Position numbers and translations under genes: made by a program. Below the pieces are notes generated by a model. That model did no database searches and had not been told where the DNA came from. It saw only the letters and a list, made by a program, of their open reading frames with translations. From Terramyces sp. JEL0728 (lineage: Eukaryota > Chytridiomycota > Chytridiomycetes > Rhizophydiales > Terramycetaceae), in contig JADIIU010000009.1 of the NCBI GenBank assembly GCA_027603945.1, forward strand, positions 1 through 64,000: a DNA stretch of 64,000 nucleotides, given 5' to 3'. This document shows positions 1-64,000 of this stretch, in pieces. Within the stretch, counting starts at the first letter, position 1, and each line of letters opens with the position of its first letter.

Positions 1-51
1 AAACTAGTTTTTAAAATTATTTTTTTAATTTTAATCTAAAACTGCCCCACC

Positions 52-162
52 CTAATAACAATCCATGTACTGCTCTTTAGTGATTTTATTATAGAGAAGG
101 ATTTGGTCTAGAGTAGGCTGGATACTATTTACAATCAATACAAGCTGTTCCGAAATATTCAT
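52..162 (-). CDS. possible first exon or tiny ORF, unidentified
   Basis: A 36-codon reading frame opens at an ATG just downstream of the cullin gene on the same strand and reads MNISEQLVLIVNSIQPTLDQ at its start before a TAG. It could be the first exon of a gene that continues off the left edge after an intron, but I could not find a convincing donor of the type used elsewhere here, and the remaining 51 bases are very AT-rich. No family is recognised. It may be chance. Confidence 0.2.
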   Translation of the reverse strand: MNISEQLVLIVNSIQPTLDQILLYNKITKEQYMDCY

Positions 163-289
163 TGGGGGGTTTCAAAGTTAAGAAAAAGTTTCAATGTGCG
201 AGGCTGTAGACCAAGGTGGTTGTCCATGTAGATGGATAGAGTCTCAGACAGCTGAAGCTGGCAAAGCCCGACTATAGCAAACGATTTTA

Positions 290-2750
290 TTAAGCTACAT
301 AGCTATACATATCCTTTTGCCCATCCATACGTTCAATGTATTCCTTTTCAAACAAGATATCAATGCATCTCTTAATATCTGGAATTTGCGGTTTGAACCT
401 GGTTTGAACTTGGGCGATAACTTCCTGCACTAATTGCACATGCTTCATTGTTTTACGAGTTTTCATGATACGGACAATAGCGGCCTAGAATTATAACGAA
501 TTACCTGAATGACTAATTCACGATCCTTTGCAATGGTCTTGTGAGTATCGTCCGATTCTTGCTTTTGTTCAGATTTGATTGCAATATTGAGGTTGACTTT
601 CAACTTTTTTGATTTGAACCCATCATTAAGCGTGTACTTTTTGTCTGATTCAGTCAGGATCTTTGCTTTTACCAACAATCCCAAGTTGCCCAGCAAAGTT
701 TCTGGGTTTAATCCAGTAGTTTGCAACAATTCATCCCAAGAGTAAGTCAGAGCTGAGTTGAAAGGCAACAGGATACCCATTTGATATGTCGAAACTTGCA
801 AAGTATAAGTTTTGTTCCCTGGAAGATAGTTGGTTTTCAATTCACCCTTGCTCAAGTGAGTCAACCACACCAACTTTCTGCCTTGATATTTACTTTGATA
901 GTATGCTAGGAAACGCTCATACGGCTTTAAGAGCTACTGTTAAATCGGATTTACATCTTGGGGAATGTTGAATCCAGTAGTTGGAGCATATAGTGGCCAA
1001 GAACCGCTTCCCAGTACCAATATGCTGAAATCAATTTCTTGTTTTCCATGAGAAGTTTCCATCTTTTCTCGGAATTCACTGTTCAAATCCTTACTGACAG
1101 ACATGTCTCCAAACATTTTTTGCAGTTTGGAAGTGTATTCGTAGCCACAGGCTTCCTTTAACTTGCTAATCATAGAAGCTTCAGCATCGTCAGAAGCAGA
1201 GGTAGAGTTGACCAAACGCTTTGCAAGGTTCTTTGTGTAAAACTTTTGGAAAACATCTTTGTCTTCAATAAACTTGAAGATGGTCATCTAATGTTAAATA
1301 CAGTTACAGCTCCGTTCAACAAATCTTCAATTTCATTGTCTTCGTTAATCTTTGAGCCTTTTCTCAACAATGAATCAGTGTACTTTGCCAACAGTTCAGA
1401 GCTCTTGCTCGAGCCAGTGGTGCAAAATGCGTTTCTGTTGATGAATTCGCGGCAGGCTTTATCCAAAGATGCGACAAATCCAGCTTCCGATTTGAAGGCG
1501 GTAACGGTGGTGGCAGCAAATTTGGTATGGACAAAGAGAAGAGCTTCCATATAAGTTTTTGGGTCAACTTCAAGAGGTGAGCTGGGTTTCTTTGCCGGCT
1601 TTTCACCATCTTCAACAGGAGTGGCAGCACCGCTTGCGGCAATTTCAGCCATGGACTCTTGCACTTTACGCACTGCATCCAAACCTTGTTGTTTCACATG
1701 GTTAAGGAACAGATCTCTCAACCTTTCTAACGTGGATGGCACTCTAGATAACAAGCCAAACATTCTCGTCAAGTCTTCAATCTTGTCCTTTTCAATGAGA
1801 GGCTGGAATTGGTCCTGAATAATGGTAGCGTGGTTTGCAATCAAAACAATTTCAGCTTTAGCAACCAAGCCATCTCTAGTCGATGGATGCAAGTAGCTCT
1901 TTACTCTATTGTCTTCTTCTTCCAGCCAAATGCCGGCTTTCTTCATGTAATCTGTAATTGGGTTTGAGCCAATGTAAATTTCACTTTCTGCCTTGTAAAA
2001 GATTTCTGTTTGTTCAATGAATTCCTTTTCGAAATAGGTTTGGTAAAGGTCCAAAGTCGTCAATTTTGAATCAATATCATTGATACCAAGAGTAACTATA
2101 ATTAATATTCAATTGCCTGTGCTGTCAGTGATGGTCTGCAGCAGTCCAGAGTCGATTGTTTCTCCTTTTCTTTCTCTGTAAATCATCTTTAACATTGATG
2201 GCAACAAACGCAGGTGCAGAGTTTTGAAAAAGTGGTCTCGCCAGAGAATTAAGCAGGTCTAGATTAGAAATGCTTACAGTGTTGATGTCAAACACTTCTC
2301 CGATGTTTTCCTCCGAGACTCTCTTAATCCACATTCGGTTAAGGTAGCCAAGCAAATGATTGAGAATCCTACAAGAAACAGTGAATGCAAGCCATTTTTT
2401 TGAATAAAATACTAATAGCGATTCTTCATTGTGACTCTGAGATTCTGAGACCAAGTTTTGCAAATGCGAGGTAATATGTGATTTGAAGGAATAGTACAAT
2501 TCTCCACCGGATATCTGGGCTCCTAGAATTAACTATACAAACCTCTGTTGGTAGAGGAGGTCGCTGCTGGTTGATTATGGTTTGTCGCTGTGCAAAATGT
2601 GATGATGGCACTACGGTCAATGACTGCTTACGTATAGGATTTCATAAATATATCTGGGGGTAAACTACGATTGACTGTTCCAAGAATTGCATCTATGGTG
2701 GGTACAATTTCAGCCCAGACTGAATTCGCAATATCTTCTGTAGATGCCAT
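290..2750 (-). CDS. CUL1: cullin-1 (SCF ubiquitin ligase scaffold)
   Basis: Scaffold of an SCF-type cullin-RING E3: the N-terminal helical repeats hold SKP1/F-box adaptors and the C-terminal cullin homology domain holds RBX1. Eight exons (290-484, 505-933, 955-1287, 1308-2095, 2117-2258, 2278-2522, 2543-2610, 2632-2750) join in frame to 772 residues, close to the usual CUL1 length. Visible landmarks are YLNRMWIKR in the N-terminal repeats, [19 protein letters not shown] and GELKTNYL in the cullin domain, and the C-terminal neddylation winged helix, where [15 protein letters not shown] carries the acceptor-lysine region. The seven introns are 19-21 nt; that at 2096-2116 has a GC donor. The start is the first ATG in frame, giving [15 protein letters not shown]1 fits better than CUL3 or CUL4 because of the GETIDSGLL and WRDHFFKTL segments. 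Confidence 0.93.
2096..2116 (-). other. 21-nt GC-AG intron in the cullin gene
   Basis: Read on the minus strand the intron begins GCAATTG and ends TTAATTATAG. Removing it turns an in-frame TGA into the conserved continuation [14 protein letters not shown]; no GT donor gives a readable junction. The branch-like TTAAT sits close to the acceptor, as in the GT introns. Confidence 0.75.
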
Positions 2751-2973
2751 TTAGATTTCGCAAACAATTTTTGCAGTAAGACTCACAGATCAATTGAACC
2801 CTTGCAGCAGTAAACTTGATCACTGAATACAAATTTGATCAACGAATACAGCAATAAACCAGTCTCCGAGGCTAGCTCTCAATAGCTCCATGTGCGTCTC
2901 TGAATTCAATTTAATTTAGTAGAAATACTCTGCGAGTATATTCCTTTTATTAGAAAACATTGAATTACAAAGC

Positions 2974-3636
2974 CTAGTTCTTGTTTCTCAATTTAACAAG
3001 TCTCTTCTTTGAAAGTCTAGCAACAGTAGCTGGAGCTTCTGCAGCCTTTTCAACTTGCTTTTCTTCTTCAACAAGAATTAATTCAACATGGCAAGGAGAA
3101 GATTTGTATGCTGTTGTTAATGCATTTCTTACCGTTAATACGACCGTGGGCACGGAAAGTTCTACGGCGTTGTTTAGGTGCTTGGTTAACTTGGATATGG
3201 CGAACAAGCAATTTTTCCAAATCTAATCCTTTGACAGTAGCGTTGGATTCAGCATTCTTGAGTAATCCAAGAACGTATTCAACGGACTTTACTGGCCAAC
3301 GAGCTCTGGAAACACCGTGTGCTTTTCCTTGAGCAGTTCTACCAATACCACCGGCATAACGACGGAATGGTACAGCTTGTTTACGTTCCAATACATCATT
3401 GAGGAAACTGACTGCTTTAGTATATTTGTATCCTGCAATAGTTGCTGCTACTTCACGGGTGTTCTTGTAGTGAACACGAACGTAGGATGCTTGAGCTTTG
3501 GCAGCTAATGGTTAGTGCTGTTATTAAAATATCAGAAGTGCATGTGTTTCCTGCAAATCCTCCTTATAATTCCTTACATTTTGCGCTAGTTTCAATGGCA
3601 GCGTATCTAGGGTTAATTAATTACTTGCCTTCCCAT
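2974..3636 (-). CDS. RPL17: 60S ribosomal protein L17 (uL22)
   Basis: Large-subunit ribosomal protein lining the exit tunnel. Exons 3629-3636, 3578-3606, 3133-3504 and 2974-3110 give 181 residues, the normal eukaryotic length. Conserved stretches include YVRVHYKNTRE, PFRRYAGGIGR, RWPVKSVEYVLGLLKNAESN, HIQVNQAPKQRRRTFRAHGR and SSPCHVELILVEE. The first coding exon is only 8 nt and is followed by a 22-nt intron with a GC donor (3607-3628). The second intron (3505-3577) is 73 nt, the only long intron resolved in the window. The third (3111-3132) is 22 nt. The N-terminus MGRYAAIETSAKSAKAQ matches the family pattern M-x-R-Y...KSAKAQ, which fixes both odd junctions. Confidence 0.93.
3505..3577 (-). 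other. 73-nt intron of RPL17
   Basis: Starts GTAAGG and ends ACTAACCATTAG, with a fungal-like CTAAC branch site. It is more than three times longer than every other intron resolved here. Introns of ribosomal protein genes often carry small RNAs. I see an isolated CTGA but no clear C box, D box pair or H/ACA fold, so no ncRNA is called. Confidence 0.8.
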
Positions 3637-4177
3637 TGGTTAAAAGGTAAAGGAATGCAGACTTTGATTTTTCACTTGTTTTTTTTTCGAGTGGCTGAAA
3701 TTCTCCGAAGTCAGGTGATTTTTCAATATCTTGTATTAAGCTTGCTGGATTCCAAGAGCTTTCTGGATTCACTCAACTTTCAGATCTGGCTGGAATAGCT
3801 GTTCTTTATTTGAAATTGGTTTGTTTCTCAATCCAGTCCAGAAGCTCAGAGATTCAATTTTATTTCGCAGGATACTTTCAATGTCTGTTACTCACTTTGC
3901 CAAGTCTCAATAATTTAGTGATAAGAGTTTGATAGGCAAAAGGAATGTGGTGTTTTAAATACAAAAGTGTTGTAATTTCCACATTTCCAGCGGATTAATG
4001 CGAATTTGATAAAAATTGTGTATGAGCAGGGAAATCGGCAGCCTAAATCTACTTGAAAGGCAGCTATTGGGAAATCGCTAGGAAGGTGATTATGGGAAAA
4101 TCATAATCGCGCTGGACTGTAATCGTGATGACAGAACGTGCAAGAAAATCACGCTCCAGTTGCATAAAAGTTCCAAA
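3637..4177. other. intergenic region between divergent RPL17 and fasciclin genes
   Basis: 541 bases between the two start codons, probably holding both promoters. A CATAAAAG sits only 7 bases before the fasciclin ATG, too close to act as a normal TATA box for that start. A minus-strand frame at about 3896-3994 is open and protein-like but has no ATG and no AG acceptor, so it is not called. No RNA gene was seen. Confidence 0.6.
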
Positions 4178-5209
4178 ATGAAATTATTCTTGATCGCCAC
4201 CATTGCAAATGCTTTTGTCCTTAATTTTCAGCAGCCTCTTAAAGTAAAGGACAAACAAACACTGTTGCAAGTTATCAAGTCACGTACTGATCTTGAAGTG
4301 CTTGGACAGTTACTAGCAGAACGGCCTGGGCTTGAATCAGCACTCTCGGATCCCAACGCTGATTTGACTGTGTTTGCTCCTATTGATTCTGCTTTCAGTA
4401 AAATCAAGAACCCCCCACCACCTGAAGTAATCACCAAGGTAACAATCTATTGATGGCAGGTTATGATTTACCATCTAGTCAACGGCACTATTCCTTCCTC
4501 AAACTTGTTGGATGGAGATTTATTGGAATCCGGACTGGCTCTAGAGTCTTTGGATGATGCTAATCAAGTAATCAAAGTATCCACAAAAGACACTGGCTTA
4601 ATCACATTAAACTATCATTCGATTGTACACGAAAGCGATATCGTCGCTTCAAATGGCGTCATTCATACAGTCGAGCAAATTGTACTTCCACCAGCATCGC
4701 TGTTCTTTGTTGCCGTGCATTTGCCATTAAAGTACGCTGGATTCATTTTAGCCCTGAAATATACTGGTTTGGACGATATCGTACGATCGCAGCCTTCGTT
4801 GACCGTGTTTGCACCTACAAACAGAGCTTTACAACAAGTAATCAGTTATTAATCCAGCTTGGATGGGCAAAACTTCGTTTCTTATTCAGTCCTGCGGGGA
4901 AGCACATCCTAACTACTGGTTTGAAATCGCATATCGCACCAAAAGTTTTGTACACTGAAATCGCATTTGCCCATTCACTTCCATTCGTAGTCCAGACTCT
5001 TAACATTCCGCTTTTAGTCAGGGCTGATGCAAAGGCAAAAACTGTAATTCTAATTAACCCAGATTTTACTCAATGGTATCGCCCATGTTGAAGACTTTGA
5101 TGTTATTGGTGCTAACGGCGTCTTGCACGGGATCGATTCGTTTATTGGAGTTAACACTGGTGGCGATGACGTACCTGAAGATTGGATTCATATCCTTGAT
5201 AAATTTTGA
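4178..5209 (+). CDS. secreted protein with two fasciclin (FAS1) domains
   Basis: Four exons (4178-4438, 4460-4837, 4858-5043, 5063-5209) join to 323 residues through introns of 21, 20 and 19 nt. The ATG at 4178 starts a signal peptide, MKLFLIATIANAFVLNF. Two FAS1 domains follow: the first has DLTVFAPIDSAF, a YHLVNG motif and NGVIHTVEQIVLP; the second has SLTVFAPTNRAL and ANGVLHGIDSFI. FAS1 proteins are extracellular or cell-surface adhesion modules; some fungal ones are GPI-anchored, but this one ends DWIHILDKF without an obvious hydrophobic tail, so secretion is more likely. Ligand and role are unknown. The neighbours give no functional clue. Confidence 0.88.
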
Positions 5210-5418
5210 TTTGCTTTATCTTTTCTCAAATATTTCAAAATCCTAAAATATCCATCTTGAATTCACTTTAAAATAAGTAGCATCTCTTCAAATATAATAT
5301 ATAAAATACTAAAAAATGATTTCAGAGACATATTCAGAAAATTAAAATGAATTTTAGCCAATATTTAATCTGAAAATCTCGCTGCTTTTAGATGAGATTT
5401 TTCACAACTATTTGAAGA

Positions 5419-6705
5419 CTATTTTAGACGACAATTTACCTGACTATTGAATTGACAAGGTTGAAAATTTTCAATATTTCCCAAATGCTTTGCCTTGGCA
5501 AGGAGCTTTTTGAAAGCATACATAAAATTACATGCAAGTCCATATCCTTCATCATCCGTTGTTCGATGAATTCCAATGGGGATAAATCCATATTTTGATT
5601 CTGCAAAATATATGCTACCACTATCACCAGCTTCAGCAAAAGTGCCGACATTAGGGTTTACCCTAATCATCTTTTTGTATTCTTCATTAGGTCTCATCGG
5701 TCTAGATGCATTATCAAACTTTCCAATTGTAATTCCTGTTACTTGACCAGATTTGATAATATTTGCATCTTTTTCAATATTGGTGTCCCAGTTTTCCCAA
5801 TACTCACTATCTGCAATTCGGTAAATATTAGAATGTTTCCCCCAATTCAAACATTTTACTAAAGCAATGTCACACTCATCATCATAAATGGCAAAATCCA
5901 CACTCTCGTTAAATGTTTTGATTTCAGGCGAATCAAGTTCCATATCTGTTAATGTTTTAAAGATTACATGAGCTGATGTAATCATATAATGGTATTTACC
6001 TTGTTTCACAAAAAACCCAGTTGTACCAGTGCCAGTAGTGTCTCTGTCCTGAAATAATTCTGTTACAGCTGGAGAGAGGTGATAAAATCAGAATTTTCCG
6101 ATACTACACAGCCAGAGTGAACACAGTCATCTCTACGCTCTCTTGTATGATAAGGAGCTTCATGATAAACAACAATACCATCAGAAATTTCTCTTAGAAC
6201 TGAAACATCTTCCTTTTTGCCATAACGATAGAGTTTGAGTTTGGTAATCATGTAATATTTGGAATATTCCTTCCTCCAACAATTTAGAATGAATATCTTT
6301 TCGTAAAGTGCCATTCTCCATAAGTTTGTCAAATTCTGTAAATTCCAATATCTGATTCGAATCTTTTTGGTCACTTTCTAAATATGCAATAAGTTCTTTT
6401 ACATAGAAGTAGAATTTCTGACGAACAGAGCTGGGAATATAGGATTTCGATGGCTTGTTGAGTGTGTCAATAAGAGATATTGGATCCAAAGTAGGAGGGT
6501 TTGGAAGCAGAACTCCAACCAAGCTTATAGTATTTATCAACTTTTGTCTTTCCTTTCTTGGAATAAAGCTTGTGGTTGACCCAAGGAGCAATTGCAAGGA
6601 ACGAAGGTCATCCAACAGAACAGCAGTATTATCTTTCAGCAACTTCTTATCAGTTGGAGCCAAATTTTTGAATCCTCTTTGAAATGGCGTGCAGAACAAA
6701 TCCAT
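5419..6705 (-). pseudogene. trypsin-like serine protease domain protein, reading frame broken twice
   Basis: From the ATG at 6705 a helical, charged N-terminal region reads to about 6245. The sensible frame then shifts to KLKLYRYGKKEDVSVLREIS and VHSGCVVSENSDFI, and shifts back near 6075 into ELFQDRDTTGTGTTGFFV, which leads into a chymotrypsin-fold domain. That domain shows the whole triad: His in TSAHV, Asp in CDIALVK and Ser in GDSGS. The frame ends at 5419. The second shift could be hidden by a 56-nt GT-AG intron, but the first has no GT-AG solution that keeps the protein-like frame, and a CT-repeat lies at the second. The simplest reading is two small insertions (1 and 2 nt) in a decaying gene, or assembly errors. 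The intact triad means recent loss or error is as likely as old decay. Substrate is unknown. Confidence 0.55.
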
Positions 6706-6928
6706 TTCTTTTGAAGTGAAAAAAGAATAAATTCTGCAACGCTGTTTCAGAAAGTTTATACAATAAATATTATGAGTTGCAGGTAAATTTGATATGTTTT
6801 AACTTTAGTCAAATAATTCTATACCCCAGAGCTTTGTCCAGCTTCTCTTATCGGGTGTGCCGCTTTGACTGGACGAAACTGTCGAGACAATAGCATGTGA
6901 CCTGCAGCTTTTTTTCTTTTAAAATTAA

Positions 6929-7886
6929 ATGTATGCGGAGAACAAGGATAAAAAGGGATTCGAATATATTATAAAGTCATTGATTGCGGGAGGAATAGCC
7001 GGGAGCGCAGCAAAAACGGTGGTAGCTCCACTAGACAGAGTGAAAATACTATTCCAAACTTCACAACCCCAGTACGAGAAATATCAAGGTAAGCTGCGTT
7101 AATACAGGCTCTGTTGCCGGGTATTTTAGAGCACTGAAAAATATACAGCTATCCCAAGGAAGCATTGCTTTGTTTAGAGGGCATTCAGCGACCTTGATGC
7201 GGATATTTCCATACAGCGGAATCAAATTCATGGTATATGAACAATGCAAGAGAATATTGATTCCTACAAAAGAATACAATAGCGGACTGCGGAATTTTGT
7301 TGCTGGATCGATTGCAGGATGTATTGCTTCAGCCATTAGTTACCCTTTTGATGTTATCCGCGTTCGATTAGCATTCGAAATTAAATCAAATCCATTATCC
7401 ATCAGTGAACTGTCGAAAGTGATTTACAATGAACCCAACAATTTAGTTAGAGGCCAAGGCAGTATATTAAATTTTTATCGTGGGCTTTCTGTATCACTGG
7501 TTGGAATGATACCATATGCAGGTGCATCCTTTTATACATACGAAATGCTTAAAATGAAAGCTATGGACATACCGCTGTGCAGAAATGACAACCCTCCACC
7601 AGCATTGAATTGGTGGTCAACAGTCACGATTGGAGCAGTTAGCGGAGTCATGGCTCAAACAGTATCTTACCCATTTGAAGTAATTAGACGGCATATTCAA
7701 GTATCCGCTATCAACAACGCTTCTAAACAGACTACCTTCCTCAGTACGGCAAAGGGAATATTCAAGCGAAAAGGATTCAGAGGATTCTGGGTTGGGCTGG
7801 GAATTGGCTACCTTAAAGTTACTCCTATGTTTGCAGTTTCCTTTTATACATACGAGTATTGCAAGCTACTGTTTAATATTGCATAA
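6929..7886 (+). CDS. mitochondrial carrier, CoA/nucleotide type (SLC25A42/LEU5-like)
   Basis: Inner-membrane solute carrier of 312 residues in two exons (6929-7088, 7108-7886) separated by a 19-nt intron. All three repeats of the family are present with their signature motifs: [14 protein letters not shown] and PFEVIRRH, each followed by G-rich turns such as [19 protein letters not shown] and [19 protein letters not shown]. The [12 protein letters not shown] and [13 protein letters not shown] segments resemble the coenzyme A/ADP carrier branch (human SLC25A42/A16, yeast Leu5), which moves CoA into the matrix. The exact substrate is inferred. The start was chosen because the first repeat begins a few residues after it. 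Confidence 0.85.
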
Positions 7887-8032
7887 TAAACTCATTGTAT
7901 GCGTAATAATTGAACCTACCAGCAGGAAAGTCTGCGAGGGATAGCCTAGCCAGGTTAAACATGCCAAACGCGCAGGGAAATGAGCCAATAGGAAACCAAC
8001 TGATGATTTATAAACGTTTTATTAACAAATTT

Positions 8033-8734
8033 TTAAACAATTAATGGCTGTCCAACGACATGTAATCGTGTCTTACCGGTGCATGACATCCAAATTGCAA
8101 TCCATAGTCCTACAGTTCCTATTAATCCGATAACAGTCAATAACAGCGCCAAAAATACCACAGTAATTGGCAATCCAAAAATTTCAGCCAGGACTTCATT
8201 GTCGTCCCATCCGAATACTATAATTATTGCTGCTGAGCCAATCATCACAATAGAAACGATAGTCAATATGACGGCCAAGAATCGCAGCCATACATCCTGC
8301 CACATGATAATAAAGGGAGAGATTGGTCGCTCTTCCACTGTGTAAGGGTCTCGGCAGCGAGTGCAATCATACAACACAACTGGCGGTTGCTCTTCAGCAA
8401 GGAATTCACTGACACTCTGTTGATCTCTTCCTCTGGGTCTTGGAGATCTTGGACGGCGAGGTTGTGGTAGAGATGAGATATAACTGTCGATGCACTCTTG
8501 ATGAATATACTGCAGTTCGGGGTCTTTGCATCCTTGGCAGACTCTGATTAATGGATTTGAAGCCGAGGAGAATGTTTCCCAACATGCCCAGCACTTAAAT
8601 GTGGTATTCTTCTTGGCTGTCAGTAAATTAAGGACGGCTTGATATGGTGAGATGTAGGATTGCGATGAAGATTCTTGCTCAAGCAATGGTGTATTTTCTG
8701 CAACGGCTTCTGTAATTATCAAGTCCATTTCCAT
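8033..8734 (-). CDS. RING-CH (MARCH-type) membrane E3 ubiquitin ligase
   Basis: A 233-residue protein with a C4HC3 zinc finger: CWAC near residues 48-51, CQGC near 66-69, H78 and C81 in YIHQECID, and CTRC near 124-127. Two strongly hydrophobic segments follow (about 152-175 and 189-214), giving the usual MARCH layout of a cytosolic ring plus two transmembrane helices. Such enzymes ubiquitinate membrane cargo for sorting or degradation. A proline/arginine stretch (PQPRRPRSPRPRGR) lies inside the ring between the third and fourth metal pairs. The frame is open upstream to 8821 but only with TTG, so the ATG at 8734 is chosen. No introns seen. Confidence 0.75.
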   Translation of the reverse strand: MEMDLIITEAVAENTPLLEQESSSQSYISPYQAVLNLLTAKKNTTFKCWACWETFSSASNPLIRVCQGCKDPELQYIHQECIDSYISSLPQPRRPRSPRPRGRDQQSVSEFLAEEQPPVVLYDCTRCRDPYTVEERPISPFIIMWQDVWLRFLAVILTIVSIVMIGSAAIIIVFGWDDNEVLAEIFGLPITVVFLALLLTVIGLIGTVGLWIAIWMSCTGKTRLHVVGQPLIV

Positions 8735-9046
8735 TCTAATTTCCACTTGAAATTGATCAAACTTTTCCAGTGGCTTGATGTCTGTTGTTTGAAACCCCCA
8801 AATACACCTTTGATTAAACAATAGTAGCCAGCAGCTAAAGCCAAATCAAACCCGCCTAGTACCATATAAGACGGCGCCGATAAAAATACCCGGCAATTAT
8901 TGCAGGAACTTTCATTTGCTAGCCACCATAAATTTCCACTTGAATTCCTAATGCTCAAATACCACCAACATGAATTGCATTAGCAGAACTACAAACATAT
9001 GATGTCATGGCCTTAGTTTGAACGCGTCTCGTTCACTTTTTCAAAA

Positions 9047-12000
9047 ATGTCCATAGAGTTTAAAAGTTCATCGTACGAACTTAGAATTGAAGAGCTTGGA
9101 GAAATTGTATGTTTTGACAGAAGAACAGATCCGCAATTGGTTGAAGTCCTTCTCGACACGTATGATGGGGTCCAAGGGATAGCAAACAGACTTAAATCCG
9201 ACGTTGAAACTGGAATTCCATTAAAGTATACTCACACTCATAACATGCCAACTAAATATGGTCAAGACGTTGGGCAGGATATGACTGTCATTGATCAAGA
9301 AGACAGAAAAGAAGTATTTGGAGAAAATATTATCCCTCCGCCGCGCTCTCTAACTATCCTCGAAATCGTGTGGGACACTGTCGTAGAAGACCCAATCCTC
9401 AAGATTTTAATTGTCGGTGCGGTACTTGTATTATCCCTTGGTACCGCGACTTGTCCTTCAGAAGGTTGGATTGAAGGTTTGGCAATTGTAATCGCCGTGT
9501 TTATCGTGCTATCAGTTACTGCTGGAAACGACTGGTCCAAAGATAGAAAGTTCAAGAAATTGATGCTGCTACAAACTGACAAAAGATGCAGAGTTATTAG
9601 GGGTGGTGTCAAAAACGAGATTTCTTCCTGGGATATTTTAGTTGGTGATGTCGTTGAACTAGTTGTAGGCGATGAAGTTCCAGCTGATGGAATTTACATT
9701 ACTGGCAACAGATTGATTATTGATGAATCGCCATTAACTGGGGAGACTCAGCCAATGAAGAAAAGCACAGAAATGCCATTCCTGTTTTCGGGCTGTCAAG
9801 GTAAAGTAATATCTTATGTTAGTTAGTGAAGGTAGTGGGCTCATGTTGGTCACTGCTGTTGGTGTTCAGTCTAGTGGTGGTAAAATCCAAGAATTGTTGA
9901 ATGCTTCTCAAGATGAAATGACCCCCTTGCAAGAAAAACTCAAAGATGTTGCAATTTTAATTGGTAAAGTTGGTGTAGCTGCAGGTGTTATTACATTTAT
10001 TGGATTGGCTGTTCGTTGGGGTATTGATATCGCAAACAGCGTTCCGGTCGCCAGTACCGCGTGCAATGCTTCAAGCGGCGGATATTCTGTCCTGGATCGC
10101 TTATCTTCAATAGTCGAAGATTTTGTAATTGCAATTACTGTTATTGTGGTAGCTGTTCCAGAGGGGCTGCCATTGGCCGTAACTCTTGCCCTCTCTCTTT
10201 CAATGTTCAAAATGATGCGTGATAACTGCTTTGTTCGTCATTTAGATGCATCTGAGACAATGGGCCAAGCAACAACTGTCTGCACCGACAAAACCGGGAC
10301 GTTGACTTACAACAGGATGTCTGTAGTTAGAATCATGGTCGGGGATCGTATCTATAAAGGTGAAGGGTCTGGAGACAAGGATGCTATGCCATTCTCTCCA
10401 AAAACCTTTCCAAATGAAATCCGAAGTGTTTTAACAGATGGTATTTGCATCAATTCAAACTGTTTTATCAAAAATGAAGAGCTACTTGACGAACCTGGAG
10501 TGTTGCCGATATTTGTAGGCTCAGCAACAGAAGGCGCATTATTGGTATTTTCTCGAAAGATTGGCATCAACTACAAGAATGTGCGCCATAAACTAAAGGT
10601 GGTTGAAAATGGTGTCTGGTCTTTCTCTGCAGACAAAAAGCGAATGTCGACTCTAATTGAACATGACAAACACTACCGATTGTTTACCAAAGGCGCTTCA
10701 GAAATTATCTTGTCTCTCTGCACCAAAGTATTGAATTCCGAAACGATGGAGGTTGCGCCAATTACTGCAAACGAAATCTCTATTATCAGCAAGAATATCA
10801 AAGCCTGGGCTTCTGAAGGATTAAGAACATTCGCACTTGCTTACAAAGATATCACCACCAAATACGATAGCAGCATTGACGAAAACATTGATTCGGATTT
10901 GATTTTTGTTGCTCTGATTGCCATTAAAGATCCGCTAAGAAAGGAAATACCTGGTGCTGTGGCAATGTGTCAAAAAGCTGGACTGGTAATTAGAATGGTA
11001 ACCGGTGATAATATCCTTACAGCGACAAAGATTGCCAAAGAATGCAACATTTTCCATGGAGATGGAATTGCTTTGGAAGGACCAGTTTTTAGAACAATGT
11101 CTGATGAAGAAAAGCTGGCCATTGTGCCTAAACTTCAAGTAATATCTTGGTAACTTTAGGTATTGGCAAGATGTTCGCCGGCAGATAAATTTGAATTGGT
11201 AACTTTACTGAAATCTTTGGATGAAGTTGTTGCAGTGACAGGAGATGGCACAAACGACGCACCTGCTTTGAAAGCGGCAGATATTGGATTTTCTATGGGC
11301 ATTTCTGGGACGCAAATTGCGATGAATGCTTCTGATATCGTGTTGCTGGATGATAATTTTGCCTCTATTGTCCAAGCCATTCGGTGGGGAAGGAATGTTC
11401 TTTGCACAATCAGAAAGTTTTTACAGTTCCAACTTGGCATCAATTTGGCTGCTGTAATTGTCACATTTTTAGGCTCAGTTATCACAGGTTCTTCTCCTTT
11501 AAGCACTGTGCAGTTGTTGTGGATAAACTTGATCATGGATTCGTTTGGGGCAATCGCGCTTGCTTCAGATGAGCCAGATGCTAATATTTTAGACGCAGCC
11601 CCACAAAGAAAACAGGATCCTATGCTGACCAACGGAATGAAAGAATACATATTGCTGCAAACTGTTTACCAAACAATAGTTTTAATGTTCCTGATCATCT
11701 GGGGCGATGCTGTAATTCCAAACTACCATACCGATGCAAACGCTTTGCTTGGAACCCCTTCGCTCAGAACAAAGACTTTGATTTTTAACTCATTCATTCT
11801 TATGCAACTTTCAAACCTGGTTTGTGCTCGCAATATCAACGGGGAACTGAACATGTTTATCGGATTTTTCAAAAACAAATACTTCCTAATGATTCTATGT
11901 GTTATCATTTTGGTGCAGCTATTCGCAGTTTGCGTTGCATACAGCTTGTTTAACTGCATACAGCTGTCGTTAACAGAATGGGGGATTTGCTTTGTTTTCA

Positions 12001-12236
12001 TGGCTATTAACATCCCTGTAGTTTTCATTGAAAGAATATTCAGCAAGATATACTATACAATCCAGAAGAAGAAGCAGCAGAGAAAAGTATTGGTTGAAAA
12101 AACAGACAAGCAATCTTACACCGCGATTGTTCAAACTGAACGAGACTTTACTGGCCCAGACCATGTAATTAATATGCCAGCAGCAAACTTGCCAGATATC
12201 AGGACCGCACCGAGAATGATGCCTCTAAATGATTAA
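9047..12236 (+). CDS. PMC1: P-type Ca2+-ATPase, PMCA/PMC1 type
   Basis: Type IIB calcium pump of 1,048 residues that exports Ca2+ to the vacuole or outside. Exons 9047-9800, 9823-11138 and 11160-12236 join through 22- and 21-nt introns. Hallmarks: actuator motif LTGET, PEGLPLAVTLAL in the fourth membrane helix, phosphorylation site CTDKTGTLTYNRM with Asp at about residue 407, nucleotide-binding FTKGASE, and hinge motif TGDGTNDAPALKAADIGFSM. The region WDTVVEDPILKILIVGA begins the first helix. The tail after the last helix is about 60 residues, much shorter than an animal PMCA calmodulin-binding tail, so it is closer to yeast Pmc1. Whether it is vacuolar or at the plasma membrane cannot be read from sequence. 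Confidence 0.95.
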
Positions 12237-12294
12237 GCTTATTTAAACTAATATACTTTTCTTTTAAAATCAGCTGGGATTTATTAGTTGAATA

Positions 12295-15200
12295 CTAGTT
12301 GGATTTTTTGGTCAAATTTACGTTTTTTTCCAAATTAGTCTTTGCAATGGTCTGCAGTGCTTCTTCTTTGCGAAGAGCAATTGGTGAAGTTTCAGACGTT
12401 TGTTCCACTTTCAGTTTATCAACAGCCATTGAAATTCTGTTTGTATACCATTTCTTGTTCTTTGGCTGAAGAGTCTCAGGAATTGCTGGCGGCCGCACAA
12501 CGAATGGTCCTATTTCTGGCCTTGCAACATTAGGCTCGATAGCAGGTATCCACTGGAATTCTTGACTTGGCAATTTTAAGCCAATTCTGATAACTGGCAG
12601 CAAAACTTTCCACAGGTTTTGATCGGTTTCAGCCAAACGTTCTTCTTGCTTTGCTAAATCGTATTTTGTTTCAATTGATTCTTCTGCCCTGACAAAAGTT
12701 TTCATCGCTTCAAATTCTATGGACGTGTGTATGGTAGCGGACACTTGAACTACAATGCATTTGTTGATGTACAGATTTTTGGTCTTTACAACAAATGCAA
12801 ACGCATCTGCACCGTCAATTAATCCCTAATGTAAATCGAATATTACCTCTATGATAACAAAGATTTTTTCTTTCTTGTGGGGCGGGATTCTACAGTTGCA
12901 TGGCACAACAGAATACGAAATCTTCTTTTCAGTACTTAAATACAAAAAGTTGTCCGTTAAAGGATCGCCCTTCATGTCGAATGCACCCAGTTCCAAATAT
13001 GTATCGCCAGAGTTTTCAATTTCAAACATCTTTCTAACTTTTGTTTTCGAGCTGATTTTGTTGAATTTGATTTGGATTTTTGATACTTCAACTCCTCCCA
13101 ATTCAGCTGATATCTTTGTTAAATCCAGATCGTCATCTAATGGAGTGATGTTTTCCCCCCCAACGTGGAATCCAAAGTTTCCTCCTTTACCTGCAAAAAT
13201 GATATGTTCTAACGCAACAATCTCGTTCCTGTTGCTGACTGGCCGTTCTGCAGGTGTCCCAAGACGTATGTCTTGCCAGGTCATTGGAATTTCGTGCTCG
13301 GTATATTGTGTATCCCCGGCCGCACCTTCTTGGATTTCATCCAATTGATAAAAGGTAATCTTTCCAGTTTCGACAGCCATTTCGTCTTTTGGCAGATAAA
13401 GCACTTTAACAACTTTGATTTCCCCTGGAGCAAGGTCGAACTCTGTTATTGTTGAAAAAAAGTTGGGATTATTTGACCTTGGCCGCACTCTCATTCTCAG
13501 TTCCGTTGGGTTGTGCACGGTCACTTCTTTATATTCCGGTTCTTTTAATCCTACTATGCCAAAATCAGTTTCTGGCGTGCTGACTTCCAACTTTGGGCGA
13601 ATCGAATTCCCGAGCAGCAGCATAGAGAATTTTTCATTTTCAACTTCAAATATTGCTTCTGCTTGATATCTAACGTCGTTTTGCGGAACAAAGTGCATTT
13701 GAATTGTATTTTCGTGGCTGGGAACAGCGATACCTTCGCTAGGCATACCGATGAAGAAAATATCCTTATAATTGTCCTCTACAGTCAACTTCCAACTTTT
13801 TGGCCGTTTGGAAGGATTTACAAATGAAAAGGTTCTGCTTGTCTGGTTTTGGACAAAAATAGATCCAAAATCTATTTCGTTGGGAATTTCAATTGTTTCC
13901 CCAATCTAATTTTAATATGTCTTACGTCTATCAAGGTTGCAGAAATTGGCATCAACAGCCTTTCTAGATAGTCAATTTGAGTATTAATCGAAATCATAGC
14001 TTCTCCAAACACACTTTTTTCCACAATGCTCTGGATTTCGTTCTCAGTTAGAGCTTTTACATTAAACTGAATATCTCCACTTGCCCCTGCATCGATATCC
14101 TGGTTATAACTTTCTATATCAAAGCGCTAATTTAACTCTCTATTACCACCAGTCCTTCTTCCACGTTTTCCAGTTCTATTTTGAACTGAAGCAAGAAGCT
14201 ATTTGGATTGAAAACAAAATATTTTTTTGAAGCACCTTTATCCATATGCTGTATTAAATTAGAACCTTACCACAAGTCCAAAATCAATTTTTACCACAGA
14301 AGGTGTTGTTCGATAATCGCTGGCCTGAACTGTTCTATATAAAATTGCCAATGGCAAAATTTGAATGAGATATTTTATGGGCACAAGTGCAAGGACTGTT
14401 TCTTTCCTTCTGATCTGCAGTGCATAGTTTTGAGGAATTCCAACAGGCAGAGAGTTGACAAAATCACTGTCAATTAATTCTCCAGATATATATTTTGGTT
14501 CTATGTAGAATGTTAGCAGAATCTGAGCAGATGAGCGTTCGTCTTCCCTTGCATTTCTTTCCAGCGTGAGGGCAGTTTGGTTTGTTTTCACAAATTCGCA
14601 CTCTGCCAAGGTGTTTGGGTCGATGATTGAAATTTCCAAGTCCAAATTCAACTTGCAATCATTTTCAATTACAACCTTTGTTAAATATAAGGTACTTCTT
14701 GTTCAATCATTTCTGCAATGTTCATTGGCCCAAAATCCAAAACAGGAGAAAGTCCTTCTTGATATATCGCTACGGGTTCAGATGCCGCTTTGGCCACAAA
14801 TGTAAACTCTCCCACTGAGGTTTGAATTATTACGCTCGTTTCGTAATCAAAATTCATTATGCCAGTAAAAGTCATTGTCAAATTTACTCTGCTCTCTGCT
14901 TTAATTTCTCCTTGCAATGGCGATTCAAAAGAAAACTCTTCCACATTATCCCATGGGCCAACGCTGTATACACAAGGTGCGGTGCCTGGATTTGAAAATA
15001 TTACATCAAGGCTTTTCTTATCTCCAATTCCAATTAATCCAAAGTCTAGCAATGGGGTATCTACCGCGAACATTGGTTTTCCTACACCGCCCTGCAATTC
15101 CAATTGGGAGAATACCACCCAGTTGTCTTGATCCTCTTCCTAGCCATAAAACAATAATTACTGAGCATTTTTCAATTACCAGTTGCGCATTTTGGAGATC

Positions 15201-18200
15201 GTCGCCCCTTCCTTGCACTGCCTGGAAGATTGCTTGAATCATGCCTGACGCGTTTGGCTCCAAAGTTCCACCTGTGTGAGAAACCATTTACTTTCACTTC
15301 CTTCATCAATTTTCCAATCCAAAATTTCATCTTTCCCAAGGCTGTTCAATATTTTTGCTCTGTAGTGAATTTTCTTGTTGCTAAAGTTGGTAATTTTTCT
15401 GTTGGTAATCATTGTTTCGCCAGCAACTATTCTGCCAATGTTTATATCTTCCTGATTATCTAACGCCATTTCTGCAGAGTAATACCTGAATTGGAAAGGA
15501 AATTCAGCACTGGCTGGCTCAAGCAATTCTGTAATTGCAATCAATTTTCCTTCGACTGTTGTATCTTTTCCGAGACAGACACTTACGGCAATTTCCACCT
15601 CTTGGCTTGGGGCCAGAGCTTGTCCGATTTCCCATTCACTGAATGAGAGATTGAATGATGCAGCTAATTTTGCGGGTTCCCATCTGAGTTCTAGCGGAAT
15701 ATCAATATTTCCTGTATTTTTAAACAATAACGTCCGTGACTGTTCAACATTAACGGGAGTATTTTCAAAATTCAAGTTTCCTGAATAACTCCAGGACTTT
15801 AAAATAGATCTTCCCTTTACAGCAATAGACTGAAGCCCAGATTTAACTGTTCCGGTCGTAAATAAGAGATTATCCCTCAACTTTTCTACTGCTTCCGGTA
15901 TATAAATAATTTCCATTACACTAGTGTTTCCAGGCTCGATTTTAATCTCCCCGTTTATTCTCTCCACAATTATAGTAATGTTTTTGTTTGGATGGCTGAC
16001 TTCCAACAAAGCGTCTATCTGGCCAACATTTTTCACTGTAATTTTCTTTCGATATTGTAGTCCAATCAAGCAATTTCCAAAATCCAATCCATTGAAATCA
16101 CGATCTTCTTGGCAGTGATATTGAAAGTCTAATTTGGAAACACCACCCTCTCCCCGTATCGCCATAACAGTAGGGCCGTCTTTCCATGCCATCTTTAAAG
16201 TTGCAAGATAATAACCTTCTCTTTGCGGATTAAAAGTAATTGTGATATGCGTCTTATATGTTGGATCAGTCTTTCCAGCCTGAGGATCAATCCTAAACGA
16301 AGAAAGGTCAGATTCGTTCTTTGAAAGCATATCTAGATCCCAGGCACCCTCGAACGATCCTACGTTGTTGATGAAAACCTTCTTAGTAGCAAGCTGCCCC
16401 TTTGTAACAAGCCCAAAATCTATTGAATCGTTTGACAATATCAATTCTGGATTTCCAATGGATCCTGTTAATGCAAACGAGAATATTTCTTCTTCGTTTG
16501 ATGTCACTGAAAACCCTTGTCTATAAAATCCTGATGTGATACCAGTAAAGGTTGCAGAGATATTCACCGATTCTCCCGGTGCTAATATTCCAGTAGCATT
16601 CTCTATATTAAAGAACTCGGTTATTGTATCGCTTGAGTTCTTTGGAATAACAAAATCTGATTTGGTCGGCACAATGCTGTACTCCAAAGAAATATTTCCT
16701 TCGTTCGGAAGATTGAATAAAAGGGTTGAGTTTGTTCTTTCACCCCCACAAATTAAATCTAGAGGATAAACATTATTTTCAAATTTCCACACTGATTGAT
16801 TGTGCAATTCGATAGTTTGCAAGATAGAGTCAATTGCGATTGCAGACATGTGCAACTTTTTTAAGGACTGTTGTAACAATTCCCTGTTCGGTAGCCAGGC
16901 ATCATTAATTAGCTTTGTTTTCACTGTTTTTATAGTCGTTTTGGTGCTGGCCATAAATTTGGCTATAATTCCTTGAAGCTGCCCAATTTTTTCAGGTTCT
17001 TCTTCTGCAATTTCCAAAGATACACCAAATTTCTGGGCTGCTTCTAAAATTTTTTCAAATTCTCCTCGATGATGTTGAATTTCACGTAGATTCATCATAT
17101 CTTTGACACCACTAACTACCGCATCGTTATTGTTGTCGCCAATGCTTTTTGCAATTGTTTCTGCTCTTTCTCCAAGCTTTGTGCCATCATCTTTTTTTCC
17201 TGGGAGAGGTTGTTTTCTTCCTTCGGTAGTTTCTTTATCGATTGGAGCTCCCAATTTTTGTTCCGCAGATAAAGATTCTCCTTGACCCGATACAGCTATT
17301 TGCTTGTCTGCAGTGATCAAGCTGTCTGAGAGCGACTTTACACCGTGAGGAGTTTCTGCTGTGGTTATTCGAGAGTCAAATTTGAAATCTCCGCTTGCAG
17401 GTTCGGATTGAATTCCACGACTATCGAGAGAGTGTCCTTCGAGACCATCGTATCTGTTTGATGTTGGTGTAGTTACAAGAGAATATGAATTTGAACCGGA
17501 TTCTTGTGAATCGCTCTTTCGGAACACCCTTCTTCCAGGGTGATAATTTCCAAAACTTCTTGAGCTTCTACTCGAGGAGAGCGAAGAATAAGGTTTGTGG
17601 TCTGCGGATACACCAATTTGTGGAGTACCGGCTCGAGATTTCATCAGGGCTTCATAGGAGTATGCAGGATCGAGCTGAGTAATCGCGTTTTCGATTTCCT
17701 CCTCCATCCTGTTTAGTTCTTCCATAAATCCTTTCGATGACGTTCTGCTATCAGTTGTTGGGGTAGGCACCATCGAAAGTTTGTCAGGTGCTGTTCTGCT
17801 TGTTCTCGGTTTGACTCCAGATGTTTCTTTCCTTGGTATTGCAGAAGTATCGATGGCCGCTCTCTTGGTATTGCTTTGAAGAATTTCGACTTCTGCGGTC
17901 TTCAATCCCGCCAAACACTCGTACAGATTATCTATATGGTTTTTAATCAAGTTCTTTGTAGTTTCTAAGGTGTTGGTTGGTAATTCAGGGGCAGTTTTCT
18001 TTGACTTGGCTTGCTTTTTATCGCTTTTCGGGGTTGCAATTTGTCTTGCATAATTGGTCGTTACAACTGGCGCCTTAATTTTGACAATTGCCTGTCCACC
18101 AATTGCCTTAACCTGAATAGTGTGCTTTTCCCCAACTTTGGTTGAAATTTCAAATATTGCCTGATAATTGGTCGCATAGTCTTTTGGAAGGACCGAAATT

Positions 18201-21200
18201 TTCAACGCCAGCATTTCCCCAGAGGCAATTACTCCATGAGTTGGCTCCACAAAGAAGAAATCAAAATCCTCCATATGTATAGGATTCCCATCTTTAATCA
18301 TTTCTACCCATTTTACCTCAAACTCTATTTGATCCAAACCGGTGTTGGCTATGTCGACAAAAGTGTGATGGGTTTGACTTATTGTAACTATACCAAAGTC
18401 GACTGATCTTTGTTCCTTCATGATTTTTAGGTAAGGGACACCGACCACACCAAAGCAAACCAGCTTCATCAGCCCTGCATCAGTCCAGAAGGAAATCGCA
18501 CTATCTAATAGTTCATAGTCAATTGGGCTGAATTTAATTTGCAGTATAATTGAATCTTTAGGTGGGATATTTCCATTGTTTATGTTTAAAGAGATGATGG
18601 ACGATTCGCACTCTGCTTTCCAAGTGCACGGTGCATTGCCGTCATTTGCAATTTTAAAGTCGACTACCTTATTAATTCCAATATAAGTTGTCTTAAAGTC
18701 AACCTCTCCACTTTGCATTTTAAATTCAGGGTACCCTGTCGAAAATCGTAGAGGAATATGCATTAATTCTACCTTGCTGTTTGGTATCCGCTTCCATTTG
18801 ATTACTATTTCACCGGGTTTTCCGTCCTTCTTCTTGCATTGGCATAGGATTGTTTTTTCAACAGTTTGGCCGCTGGCTATCACTCCTTCACAGTCGAAAG
18901 GATCAGGACTATTCTTTATGGAGAAGGTATGATTATCTTGAACAATATCAAGCTCATATACACAATCTAAAATCCCACGGTTGTACATATGCTATGTTTA
19001 AGGACAATTTACCAAAGTTCTTTCTGCTACGACATCGAGCTTTAAGTTGCCAAAATCTATTAGTTCGTCTGTGACCAGTTCTGCACTTGCTCCCGTGCCT
19101 GACAGCTTTATCTCTAATGCTCCAAATTGGTGAACAAACTCTGCAACCCCCAAGTATTGGGTTTGCTCACGCTGAGGGTGAAATTCAACTGGTATCTCTA
19201 TGATCGAATTTCCTGGAAGGTACCACTTTCTCAGATGAACTGTGAATTCAGGACTAATTTTGCTGAGCGTTAAATTTTGTGGCAAGGAAGATCTGTTTGC
19301 AGCTTTAAGTATCTTGACGGACGAAAATTCACTTTTCTGAGTTGAAGTTGATACTCCATAGCCCGGTTCAGTGCTACTCTTGAGGAATTGGTTTTCAGAA
19401 TACATTTCAGCTGGTAGGAAACCAAAGTTTATATTGTAAGGGGTAATTTCTAGCGGGATATATGGTTGGCAGTTAAGTTCTATCGTACAGTATTCAACCA
19501 GATTATCCATATGTCCTAATTCGACTTCTTCGCAAATCGGCACGTAGCAAAACGATAGCTCGTCCGCACCTTCTTCGTGGTAATTGACAGCAAACCCAAC
19601 TCTAAAAATAAAGCTAGAAAGCGGGGGTAAATCCGGTAACGACAGCTGCGAAGTCGAAACACTGAAATCTAAGATATCAGAAACTGGGATTCGTTTTCTA
19701 TTTGGATCTGTTTTCACTTTGACTATAGTACCCGCTATTCTCTTGGACGATATTCTTTTACTATTTCCCAACAAGAATTTGAAAACCTTGATTTTTCTTC
19801 GCACTGCCCTCCAATAGTCTCTCCTAATGTCCAGCTATAATTAACCGTTCATTACCGATGGAGTCTCAGTGTTGCTAACGACTGGTGTTACACCTAGGAA
19901 CTCCAGCCTTACCCTCGAAGGATTGGATGAGGTTACTCCTTTTAAATTCAGTGAAATGGATCCTTTGTTTTGAAGATGGATTTGTGTCCAAACAATATTT
20001 CCGTCCAGCTGTAATCCAAAGTCGATTGGCTTGTCCATATATTCTTCACATACAAGTTGAGCTGTCCCACCAACTCCTGTCAAATTTACACAATATAGTT
20101 TCTGATTTGCAAACACCTGCATTACTGCATTAACTTTTCGATGTTCGGTTGGATTGAAAAATACTTCTACAATTTGGTTTGATTTCGCAGGAATAGTGAA
20201 TTTTTGGGGTGCAATTGAGAATGGAGCTCTCACCAGAACGTTGACATCCAATTCCTGACTGCCGTCGTTTTGCAGAAAGAGTTTTTTCCGAGCCATGTGG
20301 AATATTATTGTACTTCCAAACTCAATTGTCTCTGGCAATCCATTCAAAATTGTATATAGTGCAACTCCTTTTAAAATAATCGTCCCCAGCCGCAAACTTT
20401 TTACATGCGAAGTAGGATCTATAAATATTTCACATTTGGTTTCAAAAGACCCTGAAACTTCAGTGGAAAACCTAAATGGTACAACAAATGTTTCCCATTT
20501 GTTCAGTTCGCCTCTTGCAACAGGCATTTCGAATGCCAAAGTTTTTCTTGCAGAAGGAGCAACTTTGATTGACCAATGATACCTAAAATTGTAAGGATTG
20601 CAAAGCATCAAATGTCTAGTACAGTCCGGATTGCAGTCTCCAGATAGCTCTATTTTCCCGAAATCAAGCACGAACTGTTGCTCAACGTGATTTTGAAATG
20701 GAAGGAGCATAAACCCAAGACCCAGTCTTTTTACAATTTGAGTTGAACTGTGCAGATAATTTCCAAAATCTGCAGCAGCAGCAAATCCAACTACTGTTAC
20801 CAAAGTTCCAACGTTGGCAGGAGGATTAAAGTAGTTGTCCAGTCTTTGTAACTCGCCCGGCTCTAATTCTTTTTGCTTTGGATCCAAAGTAAACCCCGAT
20901 GAAGAAAAAAACCGGACTTTTTTAGTTGTGCTTCCTCGGTTTTGGATTGTCAAAGACTGGGGAGAAACGCTGAAATCCCCAACCGTATCGCAGACATATG
21001 GATCTGCTTTGAACATGACTTCATAGTTGGCGTCAGATGGGGTTGGGAGTATATCCTTTGCTTCATCTACCCACATTTCTTCGGTATATTCCAATTTTAA
21101 AGTTCGTGTGCGCGAAAACCAATTCAAAACTTGTTCGAAAACTGGATGGATTTTCACATCCGCGTTTTCATTTCGAGGTTCAATGCATGTGCCTATCAGG

Positions 21201-24200
21201 TAGAGCTCTTTTCCCTTCATAGTTGCATCCAAAACTTTTCTTGTGGGATGTGTCATCAGCATTTTAACTTCCTTCATATAGCATCCTGTCCTGAAGGGCT
21301 GAAACTTGAATGTGACCGGAACTATAGAAAACGCCTGGACCTCCATCAAGTTTTGTTCGGTAAAGTTTTGCGAGACAGTGATCTGCTTAGCTTTGTTTGG
21401 TTCTTCGATGAAATCCGGAAAATACAATTTTATATCGTATTGTGATTCATTTACTACTACTGTGCTCAATGTTACAGTCTGGGAAAGTCTGACTGGTTTG
21501 AAGAAAGCATAATCGTATAGGGGGAGGTAGATTGGATGTCCAACATACGCAGATATGTTGACTGCCATATTATCAAAGTCTTGACAGGAAATCTCCAGGA
21601 CAGAGGTATAATTTCCTCTTGCTTGAAACTTTAGGCTGTTATAAGTAAATACAATGTTGATCGAGCTTGCACTTCTAGGGGCTACACGGACAAGATACGG
21701 ACAGGATATAAGTTTATCATATGAAAATAAACTACAAGTTATTGGGTCGTATCCCCAATTGAGAATAGTCAGACATCGTGTTTGCTGTATATCGTCCAAA
21801 GTGCAAATGCCAAAATCTAGTGTGTGCGATATTTTTCGTTGCGTTGGGTCTATTTGGGCGGCTGTAATTGACTTCATGATTTGCATTTCAAATGGGGTTA
21901 ATCCTGATGTATTAATGTCAGTTTGGTTGGACTTGTCTACTTTTTTGATCAGCTGAGTTCTTTCAAACGACAATGCTGTTATGCCAAGAGATGAGTTTTT
22001 CTCATTTTCAGGATATATAGCCATAGGCATATCAGTAGTTCCAACGAGCTGAACCAGTATTTCCTCTCCCCCCGGTCCGTGAAAGATAATATTCTCTGAC
22101 ACTCTTCCAGGAGCTTTGGGGTAGAAAATAATTGGAATTTTCAAAGTTTCCAGCGCTTTTAATTTAATAGAGTCATAGTCTATTTGGAATGAGTAGCTGT
22201 ATCGATCTCTGATGGTTACTTTTTGTCCTTGTTCATTTTCCATTGATTTTCCAAGTTGGACATTTAGGGTAATCTGATATTCAGCCAGGTTTTCAATGTG
22301 GATAAATAGCTCTTTCTTTTTCATTGGCAACACCCATCCTGCATCAATAAATGTTGGTGATATTTTGAAAAATTTCTTTTTCATTGCTGATATCTTTGAT
22401 GTAGCCATTTTTCGCCCATAGCGGTCAAACACATGTAAACCGCCGTCACAGTTGGTGCTCTTCATTGACAACGGATAAAAGGTCACCGCAATTTCGTGCA
22501 CACCTTCTCCCTGGAGCTTAAAGTGGAAGTCTTTGATTGAAAATACATTTGGGGGTTCAACAGCAATGAAATATTCTCGTTCAGTATAGTCCCCTCTCCC
22601 TGCTTTGAATCTTAGAGCGATGGTTTTAGTCATTGGCGCTCGTGAACTGTGAAAATCACAATGGGCCGGTTCCGTTACTATTCTAATCGGCTGGGGCTTC
22701 AAGTGTGAGAATGCCAATCCTTCCCGAAGAAAATCAGAAAGATTTAGTGGATCGTCAACACAGCTAAAATCTTCGACATTAAAGTTTACTTCTTGGTGAT
22801 AATTTGAGGATGCATGACCAATCATTCGGGTATGTGAATCAATAATCTTCTTGCGAAGGGATCCATTGTGTTCTTGGAGGTTTTTGTACAGCTTTTGCAG
22901 GAAATACGCTTCTAATTTTCGATATTGTAAACTGGCGGTATTGGTTTGCTTGATTAACAAAGGTAGCAAGTCTTCCCAAGCGTCGTTTTCTTGTGGTTCG
23001 CGAAAATCATCACGAAATAGATATGGAAGAGCAAACGTGCCTTGCTGTCTAATAAGTGACGGAATGTCATAGAATGGAACTCCATCTACTGTAAACCCAC
23101 TTGGGCTAGGCAACGTGAAACCTCTTGGCACATAAAATGGATTCCCGTCATTATCATAGCCAGCAAGCAAATTCTTTTGTGTGAATTCCGATTGAGCATT
23201 CTTCTTTTCTACCGAATAATATCTGTTGCCTTTTAGAGTAATCCCTGCGGGCAGAGCCTTGACTGACGGCGTTCTGCCATAGTATGGAATTAGTGATTGA
23301 GAGTAACTAACAGGCATCGGGGGCATGTTGACAGGAGGCGTAAAATATGGCTCGCCTGTTGCTGTGTAGTTATTTGGAACTGGGAAAGAGAAACACTCTG
23401 TAAAAGTTCCGACAAATGACTGTTTCCTTGAAGAAAGAGATTCTCTGTAGCTTTCAACGGCCTGCGACTGATTAGGAGTTGCAAAATCAAGACCATCAAC
23501 GAAATCTTCATTAATCACTTTGAGCTGTATAGCCTTCCAAATTGCTTTATCTTCATTGCCTTTAATGTATACATTAAAAATAGCTCCGTCGTACAGCCCA
23601 CCACTAAATTAGTTATGCTTACACATCATTAATTCCTTTTTGCACAACAATATTGCTTGATTCTTCGTCTACACTTTCCACAATAGTCGAGATACGTCGC
23701 AATTTGGGTCTGTGCGGTTCAATAATATCCAGAATCACAGGCGCTCCCAAAGGAAAATCGGTTTCCATTTCTTGCGCTTTCAAACCCCTATGTTCAATAG
23801 TAATGTACGGTAGTTTACATGGATATAAGCATGTATGTCTATTTGGAGTAGTTCCTTCAGGATTACAATGCTCTTTCGGGATGTCGTCGATAGCTCCGAT
23901 GGTTACGTAGTCCTGATAGTAATTCCTTTCGCTCTGAGTAGTGGGTTTGGTAGTATTTTGTGGTTTTCCGATAGGTCTTCCATAAATAGGTGAAATAAAA
24001 GTCATGTTTCTATCTATTTTTTCCGGATCAAAACCTGGATACGGACAAATTAAAGTAAACCCTGGTGGGCAAGCGCTTCCATCCAATTCATCGGACTTTG
24101 TTGGTATTCGCGAATATCCTTTTGGGATTTCATCCGACTCTTTCCATGTTGATGGATCTTTTGGCACAATGAATCTTTTATTTCCCTCTTCTATTTTTTG

Positions 24201-26351
24201 AGAATTAGACGTATCTTTTGGCAGAGTAGGGACTGGCGAATGCGTGTAAGCACATGGGATTGTTGGAATTAATCCGCATCTTTCATTGTATTCGTGTAAA
24301 GACCTAGGCGGAAATCTTTGTTCTGTCCATTTGTCACCAACCATATAGATAGGCGGAGTGGTAGTGACTGCAGTTGGCACCCCAGGAATAGCAGGTATCG
24401 GTCTGGTAAGAGTAACGTTTGATTTAGCATGAATAGGTAATTCAACTAATATGGATTTGGTTTTGTTCATAATGGCGTTCGGCTCGCAAAAGAATCCATT
24501 GCATCCAGGCATGGGCAGGAGTCTAGCTATACACCCTGGCGGCTGAATCAAACCGCGCAACAGCTTTTCGCGAAGGGATACTCTACACTCTTCTTTGTGT
24601 GTCATTTCCACAAAATTTTTCAACTCTTTCAAGAATATTGATTCTTGGAAATGTTTGAATCCTAGTGACTTGCTGTACTTTAATCCCTTGACTAAAGAAT
24701 CAATGCCAACCAGCAGAGCATCTTCGTTTGTAATTGGCAGCCAATTGCTTATGAACTGAATTGCCATTTTTTGCATTTCGGTATGCGGAACTTGAATCAA
24801 CGGGTTGATGAATCGTTGGAATACCGCTCCGATATAGGCTTTATTAGCAGGTGTTTGATCCAACTACAGTCAAGAAAACTTACATTATTGTTTAATAGAT
24901 CCAAGATTGCTAGCACAACAAACAAGTCGTTGGATTTAATCAATTCTTTGAAATCGTTCTTGAATATCAGGATGAGCTCTTCGTAAACCATATAAACCAA
25001 CAGGTTTTCAACGAAATTTGAATTTTCAAATTTGAAGTTTGCAAATTTCGCAATTGATCTGAATAAATGTAATCTGATATCTTGGTACACTAGTGTTGCT
25101 TTTTCGTTCTTTCTTGCATATTGTCTCTGCAAGATTTGCTTTGCCAGATGTTTGTAAATCTTGTTTAGCATGGGATGGCATTCTCTGGTTGATCCGAGCA
25201 CAGATGCAAATTGCCCGAGTAGATATATCGCTTTAATTCTGTTTTCCATCCTTTCATCGGATACTGCTGCGTCCATTAGCACATCCCCAATTTCGGTTCT
25301 AGTAGTTGTATCATTCAATGTATCAATTAAATTTGGCAAGGATCTGCCCAAATCTACCATGGCTTCGTACCTAGAAAACGGTTCGGCTTGCGTTAAGCCA
25401 ATTAGTAGTAGTTTCCATCCTCTGTTGAGTAATATTTGGAATGTTAATGCACTGACATTATTACTTTCTATATTAATTTTGCTTACCTCCTTGGTTTTGT
25501 TTTTTCAGTCCCTTTGATACCGCGAAAAGATTATCGTTCACATCACAGTTGGGAATACTGTCGAACGACAACCCATGTAATCCCCAATCTCTTTCTAAAA
25601 TATCCTTTTCCTCCTTGTCAGTTTCCACGACTTCTTTTTCTGCTGCAGCCCGCAAACTAACAGTAGTTAATCCAGCTCTGCGCTGGTTACGTCTATTCTG
25701 CCCGCCAGATTTAGAAATCACTTTGTTGTTTGCAAAATCAAGCGTGGAATCATTTTCTGGAGTAAGAGTTATTCCTGAATAATCGTATACATCTTTCCAT
25801 AACGACTCTACTGCTTTTGCAAAGTCAGACAAGTCTACATTTTCACGCTGTTTGATTTTAAAGTAGCCTTGCGTAACCTGGATACGCAGCATATCCCATC
25901 TATTTAGCGCTTGTTGTTTTCTAGTTTTTATTTGTTCATCAATTACAGATTTGCGCTGTGCTGAAGGTATGGTTGGTGTCAAAAGTTTTGCGTTTATATA
26001 CGATGCTTGTTTACCAATCTGCGAAATCCTTCCTATTGCTGCTTCCTCTAATCGGACATTTAATGATCCTGATTTTGGTTTAGAAAGTACCGATTGGCGT
26101 GGTGAAGGTCCTTCCTCAACTGTCACTGCCAATCCTGTACTGAACGGAGCTGAATTTTCTTCAATTATTATCGGGCTATTTAACACCGTTGGTTGCTTCG
26201 TAGCACGTCTAGACAGTGGGTTGCCGCCAACATTTTCAGAAACTGAAGATAATCTGGCAGTCCTTGGAGAATCAACTCCTGGTTTTGTTGTATCTATTCT
26301 TGAATTTTGTCTAGATGTATTTGGTGGTTTATCTGGAGGTGTTTCAGACAT
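12295..26351 (-). CDS. giant ASH-domain (ASPM-SPD-2-Hydin) flagellar protein, HYDIN/CFAP47-like
   Basis: Thirteen exons (25487-26351, 24884-25467, 23623-24863, 19856-23603, 19013-19834, 15292-18991, 15162-15271, 14696-15139, 14271-14675, 14147-14248, 13926-14126, 12847-13905, 12295-12825) join in one frame to 4,603 residues; the twelve introns are 19-22 nt. The N-terminus is low-complexity, then helical and repeat-like (about 290-600). From about residue 1,000 there are many beta-sandwich ASH/MSP-like modules with recurrent phrases such as IDFGLVTKG, FNPQREGYYLATL, LDFGKIEL and VFFNPTEH. A disordered Ser/Lys-rich linker lies at roughly 2,750-3,090, then more modules. Such proteins bind the central apparatus or inner surfaces of motile axonemes. 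Length is nearest HYDIN, but I saw no adenylate-kinase-like insert, so CFAP47, CFAP65 or DLEC1 kin are possible. It implies a flagellate stage. Confidence 0.8.
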
Positions 26352-26607
26352 TTTCAAAGTTTATACGCGAAATTGTGATCTCTTATTTTACAACCAACAG
26401 GGAATGCAATTTGAGACTCGGCTTTGCCGCTTGTGCATAAACTTTTGCTTGAGACTGCTAGTAAGTTTATTTTATCTCTGATTATCCCAATATTTCTTCA
26501 AAAGGTATGAGATAAGTAATGGAACAATTCGCAACCATTCCAAGAATTATGTTAGGGATAGCCCCAACCAATTCCTAGTACTATAAAAGTAAATGAAACA
26601 TTATTTA

Positions 26608-26910
26608 TTACCACAAACTAGTTCTTACCCCAGGCAATTCCCCATTCAGCGCTTTATTCCTGAATTCAGTTGGAGACAATTTAAATGGAAAAACAATATT
26701 TCTACTCCTTCCTCCAATGATACATCTTGGCTGAATTGCAGCAGGTCGAGAATACCTGCTCATTTTTTGCAACTGTAATTGTGCTTTAACCCGTACGACC
26801 AATGGCAGTTGTCTGGAGTGGATTATGTATCGAAGTGCTTGGCGTTTAGGTTCAAGCTCGGCTGTAAGTAATCGAGCTATTCTGTCTCTGAGAGTATTTG
26901 CTATTGGCAT
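26608..26910 (-). CDS. MRPS14: mitochondrial ribosomal protein uS14m
   Basis: Small-subunit mitoribosomal protein of 100 residues (yeast Mrp2, human MRPS14), intronless. The family signature is plain: EPKRQALRYII, VRVKAQLQLQKM, RCIIGGRSRN and the C-terminal FRNKALNGELPGVRTSLW. The usual S14 zinc ligands are not all present, typical of the mitochondrial form. It lies about 165 bp downstream of the PMS2 gene and 256 bp upstream of the giant flagellar gene, all on the minus strand; the three are not functionally linked. Confidence 0.9.
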   Translation of the reverse strand: MPIANTLRDRIARLLTAELEPKRQALRYIIHSRQLPLVVRVKAQLQLQKMSRYSRPAAIQPRCIIGGRSRNIVFPFKLSPTEFRNKALNGELPGVRTSLW

Positions 26911-27075
26911 CCAGCGTAATTTTTTTTCAAAATTTCAAAAAATTTCTAATCTGCTTATTTCTGTATGAGCTGGTTTTTTCTTTTGAAATGAAAAGAAATG
27001 GATCTGTTCACTTTGCGGTACTTTTATTTATGAATTTGCCGTCATTTATGATTCTACATTTTTATTTATTTGGCT

Positions 27076-28940
27076 TTACGAGTCAGTTTGAAGTGCGCTT
27101 GAAAATGAATCTGTAGAATGCTCATTATTCGCAGCAGGTAGTATTTTGGAGAGTAATCGCATGGTGGGGCGACCATGGGGACAGTTCCAAGGCTGATCCA
27201 TAGTCCCCATATTCGTAACAATGTTCTTCATCTTTTTCATATCCAAATCATCCCCAATCATCACTGAATATCTACAAGCCTTGGATGCACAGTAATCCAA
27301 GAACTTCTTGCTTGGTTTTAAAACTCCTTGCTCGAGATTATTGAGGATTTCGTACAAGTCTGAAGCATCTTGAGAAGAGTCTTTGATTACTGGAACGCCA
27401 ACAAGCTGGTTTGCACGGAAATCAAACCCAAGTGTTTTTAATTCTTGCTGGTATCGAACGATTAAATCTTGCTGAACAGGGGTCAATTCCAACCTCACAG
27501 GATTAAACAAAGGCTGTATAGTTGCGCTAGTGCTTTTCAATCGCTCGTAGTTGAATTTCTCGTCACTTTATTACAATTAATTTACCTCGCATGTTGGTCA
27601 ACAATGAATAAGTGGTTTCTAAGACTAGCAAGGATAAATCCTTTGTTGAACTGACCAATAATCTGCATTTCTTTAAAATCTTGTTTTTCAATGACAAATG
27701 GTTCAGGCACAAACGTTGATATTTCAAACTGGCTTGGTAGTGTCGATTTTCCAGATTGTGATGCATCGCTAAATTGAGAATCTTTGATTTCTGGTACATC
27801 ACACCCGACTTTCTTACTTTTCATGGGATACAGCATTTTCAAATATCCAGATTCAAAATCAAACGACCGCTTCTTTGGCACAACCACCACTTGTTTACTT
27901 GTATCCTTTTTCACAAAACTATTTTTGAATGGTGTATACAATCCCCTTACATACTCACTTATATCTGCCACAATCTTTCCTTCGTCTTCGAATAAAACAG
28001 TTTGTTTGTCAGGTGTCACATTTCTATCCATCATGTCAAGTGGGATATCAATGAGAAGGATTACGATCGGATACTGGTTGAGATTGATGTCTTTATAGAT
28101 TTCGTTGAGTTTGCGTAGTAGTTTGGGAAACACCATTGGTTTATTGTTTACAAAAACGTACTGTCTGTCAGTATCTGCTCTTCCTTTCTTGGGTCCAGAT
28201 ATATATCCATGGAAACTAATCACCTTTTTGGGTTCATGCAATTCCAGTGTTTCCACTTCTGCAGTTGGAGACTCTAAAATGCTGGACTTGAAATCAATCA
28301 GCCCAATACAAAATTTAGATCCAAATAAATCGTCCAGCACACTCTTTATCCCCTTCCCGCCAGTTTCAAATTCTTTTTTTGTACTAGTACAACTAAAGCG
28401 GACATGGGGAACACATATGCAATACGAATAGAGCATAGCAATACACTTTTGCAGTTCCTTTTTAAAATTACGCTTGTATTCTTGGTATCTAACTGGATAC
28501 CGCAAGAATAAATTATCAATTTGAATGGTAGTTCCGCGTTTCCTATGTGAAATTGCCGACGATTTCAGTTCGCCGTCAGAAGTGTATTTGAGGATATATC
28601 CAATTGGCGGGCTGGTACTGGTAACCACAGTCAAATCAGATAACTGACAGAGTGCATGAATCGCTTCGCCTCTGAATCCAAAACTACTAATAATCTCCAA
28701 ATCGCTAAATAGAGATAGTTTTGAAGTAAAACTTTTACGTCCTAGTAATTCATGGTTTTCAATGTTAATTCCATCTCCGTCGTCTATTACTTGGATGGTA
28801 TCTCCTATTTTGATGTCTATTCTTGTAGAATTGGCGTCAATGGAATTCTCTACCAGTTCCTTTATTGCTTGAGATAGACTTGTTATTACTTGAGATGAGG
28901 ATATTATTTGGTGGGTTTGTTTGTTGATTCGCGAGATCAT
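27076..28940 (-). CDS. PMS2: MutL-family mismatch repair protein, PMS2 (yeast Pms1) type
   Basis: Endonuclease subunit of the MutL-alpha heterodimer. Two exons (27586-28940, 27076-27565) and a 20-nt intron give 614 residues. The GHKL ATPase motifs are ELVENSIDA, DDGDGI and GFRGEAIHAL. The C-terminal domain has the metal-binding endonuclease motif DQHASDEKFNYE, then SKACRYSVMIGDDL and CPHGRPTMRL, so it belongs to the active PMS2 branch rather than MLH1. The intron splits the DQHA motif itself, which secures the junction. The total is well short of human PMS2 (862), the difference lying in the linker between ATPase and endonuclease domains. Confidence 0.93.
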
Positions 28941-29032
28941 TTAAATTCGGACAAGACGACTGCTGGTACTTGATGCCATCTGAATCTCCTTATAGTGTAC
29001 ACTCCAACACAATTGAACCTTTAATTTTTTTA

Positions 29033-29702
29033 TTATACTCTGGTTCTAGCACTTTTGCTGAAAAAGGTTTGGATGATATAAACTTGTGCAGCTGCCATTC
29101 CGACCATAGACAGAGATTCCAATACTGCAAACCAAAACATTCTTCCACCAGCATCTTTAACCATTGAAAAATTACGATGTTCAGAGCTTCTAATCTGTCG
29201 TTGAGTGCGAACCAGTGTGGACATGGTTCGAGACAACCCATTCAATTCTTCTCGAAGTTTCTTGATTGATTCAGGGACTTCGTCTTCCTTTTTTTTGCTG
29301 TTAATATTCCCTACACTTTCTTCGATTTCAGATTTAAAGACAGAGTTGGATACTTCATGTTCCATTGTCAAATCGAAATCAATTAATTTTTCTGCAAATG
29401 TCGACATTGCGTTTGAGAAACACATTGCGTATTCGCCTAGCAAGCTGACAGTCAATACGTAATCGCCCTGTCTTTCCGCTTGTCCCAATAGAATTAATTT
29501 CCCTTTTGGATCAGTCAGTTCGTAATCTACATCGAAATCACCACCTTCTTGAACCTATGTTAGCAAATCTTACTGCAAAGTAGAACCCTAGTTTTTCTCC
29601 TATTTCTTTAGAGTCTGCATAGTAGCAGGATCTTTCGTGAGGTGCCAATTTGAATGTTACTGTAACTGCTGTAATAAATTGAATCAATGCAAATACAAGC
29701 AT
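29033..29702 (-). CDS. p24/TMED family cargo receptor (emp24/gp25L)
   Basis: Early-secretory-pathway p24 protein of 216 residues. Exon 29574-29702 carries the signal peptide (MLVFALIQFITAVTVTFKL) and the start of the GOLD domain; a 19-nt intron (29555-29573) precedes exon 29033-29554. The GOLD cysteine pair, DFDVDYELTDPKGK and SLLGEYAMCFSN are typical. A coiled-coil stem leads to FWFAVLESLSMVGMAAAQVY, the conserved membrane-anchor region. The tail FFSKSARTRV has the aromatic pair used for COPII binding but no C-terminal dilysine. The juxtamembrane sequence suggests the gamma/TMED5-like group, a tentative call. The first exon is antisense to a longer meaningless frame. Confidence 0.88.
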
Positions 29703-29893
29703 TTTTCAGATTGCAAAAAAGCAGATTTTGATGTTTTCACTGCTGACAACAGCCTTGCTAAATCATACTATTGTAGAGCCTTCAATACTAAAAGATTCAG
29801 TTGGATTATGACAGACAATTTGAAATCCGAGAGCAATTTCAAACCGCAGTTTAATTCCGAGTACAAATAATGCTGTTTAGAATTAGACAGTGT

Positions 29894-29900
29894 TATATAA
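29894..29900 (+). promoter_or_regulatory. TATA-like element
   Basis: TATATAA lies 43 bases before the ATG at 29944, a normal spacing for a short leader. Confidence 0.4.
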
Positions 29901-29943
29901 TTTCTGGTATTACATTTCATTCTGTAAATGTATTCTGCAACAA

Positions 29944-30903
29944 ATGGAAATCAATCGCGAAAAGAGAATCCATAGACTGCTCCAAGTAAGACAGAAAGCA
30001 AAGCAGATCCAAAAACAGACAAATACAAAATACAAGGAACTGCTAGAAAAGCAGGCTCTGGCATACCTAGAAGAACGATTCAATGAATTTATAAACAAAA
30101 AAGAAAAGGAAATTCAAGCTTTAAAAGCGCTGTTAAACTATGAGAGTACAGGATTTAGAGATGCTGAAGATATCAAGCCAGAGGATACCAATGACTTGGT
30201 TCACTTATTACTGGGTAATCAAATAAAAGAAGAACAAAGATTCGACAAAGCTCGAGCGTACCTTAAAGAGCAACTGCTTTCAAAACAGCCAGAAAAGATT
30301 AGATTACTTTTACTACAGTTAGTAAGAGAACAAGAGCAGAAGAGATCAAAATATATTGCAAGCAAAGATAAAATAGTAAAACCAGTTGAGATTGAATCAA
30401 ATACAATACAGAAAAACAATTATGAAAATCAAACAAAAAAGAGTTTCGATGACTCTTGTTATCATAGGGATTTTGATATTGTCAGGATAGAAAAACCACA
30501 AGCAGACCCTTACAAGGAAGCAATAATACAATCGCAAATTACAGAAAAGAAACTGCAAGACAAGGAAAATGAAATTCTACATTATGAAAAGCAAAGAGAT
30601 GAACGGTACCAGACAGCAATCAACCAGGTATTGCTAGACCAAAGAAAGAACCAACTAATCCAGCAATTACAAAGTTTGAAACAGCAAGACCTCCAGCGTA
30701 AATTTGAAAACGCAATCTTGAATGCGTCTCTCAACAAGCACAATCAAATGTTTCACGATTTGAATATTAAATTTGAGAAACAGTTTCAGATTGGTATTTT
30801 TGGTTTTATTGTAGGTGAAAGTTACTTTGATCCTGTTGTTGATGTAGTTAAACCAAAGAATGTTGTTAAACCGGAACTGTCTTTTGAGTTTGTCGATTTT
30901 TAA
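29944..30903 (+). CDS. coiled-coil protein resembling the N-terminus of CEP295
   Basis: A 319-residue, mostly helical, Lys/Glu/Gln-rich protein without introns. The opening EKRIHRLLQVRQKAKQIQKQ followed by KEKEIQALKALLNY resembles the conserved N-terminal block of the centriole protein CEP295, where LLQVREQ is followed by a helix ending in a YLASL-like segment. CEP295 converts centrioles to centrosomes; a short version would suit a basal-body factor in a flagellate. The human protein is far longer, so this would be only the N-terminal module, and similarity could be coiled-coil background. The frame is open further 5' but without ATG, so 29944 is the start. It sits among other flagellar genes. 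Confidence 0.6.
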   Translation: MEINREKRIHRLLQVRQKAKQIQKQTNTKYKELLEKQALAYLEERFNEFINKKEKEIQALKALLNYESTGFRDAEDIKPEDTNDLVHLLLGNQIKEEQRFDKARAYLKEQLLSKQPEKIRLLLLQLVREQEQKRSKYIASKDKIVKPVEIESNTIQKNNYENQTKKSFDDSCYHRDFDIVRIEKPQADPYKEAIIQSQITEKKLQDKENEILHYEKQRDERYQTAINQVLLDQRKNQLIQQLQSLKQQDLQRKFENAILNASLNKHNQMFHDLNIKFEKQFQIGIFGFIVGESYFDPVVDVVKPKNVVKPELSFEFVDF

Positions 30904-31014
30904 TAAATTATTAGAAAGTTATCGTTGCTGAACAAAGTGCATCGCCATAAATATCCGTGATCTGCAGTTACATTCGAAAATCTTTGCTTCAAATAAACAA
31001 AAAGGTTTCGCGAA

Positions 31015-31229
31015 ATGGACACTACAGAAAAAGACTCTGAAGATCTGGCTTTAATGGTACTCTAATTTGACCCAGATTGACCAAGTATTACAAAATCTAA
31101 AAGTGAAATTCGAAGAAATGTCCAGCCAGATTATTGATAAAAGTACTTGTCGTTAATGTAGTGGATAAGATGGGCAAGAGAGTAGATGAGCTTGAACGTA
31201 ATATTCAGGAAATGGTTGAAAAAGAATAA
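31015..31229 (+). CDS. HSBP1: heat shock factor binding protein 1
   Basis: A 58-residue coiled-coil protein in three small exons (31015-31056, 31076-31142, 31162-31229) with two 19-nt introns. The product has the conserved HSBP1 core: IDQVLQNLKVKFEEMSSQII, then MDKMGKRVDELERNIQEM. HSBP1 forms trimeric or hexameric coiled coils; in animals it damps HSF1 and supports WASH complex assembly at centrosomes. The introns break the frame into pieces too short for normal ORF filters. An AATAAA-like signal overlaps the stop codon. Confidence 0.85.
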
Positions 31230-31321
31230 ACTATGTGTTATTTTCTTTGATTTGAATGCGAGGAAGAACTGAGCAGACAAAAATAATATATTTATTTCGC
31301 CAACCACTTATGAAGCCTGCC

Positions 31322-31404
31322 TTTTGGAAAATATGAAATGGCTGGAAGGGAATAAGTAGTGTTTAGGGATAGTTATTCGTTTTCAGCCATTTCATATTTC
31401 CAAA
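31322..31404. repeat. imperfect inverted repeat (hairpin, arms about 32-34 bp, loop 17)
   Basis: Left arm 31322-31355 and right arm 31373-31404 are near reverse complements; both contain ATATGAAATGGCTG when read from their own strand, with one bulged A and a few mismatches near the loop. It lies downstream of HSBP1 and at the 3' end of a small minus-strand frame. Confidence 0.75.
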
Positions 31405-31555
31405 TTTCCATCAGTAAATGTATCTGCGACAGCTATTCTCCAGTGTTTTCTAGTTCTTGCTGCTTTGCTAAATTAAAATATTCTGATCTTTTCCTTACCT
31501 GATTCTCTGGTGTTTTTAAAGCAGTAGCAACCTCTGTCCCAAATTTCAAGTCCAT
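31373..31555 (-). other. short open frame with one in-frame TAG, unidentified
   Basis: From the ATG at 31555 a frame of 40 codons ends at TAG (31433-31435). The same frame continues as helix-like sequence (LSQIHLLMEIWKYEMAENE) to a TAA at 31373. A GTAAGG donor and a TTTAATTTAG acceptor inside it would give a 31-nt intron, but splicing there leads to an early stop. A 66-nt intron ending at the TAG would keep the frame. It could be a small coiled-coil gene with an unresolved intron, a decaying gene, or chance. Its last codons form the right arm of the inverted repeat. Confidence 0.3.
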
Positions 31556-31647
31556 GTTGTAGATGACAAAAAAAAAGTAAGAAAATTGCTTTGCCACAAG
31601 GCCAAGTATGGATGGAACAAATCAAAATCCAAATATGGTACAGTATA

Positions 31648-33489
31648 TTAAATTAGCTTTTGCTTTTTCTTCTGGTATTTCTTTGTTTTCTTTTCATCCT
31701 TGTTTTCCTCGTCAAGTTCTACTTCGCTACCAACCTTTTCAGTTACCTCTTTGATTACGTACTCTACTTTTTCCTTTACTTCGCTCTTATTCACAATCTC
31801 TGCGGTTTGGACGTTGCTCTCCCGGGAAACAGTGCCGAAAGAATACTTTACAAGTACTAGACAGAATAGGAGCAGTACCTTGTTCCAGAATTGGGTCCAT
31901 TTCAACTATATTAGTATTGGTTACTTGATTGTCAAGAGATTCCATTAGTGCTTGTATTTGTTCCATCCTTGCCTCAGTTTCCTTGTTTTTTGCATTCAAC
32001 TTTTCATTCATTTGTTGTTCAAACTCATTAATCTGGATAAGCAATTAATTACTCGTTTTTGGAATCTATTTTCAGAAAGCGTTTTCGAATTGCGTTTGAC
32101 ATTGTAAGAGAGTTCAAGATAGTACAAATCAAGGTTGGTTGTAGTCTGTTCGAGTTGGTTGAGTCGCTTGATAATCTTTGTAAAGATATTGTTTTGCTTT
32201 TCTTTGGGCTTTTCTTCATTGATGCAGACGTCGCTGAATGGTAGCTCGGGTCTGATTAGCGACCTTACTTCTTGGATTACAATTTCAGTTGTATTTAGGT
32301 TGTCCATCTCTATTTCCAAATCCTGTGCTTGTTCCATCATTGAAATTCCGTATACCTGAACCGAAGTAACTGGGCAGTAATATTCGCTTCCATAGTACGT
32401 ATCAAACTCAATTCGCAGGTACTTTGTCCATAGCACAGAATCATCCAGATTGAACACTTGCCTATCTCTAACATTCTTTGCCTGGAAAGCGCCGAGTAAC
32501 TTCCAATCGGGTAATTTAGAAGAGCCGTAGAGCTTAAAGTCTTTAAACATTGAAGAGAAATATTCAAAATTAGCCAATGAAATTGAATTGACCAGGATGT
32601 TTTGGCACAATTCAATTTCAACGTATTTCTTTGCATCGCACGGGCTGAGCATATATTCATCTTTGCTATTTAATAAAATAGCTTTTGGATATTTGGCTTC
32701 CTTGTTTGCTCCTAAAATCAATGCTCCACAGTCGAATGATGCGTAATTGAACCCAGTCTTCTTTTTTGGAATTTCAATCGTGATATTTTCCTTCTTTTCG
32801 CTTTCTTTCTCTGTTTCGTTTAATATCACCAGATCCGCATCTTGTTCCAAACCAACGATCCGATCTTCGTCTTTGGTATTATCATCAACACTGCTATCGT
32901 TTATGGGTATTTCAATTGTGGTTTCATTTACTTTCATTTGCTCCCCATTCAAAGTTTCGTTTTTGCTGGTAATTATCACTGGCTCTTCCGGCCTAACGGG
33001 ACTTGTTTCCGAGGCTTTCTCTGTTAGTTCCTCTGACTTTTCGTTATCCACTACTCCTACTGTTTCTATAGCATGTTTGGAAGCATTTGTTTCTGCCGCT
33101 TGCTTGTCAGAATTATCAAAAAGAATTTGCGTTTCTTTTGATTCTTCAGCAGTGGCTATCTCTAGTCCTATTTCCGCTGTTGTTGATGTTGGTGTCGTCA
33201 ACGGTCCATCCGCTAAAGTATTTTCATGTTCTGTTGTACTTGGAACAATCTCCTTTACACTGTACAATACCGGAGTAACAATCACCGGGCCAGTTGAACT
33301 CGGCAAGCAGGCAGAGGTGCATATTTCCTTTTCGATGTTGCAAGTGGTGTCAAAAACGCAATGCGGGTTATCTGTAGCCTCAATAGTATTGGTATGAGAT
33401 GCTGCATATTCCTTCGTACTACAAGTCGGCGTAAATACATTAATGCTCTGTGTGGATAAATAACTTGCTATCAATAAATATATCTTCAT
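31648..33489 (-). CDS. SLP1: SUN-domain protein of the SLP1/SUCO (mid-SUN) type
   Basis: ER/nuclear-envelope glycoprotein of 600 residues in three exons (32053-33489, 31925-32032, 31648-31905). The ATG at 33489 begins a signal peptide (MKIYLLIASYLSTQS); an acidic Ser/Thr-rich lumenal region follows. The SUN domain shows YVEIELCQNILVNSISLANF, LYGSSKLPDWKLLG and YLRIEFDTYYGSEYYCPVT. A coiled coil leads to a hydrophobic helix (FWNKVLLLFCLVLV) and a Lys-rich tail (KKTKKYQKKKQK). This signal, mid-SUN, C-terminal anchor order is that of yeast Slp1, which with Emp65 protects ER proteins. The 19-nt intron at 31906-31924 (branch TACTAAT) sets the frame that makes the anchor. Confidence 0.87.
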
Positions 33490-33754
33490 TTGAGGCAAAG
33501 AAATTTTCCAAACACAAGTGAAGCCACTAAAGAATTCTGCAGATGCAAGTGAATCACACCTGGCTGGCGATACCGAGGCACTCTTTATTACTTGATTTCT
33601 ATCTGGCCAGGGTCTTAATCCCACCAGGGTCTTTCATCTAGATGGTGTTTTGTCTTCACGGCTGGAAGAAATACACAGCTTATATGGAGCAATTTGGTTA
33701 TTCATCTTTCTTGGCCCAATGGATATCGCGAAGGGAGTGACATAATTTTTTCAA

Positions 33755-35325
33755 ATGCTACAAAACCAACTGAATCCAGGCTTGCTCCATGCAAAGGCGC
33801 GACGAGCAGCGGTAGAAAAAAGAGAAATGGAGAGTAGAAAGCGGATAGATAATCGTCGGGATTTATTAAAAGAACTGCACCACGACACGCTGCATTTATC
33901 AACGATTGCCTCGGACATTAGAGTAGACCATATGAGACGCACTAGACAGCATGAAATGCAGCAACTAGAAAGGGATACTATTAGAGAGCATTTGGAAGAG
34001 CAACAGCGTGCCAAACAGATCCAAGAAGATCTGCGAAAGGAAGAAGAGATGGTTCGGGAAATGGAGTTATATCACCAAAACCAAGTCAATGAGCAGAAAT
34101 TGAGACAGTCTATTAGAGAAAATAGCTCTGAATTACGGGAATTGGAAAAGAAGCTTAATTACGCTTATATGAACAAAGAAAGATCTCTACAGTTAAAAGA
34201 AAAGGAGTTGCTGAGCGCTAAAAAGAAGGTTATCGAGTCTAATTACAGGCGGAAGACCAAGCGCTCTATGCTACTTGGAAAGAGCAAGCTGAAATTGCAG
34301 AATTGGAAGAAAAGGAAAAGGAAAAGAAAAACCAAGAAAGAGCAGTTGACTATCACAAAGCATTGCATCATCAATTGGAAGAAAACGAAGAAAAGAAACA
34401 AAAGGAATATGAAATATTCTTGAAAGAAAAGGAAATGGTGGATAAAATAGTCCAGAAAATCACCGAAGAAAATGAGCGGTACAATCAACTAATTTCAGCG
34501 AAGCTAGATCTAGACTTGAAAAACAAGAAGAAACAAAGAAATTCGTTGAGCAGTTTATGCACGAAAGAGAGAAATGGAAGGAAGAAGAAAGACTCCGCCA
34601 AGAAGAAGAAAACAGAAAAATCGCAGAGTTTGCCCAATTACAAAAGCTTCGGGAAGAAAAGGTTGAAATTAAGAAAAAGACTATTGCTGCGGGCAAAGAT
34701 GCGATCTATGATAAATTGGCAGCCGAGATTGAGCACCAGGATAGAATGAAGGCAGAACTAGAAGATTTGAGGATAGACTTGGCTCAAGAAGAACAAGAAG
34801 CCCAAGCCAGAAGAAAAGAACACGAAATGCTTCAGCAACGAATTCAGAAGCGTTTGGAAACAATCGATGCGTATCAAGCGCAAGTTGCCGACAAAAAGAG
34901 ACGCATCGAACAAGAAACACTTGAAGAAGAAAAGTTTAGAGATAAAGTAACAACTAATTAATGTAGCTCATGCAAAAATTCGCTGAAGACGATCGTTTAG
35001 AACAATTGAAACAATCTGTGCGTCGTATGAAGCAATTAGAACACCGTAGGGCTGTTGATGAGTTAGTGAAAGAAAGAAAGAGAATTCACGAAGCCAACGA
35101 GATTGAAAAGAAACGCCTTGAAAACATTGAATCGGAATTAAGCAGATATAGAGCCGAAGTGATTGAACAAGAAAGACAAAGATTGCTCCGAGAACACGCT
35201 TCCAAGTTGGCTGGCTTTTTGCCAAAAGTAAGTTTCATTAACAAAAGGGTGTGCTTCGTGATAAGAAAGACTTGGAATTATTTGACCAAGAATTCGTAAA
35301 GAAATTTGGTGAAACAAAAATATAA
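33755..35325 (+). CDS. MNS1: MNS1 (axonemal microtubule inner protein)
   Basis: Flagellar coiled-coil protein of 496 residues in five exons (33755-34228, 34249-34478, 34499-34947, 34968-35227, 35248-35325), all four introns exactly 20 nt. Identity rests on the C-terminal block KFAEDDRLEQLK, MKQLEHRRAVDELVKERK and LLREHASKLAGFLPKGVL, and on LNYAYMNKERSLQLKEKEL further up. MNS1 lies inside the A-tubule of outer doublets and is needed for assembly and motility in flagella and cilia. Length matches the vertebrate protein (about 495). With TTLL2 it forms a convergent pair, 47 bp between stop codons. It is direct evidence for a motile flagellum. Confidence 0.93.
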
Positions 35326-35372
35326 ATATTTGTGTTATTTCAAACAATTATTATCGATACACTTGCTACATA

Positions 35373-36818
35373 TTAAATTTCCTCCTGATTTCGGTAATCA
35401 GGGCTTTCATTTTTGGCTGAATTAACAATTATTACATCTCCAACTTTAGGCAACGGATCCAGCGAGTGGTTTAGCTCTGGACTTGGGAATATCTTTTGGT
35501 AGCGTCCACATTTAGATGGAGCCCACAAGTTTTTGGTTTGGACTGTTGGTGGTGGTTGAGCAAGTCCTAAATTAGCATGAATTACTTGTGCGTCTCATTT
35601 TCAATTTAGATTTATCCAGCTGCGACTTATATTCGTGCGCTAAATCGCCGTCTTCAGCTGCTAAATCCAATAGCAGCATCATATCGAGCAGCAATGGCCG
35701 TTTAACTTGTACGTCTATTTGGGTATCTACAGAAAGAGCTGGACTGAGGTTAATTTCCAAGATCCATGTTTTCAGGTTACTGTCAATAATGAAATCAAAC
35801 CCATATAGTTCAAAGCATCCTTGGGGTTGAGGAGGCACTTCTTGAGCAACAGGAAGCATAGTCAATATCACCAACGCTTTGATTCTTTCCCAAATTTCAT
35901 CGAAATCTATATTTCTACCGTTTAAATGGTCCTTTAATTTTTCAAAATTCCATTTACAGCCCGGTCCTACATCATCTTTTTCCTGGTTCAACGTTGGTGA
36001 CAATTTGTTGATTGAAGTATTCGTCAAGTGAGAAAACATATTTCCCAAGTTGTTTAGTCCATAAGGTTCCTTTGGTTATTTGGAATTTACGGTCGCAAAT
36101 CTAGTTAGGCCGTCCTGATAGAGGTAGATAACCAGCGGATTATAGGATCGTACAAGGACGTAGCTTGTTAATTTCCCCTTACCATCTGATATCAAATTTG
36201 TATCCGGATATCAGTAACGGATTTGAAATGTACTTTTGCACGACGGCACTGGATTAACAAAGCAGTACTTGCAGTCATATGATAATTCGTGCAATTCGCG
36301 AAATACAAATATTCCGCGTCCTCTAGATAGATCTGCTGGTTTGCATATCCAAATAGACTACTGTTAGCGCCGTTCACCTTTTCTCCCCGCTCGTCTTCTT
36401 GGTGGACATATCGCATATATTTCTTGAATTCAGTTGGAACGGAAAATGAAAGAGGAAAGAAATCATACACACTCCCATAGAGGAATTTCATTGTTCTCAG
36501 TAATCTAACGAGCGTGTCCTGGCATTAAAACAGGATACTTTCTTTGTGATAATTGACGTTTTTGGAAAGTGGTTCAATCTTTGAAAGCTTTGACATTCCT
36601 CATAATCAGCTTTCCGAAATCTGGTTCCTTTTATAAGTATTTCGTACCTTTCCAGTACAAGTTCCAGTAATTCGACTGTCCTTCCTCATAGGCAATCCAA
36701 CCTGTCAAATGAATTTGAGAATACCGAGACTGTCCAATACCTGTCGTAAGAGCGCCGGAGATGAATCTCCTATTCTATAAATTAATGGCCGATGCGATTT
36801 TCTGTCTTCATACATCAT
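35373..36818 (-). CDS. TTLL2: tubulin tyrosine ligase-like protein, TTLL2 type
   Basis: ATP-grasp ligase that adds glutamate chains to tubulin, usually in axonemes. Nine exons (36726-36818, 36648-36702, 36539-36627, 36378-36518, 36269-36357, 36183-36248, 36091-36163, 35586-36069, 35373-35566) give 427 residues; the eight introns are 19-23 nt. Motifs: [82 protein letters not shown] and [12 protein letters not shown] followed by LEINLSPAL. The order and the FRKADY/NPLLI details fit TTLL2 best. The frame is open above 36818 but lacks another ATG. Its density of very small exons is the highest in the window. Confidence 0.9.
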
Positions 36819-36968
36819 TTTTCGCGGTTGGTTGACGGAATACGATAATTGAATTACATATTCATTGGATATCGGAGATTTAATCAAGTGATAATAACCT
36901 CTACGGACTCTCAACTAAAAAATACCATAATTATATTTTTCTACTGGCAGTTTATTTAATATTTGAAA

Positions 36969-37358
36969 TTACAAAAATGCTACAGCGCAATAAAAGACCG
37001 CAAGGCTGAATGCAGACTTTGAACCGGACGTTGTAGTTTGCGCAGCTGTTGTGGATTGGTATCCGACCGCACTGGTTTGAACTGCTGCAGCACTTTGAGT
37101 TGGTGCAACAGTGGTTGCAATTGCAGTAGGTGAAGCAACGCTAGTTGGCAAATTGAATAAAGCAGAGTTGACTGAAGTGCCAGGGAATACACAGAATCCA
37201 CCGGCGTTAGGATCAGATAATTGAAAAGACGCAAATACACATTCCAACCCAGCTGCACATTGGATTTTGTTTGGCCCACCACACTTTGGAGGGATGACAA
37301 TGGTATCTTGACCATTTAATGCTTGAACTGCACCAAAAATAGCGAGTAGGAATTGCAT
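36969..37358 (-). CDS. small Cys-rich secreted protein with GPI-type tail (copy 1)
   Basis: A 129-residue intronless protein: signal peptide MQFLLAIFGAVQALNG, a short cysteine module CGGPNKIQCAAGLECVF ending GGFCVF, a Ser/Thr/Ala-rich stretch, and a hydrophobic C-terminus (FSLAVFYCAVAFL) typical of GPI attachment. The cysteine spacing echoes a shortened fungal CBM1 carbohydrate-binding module, but the binding aromatics are not clear, so that is only a resemblance. Probably a cell-surface protein. Similar layouts occur at 38368-38748 and 58065-58397. The ATG at 37358 is preferred because it begins the signal peptide. Confidence 0.7.
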   Translation of the reverse strand: MQFLLAIFGAVQALNGQDTIVIPPKCGGPNKIQCAAGLECVFASFQLSDPNAGGFCVFPGTSVNSALFNLPTSVASPTAIATTVAPTQSAAAVQTSAVGYQSTTAAQTTTSGSKSAFSLAVFYCAVAFL

Positions 37359-37490
37359 TCGATTTTTACAAACTTTTACAAAGGAACCGCAAAATAAAAG
37401 CGGTTTGTGTTCGTAGTTTTGGCAGCAGATTTTGGAACTGAGGTCTGCATAAAGTACGCACGGATGCATGAGAAATAAACTTTTTCAATA

Positions 37491-38225
37491 ATGGAGTCTG
37501 ACTGGCAGATAGTAGAGAGCGCGGACTTAATAGGTAAAACAGAAACTAGTTCAGATACTAGAGATATCAACGGAGATATCAACAGAGCGGAAATAGAAGA
37601 GAAAGCTGAAATTAAGGATTCTACTTATGAAATATCTACACGAGTTGCGTTCTCTTTAAAGACTTGTTTGCTTGCTTTCTTATTGATTTCGCAACCGTTA
37701 CTATTTTCAATCGTTTGCAGCAGCATTTCATTTCAAACCACTCAAGAAGTGGATTTCAGCTCCCAAGCCATTTACATGGACTCTTTTTACTCAGTGAATC
37801 AGCATCGATGGATGGGTCTGGAAAATAAGACTATTGGAATATATTACGATACAAAGCAGAATATTTTTGAGTTACTGGATGGTTGTAGTAGAAAAATTGA
37901 ATATTATGGAGAAATGGTTATCGCCAAATTGCAACCGAGGGCTGAAATACCTGTAGAATCCGATGTGAATCATTTATTCAAGTATTATAATCAGGTACTA
38001 AAGAAGTCTGTGGAAAGTGTAAAGGAGCATTTCTCGACAATATCTCGTGTTTTTTACCGTGTTGCCAATCAGTGGAACAAGTTCTTTAGATGTATGACTA
38101 GAGCGCATTGGGCACACAGAATGTTTGGGTACAATTTTGTTGATTATCTTTACAACTTGAAATTGATTTCGCGCAGTTCTCTGTTTGAGAAATTCAGCGA
38201 CTGCGTTAACGAATCTTCAAATTGA
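37491..38225 (+). CDS. single-pass membrane protein, unidentified
   Basis: A 244-residue intronless frame opening with ATG 132 bp from the divergent copy-1 gene. The first 50 or so residues are acidic and hydrophilic; a hydrophobic segment at about 56-79 (LLAFLLISQPLLFSIVCSSI) probably spans the membrane; the remaining 165 residues are hydrophilic, with several aromatic and basic residues and cysteines near DGCSRK, FFRCMT and SDCVNES. There is no cleavable signal, so type II topology is likely. I recognise no family. It lies between two members of the small GPI-type family. Confidence 0.6.
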   Translation: MESDWQIVESADLIGKTETSSDTRDINGDINRAEIEEKAEIKDSTYEISTRVAFSLKTCLLAFLLISQPLLFSIVCSSISFQTTQEVDFSSQAIYMDSFYSVNQHRWMGLENKTIGIYYDTKQNIFELLDGCSRKIEYYGEMVIAKLQPRAEIPVESDVNHLFKYYNQVLKKSVESVKEHFSTISRVFYRVANQWNKFFRCMTRAHWAHRMFGYNFVDYLYNLKLISRSSLFEKFSDCVNESSN

Positions 38226-38367
38226 ATAAATATTATTGGACTATTCAAGTCGAACCAGGTCTCCCTGCTTTAAATCAGTAAACAATAGCGCTGAATGATA
38301 ATTCAAAGTGTGGTATTAAAGAGACAACTAATTCCTCATGCGAGTCTGTTTATTTTATAAAGTGGAC

Positions 38368-38748
38368 CTAAAGGGCAATCAAGACTGCTAATACTGCCAA
38401 GCCAGCCCCGGTGGTTAATCCACTGTTTGGCTGCACGGTTGGGTAGGATGGTGGAGGGCCGGTGGTGGTAGTAGTGGTTGGTAATGCAGTTGTGTTTTGC
38501 GCAATTGTAGTTGTTGCATTAACAGAGGTGCTATTTCCAGCTGTCCCGTTTACAGCAACTGTTGGGCTTGGTCCATCGGTGATCGTGTTAGTTGCACTCA
38601 ATTGTGAAGGAGTTAGACAAAGACCAATGGTATTGCCACCAGGGATTACACAGGCAAGTCCTTTAGCGCATGTTTTTTGGGATGAACCACCGCATGTTGG
38701 AATTTGAGCATTTGCAATTGCAGCTAGTAGCAGAGCGAGCACCTGCAT
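38368..38748 (-). CDS. small Cys-rich secreted protein with GPI-type tail (copy 2)
   Basis: A 126-residue intronless relative of the protein at 36969-37358. It has signal peptide MQVLALLLAAIANAQ, the cysteine module CGGSSQKTCAKGLACVI ending GLCLTPS, a Thr/Asn-rich stalk with several N-T/S sites (NGTAGNST) and a hydrophobic end (GLAVLAVLIAL) fitting a GPI signal. Shared features with copy 1 are the CGG start, the C-A-x-G-L-x-C-V spacing and the final glycine-cysteine. Likely surface-exposed; ligand unknown. Confidence 0.7.
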   Translation of the reverse strand: MQVLALLLAAIANAQIPTCGGSSQKTCAKGLACVIPGGNTIGLCLTPSQLSATNTITDGPSPTVAVNGTAGNSTSVNATTTIAQNTTALPTTTTTTGPPPSYPTVQPNSGLTTGAGLAVLAVLIAL

Positions 38749-38845
38749 TTAATCAATAATTGAATAACCTTTTTTTTCGTAGTTCAGGTTCCCAAAGTGT
38801 ACCGCACACCAGCCCACAAACGAAATTAGTGAATTAAATTATAGT

Positions 38846-39218
38846 TTATTTCTTCTTTTTCCTCGTGCTCTTTCTAGCTGGAGTCTTCTTTTTCGGCGGT
38901 GTTCCTTCGCTCGCTTCTTCTGCTTTTCGAAGCTTGTCAATCAATTCCTCATATTCTTCGAATGGTAAAACAAAATCTTCTTGCGGTATTTCCTCCTCTT
39001 GTTTCTCGTTAATCTAGCCTTACCTCTGACAGTCCTTTCAGGTCGTATAATGCGTCCAGGTATGCTTTTATTTCGCCAATAGAGATATTCGTTCCCATGT
39101 TGGCTACTAGGTATCTGTGTATATTTATTAGTCTGAAACTAGTGTGTATTCCGATGGGCCGGTATAAAATTATCGCTTGGTATAGAGCTGTTTCTATCTG
39201 TGGTGTCCAAACACTCAT
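38846..39218 (-). CDS. EAF7: NuA4 histone acetyltransferase subunit Eaf7/MRGBP
   Basis: A 117-residue nuclear protein in two exons (39024-39218, 38846-39004) with a 19-nt intron. The conserved core reads WTPQIETALYQAIILYRPIG, then GIHTSFRLINIHRYL and a second helix ending LDALYDLKGLSE, matching MRGBP/Eaf7, which binds the MRG protein of NuA4/TIP60. After the acidic DFVLPFEEYEELIDKLR segment it ends in a lysine-rich tail. The family protein is usually longer, the difference lying in the tail. Only 21 bp separate its ATG from that of the divergent PSF2 gene. Confidence 0.85.
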
Positions 39219-39239
39219 TTTTCAATCTGAGATCACGAA

Positions 39240-39818
39240 ATGGAATTCCAAGAATTTCTGGCAGAGGATGAATTGATTGAGATAATTACAAATAAGAATA
39301 TCAAGCAGTTGAAGCTGGCGACAGTAATCCTATTATAACAAGGGAACCTTTGGACCGTTCAGACCCTTGCAAAAAGTTAAAGTCCCATTATGGCTGGCGA
39401 TATTCCTTAAACAAAAACAGCAGTGCAATATCACTCCTCCACCTTGGTTCAGTGTCGGTACGGAATTACTTATAAAGATCATTTGAAGGGCATCTTGGAA
39501 CAGGAACGAGAAACAAATTTTGCCAAATTACCCTACAGTTTCCTGGAGATCTCAAGCATCCTTCTAGACAAGTAATAGAAATTAACCAAGCTGTTCGGAT
39601 GATATCGAGCAACACTGGAAAATCAGGAGTTTACTAACAGATATCAGAGAAGTGCGACATAGCAAGATTCGTACTGGTATAGAGGCTATAGACGGACAGT
39701 ATTTACAGGTGATTTTTGTTTCATTCAGGTTAATAATCTTGGACAGCTGGAAATCGAGTCCATTCGGCCATTTTTCACCAAGGCTTCAAATTTACTGCGA
39801 GATTTATCTGTTGAATAA
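39240..39818 (+). CDS. PSF2: GINS complex subunit PSF2
   Basis: Replication-fork factor of 166 residues; GINS binds Cdc45 and MCM2-7 to form the active helicase. Five exons (39240-39323, 39343-39457, 39478-39571, 39591-39708, 39729-39818) are joined through introns of 19, 20, 19 and 20 nt. The product has MEFQEFLAEDELIEII, GPFRPLQKVKVPLWLAIFLK, LPYSFLEISSILL, SDDIEQHWKIRSLLTDIREV and the C-terminal NNLGQLEIESIRPF, all diagnostic for PSF2. No single exon is long enough to stand out, so it is easily missed. Confidence 0.93.
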
Positions 39819-40145
39819 ATAATTGTATCCAAAGAACGAGTTTGCTCTCTAATGTGTCATTTGGACGTGCACTTGTCTATTTCATATCGAGTAAAAGTGA
39901 ATTCAACGCCAGCCCTAATTTGAATGAAACTTTCCGAGGCGTCGCACATTACATCCATAGCTGCGACTGAGACACGAAATTGGCGGGCAGACAGACCAAG
40001 CAAACCAATTCGGGCACTATTTTGTGCTGTCCAACCACCTTGACCGTATCAAAGGAGCTAAATCAAAATTCACACAAATCCCAATTCGGGATCCTTGCAC
40101 GCCACTTTGAAAAAGTAACGCCAAATTGTTTCCCTAACAACCTCA
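39819..40145. other. intergenic region between PSF2 and myosin V
   Basis: 327 bases. I see no conserved frame, RNA gene or clear repeat; it presumably holds the PSF2 3' end and the myosin promoter. Confidence 0.6.
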
Positions 40146-43100
40146 ATGTCCAGCGACAAATTGGAGGTTTACACTAAAGGAACCAAGGCATGGTTCAAAG
40201 ATGCGCAAGAAGGCTACGTTGTTGCAACAATGGTTGAAAAGGCCGTTCAAGACAAAAAGTTAATCATGAAATTCACCATCGATGCAACAAACAAAGTAAC
40301 CAATAACTAATGTCAGGAAGAGAAATTCGAGCAATTGATCTCCAAGCTTGAAGCAAACAACTACGATGACTTGCCAGCCCTCAAGAATCCGCCAAGATTA
40401 GAAGGAGCCGATGACTTGACCAATCTTTCGTATTTACATGAGTATTTAGTGTTAATTGTAGAGCTGCTGTATTGCACAGTGTCAGGATCCGTTATTTGCA
40501 AGAAATCATTTATACTTACTCTGGATTGGTGCTGATTGCTATGAACCCTTTCAGAAGAATGAATATTTACACCGCGGAAATTATGCGACAGTATGCGGGG
40601 AGGCCAAGACATGAACTTGAACCTCATTTGGTAATCGATTGCTTATCTAGTTTGCGATTGCTGAAGAAGCGTATCGTAAGATGATTAATGAAAAGGTTAA
40701 TCAATCCATTATTGTGTCTGGTGAATCTGGTGCTGGTAAAACTCAATCCGCAAAGTATGTAATGAGATACTTTGCTACTGTTGATGAATTATCAACATCA
40801 AGGGCAGGATCGGCAACTGATATCGCAAACAGCTCCACTTCAATTGAAGACGCTGTGTTGTCCACCAATCCTATTATGGAAGCTTTCGGTAACTCCAAAA
40901 CTACTCGTAACGACAACTCTTCACGTTTCGGTAAATATATCGAAATATTGTTTGAAAAGAAGCCGCACGATCCTGCTTCAGTCACAATTGTTGGTGCTAG
41001 AATCCGCACCTATCTTTTAGAGAGATCTAGATTGACTTTCCAGCCCGATTCAGAAAGAAACTATCACATTTTCTACCAACTTTGTGCAGCGGCTCCTGCT
41101 GCTGAACGAGCTGAATTAGGGATTGGCGCTTGGGATTCATTCTTCTATTTGAACCAGGGCAAAACCGGCACTGTCAATGGCGTTGATGATGCTGAAGAAT
41201 TCGCAATAACTCAAAAAGGGATGTCTGTTGTTGGTATTTCTGTATCTACCCAATGGGACATTTTCAAGATCTGCGCTGCTTTACTGCACATTGGTAATAT
41301 CAAGATCACAGATAGCAGAGGTGCAGCCCAAATTGATGAAAACGACCATGCATTGGGGATCGCCAGTAAACTGTTGGGTGTTGATCCTGCCGAATTCCGC
41401 AAATGGCTGATCAAGAAGCAAATTACTACCCGTTCTGAAAAGATTATTTCTGACGCCAACACATACCAAGCAATCACATCGCGTGATTCTATTGCCAAGT
41501 ATATTTACAGTTTGTTGTTCGATTGGATTGTCAAAATTGTAAATACAAAGTTAGATACAGTCCAAACCTCCAAGGAAGGCAGATTCATCGGGGTTCTTGA
41601 TATTTACGGTTTCGAACACTTTCAAAAGAATTCCTTTGAGCAATTCTGCATCAACTATGCCAACGAAAAACTACAGCAAGAATTTACTAGACATGTATTT
41701 AAATTGGAACAAGAAGAATACGTTGCAGAGCAGATTTCATGGTCCTTTATCGATTTCAGTGATAACCAGCCTTGTATAGATATGATTGAAAACAAGCTTG
41801 GTATCCTTGACTTGCTTGATGAAGAATCTAGATTGCCATCCGGTGCTGACGACTCTTTGATAACAAAGCTATACCAGCGTTTTGGAACTGCAGAACACAA
41901 GTTCTTTGAAAAACCAAGATTCGGACAAAAAGAATTTGTCATCAAGCACTATGCTCTTGATGTGAGCTATCAAATTGAAGGCTTCATCGAAAAGAACAAG
42001 GATACAGTGTCTGAAGAACAGCTCAAAATGTTGAACGACTCTTCATTTGAATTCTTGAGGGAAGTTATTTACATTGAGCCAGAACCAGAAAAGACATCGC
42101 CGCAACCACCTAGGGGAAGAGCAGGCGGAAACAAGAAACCAACTCTAGGATCTATTTTCAAAAACTCACTCATCAAACTTATGGACACTCTCAGACAAAC
42201 CAATCCTCATTACATCAGATGTATCAAGCCTAACCAGGCCAAAGTTGCGTTTGAATTTGAAGCCCACAATGTGCTTGGGCAATTGGTTGCTTGTGGTGTT
42301 TTGGAAACTATCAAGATTTCCAGAGCTGGCTATCCATCTAAACAAACTTTCAGCGAATTCGCATCTAGATACTACTTTCTTGTTCCATCATCTCAATGGA
42401 AGACAGATCCAAAAGTTCTGACTGAAAAAATTGTCAAGTCTGTTATCAAAGGGGATAACAAATACGAACTTGGTCTCCGCAAAGTCTTTTTCCGTGCTGG
42501 GCAATTGGCATACCTTGAAAAGATTCGTTCAGAAAAGTTTACTGCTATTGTAACTTTTATTCAAAAGTGCAGTATTAGAACTCTGCGCCAAAGGAAATAC
42601 CAACAGATGAAGAAATCTGCCATTACTATTCAAACTGCATACCGAGGATTCGCAGCTCGCAAATTTTACAAATCTATGCAACAAGAAGCTGCAGCTATCA
42701 AGATTCAAACTTGCATTCGTGGTGCACTGGCAAGAAAAAAGTACAAGAAAATCCGCTCGTCTGCCAGAAAAATCCAGAAAACATGGCGCCGGTATGTGCA
42801 CAAGAGAGAGTTCTTCAAAAACAGAGGAGAAAAATCTGCTTTGCGTATCCAAAAGGTTTGGCGGGGATACAAAGCTCGCAAACTCTACAAGAAAGAAATT
42901 CGCAAGATTGTTCTGGTGCAATCCTTGTATCGTAGAAAGAAGGCAATTAGAGACTTCAAGGCACTTAAGATTGAAGCAAGATCTGTTGGCAAGCTCAAGG
43001 AAACCAACTACAAGCTTGAATCCAAAGTTTTCGAATTGTCCCAATCCCTCGATGCAAAGAAGAAGGAAAATGTCGAAGTGTCCAAACACCTTGCATCACT

Positions 43101-44991
43101 GGAAGAGCAACTGGCAAGTTTGAGAGAAAAGTATCAAAAGATGGAAACCGACAGCAAAGCAAAAGGAAGCGGTGCTCAAGAAGAAACTGCAGAATTGCGC
43201 AAACAACTTGCTTCTGCCGTTGAATCCAGAGATATGCTTGTCAAGGAAACCGAAAAACTCCATGGTATGATTAGAAAGCGCGATGATAGCATCAACCACC
43301 TACAAACCGAAGTTGCAAACAGCCAAGCGGAAATCAAGAGGATGAAGGAAGACTTGAAGAACGCTCCAAAACAAGAAGATACTGCCACTGTAAATGCATT
43401 AAAGAAGGAAGTTGCTTCGCTCAGAGAGCAGATGGGACGTTTAGTCGCAGGAAAATACAGAACCGACCGTATTACTGAAAAGTTCTTGAACAACGACTAT
43501 GCTGCCGCTAACCCGCTACCTACTCCAGCTCCGGTACACACCTCGGCTGCTGCTCGTATGTCAATGTCCTTCTTTGAATCTGCCGCTCAAGTAACAGCCC
43601 GTGTCGCAGAATCCCTTGGACGTGGATCCTCTGACAGTCTTGCGCCAGAGCCAAAACGCAAAATTCAAGAAATTGTTATTGAAGATGATACCGAACAAAA
43701 AGATGTAAGATATTTAGCTAATTATAGCGTCCAATCAGAATGCTCGAGGCAAGGGATCTTGAAGACGAAGTTATTGATTCCCTTATCACCAACCTCAGAA
43801 TCCCGCTCCCAAGCACTCAAACGGTTGCAACCAGGAAAGAAATTTTCTTCCCAGCGCACTTGATTGGATACTTGCTATCTGAATTGCTGGAACACAAGAT
43901 GATTGATAGAATGCGTGATTTGCTCAACCACATTATGAGAGGTGACTGATTCCTAATTTAGCAATCCAACAATTAACAATGAAATTTGAAGACGACTATG
44001 TCTCTGCCTTCTGGTTATCCAATAACTATGAATTGATGAGCATAATTAAGACCGCGCGTCTTAGATTACCACGGCCATCTCTTCCAAACCAAGATGATGA
44101 ACAATCCGCCTCCGCTGTGTTGCAAACCGTTCACGTTGATCTCAAAAAAGTCATGCTTGAAATTTACCATGGATGGATTAAAGAATTCAAGAAACGTTTG
44201 GCCAACATGATTGTCCCTGCTGTCATTGAAAACCAATCACTCCCTGGATATATTTGCAAACAGAGCGGCGGTATCTGGTCGCAATGGGCTGCAAAGTCTG
44301 CTGCAACTTCGCAATTCTCCATTGACCAGCTGTTGAACTTCTTGAGCAAGTTGAGCAAGACTATGCGTTGCTATTACATGGAAGAATCCATGTCTCGCCA
44401 AATCCTGACTGAATTGCTACGTGTAATTGGTGTCAGTGCATTCAATCACTTGTTGATGAGAAAGAATTTCTGTACTTGGAAGAGAGGTAGCTAAGTTGTA
44501 ACTTTAGGTGTCCAGATTCAATATAATGTATCCAGATTGGAAGAATGGTGTACTGGACACGGTATTGCCGAAGCTACTTTGCATTTGCAACAGTTGATGC
44601 AAGCCGCTAAACTTTTGACTTTGAACAAGACCTCTGCTTCAGATATTGAAATGATCTTTGACGTCTGTTTCTTGTTGAACCCTACTCAAATCAAGAAACT
44701 GCTGTCTTTGTACTACGCAGCAGATTTTGATTCCCCAGTAAGAGAATTATTTAATTTTAGCTTTCAACTGACTTATTGAAAATTGTATCTAATAGAGCAG
44801 CAGTTAATGAAAAGTTGGATTCGTTATTGCTTGATCTGGACAGCTCTCCTGAATTTATTTACCCTGAACCTAGAAATGTGAAGCACATTGAAAAGTTTAT
44901 CCCAGCATGGATTGATTTACCTTATATCCAAGCAGTTCTTTCTGCTTCGTATGGTAGTAGCTCTGCTGTTGAAGCAACCCCACCACAATAA
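40146..44991 (+). CDS. MYO5: class V myosin heavy chain
   Basis: Actin-based cargo motor of 1,565 residues in eight exons (40146-40295, 40317-40441, 40462-40630, 40651-43704, 43728-43941, 43962-44486, 44508-44737, 44761-44991); introns 20-23 nt. Motor motifs: P-loop GESGAGKT near residue 172, NDNSSRFGKY (switch I), DIYGFEHFQKNSFEQ (switch II), PHYIRCIKPN. Six IQ-type repeats follow (IQTAYRGFAARKFY, IQTCIRGALARKKY and so on), then a coiled coil, a linker and the C-terminal dilute/cargo-binding domain (HLIGYLLSELLEHKMID, LLMRKNFCTWKRG, FLLNPTQIKKLLSLY). This matches yeast Myo2/Myo4 and animal myosin Va. The long third ORF block would look truncated unless the last four introns are removed. Confidence 0.95.
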
Positions 44992-45022
44992 AGACTACAT
45001 TTTCAATAGAAAGATTTATTGT

Positions 45023-47154
45023 TTACAATTTTGACTTGATTGCATAGTATAGTTTCAGACTTTCAGGGTTCGTTAGCGAACTGCTTGGTTGGACATTTTC
45101 TCCAGAGATTATCTTTTTCACTGCAATTTCAACCTTCTTTCCTGTTAATGTATATGGGATATCCCCGATTGGCAAGATTACAGCAGGGACGTGTCTCGCA
45201 GACAGCTTTGTCTTTATCCTTTGCTTAATGCTATCGACTAGGGCTTTGTTGAACTGCTTACCGTCGGCCATTTTGAGGAACAAAACTACCCTCTCTCCAT
45301 CAGCGGTTTGTTGACCAACTGCCAAAGAATCTTTGACATCAGCGAAAGCAGTCAAGATGTTGTACAATTCGGCACTCCCAAATCTGACACCTGCCGGATT
45401 CAATGTGCCATCGCTAAATTATATATGGGATACCTTCTTCCGAGCATGAGCACACCGCCAGTCTTGGAATTGATGCTTAAATAGTCGCCATGGTACCAGA
45501 CACCTCTCACTTGATTAAAATACGCTGCTTGATATTTTGATCCGTCTTTATCATTCCAGAAGAAAACAGGCATAACTGGAAATGGCTCTAAAATTAAGCT
45601 ATTCATTACTTGTACAAACTAAATCTCCTGGTTTATCTATCACAGGGTCGCCAGCATCGTTCCACGCCTCAACTGCCATTCCCAACGTTATACATTGGAT
45701 TTCTCCTCGGTAGACAGGGAGGGCCGAGTTGTGTCCGGCAAATAGAGATACAATATCAGTTCCTCCAGTGATACTTGCCACTAAAACATCCTTTTTGATT
45801 TTTTTGTAAATAAAATCGTAAGATGCGGGTTTCAATGAAGATCTGGAATGAATAAGCAATTACCCTGTGCTATAGATCGAATGAATACTCGATAAATCGC
45901 AATCTTCTCCAGGAAAATAGTTTGCTTCTTCAACATTTTGAATGAATTTTGCAGAGGTGCCAAAGATAGTAATCCTGGTTAGTTTGTAGTTACTTTAGTT
46001 TTTCAGCAAGTTTCCAGAGGTGACTGATATCCGGATATACAGGATTTCCATCGTACAGGACAATTGAGGCACCAGAAACCAAACCTGAAATCAAATAGTT
46101 CCACATCATCCAACCAGTCTATATTAGTTACAAAATACAGTGGTATAATAGAAATATCGATCTCCCGGCTTCATTGATCCGTGTATTATATGCTCTTTCA
46201 TGTGTTGCACAAGCATTCCGCCCTGGCAGTGCACAATGCATTTAGGAACTCCAGTTGTTCCCGAACTGTACAATATAACTGCTGGCTGTTCAAATGGGAC
46301 TTGTTCAAAGCAAACTACATCATCTCCAGAGGCTACAAAATCATCAAACAGCACGCTCTTTGGAATTCTACCAAGATTTGGTCTGGTAATATTTGATATA
46401 ATGACAACTTTTTCGACGGTTGGTAATCCAGCAATAATTGGCCCTAATTTCGCAAAAATATCGTGAATTTTCCCTCCATATTTAACAGACTCTACTGAGA
46501 GCAAAATGCGTGGTTCGATCTGCTTGAATCTATCCAAAACAGCCTAAATCAATTGAATATCACCTTTTCTCCAAAATCTGGTGAGGCAGATGTCCAGATT
46601 GCCCCGACAGCAGTGGTTGCAAGCATGAAAACAACAGCTTCTGCGCAATTTGGGACGAATCCAGCAATCCTGTCCCCAACCTTAATTCCTGCTTTCCTTA
46701 ATGCATTCGCACACTTCATAACTGAAGAGCGCAGCTGCTTAAATGTCAACTGCACTAGTTTGTCTGTTTCATCTGCTGTTAAAAATATATAACTGGTTGC
46801 TATAATTGCAATTTCGTCGTCCGTTCTCTTTAATAGATTTTCAGCATAATTCATTCTAGCTCCATGGAACCACTTTGGAATTTCATAGATCGGAACTGAT
46901 TCATCAACAACCTGAATAAATCCGGAATTACCTTTGTATACGGTTTGGAACTAATCACTCCACAGAATTCCCAGATATCAGCCCAGAATGCGGAGATGTA
47001 GCTGGTCGAGTATTTGTAAAGTTCTGGGTAGGATGCTAGCAATTAGTATTCCCATACAGAGCTTCAAATGGTGCTTTTTGTTGACAAATTGCATAAATTT
47101 GTACATGGCAGTCGAATTGACATCCTTTGGACTCCAAAGCACAATATCAGGCAT
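45023..47154 (-). CDS. AACS: acetoacetyl-CoA synthetase
   Basis: Cytosolic ligase that activates acetoacetate to acetoacetyl-CoA, feeding sterol and lipid synthesis. Nine exons (47058-47154, 46932-47035, 46564-46911, 46139-46543, 45994-46118, 45864-45974, 45610-45842, 45434-45587, 45023-45413) give 655 residues; the eight introns are 19-22 nt. Family marks: N-terminal MYKFMQFVNKK, FWADIWEFCGV, PKWFHGARMNYAENLL; adenylation motif ILYSSGTTGVPKCIVH; TGWMMWNYLISGLVSGA; GTSAKFIQN; GGTDI; YHGDYLSI; SDGTLNPAGVRFGSAELY; and PYTLTGKKVEIAVKK with the catalytic lysine. Start is MPDIVLWSP; the frame above it has only TTG. Its stop codon lies 31 bp from the convergent myosin stop. Confidence 0.95.
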
Positions 47155-47211
47155 TTCTTTGGTGAAAAATTGGCGAGCGACTTTCAAAAAATGGAAAAAG
47201 TATATATTGGA

Positions 47212-48069
47212 TTATCTATCGATCGGATCTTCGTCAGCCACGATGTAAAGTTGCTCTCCATTGGCATCTAGGCCAAGATCTGCTGGAGAGCATTGCAGGG
47301 GTTCCGTGGCCCAACCTACTGCTCTGCTCAAACAATCGTCAATCCCACTACAAAAATCTCCATTAGCATCCAAGAATAAATGTTCTAACTCGCTTTCAAT
47401 TTCCTTCCAGATTTCGTCGTTTGGAAACGCCGAACTTTGAGGGTAGCGGGAACTATGAATATTGATACCTAACCCATAATAATGGCTACTAGGACTGCCT
47501 ACTCCTATTCCAATATAATGTATCGGAGGCTCATTTTCGTAATCTTCACTTTCAGAGTCTGATGCTTCTTGTAAAAAAGATTGCGTGTTCAATACTGTTA
47601 TCGGGATCGTCCGATATTGCACTCGGTGGGCATTTTCAAGCATGCGTCTTGATCTCTCCAACACTCCGTTTGCTTCTTGGACATGTGGGACAACTAAAGA
47701 ATCGTTTTGATTTACAATTTCGTCCCACTCGCTCAACGCTTGCATTAACTCGTTTCTAGCCATATCCAATTCTTCGTGTGCCTGTTCTAGCTCTCGTAAT
47801 TGTTGGACCAATTCTTGTTGAACCGACTCGTGGTGCGCACGCTGAGCTAACGGATCTTCCGTGCGTGGTGCTGGCGCTTCGTTAGCTGGTATACTTTCAT
47901 TTATCCTCGCAACTGTTCTCGGAATTCGGTTTACGTCTACATTTGTCCAGCTAGCTGGATTAAACGTCAATGCTCTTGGTGGTGCTGTAATTGTTTCTGT
48001 ATTCCATGGCGATATTTCATCATCAATATCTAACACATTCATTTGTTGAAGAAGATCTGTCAACGACAT
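47212..48069 (-). CDS. coiled-coil protein, unidentified
   Basis: A 285-residue intronless protein. The first 80 residues are low-complexity; residues about 85-150 form an acidic amphipathic helix likely to be a coiled coil (ELVQQLRELEQAHEELDMAR). The C-terminal third contains two similar short acidic motifs, LFLDANGDFCSGID and LGLDANGEQLYIV, resembling EF-hand-like Asp/Asn loops but without full helix-loop-helix pattern. Cysteines occur only near the end. No family is recognised. It is 57 bp upstream of AACS on the same strand. Confidence 0.6.
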   Translation of the reverse strand: MSLTDLLQQMNVLDIDDEISPWNTETITAPPRALTFNPASWTNVDVNRIPRTVARINESIPANEAPAPRTEDPLAQRAHHESVQQELVQQLRELEQAHEELDMARNELMQALSEWDEIVNQNDSLVVPHVQEANGVLERSRRMLENAHRVQYRTIPITVLNTQSFLQEASDSESEDYENEPPIHYIGIGVGSPSSHYYGLGINIHSSRYPQSSAFPNDEIWKEIESELEHLFLDANGDFCSGIDDCLSRAVGWATEPLQCSPADLGLDANGEQLYIVADEDPIDR

Positions 48070-48214
48070 CTTGTTCAGCAAGATTTTTCATTGTATTTAT
48101 TTGGTGGGCCCATTGGGAACAGAAAGTTTGACAGGGACCATGTTTCATTTCCCAGCCCAACAGTAAACAAAATAAAAATACATTAGCTATCTAATTATAT
48201 TTACTATATAAAGG

Positions 48215-51200
48215 TTACTCGTCAATTGCTTGCACCAGCACCTCCTCTTTGGGTGGATAATTTTCAGTATCTGGATGCAGTTGAGTATTTATGCAACTCG
48301 TTGAGCTACTCTCGCTTTTTGACGATTTTGAATTCTCTGAAGCCTTCAAATGTTCAGCTGAAGACAGTTCAGCAACTTCAGGAATTGTAGAAAATGGAGT
48401 CGGGGTTAAAATAGAAGTTCTGGATATATCATCTCGGTCGCTGTTCGTGGAAACAGACTCGCTTGTATCTTGATCTGGGAGGTTTTCTGGATGCTCGTCC
48501 TGTTCCTCGCGCTCTTCGTTTTCATAAATTTCCTCTTCCTCTTCCTCCTCTTCCTCTTCCTCCTCTTCTTCCTCTTCCTCCTCTTCCTCTTCCTCATCTT
48601 CATCTTCTTCATCATCGTCGTCGTCATCTTCTTCGTCCAACTGTTTCTTTCTAAGAATTGCAGCTTCTTTGTAAGCCCTGAAATCAAAGTTTTCAACATC
48701 AAAAATGCAAAATGGGTGATCTTCCAGCTCTAGTGCAGTTGGTCTGTCTTCGGGGTTGGTAGCAAATGTGCATTTGAGGAATTCTGACGCATCCTGGGAA
48801 ATATCGGTTGGTAAAGGGGGCTTATCAAACCTTCCTAGCCTCCATAAAGTTTGGATTTCATCCAGGTTTTTCCATGGGTGGGTTGATGTTATCATTTCTA
48901 ATACGACACACCCTAAACTCCAGATGTCAACTTTTGCAGAATACCCTTTGCCTTTAATTACTTCAGGCGCCATCCAATACACTGTCCCTTGAATAGACAT
49001 TACGGAATTATGTTTGTATGCGAGTTCATATTCTACATTAGTGATATTTTACTGCTTCTTTTTGATATGCCAAAGTCAGATATTTTCACCCATCCATCTT
49101 CATCAATCAAAATATTTCCACCCTTAATATCTCGATGTATAATTCCGTTTTCATGCAGATATTTTAAACCACACAATATTTGGTTTACCAGTCTCTTTAC
49201 CAATTCTTCATTAAATGGTCCCATCAGAGCCAATGCAGACGAAATTGACCCACCAGAGACATACTCCAAAAATACATTGATTACATCGCCGTCGGTATAG
49301 AAACCTAATTTAAATTCATTTGTACCAATATATCTCACAATGTTTTCGTGCTCTAAATCCTTCAACAGTGAAATCTCCAAATGTAGTGCTTCCAGCATTT
49401 TTTTCCTCGTTTTACTGTCCACTGATCTTGTTTTAATGTTCACTTGTTTTACAGCCATAATTTCATGGGTTTGGCAATTAGCCCCGTAAAATACTTTTCC
49501 GAATGAACCCATGCCGATTAGCGGGCCTTGTATCCAATTTAATTTTCTAGGGGTATCTGGACTTACTGTGAATGTTTCTATAAACTCCATCATTGATTCG
49601 CTATGTTCCAGGGGAGGTGCCAGACCGATTTGCTCTTCTTGAAGCTCTAGCGTCGATTTTTCTTTTTGCAATTCCACAGTGATTTCCGGGATTGTTGCAG
49701 GCGGTTTGGCAGAGTCTTCATCAACATCTCCAAGGTAGGATTTTAGTACGGAATCTTCATAATCGATACTTGCGAAATTCATTTCTTCGTCCTTTCCAAA
49801 AAGTATTGGCAACGGACGCTTTCGCTTGCCATCGCCAGTATCTTTGTTGAGTGAAGCACCGCTTTTTAGTTCTTCCAGCGAGGTCGAAGCGCCTTCAGAC
49901 TCTTCAGAATGCAATTCAAACCTGGATTGGAATTTGTCTTGAATAATCTTTTTCTGCAATAATTGAGACTTGTGTCTTTTGTTCTTTGTTGTGACCATTG
50001 ATTCCATAAGTGCATCTTGGAAATTCGGCCCTTCCTGCTTAATTTCATTTAATCCAGGGAAGAAAGCTTCCAAGTTTTGAGCAATTAATTCTTGGGGCGG
50101 TCTATCACCAAAGAAGGCCTCCAGTTTTCTATTTGGCTGTATACCGCCATTAACTGCATTGACTGGACTTGTTGGCACACCAGCAGGTTTTTCCAATGGC
50201 ATCCATTTTTTATGTTCTGAGGTCACAGACGATTTCCTTTTCGATTTCGCCTTCTTGCCGGTTTTAACTTTACTGGCACCAATGTCATTTTCACCAAAGA
50301 AGCTTTTCAATTTTTTGTTGGAGTTTGTAGGCACCGATTCTCCAAAGAAATCCTTCAGTTTCTCGGTATTCTTTGACTTGGTTTTTTCCTCTAATTCATC
50401 TTCGACGCTTTCGTCCATGCTGTGTTCTAAAGAATCATTCAAAATGGAATCAAATATCAGCGTGTCGGTTAATTTCTTTGATTTCTTTTCCGGTTTTTCT
50501 GGGACAGTTTCGCCAAAAAAGTCTTTAAGCTTCCCTTTCATCCGAACTTCAGGAGTCTCGTCCACCTTCACATCATCCGCCAACATAACAACGCTATCCC
50601 CCAGTCCTCCAAGATCTTTGAGCAATTTGCGGGTTTTCGCTCTTACTCTGGCAACCGGTTGAGCTTTCACTTTCGGGTGCCGCTTTTTATCTATTACAAT
50701 ATGAGCGCGATACGGGTGATCAGGACTCGAACAAATTTCTGCGAGTGTCAAGTCATCTATGCTGGTATCTCGAATAACTATGATTAACACAAAATACATC
50801 TATTTGAGCTGAAGGATTGCGCTCTTATATAGAGCTCGTATTCGTTTTGGCTCTTTTCGTCATACTTGATCCCAAACCTTCCATAAATTTTTTCTCTGAT
50901 CAAGCCTGGTTCTTGATTTGGTACATTTACATCAATCACATAAGAGGTATCATTCATATCGTACACCCGAACACATTTGTTCTTTACTGCATCAACAACC
51001 ATAACATCCTTTTCTTCCTAAAATTAATCAAACAACAACCTTTGAAGCCGGAGAAGCTCCAAACCCTTTAAAGAACGTAGGAGTTCTTTTTATTTCGCTG
51101 ACCGATGTCCTAGAATTTCTTCGAGATGTATCAGGAGTTATTTGTTGGCCGGATTGGTCTTTTAGTAATACGCCTGGACTCTCTGGATCAGACTTTTGGC

Positions 51201-52383
51201 CGTTTGGTGGTGATTTCGAATCATCTGGACTACTTGATGTATTTTTCACTGAAAACAAGCGAGCAGGAGATTTGGCTGGGGTATTATTGGCCATTGGTCC
51301 TCCACCACTAACTGATCCTTTTGAGCTTTTGAACAGGGTTTGAAAGGGTGTTTTTGGTGAAGTAGAGTTATCCTCTGGCTTATTAATCGTTGTTGAAACC
51401 CTTAGAGTGTTTGATTTTTTCAGCTGCTTTTTAGAATCAACTCTGGCTGGCTTGATTTCTTCTGATTGTTCTGGATCCCAACTCATAAAATTGTTGCATA
51501 ATTTGGAATTGGATTTGCTTGTCGGTAGTTGCGGTAAACTTGGACGTCCTTGGTATTCCCATGGAACGACGGCTTCATCTGTATTCTTTGGAGAATGAGG
51601 CAGCTCTGTAAAATCCCAAGGTGTGATATCAGCAGAGTATTTAGTTGCTGATCTAGATATAGCTGATTTTGGCGATGAGGCTAGCAAGTCCAACGAATCT
51701 CTGGAAAACGATTTCAGCTTTTTCAGTGATTTATCAGAATTAACGCTCTCTGGTGATTTTGGAGTGACTATGCCTGTAGATTCTTTCGGAGATATGTAGG
51801 ACTGAGGTCGTTGGACGTCAGCAAATTGGCTTTCGGTCCTGTACAGAATTGATTCTGGAGTTTTGGGTCGGATTATTGTACTCCGCGTAGGACTGACTTC
51901 TGTTGCGGCTGTAATCTCTGGACCCTTCCCTTTGGTTATCGTAGTTGCGGTTTTTATGTTGGTTTCTTGAGCAGTCTTCACTGACGAATTGCTTTTTGCG
52001 TGAGTGGTATTCAGAGCCGTTCCATTGGGCTTTTCACACACAACTTTTGGTATATCGAGCAAGTCCGCAGATGCTTCTTCCATAAATGCCCACGGTGTAA
52101 CATCTGGGGTTGCGTTGAGCGGTGTAGCCAATGTTGTCTGCGATACAAATTTGTATTTCCTTGCCTTATCGTCTCCAATGTCATGGTTTATTATTTTAAA
52201 TGAACCCTTTGGAGTTATTGAATCAAATGTAGGTGCATATGAATTTGTCATTCGTGGTGAGTCAATCTTTTCAATCTTGGTAATAACGGAAATGGCTGAT
52301 TTATGTTTTGGTTTTGCAGGCTCTTTGTCCTTATCTGGACTGAGAATATACAAGGTTTTTTTGGGCTCTTGCTTTCTAGACAT
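48215..52383 (-). CDS. MAP kinase kinase kinase (STE11/BCK1/NPK1-like)
   Basis: A 1,368-residue protein kinase in four exons (51040-52383, 50798-51017, 49052-50777, 48215-49031); introns 22, 20 and 20 nt. The first 450 residues are Ser/Thr/Pro-rich with repeated DITPWDFTE/DVTPWAFME-like phrases. A short ubiquitin-like or RA-type segment (VRVYDMNDTSYVIDVNVPNQ) follows, reminiscent of fungal Bck1. A region repeats K-L-K-D-F-F-G-E-type phrases several times. The kinase domain (about 935-1,205) has GMGSFGKVFYG, VAVK-type lysine in AVKQVNIK, YVSGGSISSALALMG, HRDIKGGNILID, DFGISKR and GTVYWMAPEVIK, the MEKK signature. A long acidic stretch follows. Likely upstream kinase of a cell-wall or mating-type MAPK cascade, by inference from family. 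Confidence 0.88.
48530..48636 (-). repeat. low-complexity CTTCCTC tract encoding poly-Glu/Asp
   Basis: A purine-rich (minus strand) tract in the last exon of the MAPKKK encodes about 35 acidic residues, mostly Glu, at roughly positions 1,229-1,264. Length is likely polymorphic. Confidence 0.85.
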
Positions 52384-52446
52384 TGGTGCGCTGTCAAAAT
52401 CCCTGTAAAGTGTAACAATGAGAAATTATACAATTGAAATAAAAAT

Positions 52447-53811
52447 TTAATTGCCAAACACATTCAGGTCAGCAAGATACATTCTGTATTCTTGTGCAGC
52501 GCGCTCATAAATGAAACCTCCATGAGTCAATTTCAGGTTCGCGCAGGTTTTGTGTCCATAATTACGCGCAACTTCCCTGGCTTCAGCTGTATTGACATGC
52601 TGGGCAGTTTTAAAGACGTAATAGTAATATATAGATACCAGGGGACAGCACTCGCCGTAAATTTCTACCAGCGCATCAGCCATCTCTATTGCAACCTTAA
52701 AGCACTTGTCCCAGCATTGATCTTTTAATAACTGATCTATATAACTCCTCCTAATGACAAACATTTCGTGGTTGGTGGCAGCGAGTTTTTCTTTTGCAAG
52801 GCAGCACAGCTTTTCCATTGCATAGGTGTTGACAATCGCGTCTTCTGTTACCAAGCAGTGGATGTCATTAACTTTGTTGCAGTTGGCGCATTTTGACTTG
52901 TTTGAAGCTCTATAGCCGCACTTACAGTTCACACAGTCAAATGGATCCGAGTTTGAACAGAATGAACAACCGCACTCAAAAAAGTAAGTGTTCTTTAGCA
53001 GAGATTTCCTCGTTGCCCTGCTAGTAAACGACTCTACGTAGCTAATGAATATCTGCATAAAATATTGAATTACTTGCTCCCCTTTCCTAATTGGTCTAGA
53101 TGAAATCAGTTTCCCAGTAGATCCGTTAAATACTACAAACGCATTTGGGCTACAAGAATGATTTGCGGAAGCAAGTAAAGGGTAAACACCAACACCAATA
53201 TTAACCAATTCATCCGTGCAAATCGCCATGCAGTTGCACGAGTAAGCGCAGATGATGTCCATTAATGTGCTGGCTGGTAGTAGGTGCTCCTCATCTACAA
53301 CATACTTTAATCCCGATAGCATTTCGCCAAAGCTAATTAATTTATCTTGGGAATAATCAGATTTATGTGTCAATAAAGATCCAAATCCATTCAATTGCGT
53401 TCGATCTAAATCCTGCCCTAATCCTTCGATAATCTGCGGTTGCAAATATGCCTGGTATAAGATTCTGCAGATGATTCTCAAAGTGGTATTTGGTTTGTTT
53501 GGTTTAGCTTTCTTGAAGCCTTTGCATTCCAATTTGTGAATTTTCCAGTCTTTTCGTTGGCAAGATATATTACTGATTAACGAAATATTTACCAATAATG
53601 ATTTACTGAACATGCGGAGCATTTGAGTCCAGCATTTTCTTGAAAACAATTTGCACATTGTAAAGATTGATTTTGGTCGTCTACCACACTGGCAACTGCA
53701 TTTTCTTGAATGATAACTTGTCCTGCAATCAAATACTCGAATACCAGGCTGGATTTCGGCTGAGGCAATCAAATGTAATCCCCACTCACCATTTGTTCTT
53801 TTTTCCCACAT
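52447..53811 (-). CDS. SMYD-type SET-MYND lysine methyltransferase
   Basis: Four exons (53745-53811, 53593-53722, 53074-53572, 52447-53052) give 433 residues. The start matches the SET N-flank ([16 protein letters not shown]); the MYND finger appears only after removing introns of 22 and 20 nt: [27 protein letters not shown]. The SET core has [20 protein letters not shown] with the NHSC motif and [11 protein letters not shown], the latter after removal of a 21-nt intron that contains no stop. A post-SET cysteine cluster ECGCSFC and a helical TPR-like C-terminus complete the SMYD layout (SMYD1-3, fungal relatives). Substrate unknown. The gene begins 12 bp from the divergent URM1 start. Confidence 0.88.
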
Positions 53812-53823
53812 TCAAAAAAAATA

Positions 53824-54132
53824 ATGAAGATAACTCTGGAATTCAGCGGAGGACTGGAACTACTCTTTGACAACAAGAAACAAATAAAAATAGATGCACC
53901 GGGAGAAATTGTGAATTTAAGGGATCTTATTGGATGGACTCGGGACAACTTGCTGAGCGAAAGACCAGAATTGTTTACTCAGGGAGAAACTGTGTATTCT
54001 ATTGTTAACCATAGACGGCCAGGAATTTTGGTATTGATTAATGATTCCGACTGGGAATTGGAAGGCGAGCTTGAATACCAACTGCAGGAAGGAGACACGA
54101 TTGTATTTATTTCTACTCTGCATGGCGGTTAA
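53824..54132 (+). CDS. URM1: ubiquitin-related modifier URM1
   Basis: A 102-residue intronless protein with the complete family pattern: beta-grasp start [52 protein letters not shown], and the obligatory C-terminal GG (STLHGG) that is activated as a thiocarboxylate by Uba4/MOCS3. It serves as the sulphur carrier for tRNA U34 thiolation and can be conjugated to proteins under oxidative stress. Length is standard (about 100). Confidence 0.95.
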
Positions 54133-54200
54133 CCAGCGGCAATAATATACGCGACCAGATAAAAATCGTTATTGTTATTTTTCTTAATTTATACATTCAC

Positions 54201-54287
54201 ATGTTGCGGTTCAATGTAAAGAATGTCGATACTAGCTTATCTTTAATGCCTCGGAATCCTAGTCGGCCAGTCAATCCGACAAAGTAA
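54201..54287 (+). CDS. 28-codon ORF, doubtful
   Basis: Between URM1 and ATP citrate lyase an ATG opens MLRFNVKNVDTSLSLMPRNP and ends at TAA after 28 residues, with an AT-rich TTATAC stretch just upstream. It could be a small gene, an upstream ORF if the ACLY transcript starts early, or chance. The TATA box at 54384 suggests ACLY transcripts begin after it. Nothing else was seen in this 285-bp gap. Confidence 0.15.
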   Translation: MLRFNVKNVDTSLSLMPRNPSRPVNPTK

Positions 54288-54383
54288 TTTCCGCTCGTTC
54301 ATTTGGTGCTAATTTAATGCAGTGCCAGCCAATGAAAATGGTTTTCCCAATCCGTTTAGATTACAGCTGTGCCACGTTACTTG

Positions 54384-54391
54384 TATAAATA
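54384..54391 (+). promoter_or_regulatory. TATA box of ATP citrate lyase gene
   Basis: TATAAATA 26 bases before the ACLY ATG; CCAAT-type sequences lie about 50 bases further up. This implies a very short 5' leader. Confidence 0.55.
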
Positions 54392-54417
54392 TTCATCTCC
54401 AACGAAAAAATTAAAAA

Positions 54418-57400
54418 ATGTCTGCAAAAGCTATCAGAGAATTCGATGGTAAACACCTATTGAATCACTTTATCGGCAAAGATCCTTCCTTTGCTGAAAA
54501 TTTACCTCCTGCACACTTGGCTACCGTAGCTTTTGATTTAGCAGTCCTTGAACAATCCAAAAAGGCGTTCGACGACCACGTTAAATATGTGTTGAACGAA
54601 GTTGAAGCTCAACACCCCTGGCTGCAGACTACCAAATTGGTCTGCAAACCCGATCAATTGATTAAGCGAAGAGGAAAGAACGGCTTGCTGGGAATAAATC
54701 TCTCATGGGATGATGTAAAGAAGTGGATATCAGCTAGAGCCGGCAGCATCATCAAGGTAATTAATTCTAATTTAGATTGAAAAAACCTCTGGATATTTGG
54801 ATACTTTTATTGTTGAGTCTTTCTGCCCTCATCCGCAAGATTCCGAATTTTACGTGTGTATCCAGTCTGTCAGAGAAGGAGATCTCATCTACTTTACCCA
54901 TGAAGGTGGTGTAGATGTTGGCGATGTAGATGCTAAAGCGTCCAAACTGATGGTCCAAGTCAACCAGCCGTTCCCTACCGCAGATAAAATTCGATCAGCT
55001 TTGTTGAACAAGGTGCCTGCAAAAAAACAAGACGTTCTGGTTGCTTTCATCACCAGCTTGCACAGTGTATATGCTAAATTAAACTTTACCTATTTGGAAA
55101 TCAATCCTTTGGTGGTTCTCGAAGATGGTGCTGTTCATAAAGTATTCTATTTGGATCTTGCTGCGAAACTAGATCAAACTGCAGAATTTGAATGTGGCCA
55201 ATTATGGTCCGAAGGAAGAAAACTAGGCTATCCCAAAGTTACTTCAGCTGTCGGGCCTGTGATGGAATTCCCAGCACCATTTGGAAGACAGCTTACCAAA
55301 GAAGAAGCCTATATTGCTGAATTAGATGCCAAGACGGGTGCATCTTTGAAACTTACAGTGCTTAATCCAAACGGCCGTATCTGGACCATGGTCGCTGGTG
55401 GGGGTGCCTCTGTTGTTTATTCAGATGCCATTGCTGCACATGGATATACCCACGAGTTGGCCAACTATGGTGAATATTCTGGTGCTCCTTCCGAAACACA
55501 AACCTATGAATATTCTAAAACCATTTTGGATTTGATGACTAGAGGCGATCCACATCCAGAAGGAAAGTTTTTGTTTATCGGTGGTGGTATTGCCAACTTT
55601 ACTAACGTTGCCGCAACTTTCAAAGGAATCATCAGATCAATGAAAGAATACAAACAGCGATTGCAAGCCCACAAAGTTCGTATTTTCGTCAGACGTGCCG
55701 GACCTAACTACCAAGAAGGGCTAAGTTTGATGAGAAATCTGGGTGAAACCTTAGGAGTAGAAATCAATGTATACGGCCCTGAAATGCATGTTACTGGGAT
55801 TGTTCCACTTGCACTATACGGCGATGCTAAAGGGCTTACATCCTCTGCTAACGGATTAAGCAGTGGAAGCTCGTTGATGGATATTGCCCATCCACCTCAA
55901 ACTGCTACTGCTACCCCTGCAGCAAAGGCATCCAAACCAGCACCAACTGGACCAAAGTCCCAAGAAAAAACCGCAAACCCAAATTCTGGACTCAAGCCTC
56001 CGTTTGATGGAACCACTAGAGCATTTATTTATGGTATGCAGCCAAAGGCCGTTCAAGGAATGTTGGACTTTGACTTTATGTGCAAGCGATCTCAACCATC
56101 TGTTGCATGCATGATTTATCCATTCGGCGGACATCATGTACAAACCTTCTACTGGGGCACCAAAGAAACCCTTTTGCCGGTATATACATCTGTCGCTGAA
56201 GCTTGCGAAAAGTTCCCAGAAGTAACTGTTTGTATCAACTTTGCCTCTTTCAGAAGGTACGTTTCTTTAACAATAGTGTTTATGAATCAACTTTGGATTT
56301 GATGAAATATCCGCAAATCAACACTATCGCAATTATCGCAGAAGGTGTTCCCGAAAAGAGAGCCAGAGAACTCTTGTGGAAAGCAAAGGAAAACAATATA
56401 TTGATTATTGGGCCAGCCACTGTTGGTGGTATTAAACCCGGATGCTTCAAGATTGGTAACACTGGTGGTATGATGGATAATATCGTGTCTTCTAAACTGT
56501 ACCGTGCCGGCTCTGTTGCGTATGTGTCCAAATCTGGTGGTATGTCCAACGAGTTGAACAATATCATTTCCAGAGCAACTGATGGTGTATATGAAGGTGT
56601 TGCGATTGGCGGTGACAGATATCCAGGATCAACTTTCATTGACCATATGTTGCGATACGAAGCCGACGATAAAGCAAAGATGATGGTCCTTTTAGGAGAA
56701 GTTGGTGGCGATGAAGAATATTTGATTGCTGAAGCTGTTAAAGCAGGAAAGATCACTAAGCCTGTTGTAGCATGGTGTATTGGTACTTGTGCAACCATGT
56801 TCACAACCGACGTTCAATTCGGACATGCTGGATCATTTGCAAACTCTGACAGAGAAACTGCGAATGCCAAGAACAATGCTTTAAGATCAGCTGGAGTCCA
56901 TGTACCTGAAACCTTTGAAGATTTACCAATTATCTTGACCAAAGTCTATCAAGAACTTGTTGACAACGGGACTCTCGTACCAATCAAGGAACCTGAAGTG
57001 CCAAAGATTCCTATCGATTATGCTTGGGCACAGGAATTAGGATTAATCCGTAAGCCAGCTTCCTTCATTTCCACCATTTGTGATGACCGTGGTCAAGAAC
57101 TGTTCTATTCGGGAATGGCTATTTCAGAAGTTTTCAGGGAAGATATCGGTGTTGGTGGTGTATTGTCACTCCTCTGGTTCAAACGCCGTTTGCCACACTG
57201 GGCAACAAAGTTCATTGAAATGGTGTTGATGCTCACTGCTGATCACGGTCCAGCCGTTTCTGGTGCACACAACACTATTGTCACAGGTGATATTTAATTT
57301 AACAATAGCTCGCGCTGGCAAAGACTTGATCTCTTCCCTTGTATCGGGTTTGCTGACAATTGGTGACAGATTTGGAGGCGCATTAGATGGTGCTGCCCAA

Positions 57401-57916
57401 TCCTTCACTGCTGCATATGACAAGGGTCTCAGTCCTGCAGAATACGTCAACTCGATGAGAAAGAGTCACCAACTTATCCTTGGTATTGGACACAAGATCA
57501 AGTCAAGAACTAACCCGGATTTGCGTGTAACTATGGTGAAAGAATTCGTAAAGGCCAACTTTCCCCGATCCGAAATTGTCAATTATGCTTTAGAGGTTGA
57601 AAAGATCACCACCGCAAAGAAGGATAACCTCATTTTGAACGTTGATGGCGTGGTTGGTTGTGCTTTGGTTGATTTACTCAGAACTTGCGGTGCCTTCTCT
57701 GCAGCCGAAGTTGAGGAATATATCCAAATTGGTACCTTTAACGGGCTGTTTGTCCTTGGACGTTCCATTGGTTTCATTGGCCACTTCTTGGATCAAAAGC
57801 GCCTCAAGCAAGGATTATACAGACATCCGTGGGATGATATTTCCTACATGATGTCTGACCAAGAATCTACGCGTACATTGGCTGATAGTGAAGTCGTTGT
57901 CAAGCGTGGTCTTTGA
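54418..57916 (+). CDS. ACLY: ATP citrate lyase, single-chain
   Basis: Cytosolic enzyme that splits citrate with CoA and ATP into acetyl-CoA and oxaloacetate for lipid synthesis. Four exons (54418-54756, 54776-56256, 56277-57286, 57309-57916) with introns of 19, 20 and 22 nt give 1,145 residues, slightly longer than human ACLY. The N-terminal ATP-grasp half has [20 protein letters not shown] and NPLVVLEDG; the CoA-binding part has [20 protein letters not shown] sequence and [11 protein letters not shown]; the phospho-histidine motif is FGHAGSFAN, with His at about 790; the citrate-synthase-like end has [17 protein letters not shown] and GIGHKIKSR. Ascomycetes encode this enzyme as two proteins, so the fused form points to an earlier-branching lineage. 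Confidence 0.96.
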
Positions 57917-58064
57917 AAATAAATATTTTAATTCATTATTCGCTATACTTTCCAACGCAAGCATCCACCATAAAGCTTCCGTAGTTGAGAACACCCTAAA
58001 TGTCTTTTTCCATATTGCATGCGAACCGCCAATTCACTAATTATGGAGGCTGAACTTTTCCATA

Positions 58065-58397
58065 ATGAATATGTTGGGAGCGACAGGATCAAGCAATGGA
58101 ACAGTTGGAAGTCCAATTTGCCGAACTGACTGTGTTGTTGGGTTCGTTTGTGTGAATGGACAGTGCGTTCCTCCTCCAAGTATCTCCATTTCGCAAACTT
58201 TGTCGCAAACGGTTACTGCAAGTGCAACTGCCAGAAGTGTCCCTACTAACAGCAATTCCACTACTGTATCTGCTCAACCAGGCGCTGTTCCCACAAATAC
58301 TGGCGCAGGTGGAAGTGTAGCTTTTCCCACCAAAAACGCAGGAGCTGAAGCAGTTTACAATATCGGGCTACTATTACTAACCATCATTGTTCAATAA
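58065..58397 (+). CDS. small Cys-rich protein with GPI-type tail (copy 3, start uncertain)
   Basis: A 110-residue frame with a cysteine cluster (CRTDCVVGFVCVNGQCV), a Ser/Thr-rich stalk and a hydrophobic end (YNIGLLLLTIIVQ), the layout of the two proteins near 37-38.7 kb. No signal peptide follows the ATG at 58065, so a small upstream exon may be missing. The opposite strand also has a frame (58037-58261) with a signal-peptide-like start, which weakens the call. The stop lies 22 bp from the convergent DUF2461 stop. Confidence 0.45.
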   Translation: MNMLGATGSSNGTVGSPICRTDCVVGFVCVNGQCVPPPSISISQTLSQTVTASATARSVPTNSNSTTVSAQPGAVPTNTGAGGSVAFPTKNAGAEAVYNIGLLLLTIIVQ

Positions 58398-58419
58398 ACT
58401 CAAGATTAAAATAGTTTTA

Positions 58420-59169
58420 TTACTCCAAGTATGAATTCAAGACTTGCACCAATGGGATAACTGATTGGAATATTTTAGCAGCAGAATCTTTGAACTCTGG
58501 TTTTAATACTTCTTCGTCAGTAAATGTGCGGCCAACTGCAAACGATTTTAGACGGAGCAATTCGATATCTGCATGATCTTTTGGATATCCTTTTGGAACC
58601 GTTTTCAATTTGTCGTCGGTCTGCAACAGAAGATCCAATCCATTTTCTACATTAAAACTCTTTTGAAATCCTTCTGTAACCAGAGATTCCTTCAGTAATT
58701 GAGAGTCTTTTGCAATGGCTTTTCTAATCTTGTCAAGGATGGTTGGAGGGGGAAGATACATTCCAGCACCAATCATTGATTTACCATTCGGTTCAATATG
58801 CAAGTAATAGCTGGCTCTGCCGGATTTCTTGCCGCCTTGCGCAAATGCAGCTGCAAAGTGGTTCTTGTATGGTGCCTTAACTGCTGAGAAGCGCACATCC
58901 CTGTTAATTCGGAAGATGCAGTCTTTTGCATCCAGCATCGACAATGAACTATCGCTAATTTGTAGATCGGTTAGTTGGTATTGAGTAAATTTGATGAAAT
59001 TATCCTTGACCTTGTTGTAAGTCTTTTTGTTTTCAGTCATCCATCCTTTATCATTGTTCTTCTCGAGATCAGTTAGGAATTCAAATGTAGTATCAGTGAT
59101 TGCGATATCGGTAGTTCTTTGCTGCTTGTTTTCTGTCTCTTCCTCTACTTCAGCTTTTCTCTTTGCCAT
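58420..59169 (-). CDS. DUF2461 family protein
   Basis: A 249-residue intronless protein of the DUF2461/TIGR02453 family, found in bacteria and fungi, with no established biochemical function. After a basic N-terminus (MAKRKAEVEEE) the domain shows LEKNNDKGWMTENKKTYN, IFRINRDVRFSAVKAPYKNH, ASYYLHIEPNGKSMIGAGMY and YPKDHADIELLRLKSFAVGR, the usual conserved blocks. The frame is open for another 43 codons upstream but only from TTG; the ATG at 59169 is preferred. The Lys/Arg-rich start might be a nuclear signal, an inference. Confidence 0.88.
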   Translation of the reverse strand: MAKRKAEVEEETENKQQRTTDIAITDTTFEFLTDLEKNNDKGWMTENKKTYNKVKDNFIKFTQYQLTDLQISDSSLSMLDAKDCIFRINRDVRFSAVKAPYKNHFAAAFAQGGKKSGRASYYLHIEPNGKSMIGAGMYLPPPTILDKIRKAIAKDSQLLKESLVTEGFQKSFNVENGLDLLLQTDDKLKTVPKGYPKDHADIELLRLKSFAVGRTFTDEEVLKPEFKDSAAKIFQSVIPLVQVLNSYLE

Positions 59170-59734
59170 TTTGATTGGAATTTTTTCAACTGACCTTCTG
59201 ATGTATAAGGCACCATCTGATTCGCTTGTCGTATTGTAGACGCATGGCCATTGAACTAGAGCAAGATGTCTTTTAAGCCAGACAGCATCCGCATTCAAGA
59301 TTTATTCAGTCATGCAAGATTACTCGATGTGAGTGATTATTGTTCAATAATGACCACACACTATGTCATCAAAGATAATTCGAATCCCTTTGATTTTTCA
59401 TTTGTTCACTTGCAGGCTTTTCAGTAAACCAAAATTGGAAATAGTGACAGAATCGCAAAATAATTCGCGCGTTGTACAAACTGTTTCAAGCTGCGAGATA
59501 TGATAGCACTCGCTAAAAATCCATAAGATGTTGATATCGCTGTAACAAAGACTTGATAGTTTCAAGATGCGGGGAATCTGCAAAAAGGAGGCGTCTGGAG
59601 CACTAGACTTACCGTTACGAATGGCTCGGATCGTCACAAACGAAAAAAGTGATATCAGAATGAAAAAAATTATTTCAAGATATATTTTGGGTGGATTGCA
59701 CTTTTTAGAGACAGCTATATCAATTAGTTTCGAC

Positions 59735-59765
59735 TTTGGGGGTTTCCAACGAGCAAACCCCCAAA
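59735..59765. repeat. perfect 11-bp inverted repeat with 9-nt loop
   Basis: TTTGGGGGTTT at 59735-59745 is exactly complementary to AAACCCCCAAA at 59755-59765. It lies about 100 bases before the seven-helix gene and could be a factor-binding dyad. Confidence 0.8.
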
Positions 59766-59836
59766 TATTGGCAAATTACGGCCTTTGGGTTCACGCTGAA
59801 GATGTTGCCACCAATAAAGCCTCTAACCAGCACATC

Positions 59837-59844
59837 TTAAATAG
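59837..59844 (+). promoter_or_regulatory. TTAAATAG core promoter element, copy A
   Basis: TTAAATAG ends 23 bases before the ATG at 59868. The same octamer sits 24 bases before the paralogous ATG at 61060. Confidence 0.5.
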
Positions 59845-59867
59845 CCCACGATTAGATGCGTTGGACA

Positions 59868-60716
59868 ATGAGAGATTTTAATGGATATTTGACCAGCAGT
59901 GGGGTAATGCTTGGAATGGCCCTCCACAATCTTGCTTCTGCTGCTTTCATCTTGATTGTCAAAGCTAAACTCGCATATAAAACTGGTCTATGGAATGTTG
60001 CAATCTTGGCGTGGTTATCGCTAACTGGTTTCGTGGTTTTGCAAATTATTGCCATCGATTACATTTCGTCTCCATATATGACAGGCAACAGCTTTTTGGG
60101 CATGATCTTTTTGCTCAACTACTGCTTCAACTTTCTTACTACCATATTTGTTACTGCCTTGATTGTAATTAGGATTCGGCTGTTTTACGGTGCTTCAACG
60201 TTCTCGTATATCATGTATTTTATGGGCTTTTTGACAATTCTTGGTAAAGGTGCAGGTAATGGGATCGGAGTGGTAGTGTCGGTCCAGTACATCCAGCTCA
60301 TTTACAATAGCCCTGTAGAAGATCCCCTGTATCCCAAAATAGCCCTGGTAATGACATTTGCGCTGCTCTTTGAAGCACTGTTTACAGCCATAGGAACATT
60401 GTCGTTCCTCTCTTACTTGACTGATTTCAAGCTAGCAGAAGGGCTGTTCACTATGCAAAACAAAGTTCTAAAGAAAGAAACAGGAAAACTGTTCCTGGTA
60501 ATCTTTCTGAACTTTATCAATGCGTCGTTTGCGGTTTGGGTTGCGTTCGATGACAACTGGATTTCTCACAACGGCTTCTTTATGGACTCGCTAACTTACA
60601 CGCTGGAGCTGTACGCATTCATCGAACTAAGCTACATTTCCGCAAAGAAGCTTATTTTGGAAACCCACAAGACTTCTACGGAAAAGTCTAGATCACATAC
60701 AGAAAGCAAACGCTAA
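59868..60716 (+). CDS. seven-helix membrane protein, tandem copy A
   Basis: A 282-residue intronless polytopic protein with about seven hydrophobic helices and a charged C-terminal tail rich in Ser/Lys. It is a close paralogue of the next gene: shared phrases include SSGVMLGMALHNLASAA, IDYISSPY, EDPLYPKIAL/ADPLYPKIAL and WISHNGFFMDSLTY. The topology suggests a receptor-like or transporter-like membrane protein, but I find no diagnostic GPCR, rhodopsin or transporter motif (no Schiff-base lysine pattern, no DRY). The upstream ATG at 59856 is possible; 59868 aligns with the paralogue's start. Confidence 0.75.
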   Translation: MRDFNGYLTSSGVMLGMALHNLASAAFILIVKAKLAYKTGLWNVAILAWLSLTGFVVLQIIAIDYISSPYMTGNSFLGMIFLLNYCFNFLTTIFVTALIVIRIRLFYGASTFSYIMYFMGFLTILGKGAGNGIGVVVSVQYIQLIYNSPVEDPLYPKIALVMTFALLFEALFTAIGTLSFLSYLTDFKLAEGLFTMQNKVLKKETGKLFLVIFLNFINASFAVWVAFDDNWISHNGFFMDSLTYTLELYAFIELSYISAKKLILETHKTSTEKSRSHTESKR

Positions 60717-61059
60717 GTACATATCATTGTTAAAATAAAGTACATGGATTTTAATTGCTATCGTGTGCCATACACTTGCGGCCTTGTGGATAAACTCCTT
60801 GATCTGCGGCTCGGGCCCCGTTTCGAATCTGAAACGTAATTGTGAACAAACGCTCAAACTCGCAATTCAATAGAGGAAAGGTGTTTGGGCGGAACCATAT
60901 TCCGCCGCAATCAATTCGAAAATGTCTACGTAACCCGGCTTGTCCTACTGCCCCAGCTACTACGCCTGAAAAGATAATCGTGCAATTTGTGTTACCACGC
61001 AAAAACAGGGAGCCCGAAATAAACGATTTAAATAGTCACAGAAAGGAAAACTAACAAAA
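60717..61059. other. intergenic region between the tandem seven-helix genes
   Basis: 343 bases, visibly richer in G and C than other gaps. It contains two short dyads, CGTTTC/GAAACG near 60813 and GGCGGAA/TTCCGCC at 60888-60906. A minus-strand frame (60751-61002) is open for 83 codons but has no ATG and no recognisable family. The second TTAAATAG element is at its end. Confidence 0.55.
61028..61035 (+). promoter_or_regulatory. TTAAATAG core promoter element, copy B
   Basis: TTAAATAG 24 bases before the ATG at 61060, at the same place as copy A. Confidence 0.5.
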
Positions 61060-61890
61060 ATGACTAGAGAATATAATTCGTATTTGTCCACTTCCGGAGT
61101 CATGCTGGGCATGGGTCTTCACAATTTAGCGTCAGCTGCGTATATTCTAATTGCAAAAGCATCCGTAGCCAGAAAAACGGTTCTATGGGTACTAGGACTA
61201 TTCGCATTTCTATCGTTATCAGGTTTCTTGGGATTACAAGTGCTCACAATTGATTATATATCCAGCCCGTACCTGGAAGGACCAGATTTTCTTGGGAAAT
61301 TGTTTTTCTACAATTATTTACTCAACTTGCTGACCACCATTTGTATCACCAGTTTAGTTGTAATTAGAGTCAGGCTGTTCTTTGGAAATTCACCATTCAC
61401 GTATTTGATGTATGTTATGGGATTCTTTACGATTGTTGGCAAAGGAATGGGGAATGCTGTTGGAATGTACACTTCTTCAAGATTCATCTCTGGCGAATAC
61501 AACAACCCAACTGCAGATCCGCTTTACCCTAAAATTGCGCTAATCATGGCGTTTGCACTGTCGTTTGAAGCCATTTTTACTGCAGTTGGTACTGGATCAT
61601 TCCTGGCATTTTTGCTAGATTTTGACTTTTCCAGTTTGAACAGACAAAATGATGTTTTGTACAAGGAAGTCCTTCGTCTGTGCCTCATCCTATGTTTCAA
61701 TGTCATCAATGCAATCTTTGCAGTATGGATTGCGTTTGATGATAATTGGATTTCCCACAACGGGTTCTTTATGGACTCTCTGACTTACTCTTTGGAATTG
61801 TATGCGTTCTTGGAACTCAGCTATTACAATGCCAAATCGCTGGTGATTGAAAATATAAAAAGCAAAAGCAGTGAAAAATCAAGATATTAA
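61060..61890 (+). CDS. seven-helix membrane protein, tandem copy B
   Basis: A 276-residue intronless paralogue of copy A, about seven membrane helices. The N-terminus MTREYNSYLSTSGVMLGMGL and the last helices before WIAFDDNWISHNGFFMDSLT are best conserved; the tail KSKSSEKSRY is short and basic. Conserved charged or polar residues inside the membrane region (GKGMGN, DDNW, HNGFF) suggest a specific shared function. The family is not recognised. Its stop lies 8 bp from that of the convergent helical-repeat gene. Confidence 0.75.
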   Translation: MTREYNSYLSTSGVMLGMGLHNLASAAYILIAKASVARKTVLWVLGLFAFLSLSGFLGLQVLTIDYISSPYLEGPDFLGKLFFYNYLLNLLTTICITSLVVIRVRLFFGNSPFTYLMYVMGFFTIVGKGMGNAVGMYTSSRFISGEYNNPTADPLYPKIALIMAFALSFEAIFTAVGTGSFLAFLLDFDFSSLNRQNDVLYKEVLRLCLILCFNVINAIFAVWIAFDDNWISHNGFFMDSLTYSLELYAFLELSYYNAKSLVIENIKSKSSEKSRY

Positions 61891-61898
61891 ATATATAG

Positions 61899-63991
61899 TT
61901 AATTATCTTTGTAAATACGGTAGTATTTTAAATTGGTTTTCATCTTTGATTCATATCCTATATCGCAGAGTCGCTTGATACAATTTGAAATGCTTAGACG
62001 GTAAATGATATTGCTGCTTTGAAGCCCATTGTCCAACAACAGAAATACCTCGTTACTATCGATATGATGGATTATCCAGGCAGACAGCACAGACACGCAC
62101 TTTTCGTTATATTCGTTCTTGATCATATGCAGTATCTTTTTAATATCTACTTTTTGCAGGAATTGTGGTCTACTTGCAACCACTTGTAGAATGAGGCTCA
62201 ATGGTTCAATTGGCTCTTTGTTGATAACGTCTGTCAAAAAATCAAACGGGAGTCTTGATATCACATTGTAAGACTCTTGAATGACTTGTAAGAATTCCGC
62301 AGAGTCATTGATATGAACACACAGAGTTTTTAATAGCTCTCGGACAAGCTCTGGCTTTTCTTTTGCAGCTGTCTCGTAATGTTCAAAAGACATTATCTGC
62401 AGTATAAACAGATAATGTAGTTTTTCAAAAAGCAATTTCTTTATATCAATCCCGAGTGTAATGCTACTGCGTTAATTAGTGGCCTACCTTTCCTGTTCTG
62501 TCAAATGCTTAATAATGGTAGGCAAGACGTGTTCCCAGTGATTCCAAGTAACAAATGACATGATAGAGCAGAATGCTTTCAAAACATAAAAGGAGTGTGA
62601 ATTCTTGTAGCTGTAATCCAGGATTTCAAACAAATATTCCACTGAAAGACTTTTACTATGGTTTTCTGCAAAAGATTGCACGAGAATCAGATGTTTACAA
62701 TCAGAGTCTTGCATTTCTTCATAGCTATCATCAAAAGATTGGTCTGAATCGGACAATAGCGCTAGCATCCTGAACATGTGCAGCATTTTTTCTTTTTGAA
62801 GCAGCAATAGAATAATAATAGAGTCAATTTGAGGAGTGTCGGCTTCCAGCAGCAAATTCAATATGTCTGGATGCGCAATCTGAAATATTGGCAGCAGGTC
62901 CACTTGATCGGCAAAGAACAGCAGTTGATAGCTCAGTTTATCGCTAGAATTAACTTTAATTACACTAACGCTGGGTTTGCCTCGAGTGAAATTTCCTTTA
63001 CCATTTTGTGTGCAACTTCTCTTCTAGAACCATGAATCTTTGAGAAGATGTTTTCACAGTCAAGTGCCAACCACATAAGAATTATTCCACAATTGTTGTT
63101 TTCCGCTATCATTGCTATCAGGCCGTCAATCAAGGTATTTCTTTTCCTTAATAGAAATACAACCAAGTGTGAGACCAGATAGATTTCAACTGGATCAGCC
63201 ATGTTGTTCAATACGCGTAGTATGTAAGCAATCACCATAAATCCGTGTACATTCAGCACAAATTCAATTTCCTCTGTATTACTGTTTGCAATTAACGCGC
63301 ACATACTTAATACACTGTAAACATCACTAATTTCCAGCATTTCATTTACAAATTCGGCTATGGACAGATTTTTGACAAAGGCATTGAAAATAATATCCAT
63401 AAGTTTATCGTCATATTGTAAATTCTTTGCACTGCGGATGAATATCAATGAATAATTATTGACAGCGTAAGGTTCAAGTGCTGTTAAAACTGTTGACATT
63501 TCCACGTGTAAATGATTCTTTCTAATGAGCAACGCCAAAACATTTAAACTAATCGAGGTAATTTTGGTATGCTGCATGTTTCCATCAATCACTCCATCGT
63601 TGCTTATGATTTTATGCAGTGGTTCCAGGAGCTGGTATTCGAAACCAGGATTTAATTGCGAATAAAATGGAATGTAATCCTTGGATATGGAGAGCCCGAG
63701 ACAGTATTCGATGATAGTTAGTGCTCTGTGCTTTTCCTTCCTGCCTCCATGCAGATCTTTGATCAACAAGTCCCAATAAAACTCTAGGTATATTAGCCAG
63801 TCAAATATAATCAGGGTAACGTAGTGATCTTGTTTTGTGCGATAAAGCTTAAATTGTGTAAGATGGCTATATACAGCAACTGGATTCTTCCTGACCAGTC
63901 GTAGGAAGGAATTCATCATTGGGTTTGTAAATTTACACGACGCAATTAGCTCCGAAGTAGACTGACTGTAGACCTCGCTGATCAAATTCAT
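61899..63991 (-). CDS. helical-repeat (HEAT/ARM-like) protein, 5' end uncertain
   Basis: Three exons (62964-63991, 62488-62943, 61899-62466) with 20- and 21-nt introns give about 680 residues of almost entirely alpha-helical sequence: repeated hydrophobic helices such as SISLNVLALLIRKNHL, YLVSHLVVFLLRKRNTL and SVLSAWIIHHIDSNEVFLLL. This suggests an ARM/HEAT solenoid, but no specific family is recognised. An in-frame TAA lies at the window edge just above the first ATG (63991); it could be a true 5' boundary or the inside of another short intron, so the gene may be incomplete. Confidence 0.65.
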
Positions 63992-64000
63992 CAAAGGTTA

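Follow-up and report, generated by a model that had tools for sequence, protein, structure and literature searches.

Probable spliceosomal introns of about 20 nucleotides across the nuclear genome of the chytrid Terramyces sp. JEL0728

Results

Intron lengths peak sharply at 20 nt

Genes of Terramyces sp. JEL0728 appear to be interrupted by segments of only about 20 nt, which raises the question of whether these are genuine spliceosomal introns and, if so, how a fungal nucleus removes them. The window analysed here is a stretch of 64,000 nt from this genome. A sequence-only reading of it had restored 77 introns, nearly all of 19–23 nt with a mode at 20 nt, and had proposed that the lengths be tabulated genome-wide.

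A gene finder given a flat length prior of 10–160 nt produced a sharp length peak at 20 nt. In the window and 20 sample stretches, the finder (intron length ≤160 nt) called 211 introns, 171 of which scored above 3. Tabulated by length, 145 of the 171 fell in the narrow range of 18–23 nt; the other 26 were spread flat over the lengths, with a maximum of three per 6-nt bin. The mode thus lies within ~25 nt and the range is narrow across the genome, as in an ultra-short, uniform intron set. The intron density is ~1.2 per kb of predicted coding sequence.

A relaxed finder, which allowed introns of up to 30 nt, called 59 introns in 31 gene models of the window, 19 of which contain introns. The lengths were 19 nt (13 introns), 20 nt (25), 21 nt (11), 22 nt (7), 23 nt (2) and 29 nt (1), so that 58 of the 59 bear out the claimed range and mode. 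The single 29-nt call (3,287–3,315) scored −7.9, lies inside a long open frame and was rejected. The earlier total of 77 introns was not reproduced; the cullin's N-terminal region, for example, is missed by the finder. A reported 73-nt intron was not recovered either: in the HYDIN-like gene, no good single intron was found near 15,080–15,330. The predicted introns are as follows ("both" denotes the finder and the relaxed run; the gene with introns at 4439–5062 is presumably fasciclin-like).

485..504 (−) cullin, 20 nt; both; cullin PF00888 on adjoining exon
934..954 (−) cullin, 21 nt; both
1288..1307 (−) cullin, 20 nt; both
3111..3132 (−) 22 nt; both
4439..4459 (+) fasciclin-like, 21 nt; both
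4838..4857 (+) fasciclin-like, 20 nt; both
5044..5062 (+) fasciclin-like, 19 nt; both
5419..5439 (−) 21 nt, near end of gene model; relaxed run only
7089..7107 (+) mitochondrial carrier, 19 nt; both; Mito_carr
9801..9822 (+) cation-pumping ATPase, 22 nt, first junction; finder; relaxed run split the gene there
11139..11159 (+) cation-pumping ATPase, 21 nt; both; Cation_ATPase_C
12826..12846 (−) HYDIN-like, 21 nt; both
13906..13925 (−) HYDIN-like, 20 nt; both, score 1.7
14127..14146 (−) HYDIN-like, 20 nt; both
14249..14270 (−) HYDIN-like, 22 nt; relaxed run; 46 nt in two other finder runs
14676..14695 (−) HYDIN-like, 20 nt; both
15140..15161 (−) HYDIN-like, doubtful, 22 nt; relaxed run, score 0.0; within 15,080–15,330
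15272..15291 (−) HYDIN-like, doubtful, 20 nt; both, score 2.4; within 15,080–15,330
18992..19012 (−) HYDIN-like, 21 nt; both; HYDIN-type domains
19835..19855 (−) HYDIN-like, 21 nt; both
23604..23622 (−) HYDIN-like, 19 nt; both
24864..24883 (−) HYDIN-like, 20 nt; both, score 2.2
25468..25486 (−) HYDIN-like, 19 nt; both
27566..27585 (−) MutL-type mismatch repair, 20 nt; relaxed run, score 3.1; mismatch repair domains on upstream exon
29555..29573 (−) p24 family, 19 nt; both; EMP24_GP25L
31057..31075 (+) small gene (perhaps the HSBP1 of the earlier reading), 19 nt; relaxed run only
31143..31161 (+) same small gene, 19 nt; relaxed run only
31906..31924 (−) SUN-domain gene, 19 nt; relaxed run; Sad1_UNC
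32033..32052 (−) SUN-domain gene, 20 nt; both
34229..34248 (+) charged (coiled-coil-like) gene, 20 nt; both
34479..34498 (+) charged (coiled-coil-like) gene, 20 nt; both
34947..34966 (+) charged (coiled-coil-like) gene, 20 nt; both
35228..35247 (+) charged (coiled-coil-like) gene, 20 nt; both
35417..35435 (−) tubulin-tyrosine ligase family, 19 nt; relaxed run
35567..35585 (−) tubulin-tyrosine ligase family, 19 nt; both, and genome-wide pattern; TTL
39005..39023 (−) doubtful, 19 nt; relaxed run, score −1.2
40296..40316 (+) myosin V, 21 nt; exact agreement with deposited P0121
40442..40461 (+) myosin V, 20 nt; P0121
40631..40650 (+) myosin V, 20 nt; P0121
43705..43727 (+) myosin V, 23 nt; P0121
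43942..43961 (+) myosin V, 20 nt; P0121
44487..44507 (+) myosin V, 21 nt; P0121
44738..44760 (+) myosin V, 23 nt; P0121
45414..45433 (−) acetoacetyl-CoA synthetase (AACS), 20 nt; exact agreement with deposited P0241
45588..45609 (−) AACS, 22 nt; P0241
45843..45863 (−) AACS, 21 nt; P0241
45975..45993 (−) AACS, 19 nt; P0241
46119..46138 (−) AACS, 20 nt; P0241
46544..46563 (−) AACS, 20 nt; P0241
46773..46793 (−) AACS, probable intron, 21 nt, in frame, stop-free; exon in deposited protein; motif score 2.3
46912..46931 (−) AACS, 20 nt; P0241
47036..47057 (−) AACS, 22 nt; P0241; motif score −3.7 in relaxed run
49033..49052 (−) protein kinase, 20 nt; both; Pkinase
50778..50797 (−) protein kinase, 20 nt; both
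51018..51039 (−) protein kinase gene model, 22 nt; both, score 2.1; 154 nt in another run
54757..54775 (+) ATP-citrate synthase, 19 nt; homologue comparison
56257..56276 (+) ATP-citrate synthase, 20 nt; homologue comparison
57287..57308 (+) ATP-citrate synthase, 22 nt; homologue comparison
62467..62487 (−) 21 nt; both
62944..62963 (−) 20 nt; both

Protein comparisons and controls argue for genuine introns

Homologous proteins that lack the segments served as a stand-in for RNA in testing their removal. The two deposited Terramyces proteins that were compared, P0121 (myosin V) and P0241 (AACS), were matched letter for letter once 15 introns of 19–23 nt had been removed, and each of these introns allows only one GT-AG placement. 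Therefore, the public annotation already uses the tiny introns. Across three genes, 18 junctions were ungapped in between 27 of 36 homologues (the worst case) and 40 of 40. For relatives such as Boothiomyces and Globomyces, the material covered was protein sequence. At 46,773–46,793, the deposited AACS carries seven extra residues that are absent from all 11 aligned homologues; judged from the sequences, this segment is probably a 21-nt stop-free intron that was read through as exon.

The boundary dinucleotides provided a control against chance. GT-AG yielded 49 calls of 18–23 nt, as compared to 3–11 for each of 15 other boundary pairs. Of the 106 calls made by the finder without motifs, 57 fell outside 18–23 nt; the control pairs produced 87–110 calls in all, so scatter of this sort is what wrong joins generate. 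The longer calls that could be compared with a protein, of 36 nt in the myosin and 151 nt in AACS, were likewise wrong joins. Given the flat spread and the failure of these long calls, no second length class is claimed in the range up to 160 nt. Over the 15.0 Mb assembly, the intron pattern matched 411 times, versus 60 times for the reversed pattern, and 89 among the 100 matches listed of the 411 were 18–22 nt long. Together, the boundary control and the genome-wide count exclude chance. Retention would introduce a stop in 22 of 25 introns of a length divisible by three and in 71 of 130 others, a contrast not used as evidence because the finder reads stop-free introns through as exon. On these comparisons of sequences, we consider it highly probable that the ~20-nt introns are real, spliceosomal and present genome-wide.

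Donor, branch point and acceptor lie in near contact

The donor is GTAATT, not GTAAGT, and the branch motif is YTAAY. Of 166 introns, 145 have the branch A at +14 or +15; this narrowness is partly circular, as the model that chose the introns had also learned the position. Only 4–6 nt follow the branch A, ending in YAG, so that a polypyrimidine tract has no space ahead of the acceptor, and none is present. Such a tract is common, though not universal, in U2-type introns, and its absence therefore does not exclude membership of this class. With their GT-AG ends and a U2-pairable branch motif near the acceptor, in a genome encoding SF1 and U2AF, the segments share these features with U2-type introns. 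The sequence-only reading is upheld in seeing GT-AG introns of spliceosomal type in the nuclear genome of a fungus, with the three sites almost touching and no polypyrimidine room.

Recognition factors are retained

That reading had also suggested inspecting U2AF, SF1 and U2 for loss or change. Neither loss nor plain change was borne out. The U2 snRNA was found (140 bits), with its branch-binding GUAGUA stretch unchanged, while SF1 and Slu7 matched above the curated cut-offs. Both U2AF65 and U2AF35 were found with normal domains. The whole-gene match of U2AF65 in an unspliced search (251.7 bits) is below the curated cut-off of 310.3; its spliced model scored 212 bits to solved U2AF65 structures. 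Five splicing-related gene models, built with intron lengths of ≤60 and ≤40 nt, themselves contain 12 introns of 19–20 nt. One relative (C19), which combines two RNA-binding stretches with a third domain of U2AF type, we take to be an RBM39-like protein. The presence of U2, SF1, U2AF and Slu7 argues against a loss of recognition factors. The spliceosome may be adapted to such introns.

The search for U1 snRNA gave no match. A U1 pattern hit 24 sites, versus 20 for its reverse, no clear excess. Twenty of the 24 were ATAATTACCTG; a CAG/GTAATTAT donor has this same sequence as its reverse complement. The remaining four, ATACTTACCTG, gave no U1 match on follow-up. U6 snRNA was not found either: the search returned two weak, chance-like matches (C199 and C111). 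These were rejected, being near-identical copies in a duplicated 3.1 kb stretch that is 98.9% alike, with 27 bits against a curated 44.

Discussion

A proposed compressed U2-type pathway and its alternatives

We propose that U2-type introns have been compressed to ~20 nt across the Terramyces nuclear genome. SF1 would read the branch and U2AF35 the adjoining AG. U2 would use its unchanged GUAGUA stretch to pair with the branch, and U2AF65 would have minimal, if any, contact with a polypyrimidine sequence. The human B complex is estimated to require ~52 nt between donor and branch (PMC6692369). Since the 13–14 nt available here are fewer than the distance between the donor and branch helices in that complex, the intron may be handed over stepwise, or the helices shortened, in place of both sites being held apart at once; we offer this assembly step tentatively, as somewhat less probable than its negation. 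Removal would leave a lariat loop of ~14–15 nt, and the smallest loop that the machine tolerates could set the near-fixed intron length.

A different account of the recognition step only, which we regard as unlikely though worth weighing, is that an SPF45 (RBM17)-type short-intron factor takes over, Smu1/RED ease activation, and U2AF is limited to a few other introns. Some human short introns with truncated polypyrimidine tracts indeed need SPF45 rather than U2AF (PMC8363638), Smu1/RED are required where donor and branch are close (PMC6692369), and the Terramyces introns have no polypyrimidine room. However, U2AF65 and U2AF35 are both retained with normal domains; the RED_N profile gave no match, an empty result that is uninformative on absence.

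Removal without a spliceosome, by self-splicing or by an endonuclease and a ligase, is very improbable. A spliceosome has almost no room at ~20 nt, and neither U1 nor U6 turned up in the searches, but the GT-AG ends, the YTAAY motif and the conserved U2 snRNA indicate a spliceosome. No known self-splicing fold is small enough to fit into 20 nt, a length with no space for a folded catalytic core or hairpin. Similar introns in Stentor accompany a complete snRNA set (PMC9505925). Least probable of all, and already contradicted, is a reading in which the segments are errors of assembly or sequencing, or GT-AG matches that arise by chance and patch frames. The finder itself does patch frames in this way, with a low and even frequency across other lengths and with wrong boundaries. 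But errors would share neither the donor, branch and acceptor motifs nor a single length. Both the excess of GT-AG and the genome-wide count oppose chance, and deposited protein models use identical introns.

If virtually all nuclear introns of Terramyces are this short while the recognition factors are kept, a spliceosome with its normal factors would be able to work at a donor-branch distance of 13–14 nt, with a different assembly order and the donor changed from GTAAGT to GTAATT. Human spliceosomes assemble poorly when this gap is below ~50 nt (PMC6692369). By extrapolation, Terramyces would have thousands of introns with a 13–14 nt gap, which would open to study what components of the machine impose the minimum length, and it could be a useful organism for studying splicing with almost no room. 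On the practical side, chytrid gene models can err if the annotation pipeline disallows very short introns or takes stop-free ones as exon.

Comparison with known short-intron systems

The heterotrich ciliate Stentor coeruleus is similar in having uniform, tiny GT-AG introns and, like Terramyces, is not a reduced parasite (PMC9505925, PMC10245619). As described for Stentor, the tail after the branch is 5 nt, versus mostly 5–6 nt in Terramyces, and the commonest intron also begins with GUAAUU, matching the donor GTAATT (PMC9505925). In contrast, Stentor introns are 15–16 nt long rather than 19–23 nt (PMC10245619), with the branch mostly at position 10 rather than 14–15 and no strong branch consensus where Terramyces has a clear YTAAY; all five major snRNAs are reported for Stentor (PMC9505925), whereas in Terramyces U2 was found and U1 and U6 were searched for without a match.

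The mikrocytids (Mikrocytos mackini, Rhizaria) also have numerous introns of conserved sequence and very narrow sizes, at 16–17 nt, but these belong to an intracellular parasite whose spliceosome is highly reduced (PMC10245619); Terramyces is a chytrid fungus that keeps SF1, U2AF and Slu7. Introns of chlorarachniophyte nucleomorphs, at 18–21 nt, span nearly the Terramyces range (PMC10245619), although a nucleomorph is the vestigial nucleus of a secondary plastid and Terramyces provides a fungal nucleus. Among fungal relatives, microsporidia have fairly short introns that are alike in sequence (PMC10245619), as in Terramyces, but few of them and a reduced spliceosome, as compared to ~1.2 introns per kb of predicted coding sequence here. 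The sequence-only reading had named chlorarachniophyte nucleomorphs and some ciliates as examples of lineages with introns this small; to that list belong the heterotrichs (15–16 nt) and mikrocytids (16–17 nt), whose introns are even shorter (PMC10245619).

We found no report of introns of this kind in a fungus in the open-licence literature. The kind is already known from Stentor, mikrocytids and nucleomorphs, and the Terramyces introns rank with the shortest that have been reported for nuclei. The chances seem about even that Terramyces, perhaps together with its family, provides the first case among fungi and animal relatives of virtually all nuclear introns having collapsed to ~20 nt with U2, SF1, Slu7 and both subunits of U2AF kept.

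Tiny introns in the window

The near-uniformly tiny introns claimed by the sequence-only reading were borne out by gene prediction. A relaxed run of our purpose-built finder, with a maximum intron length of 30 nt, called 59 introns, carried by 19 of its 31 gene models; 58 of the 59 introns are 19-23 nt long, most often 20 nt (19 nt, 13; 20 nt, 25; 21 nt, 11; 22 nt, 7; 23 nt, 2). The single 29-nt intron was rejected. Three of the 58 introns kept are doubtful, a few more score near 2, and one intron was added from other runs:

15,140-15,161, doubtful intron, relaxed run
15,272-15,291, doubtful intron, relaxed run
39,005-39,023, doubtful intron, relaxed run
9,801-9,822, intron from other finder runs, added to the 58

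The 77 introns counted in the earlier reading are plausible, but with 58 recovered by the relaxed run that number was not reproduced. Nor was the single 73-nt intron of that reading recovered, and the HYDIN-like gene gave no settled structure at 15,080-15,330. This single flagellar gene (12298-26351; ~4,600 aa) fills 14 kb. Elsewhere in the window, two adjoining intronless genes (59868-60713 and 61060-61887) have look-alike, membrane-protein-like products of ~280 aa, the former without a Pfam match, while two small genes (36972-37358 and 38371-38748) encode proteins that look secreted and resemble each other in their cysteine-rich start and threonine-rich tail.

Protein evidence for the junctions

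The myosin and acetoacetyl-CoA synthetase of the window find their best matches in proteins deposited for Terramyces sp. JEL0728, a saprobic chytrid (Chytridiomycota, Rhizophydiales, Terramycetaceae). Removing seven introns of 20-23 nt regains the deposited myosin (1,565 aa) letter for letter, and removing eight of 19-22 nt does the same for the deposited acetoacetyl-CoA synthetase (655 aa). Each of these 15 introns allows a single GT-AG placement, and all 15 also appeared in the relaxed run, which was made without these proteins. Since the deposited proteins need these introns, the public annotation already contains such introns. ATP-citrate synthase, whose nearest named relatives are those of Boothiomyces macroporosus (92%), Globomyces pollinis-pini (79%), Kappamyces (76%) and Gorgonomyces haynaldii (74%), requires three further introns (19, 20 and 22 nt). 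Among the ATP-citrate synthase matches listed, none carries the name Terramyces. When 40 of the 120 listed homologues were aligned for each of the three genes, the share of covering homologues without a gap at a junction ranged, over the 18 junctions, from 27 of 36 (myosin junction 50, the lowest) up to 40 of 40.

Seven residues of the deposited acetoacetyl-CoA synthetase are missing from all 11 aligned homologues (taken from 120 listed, and including a Terramyces paralogue), and the gene contains the following segment:

46,773-46,793, minus strand, stop-free 21-nt segment GTTATATATTTTTAACAGCAG, running from GT to AG with TTAAC inside; motif score 2.3

The segment is probably an intron that was missed by both the annotation and the finder, and was retained as exon in the deposited protein. 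A genuine 7-residue insertion is the less probable but still credible reading.

Length peak, controls and genome-wide extent

The length peak was recovered by a finder whose coding model had learned from long open frames, with a flat length prior of 10-160 nt and only GT and AG required. In the window plus twenty 10-kb stretches of other contigs (264 kb), it called 106 introns. Of these, 49 measure 18-23 nt, including 23 of exactly 20 nt, and the remaining 57 are scattered in length. When 15 other pairs were used in place of GT-AG, the totals were 87-110, but just 3-11 introns were of 18-23 nt, with GT-AA as the top control pair (11, versus 49 for GT-AG). With donor and branch models added, and still no length preference, the finder called 211 introns; 145 of the 171 scoring above 3 are 18-23 nt. 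The other 26 range from 25 to 153 nt with at most 3 per 6-nt bin, a flat spread as would be expected of wrong joins. The 40 lower-scoring calls are excluded from this count; 26 of them are likewise 19-23 nt.

Genome-wide (15,016,339 bases in 231 contigs, the window being bases 1-64,000 of the 206,367 in contig C9), the pattern of GTAATT, 0-30 free bases and TAATNTAG has 411 matches (208 forward, 203 reverse), versus 60 for the backwards-read control. Among 100 listed of the 411, 89 are 18-22 nt and 58 are 19 nt; with the post-branch tail set by the pattern itself, what its matches show is the narrow donor-to-branch distance. A run with a maximum of 45 nt yielded 215 introns in the 264-kb sample, of which 197 are 18-23 nt; the predicted coding sequence came to 178,246 bases, including overlapping models on opposite strands. 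This scales very roughly to ~12,000 introns in the genome.

As to the assembly itself, stretches on contigs C199 and C111 have at least 3.1 kb in common at 98.9% identity, representing either uncollapsed haplotypes or a recent duplication. A second pair of this kind seems to be formed by the myosin matches on C100 and C74.

Intron anatomy

The donor carries A at +3 (92%) and +4 (70%), and T at +5 (54%) and +6 (59%); G, the usual choice at +5, accounts for just 11%. In 166 introns favoured by the very model used, the A of the branch motif YTAAY lies at +14 in 85 and at +15 in 60, followed by a tail of 5 nt (87), 6 nt (73) or 4 nt (6). The introns are 72% A+T, and phases 0, 1 and 2 are represented by 88, 41 and 26 of 155.

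Splicing machinery

Loss of U2AF, SF1 or U2, raised as a prospect by the earlier reading, is not supported: U2 snRNA, SF1, U2AF65 and U2AF35 were all found. The U2 snRNA (140 bits) is unchanged around the branch-binding box, and SF1 and Slu7 gave matches above curated cut-offs. U2AF35 was found as four pieces with 51-69% identity to the human protein, its spliced part being also compared with solved structures. U2AF65 scored 251.7 bits in the unspliced search, below the curated 310.3; the spliced model matches solved U2AF65 across the two RNA-binding domains as well as the third domain, which binds protein. The search for RED gave no match, a result that says nothing on its presence or absence. 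Splicing-related gene models themselves contain 12 introns of 19-20 nt.

Introns of 19-20 nt per model (runs with maxima of 60 and 40 nt)
U2AF65, 4
RBM39-like protein, 4
U2AF35 (partial), 2
SF1 (partial), 1
Slu7 (partial), 1

U2 was easy to find in the assembly, yet neither U1 (41 of 233 first-look candidates scored) nor U6 (48 of 1,328) was found; with such small shares scored, this does not prove that the genes are absent. Possible causes are divergent sequence, interruption of these genes by introns, or gaps in the assembly.

Comparison with other very short introns

According to PMC6692369, a gap of 15 nm separates the donor and branch helices of human B complexes, ~52 nt of intron are estimated to be required to bridge it, and complex assembly is poor under ~50 nt. 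Terramyces introns have 13-14 nt between the donor and the branch A. Either the donor and branch helices would be much shorter, or both sites would not be held apart simultaneously. For Stentor, PMC9505925 conjectures the avoidance of steric clashes around a sharply looped lariat, similar to what is proposed here for Terramyces; there, the commonest Stentor intron starts with GUAAUU, as does the Terramyces donor GTAATT. From these two cases, a weakened +5 donor position may accompany very short introns.

Searches of open-licence PubMed Central papers turned up no account of introns like these from chytrids or any other fungi. Comparable lengths are given in PMC10245619 for heterotrich ciliates (15-16 nt), mikrocytids (16-17 nt) and chlorarachniophyte nucleomorphs (18-21 nt). 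Beside these, the Terramyces introns are notable both for their position in the tree and for the retained recognition factors.
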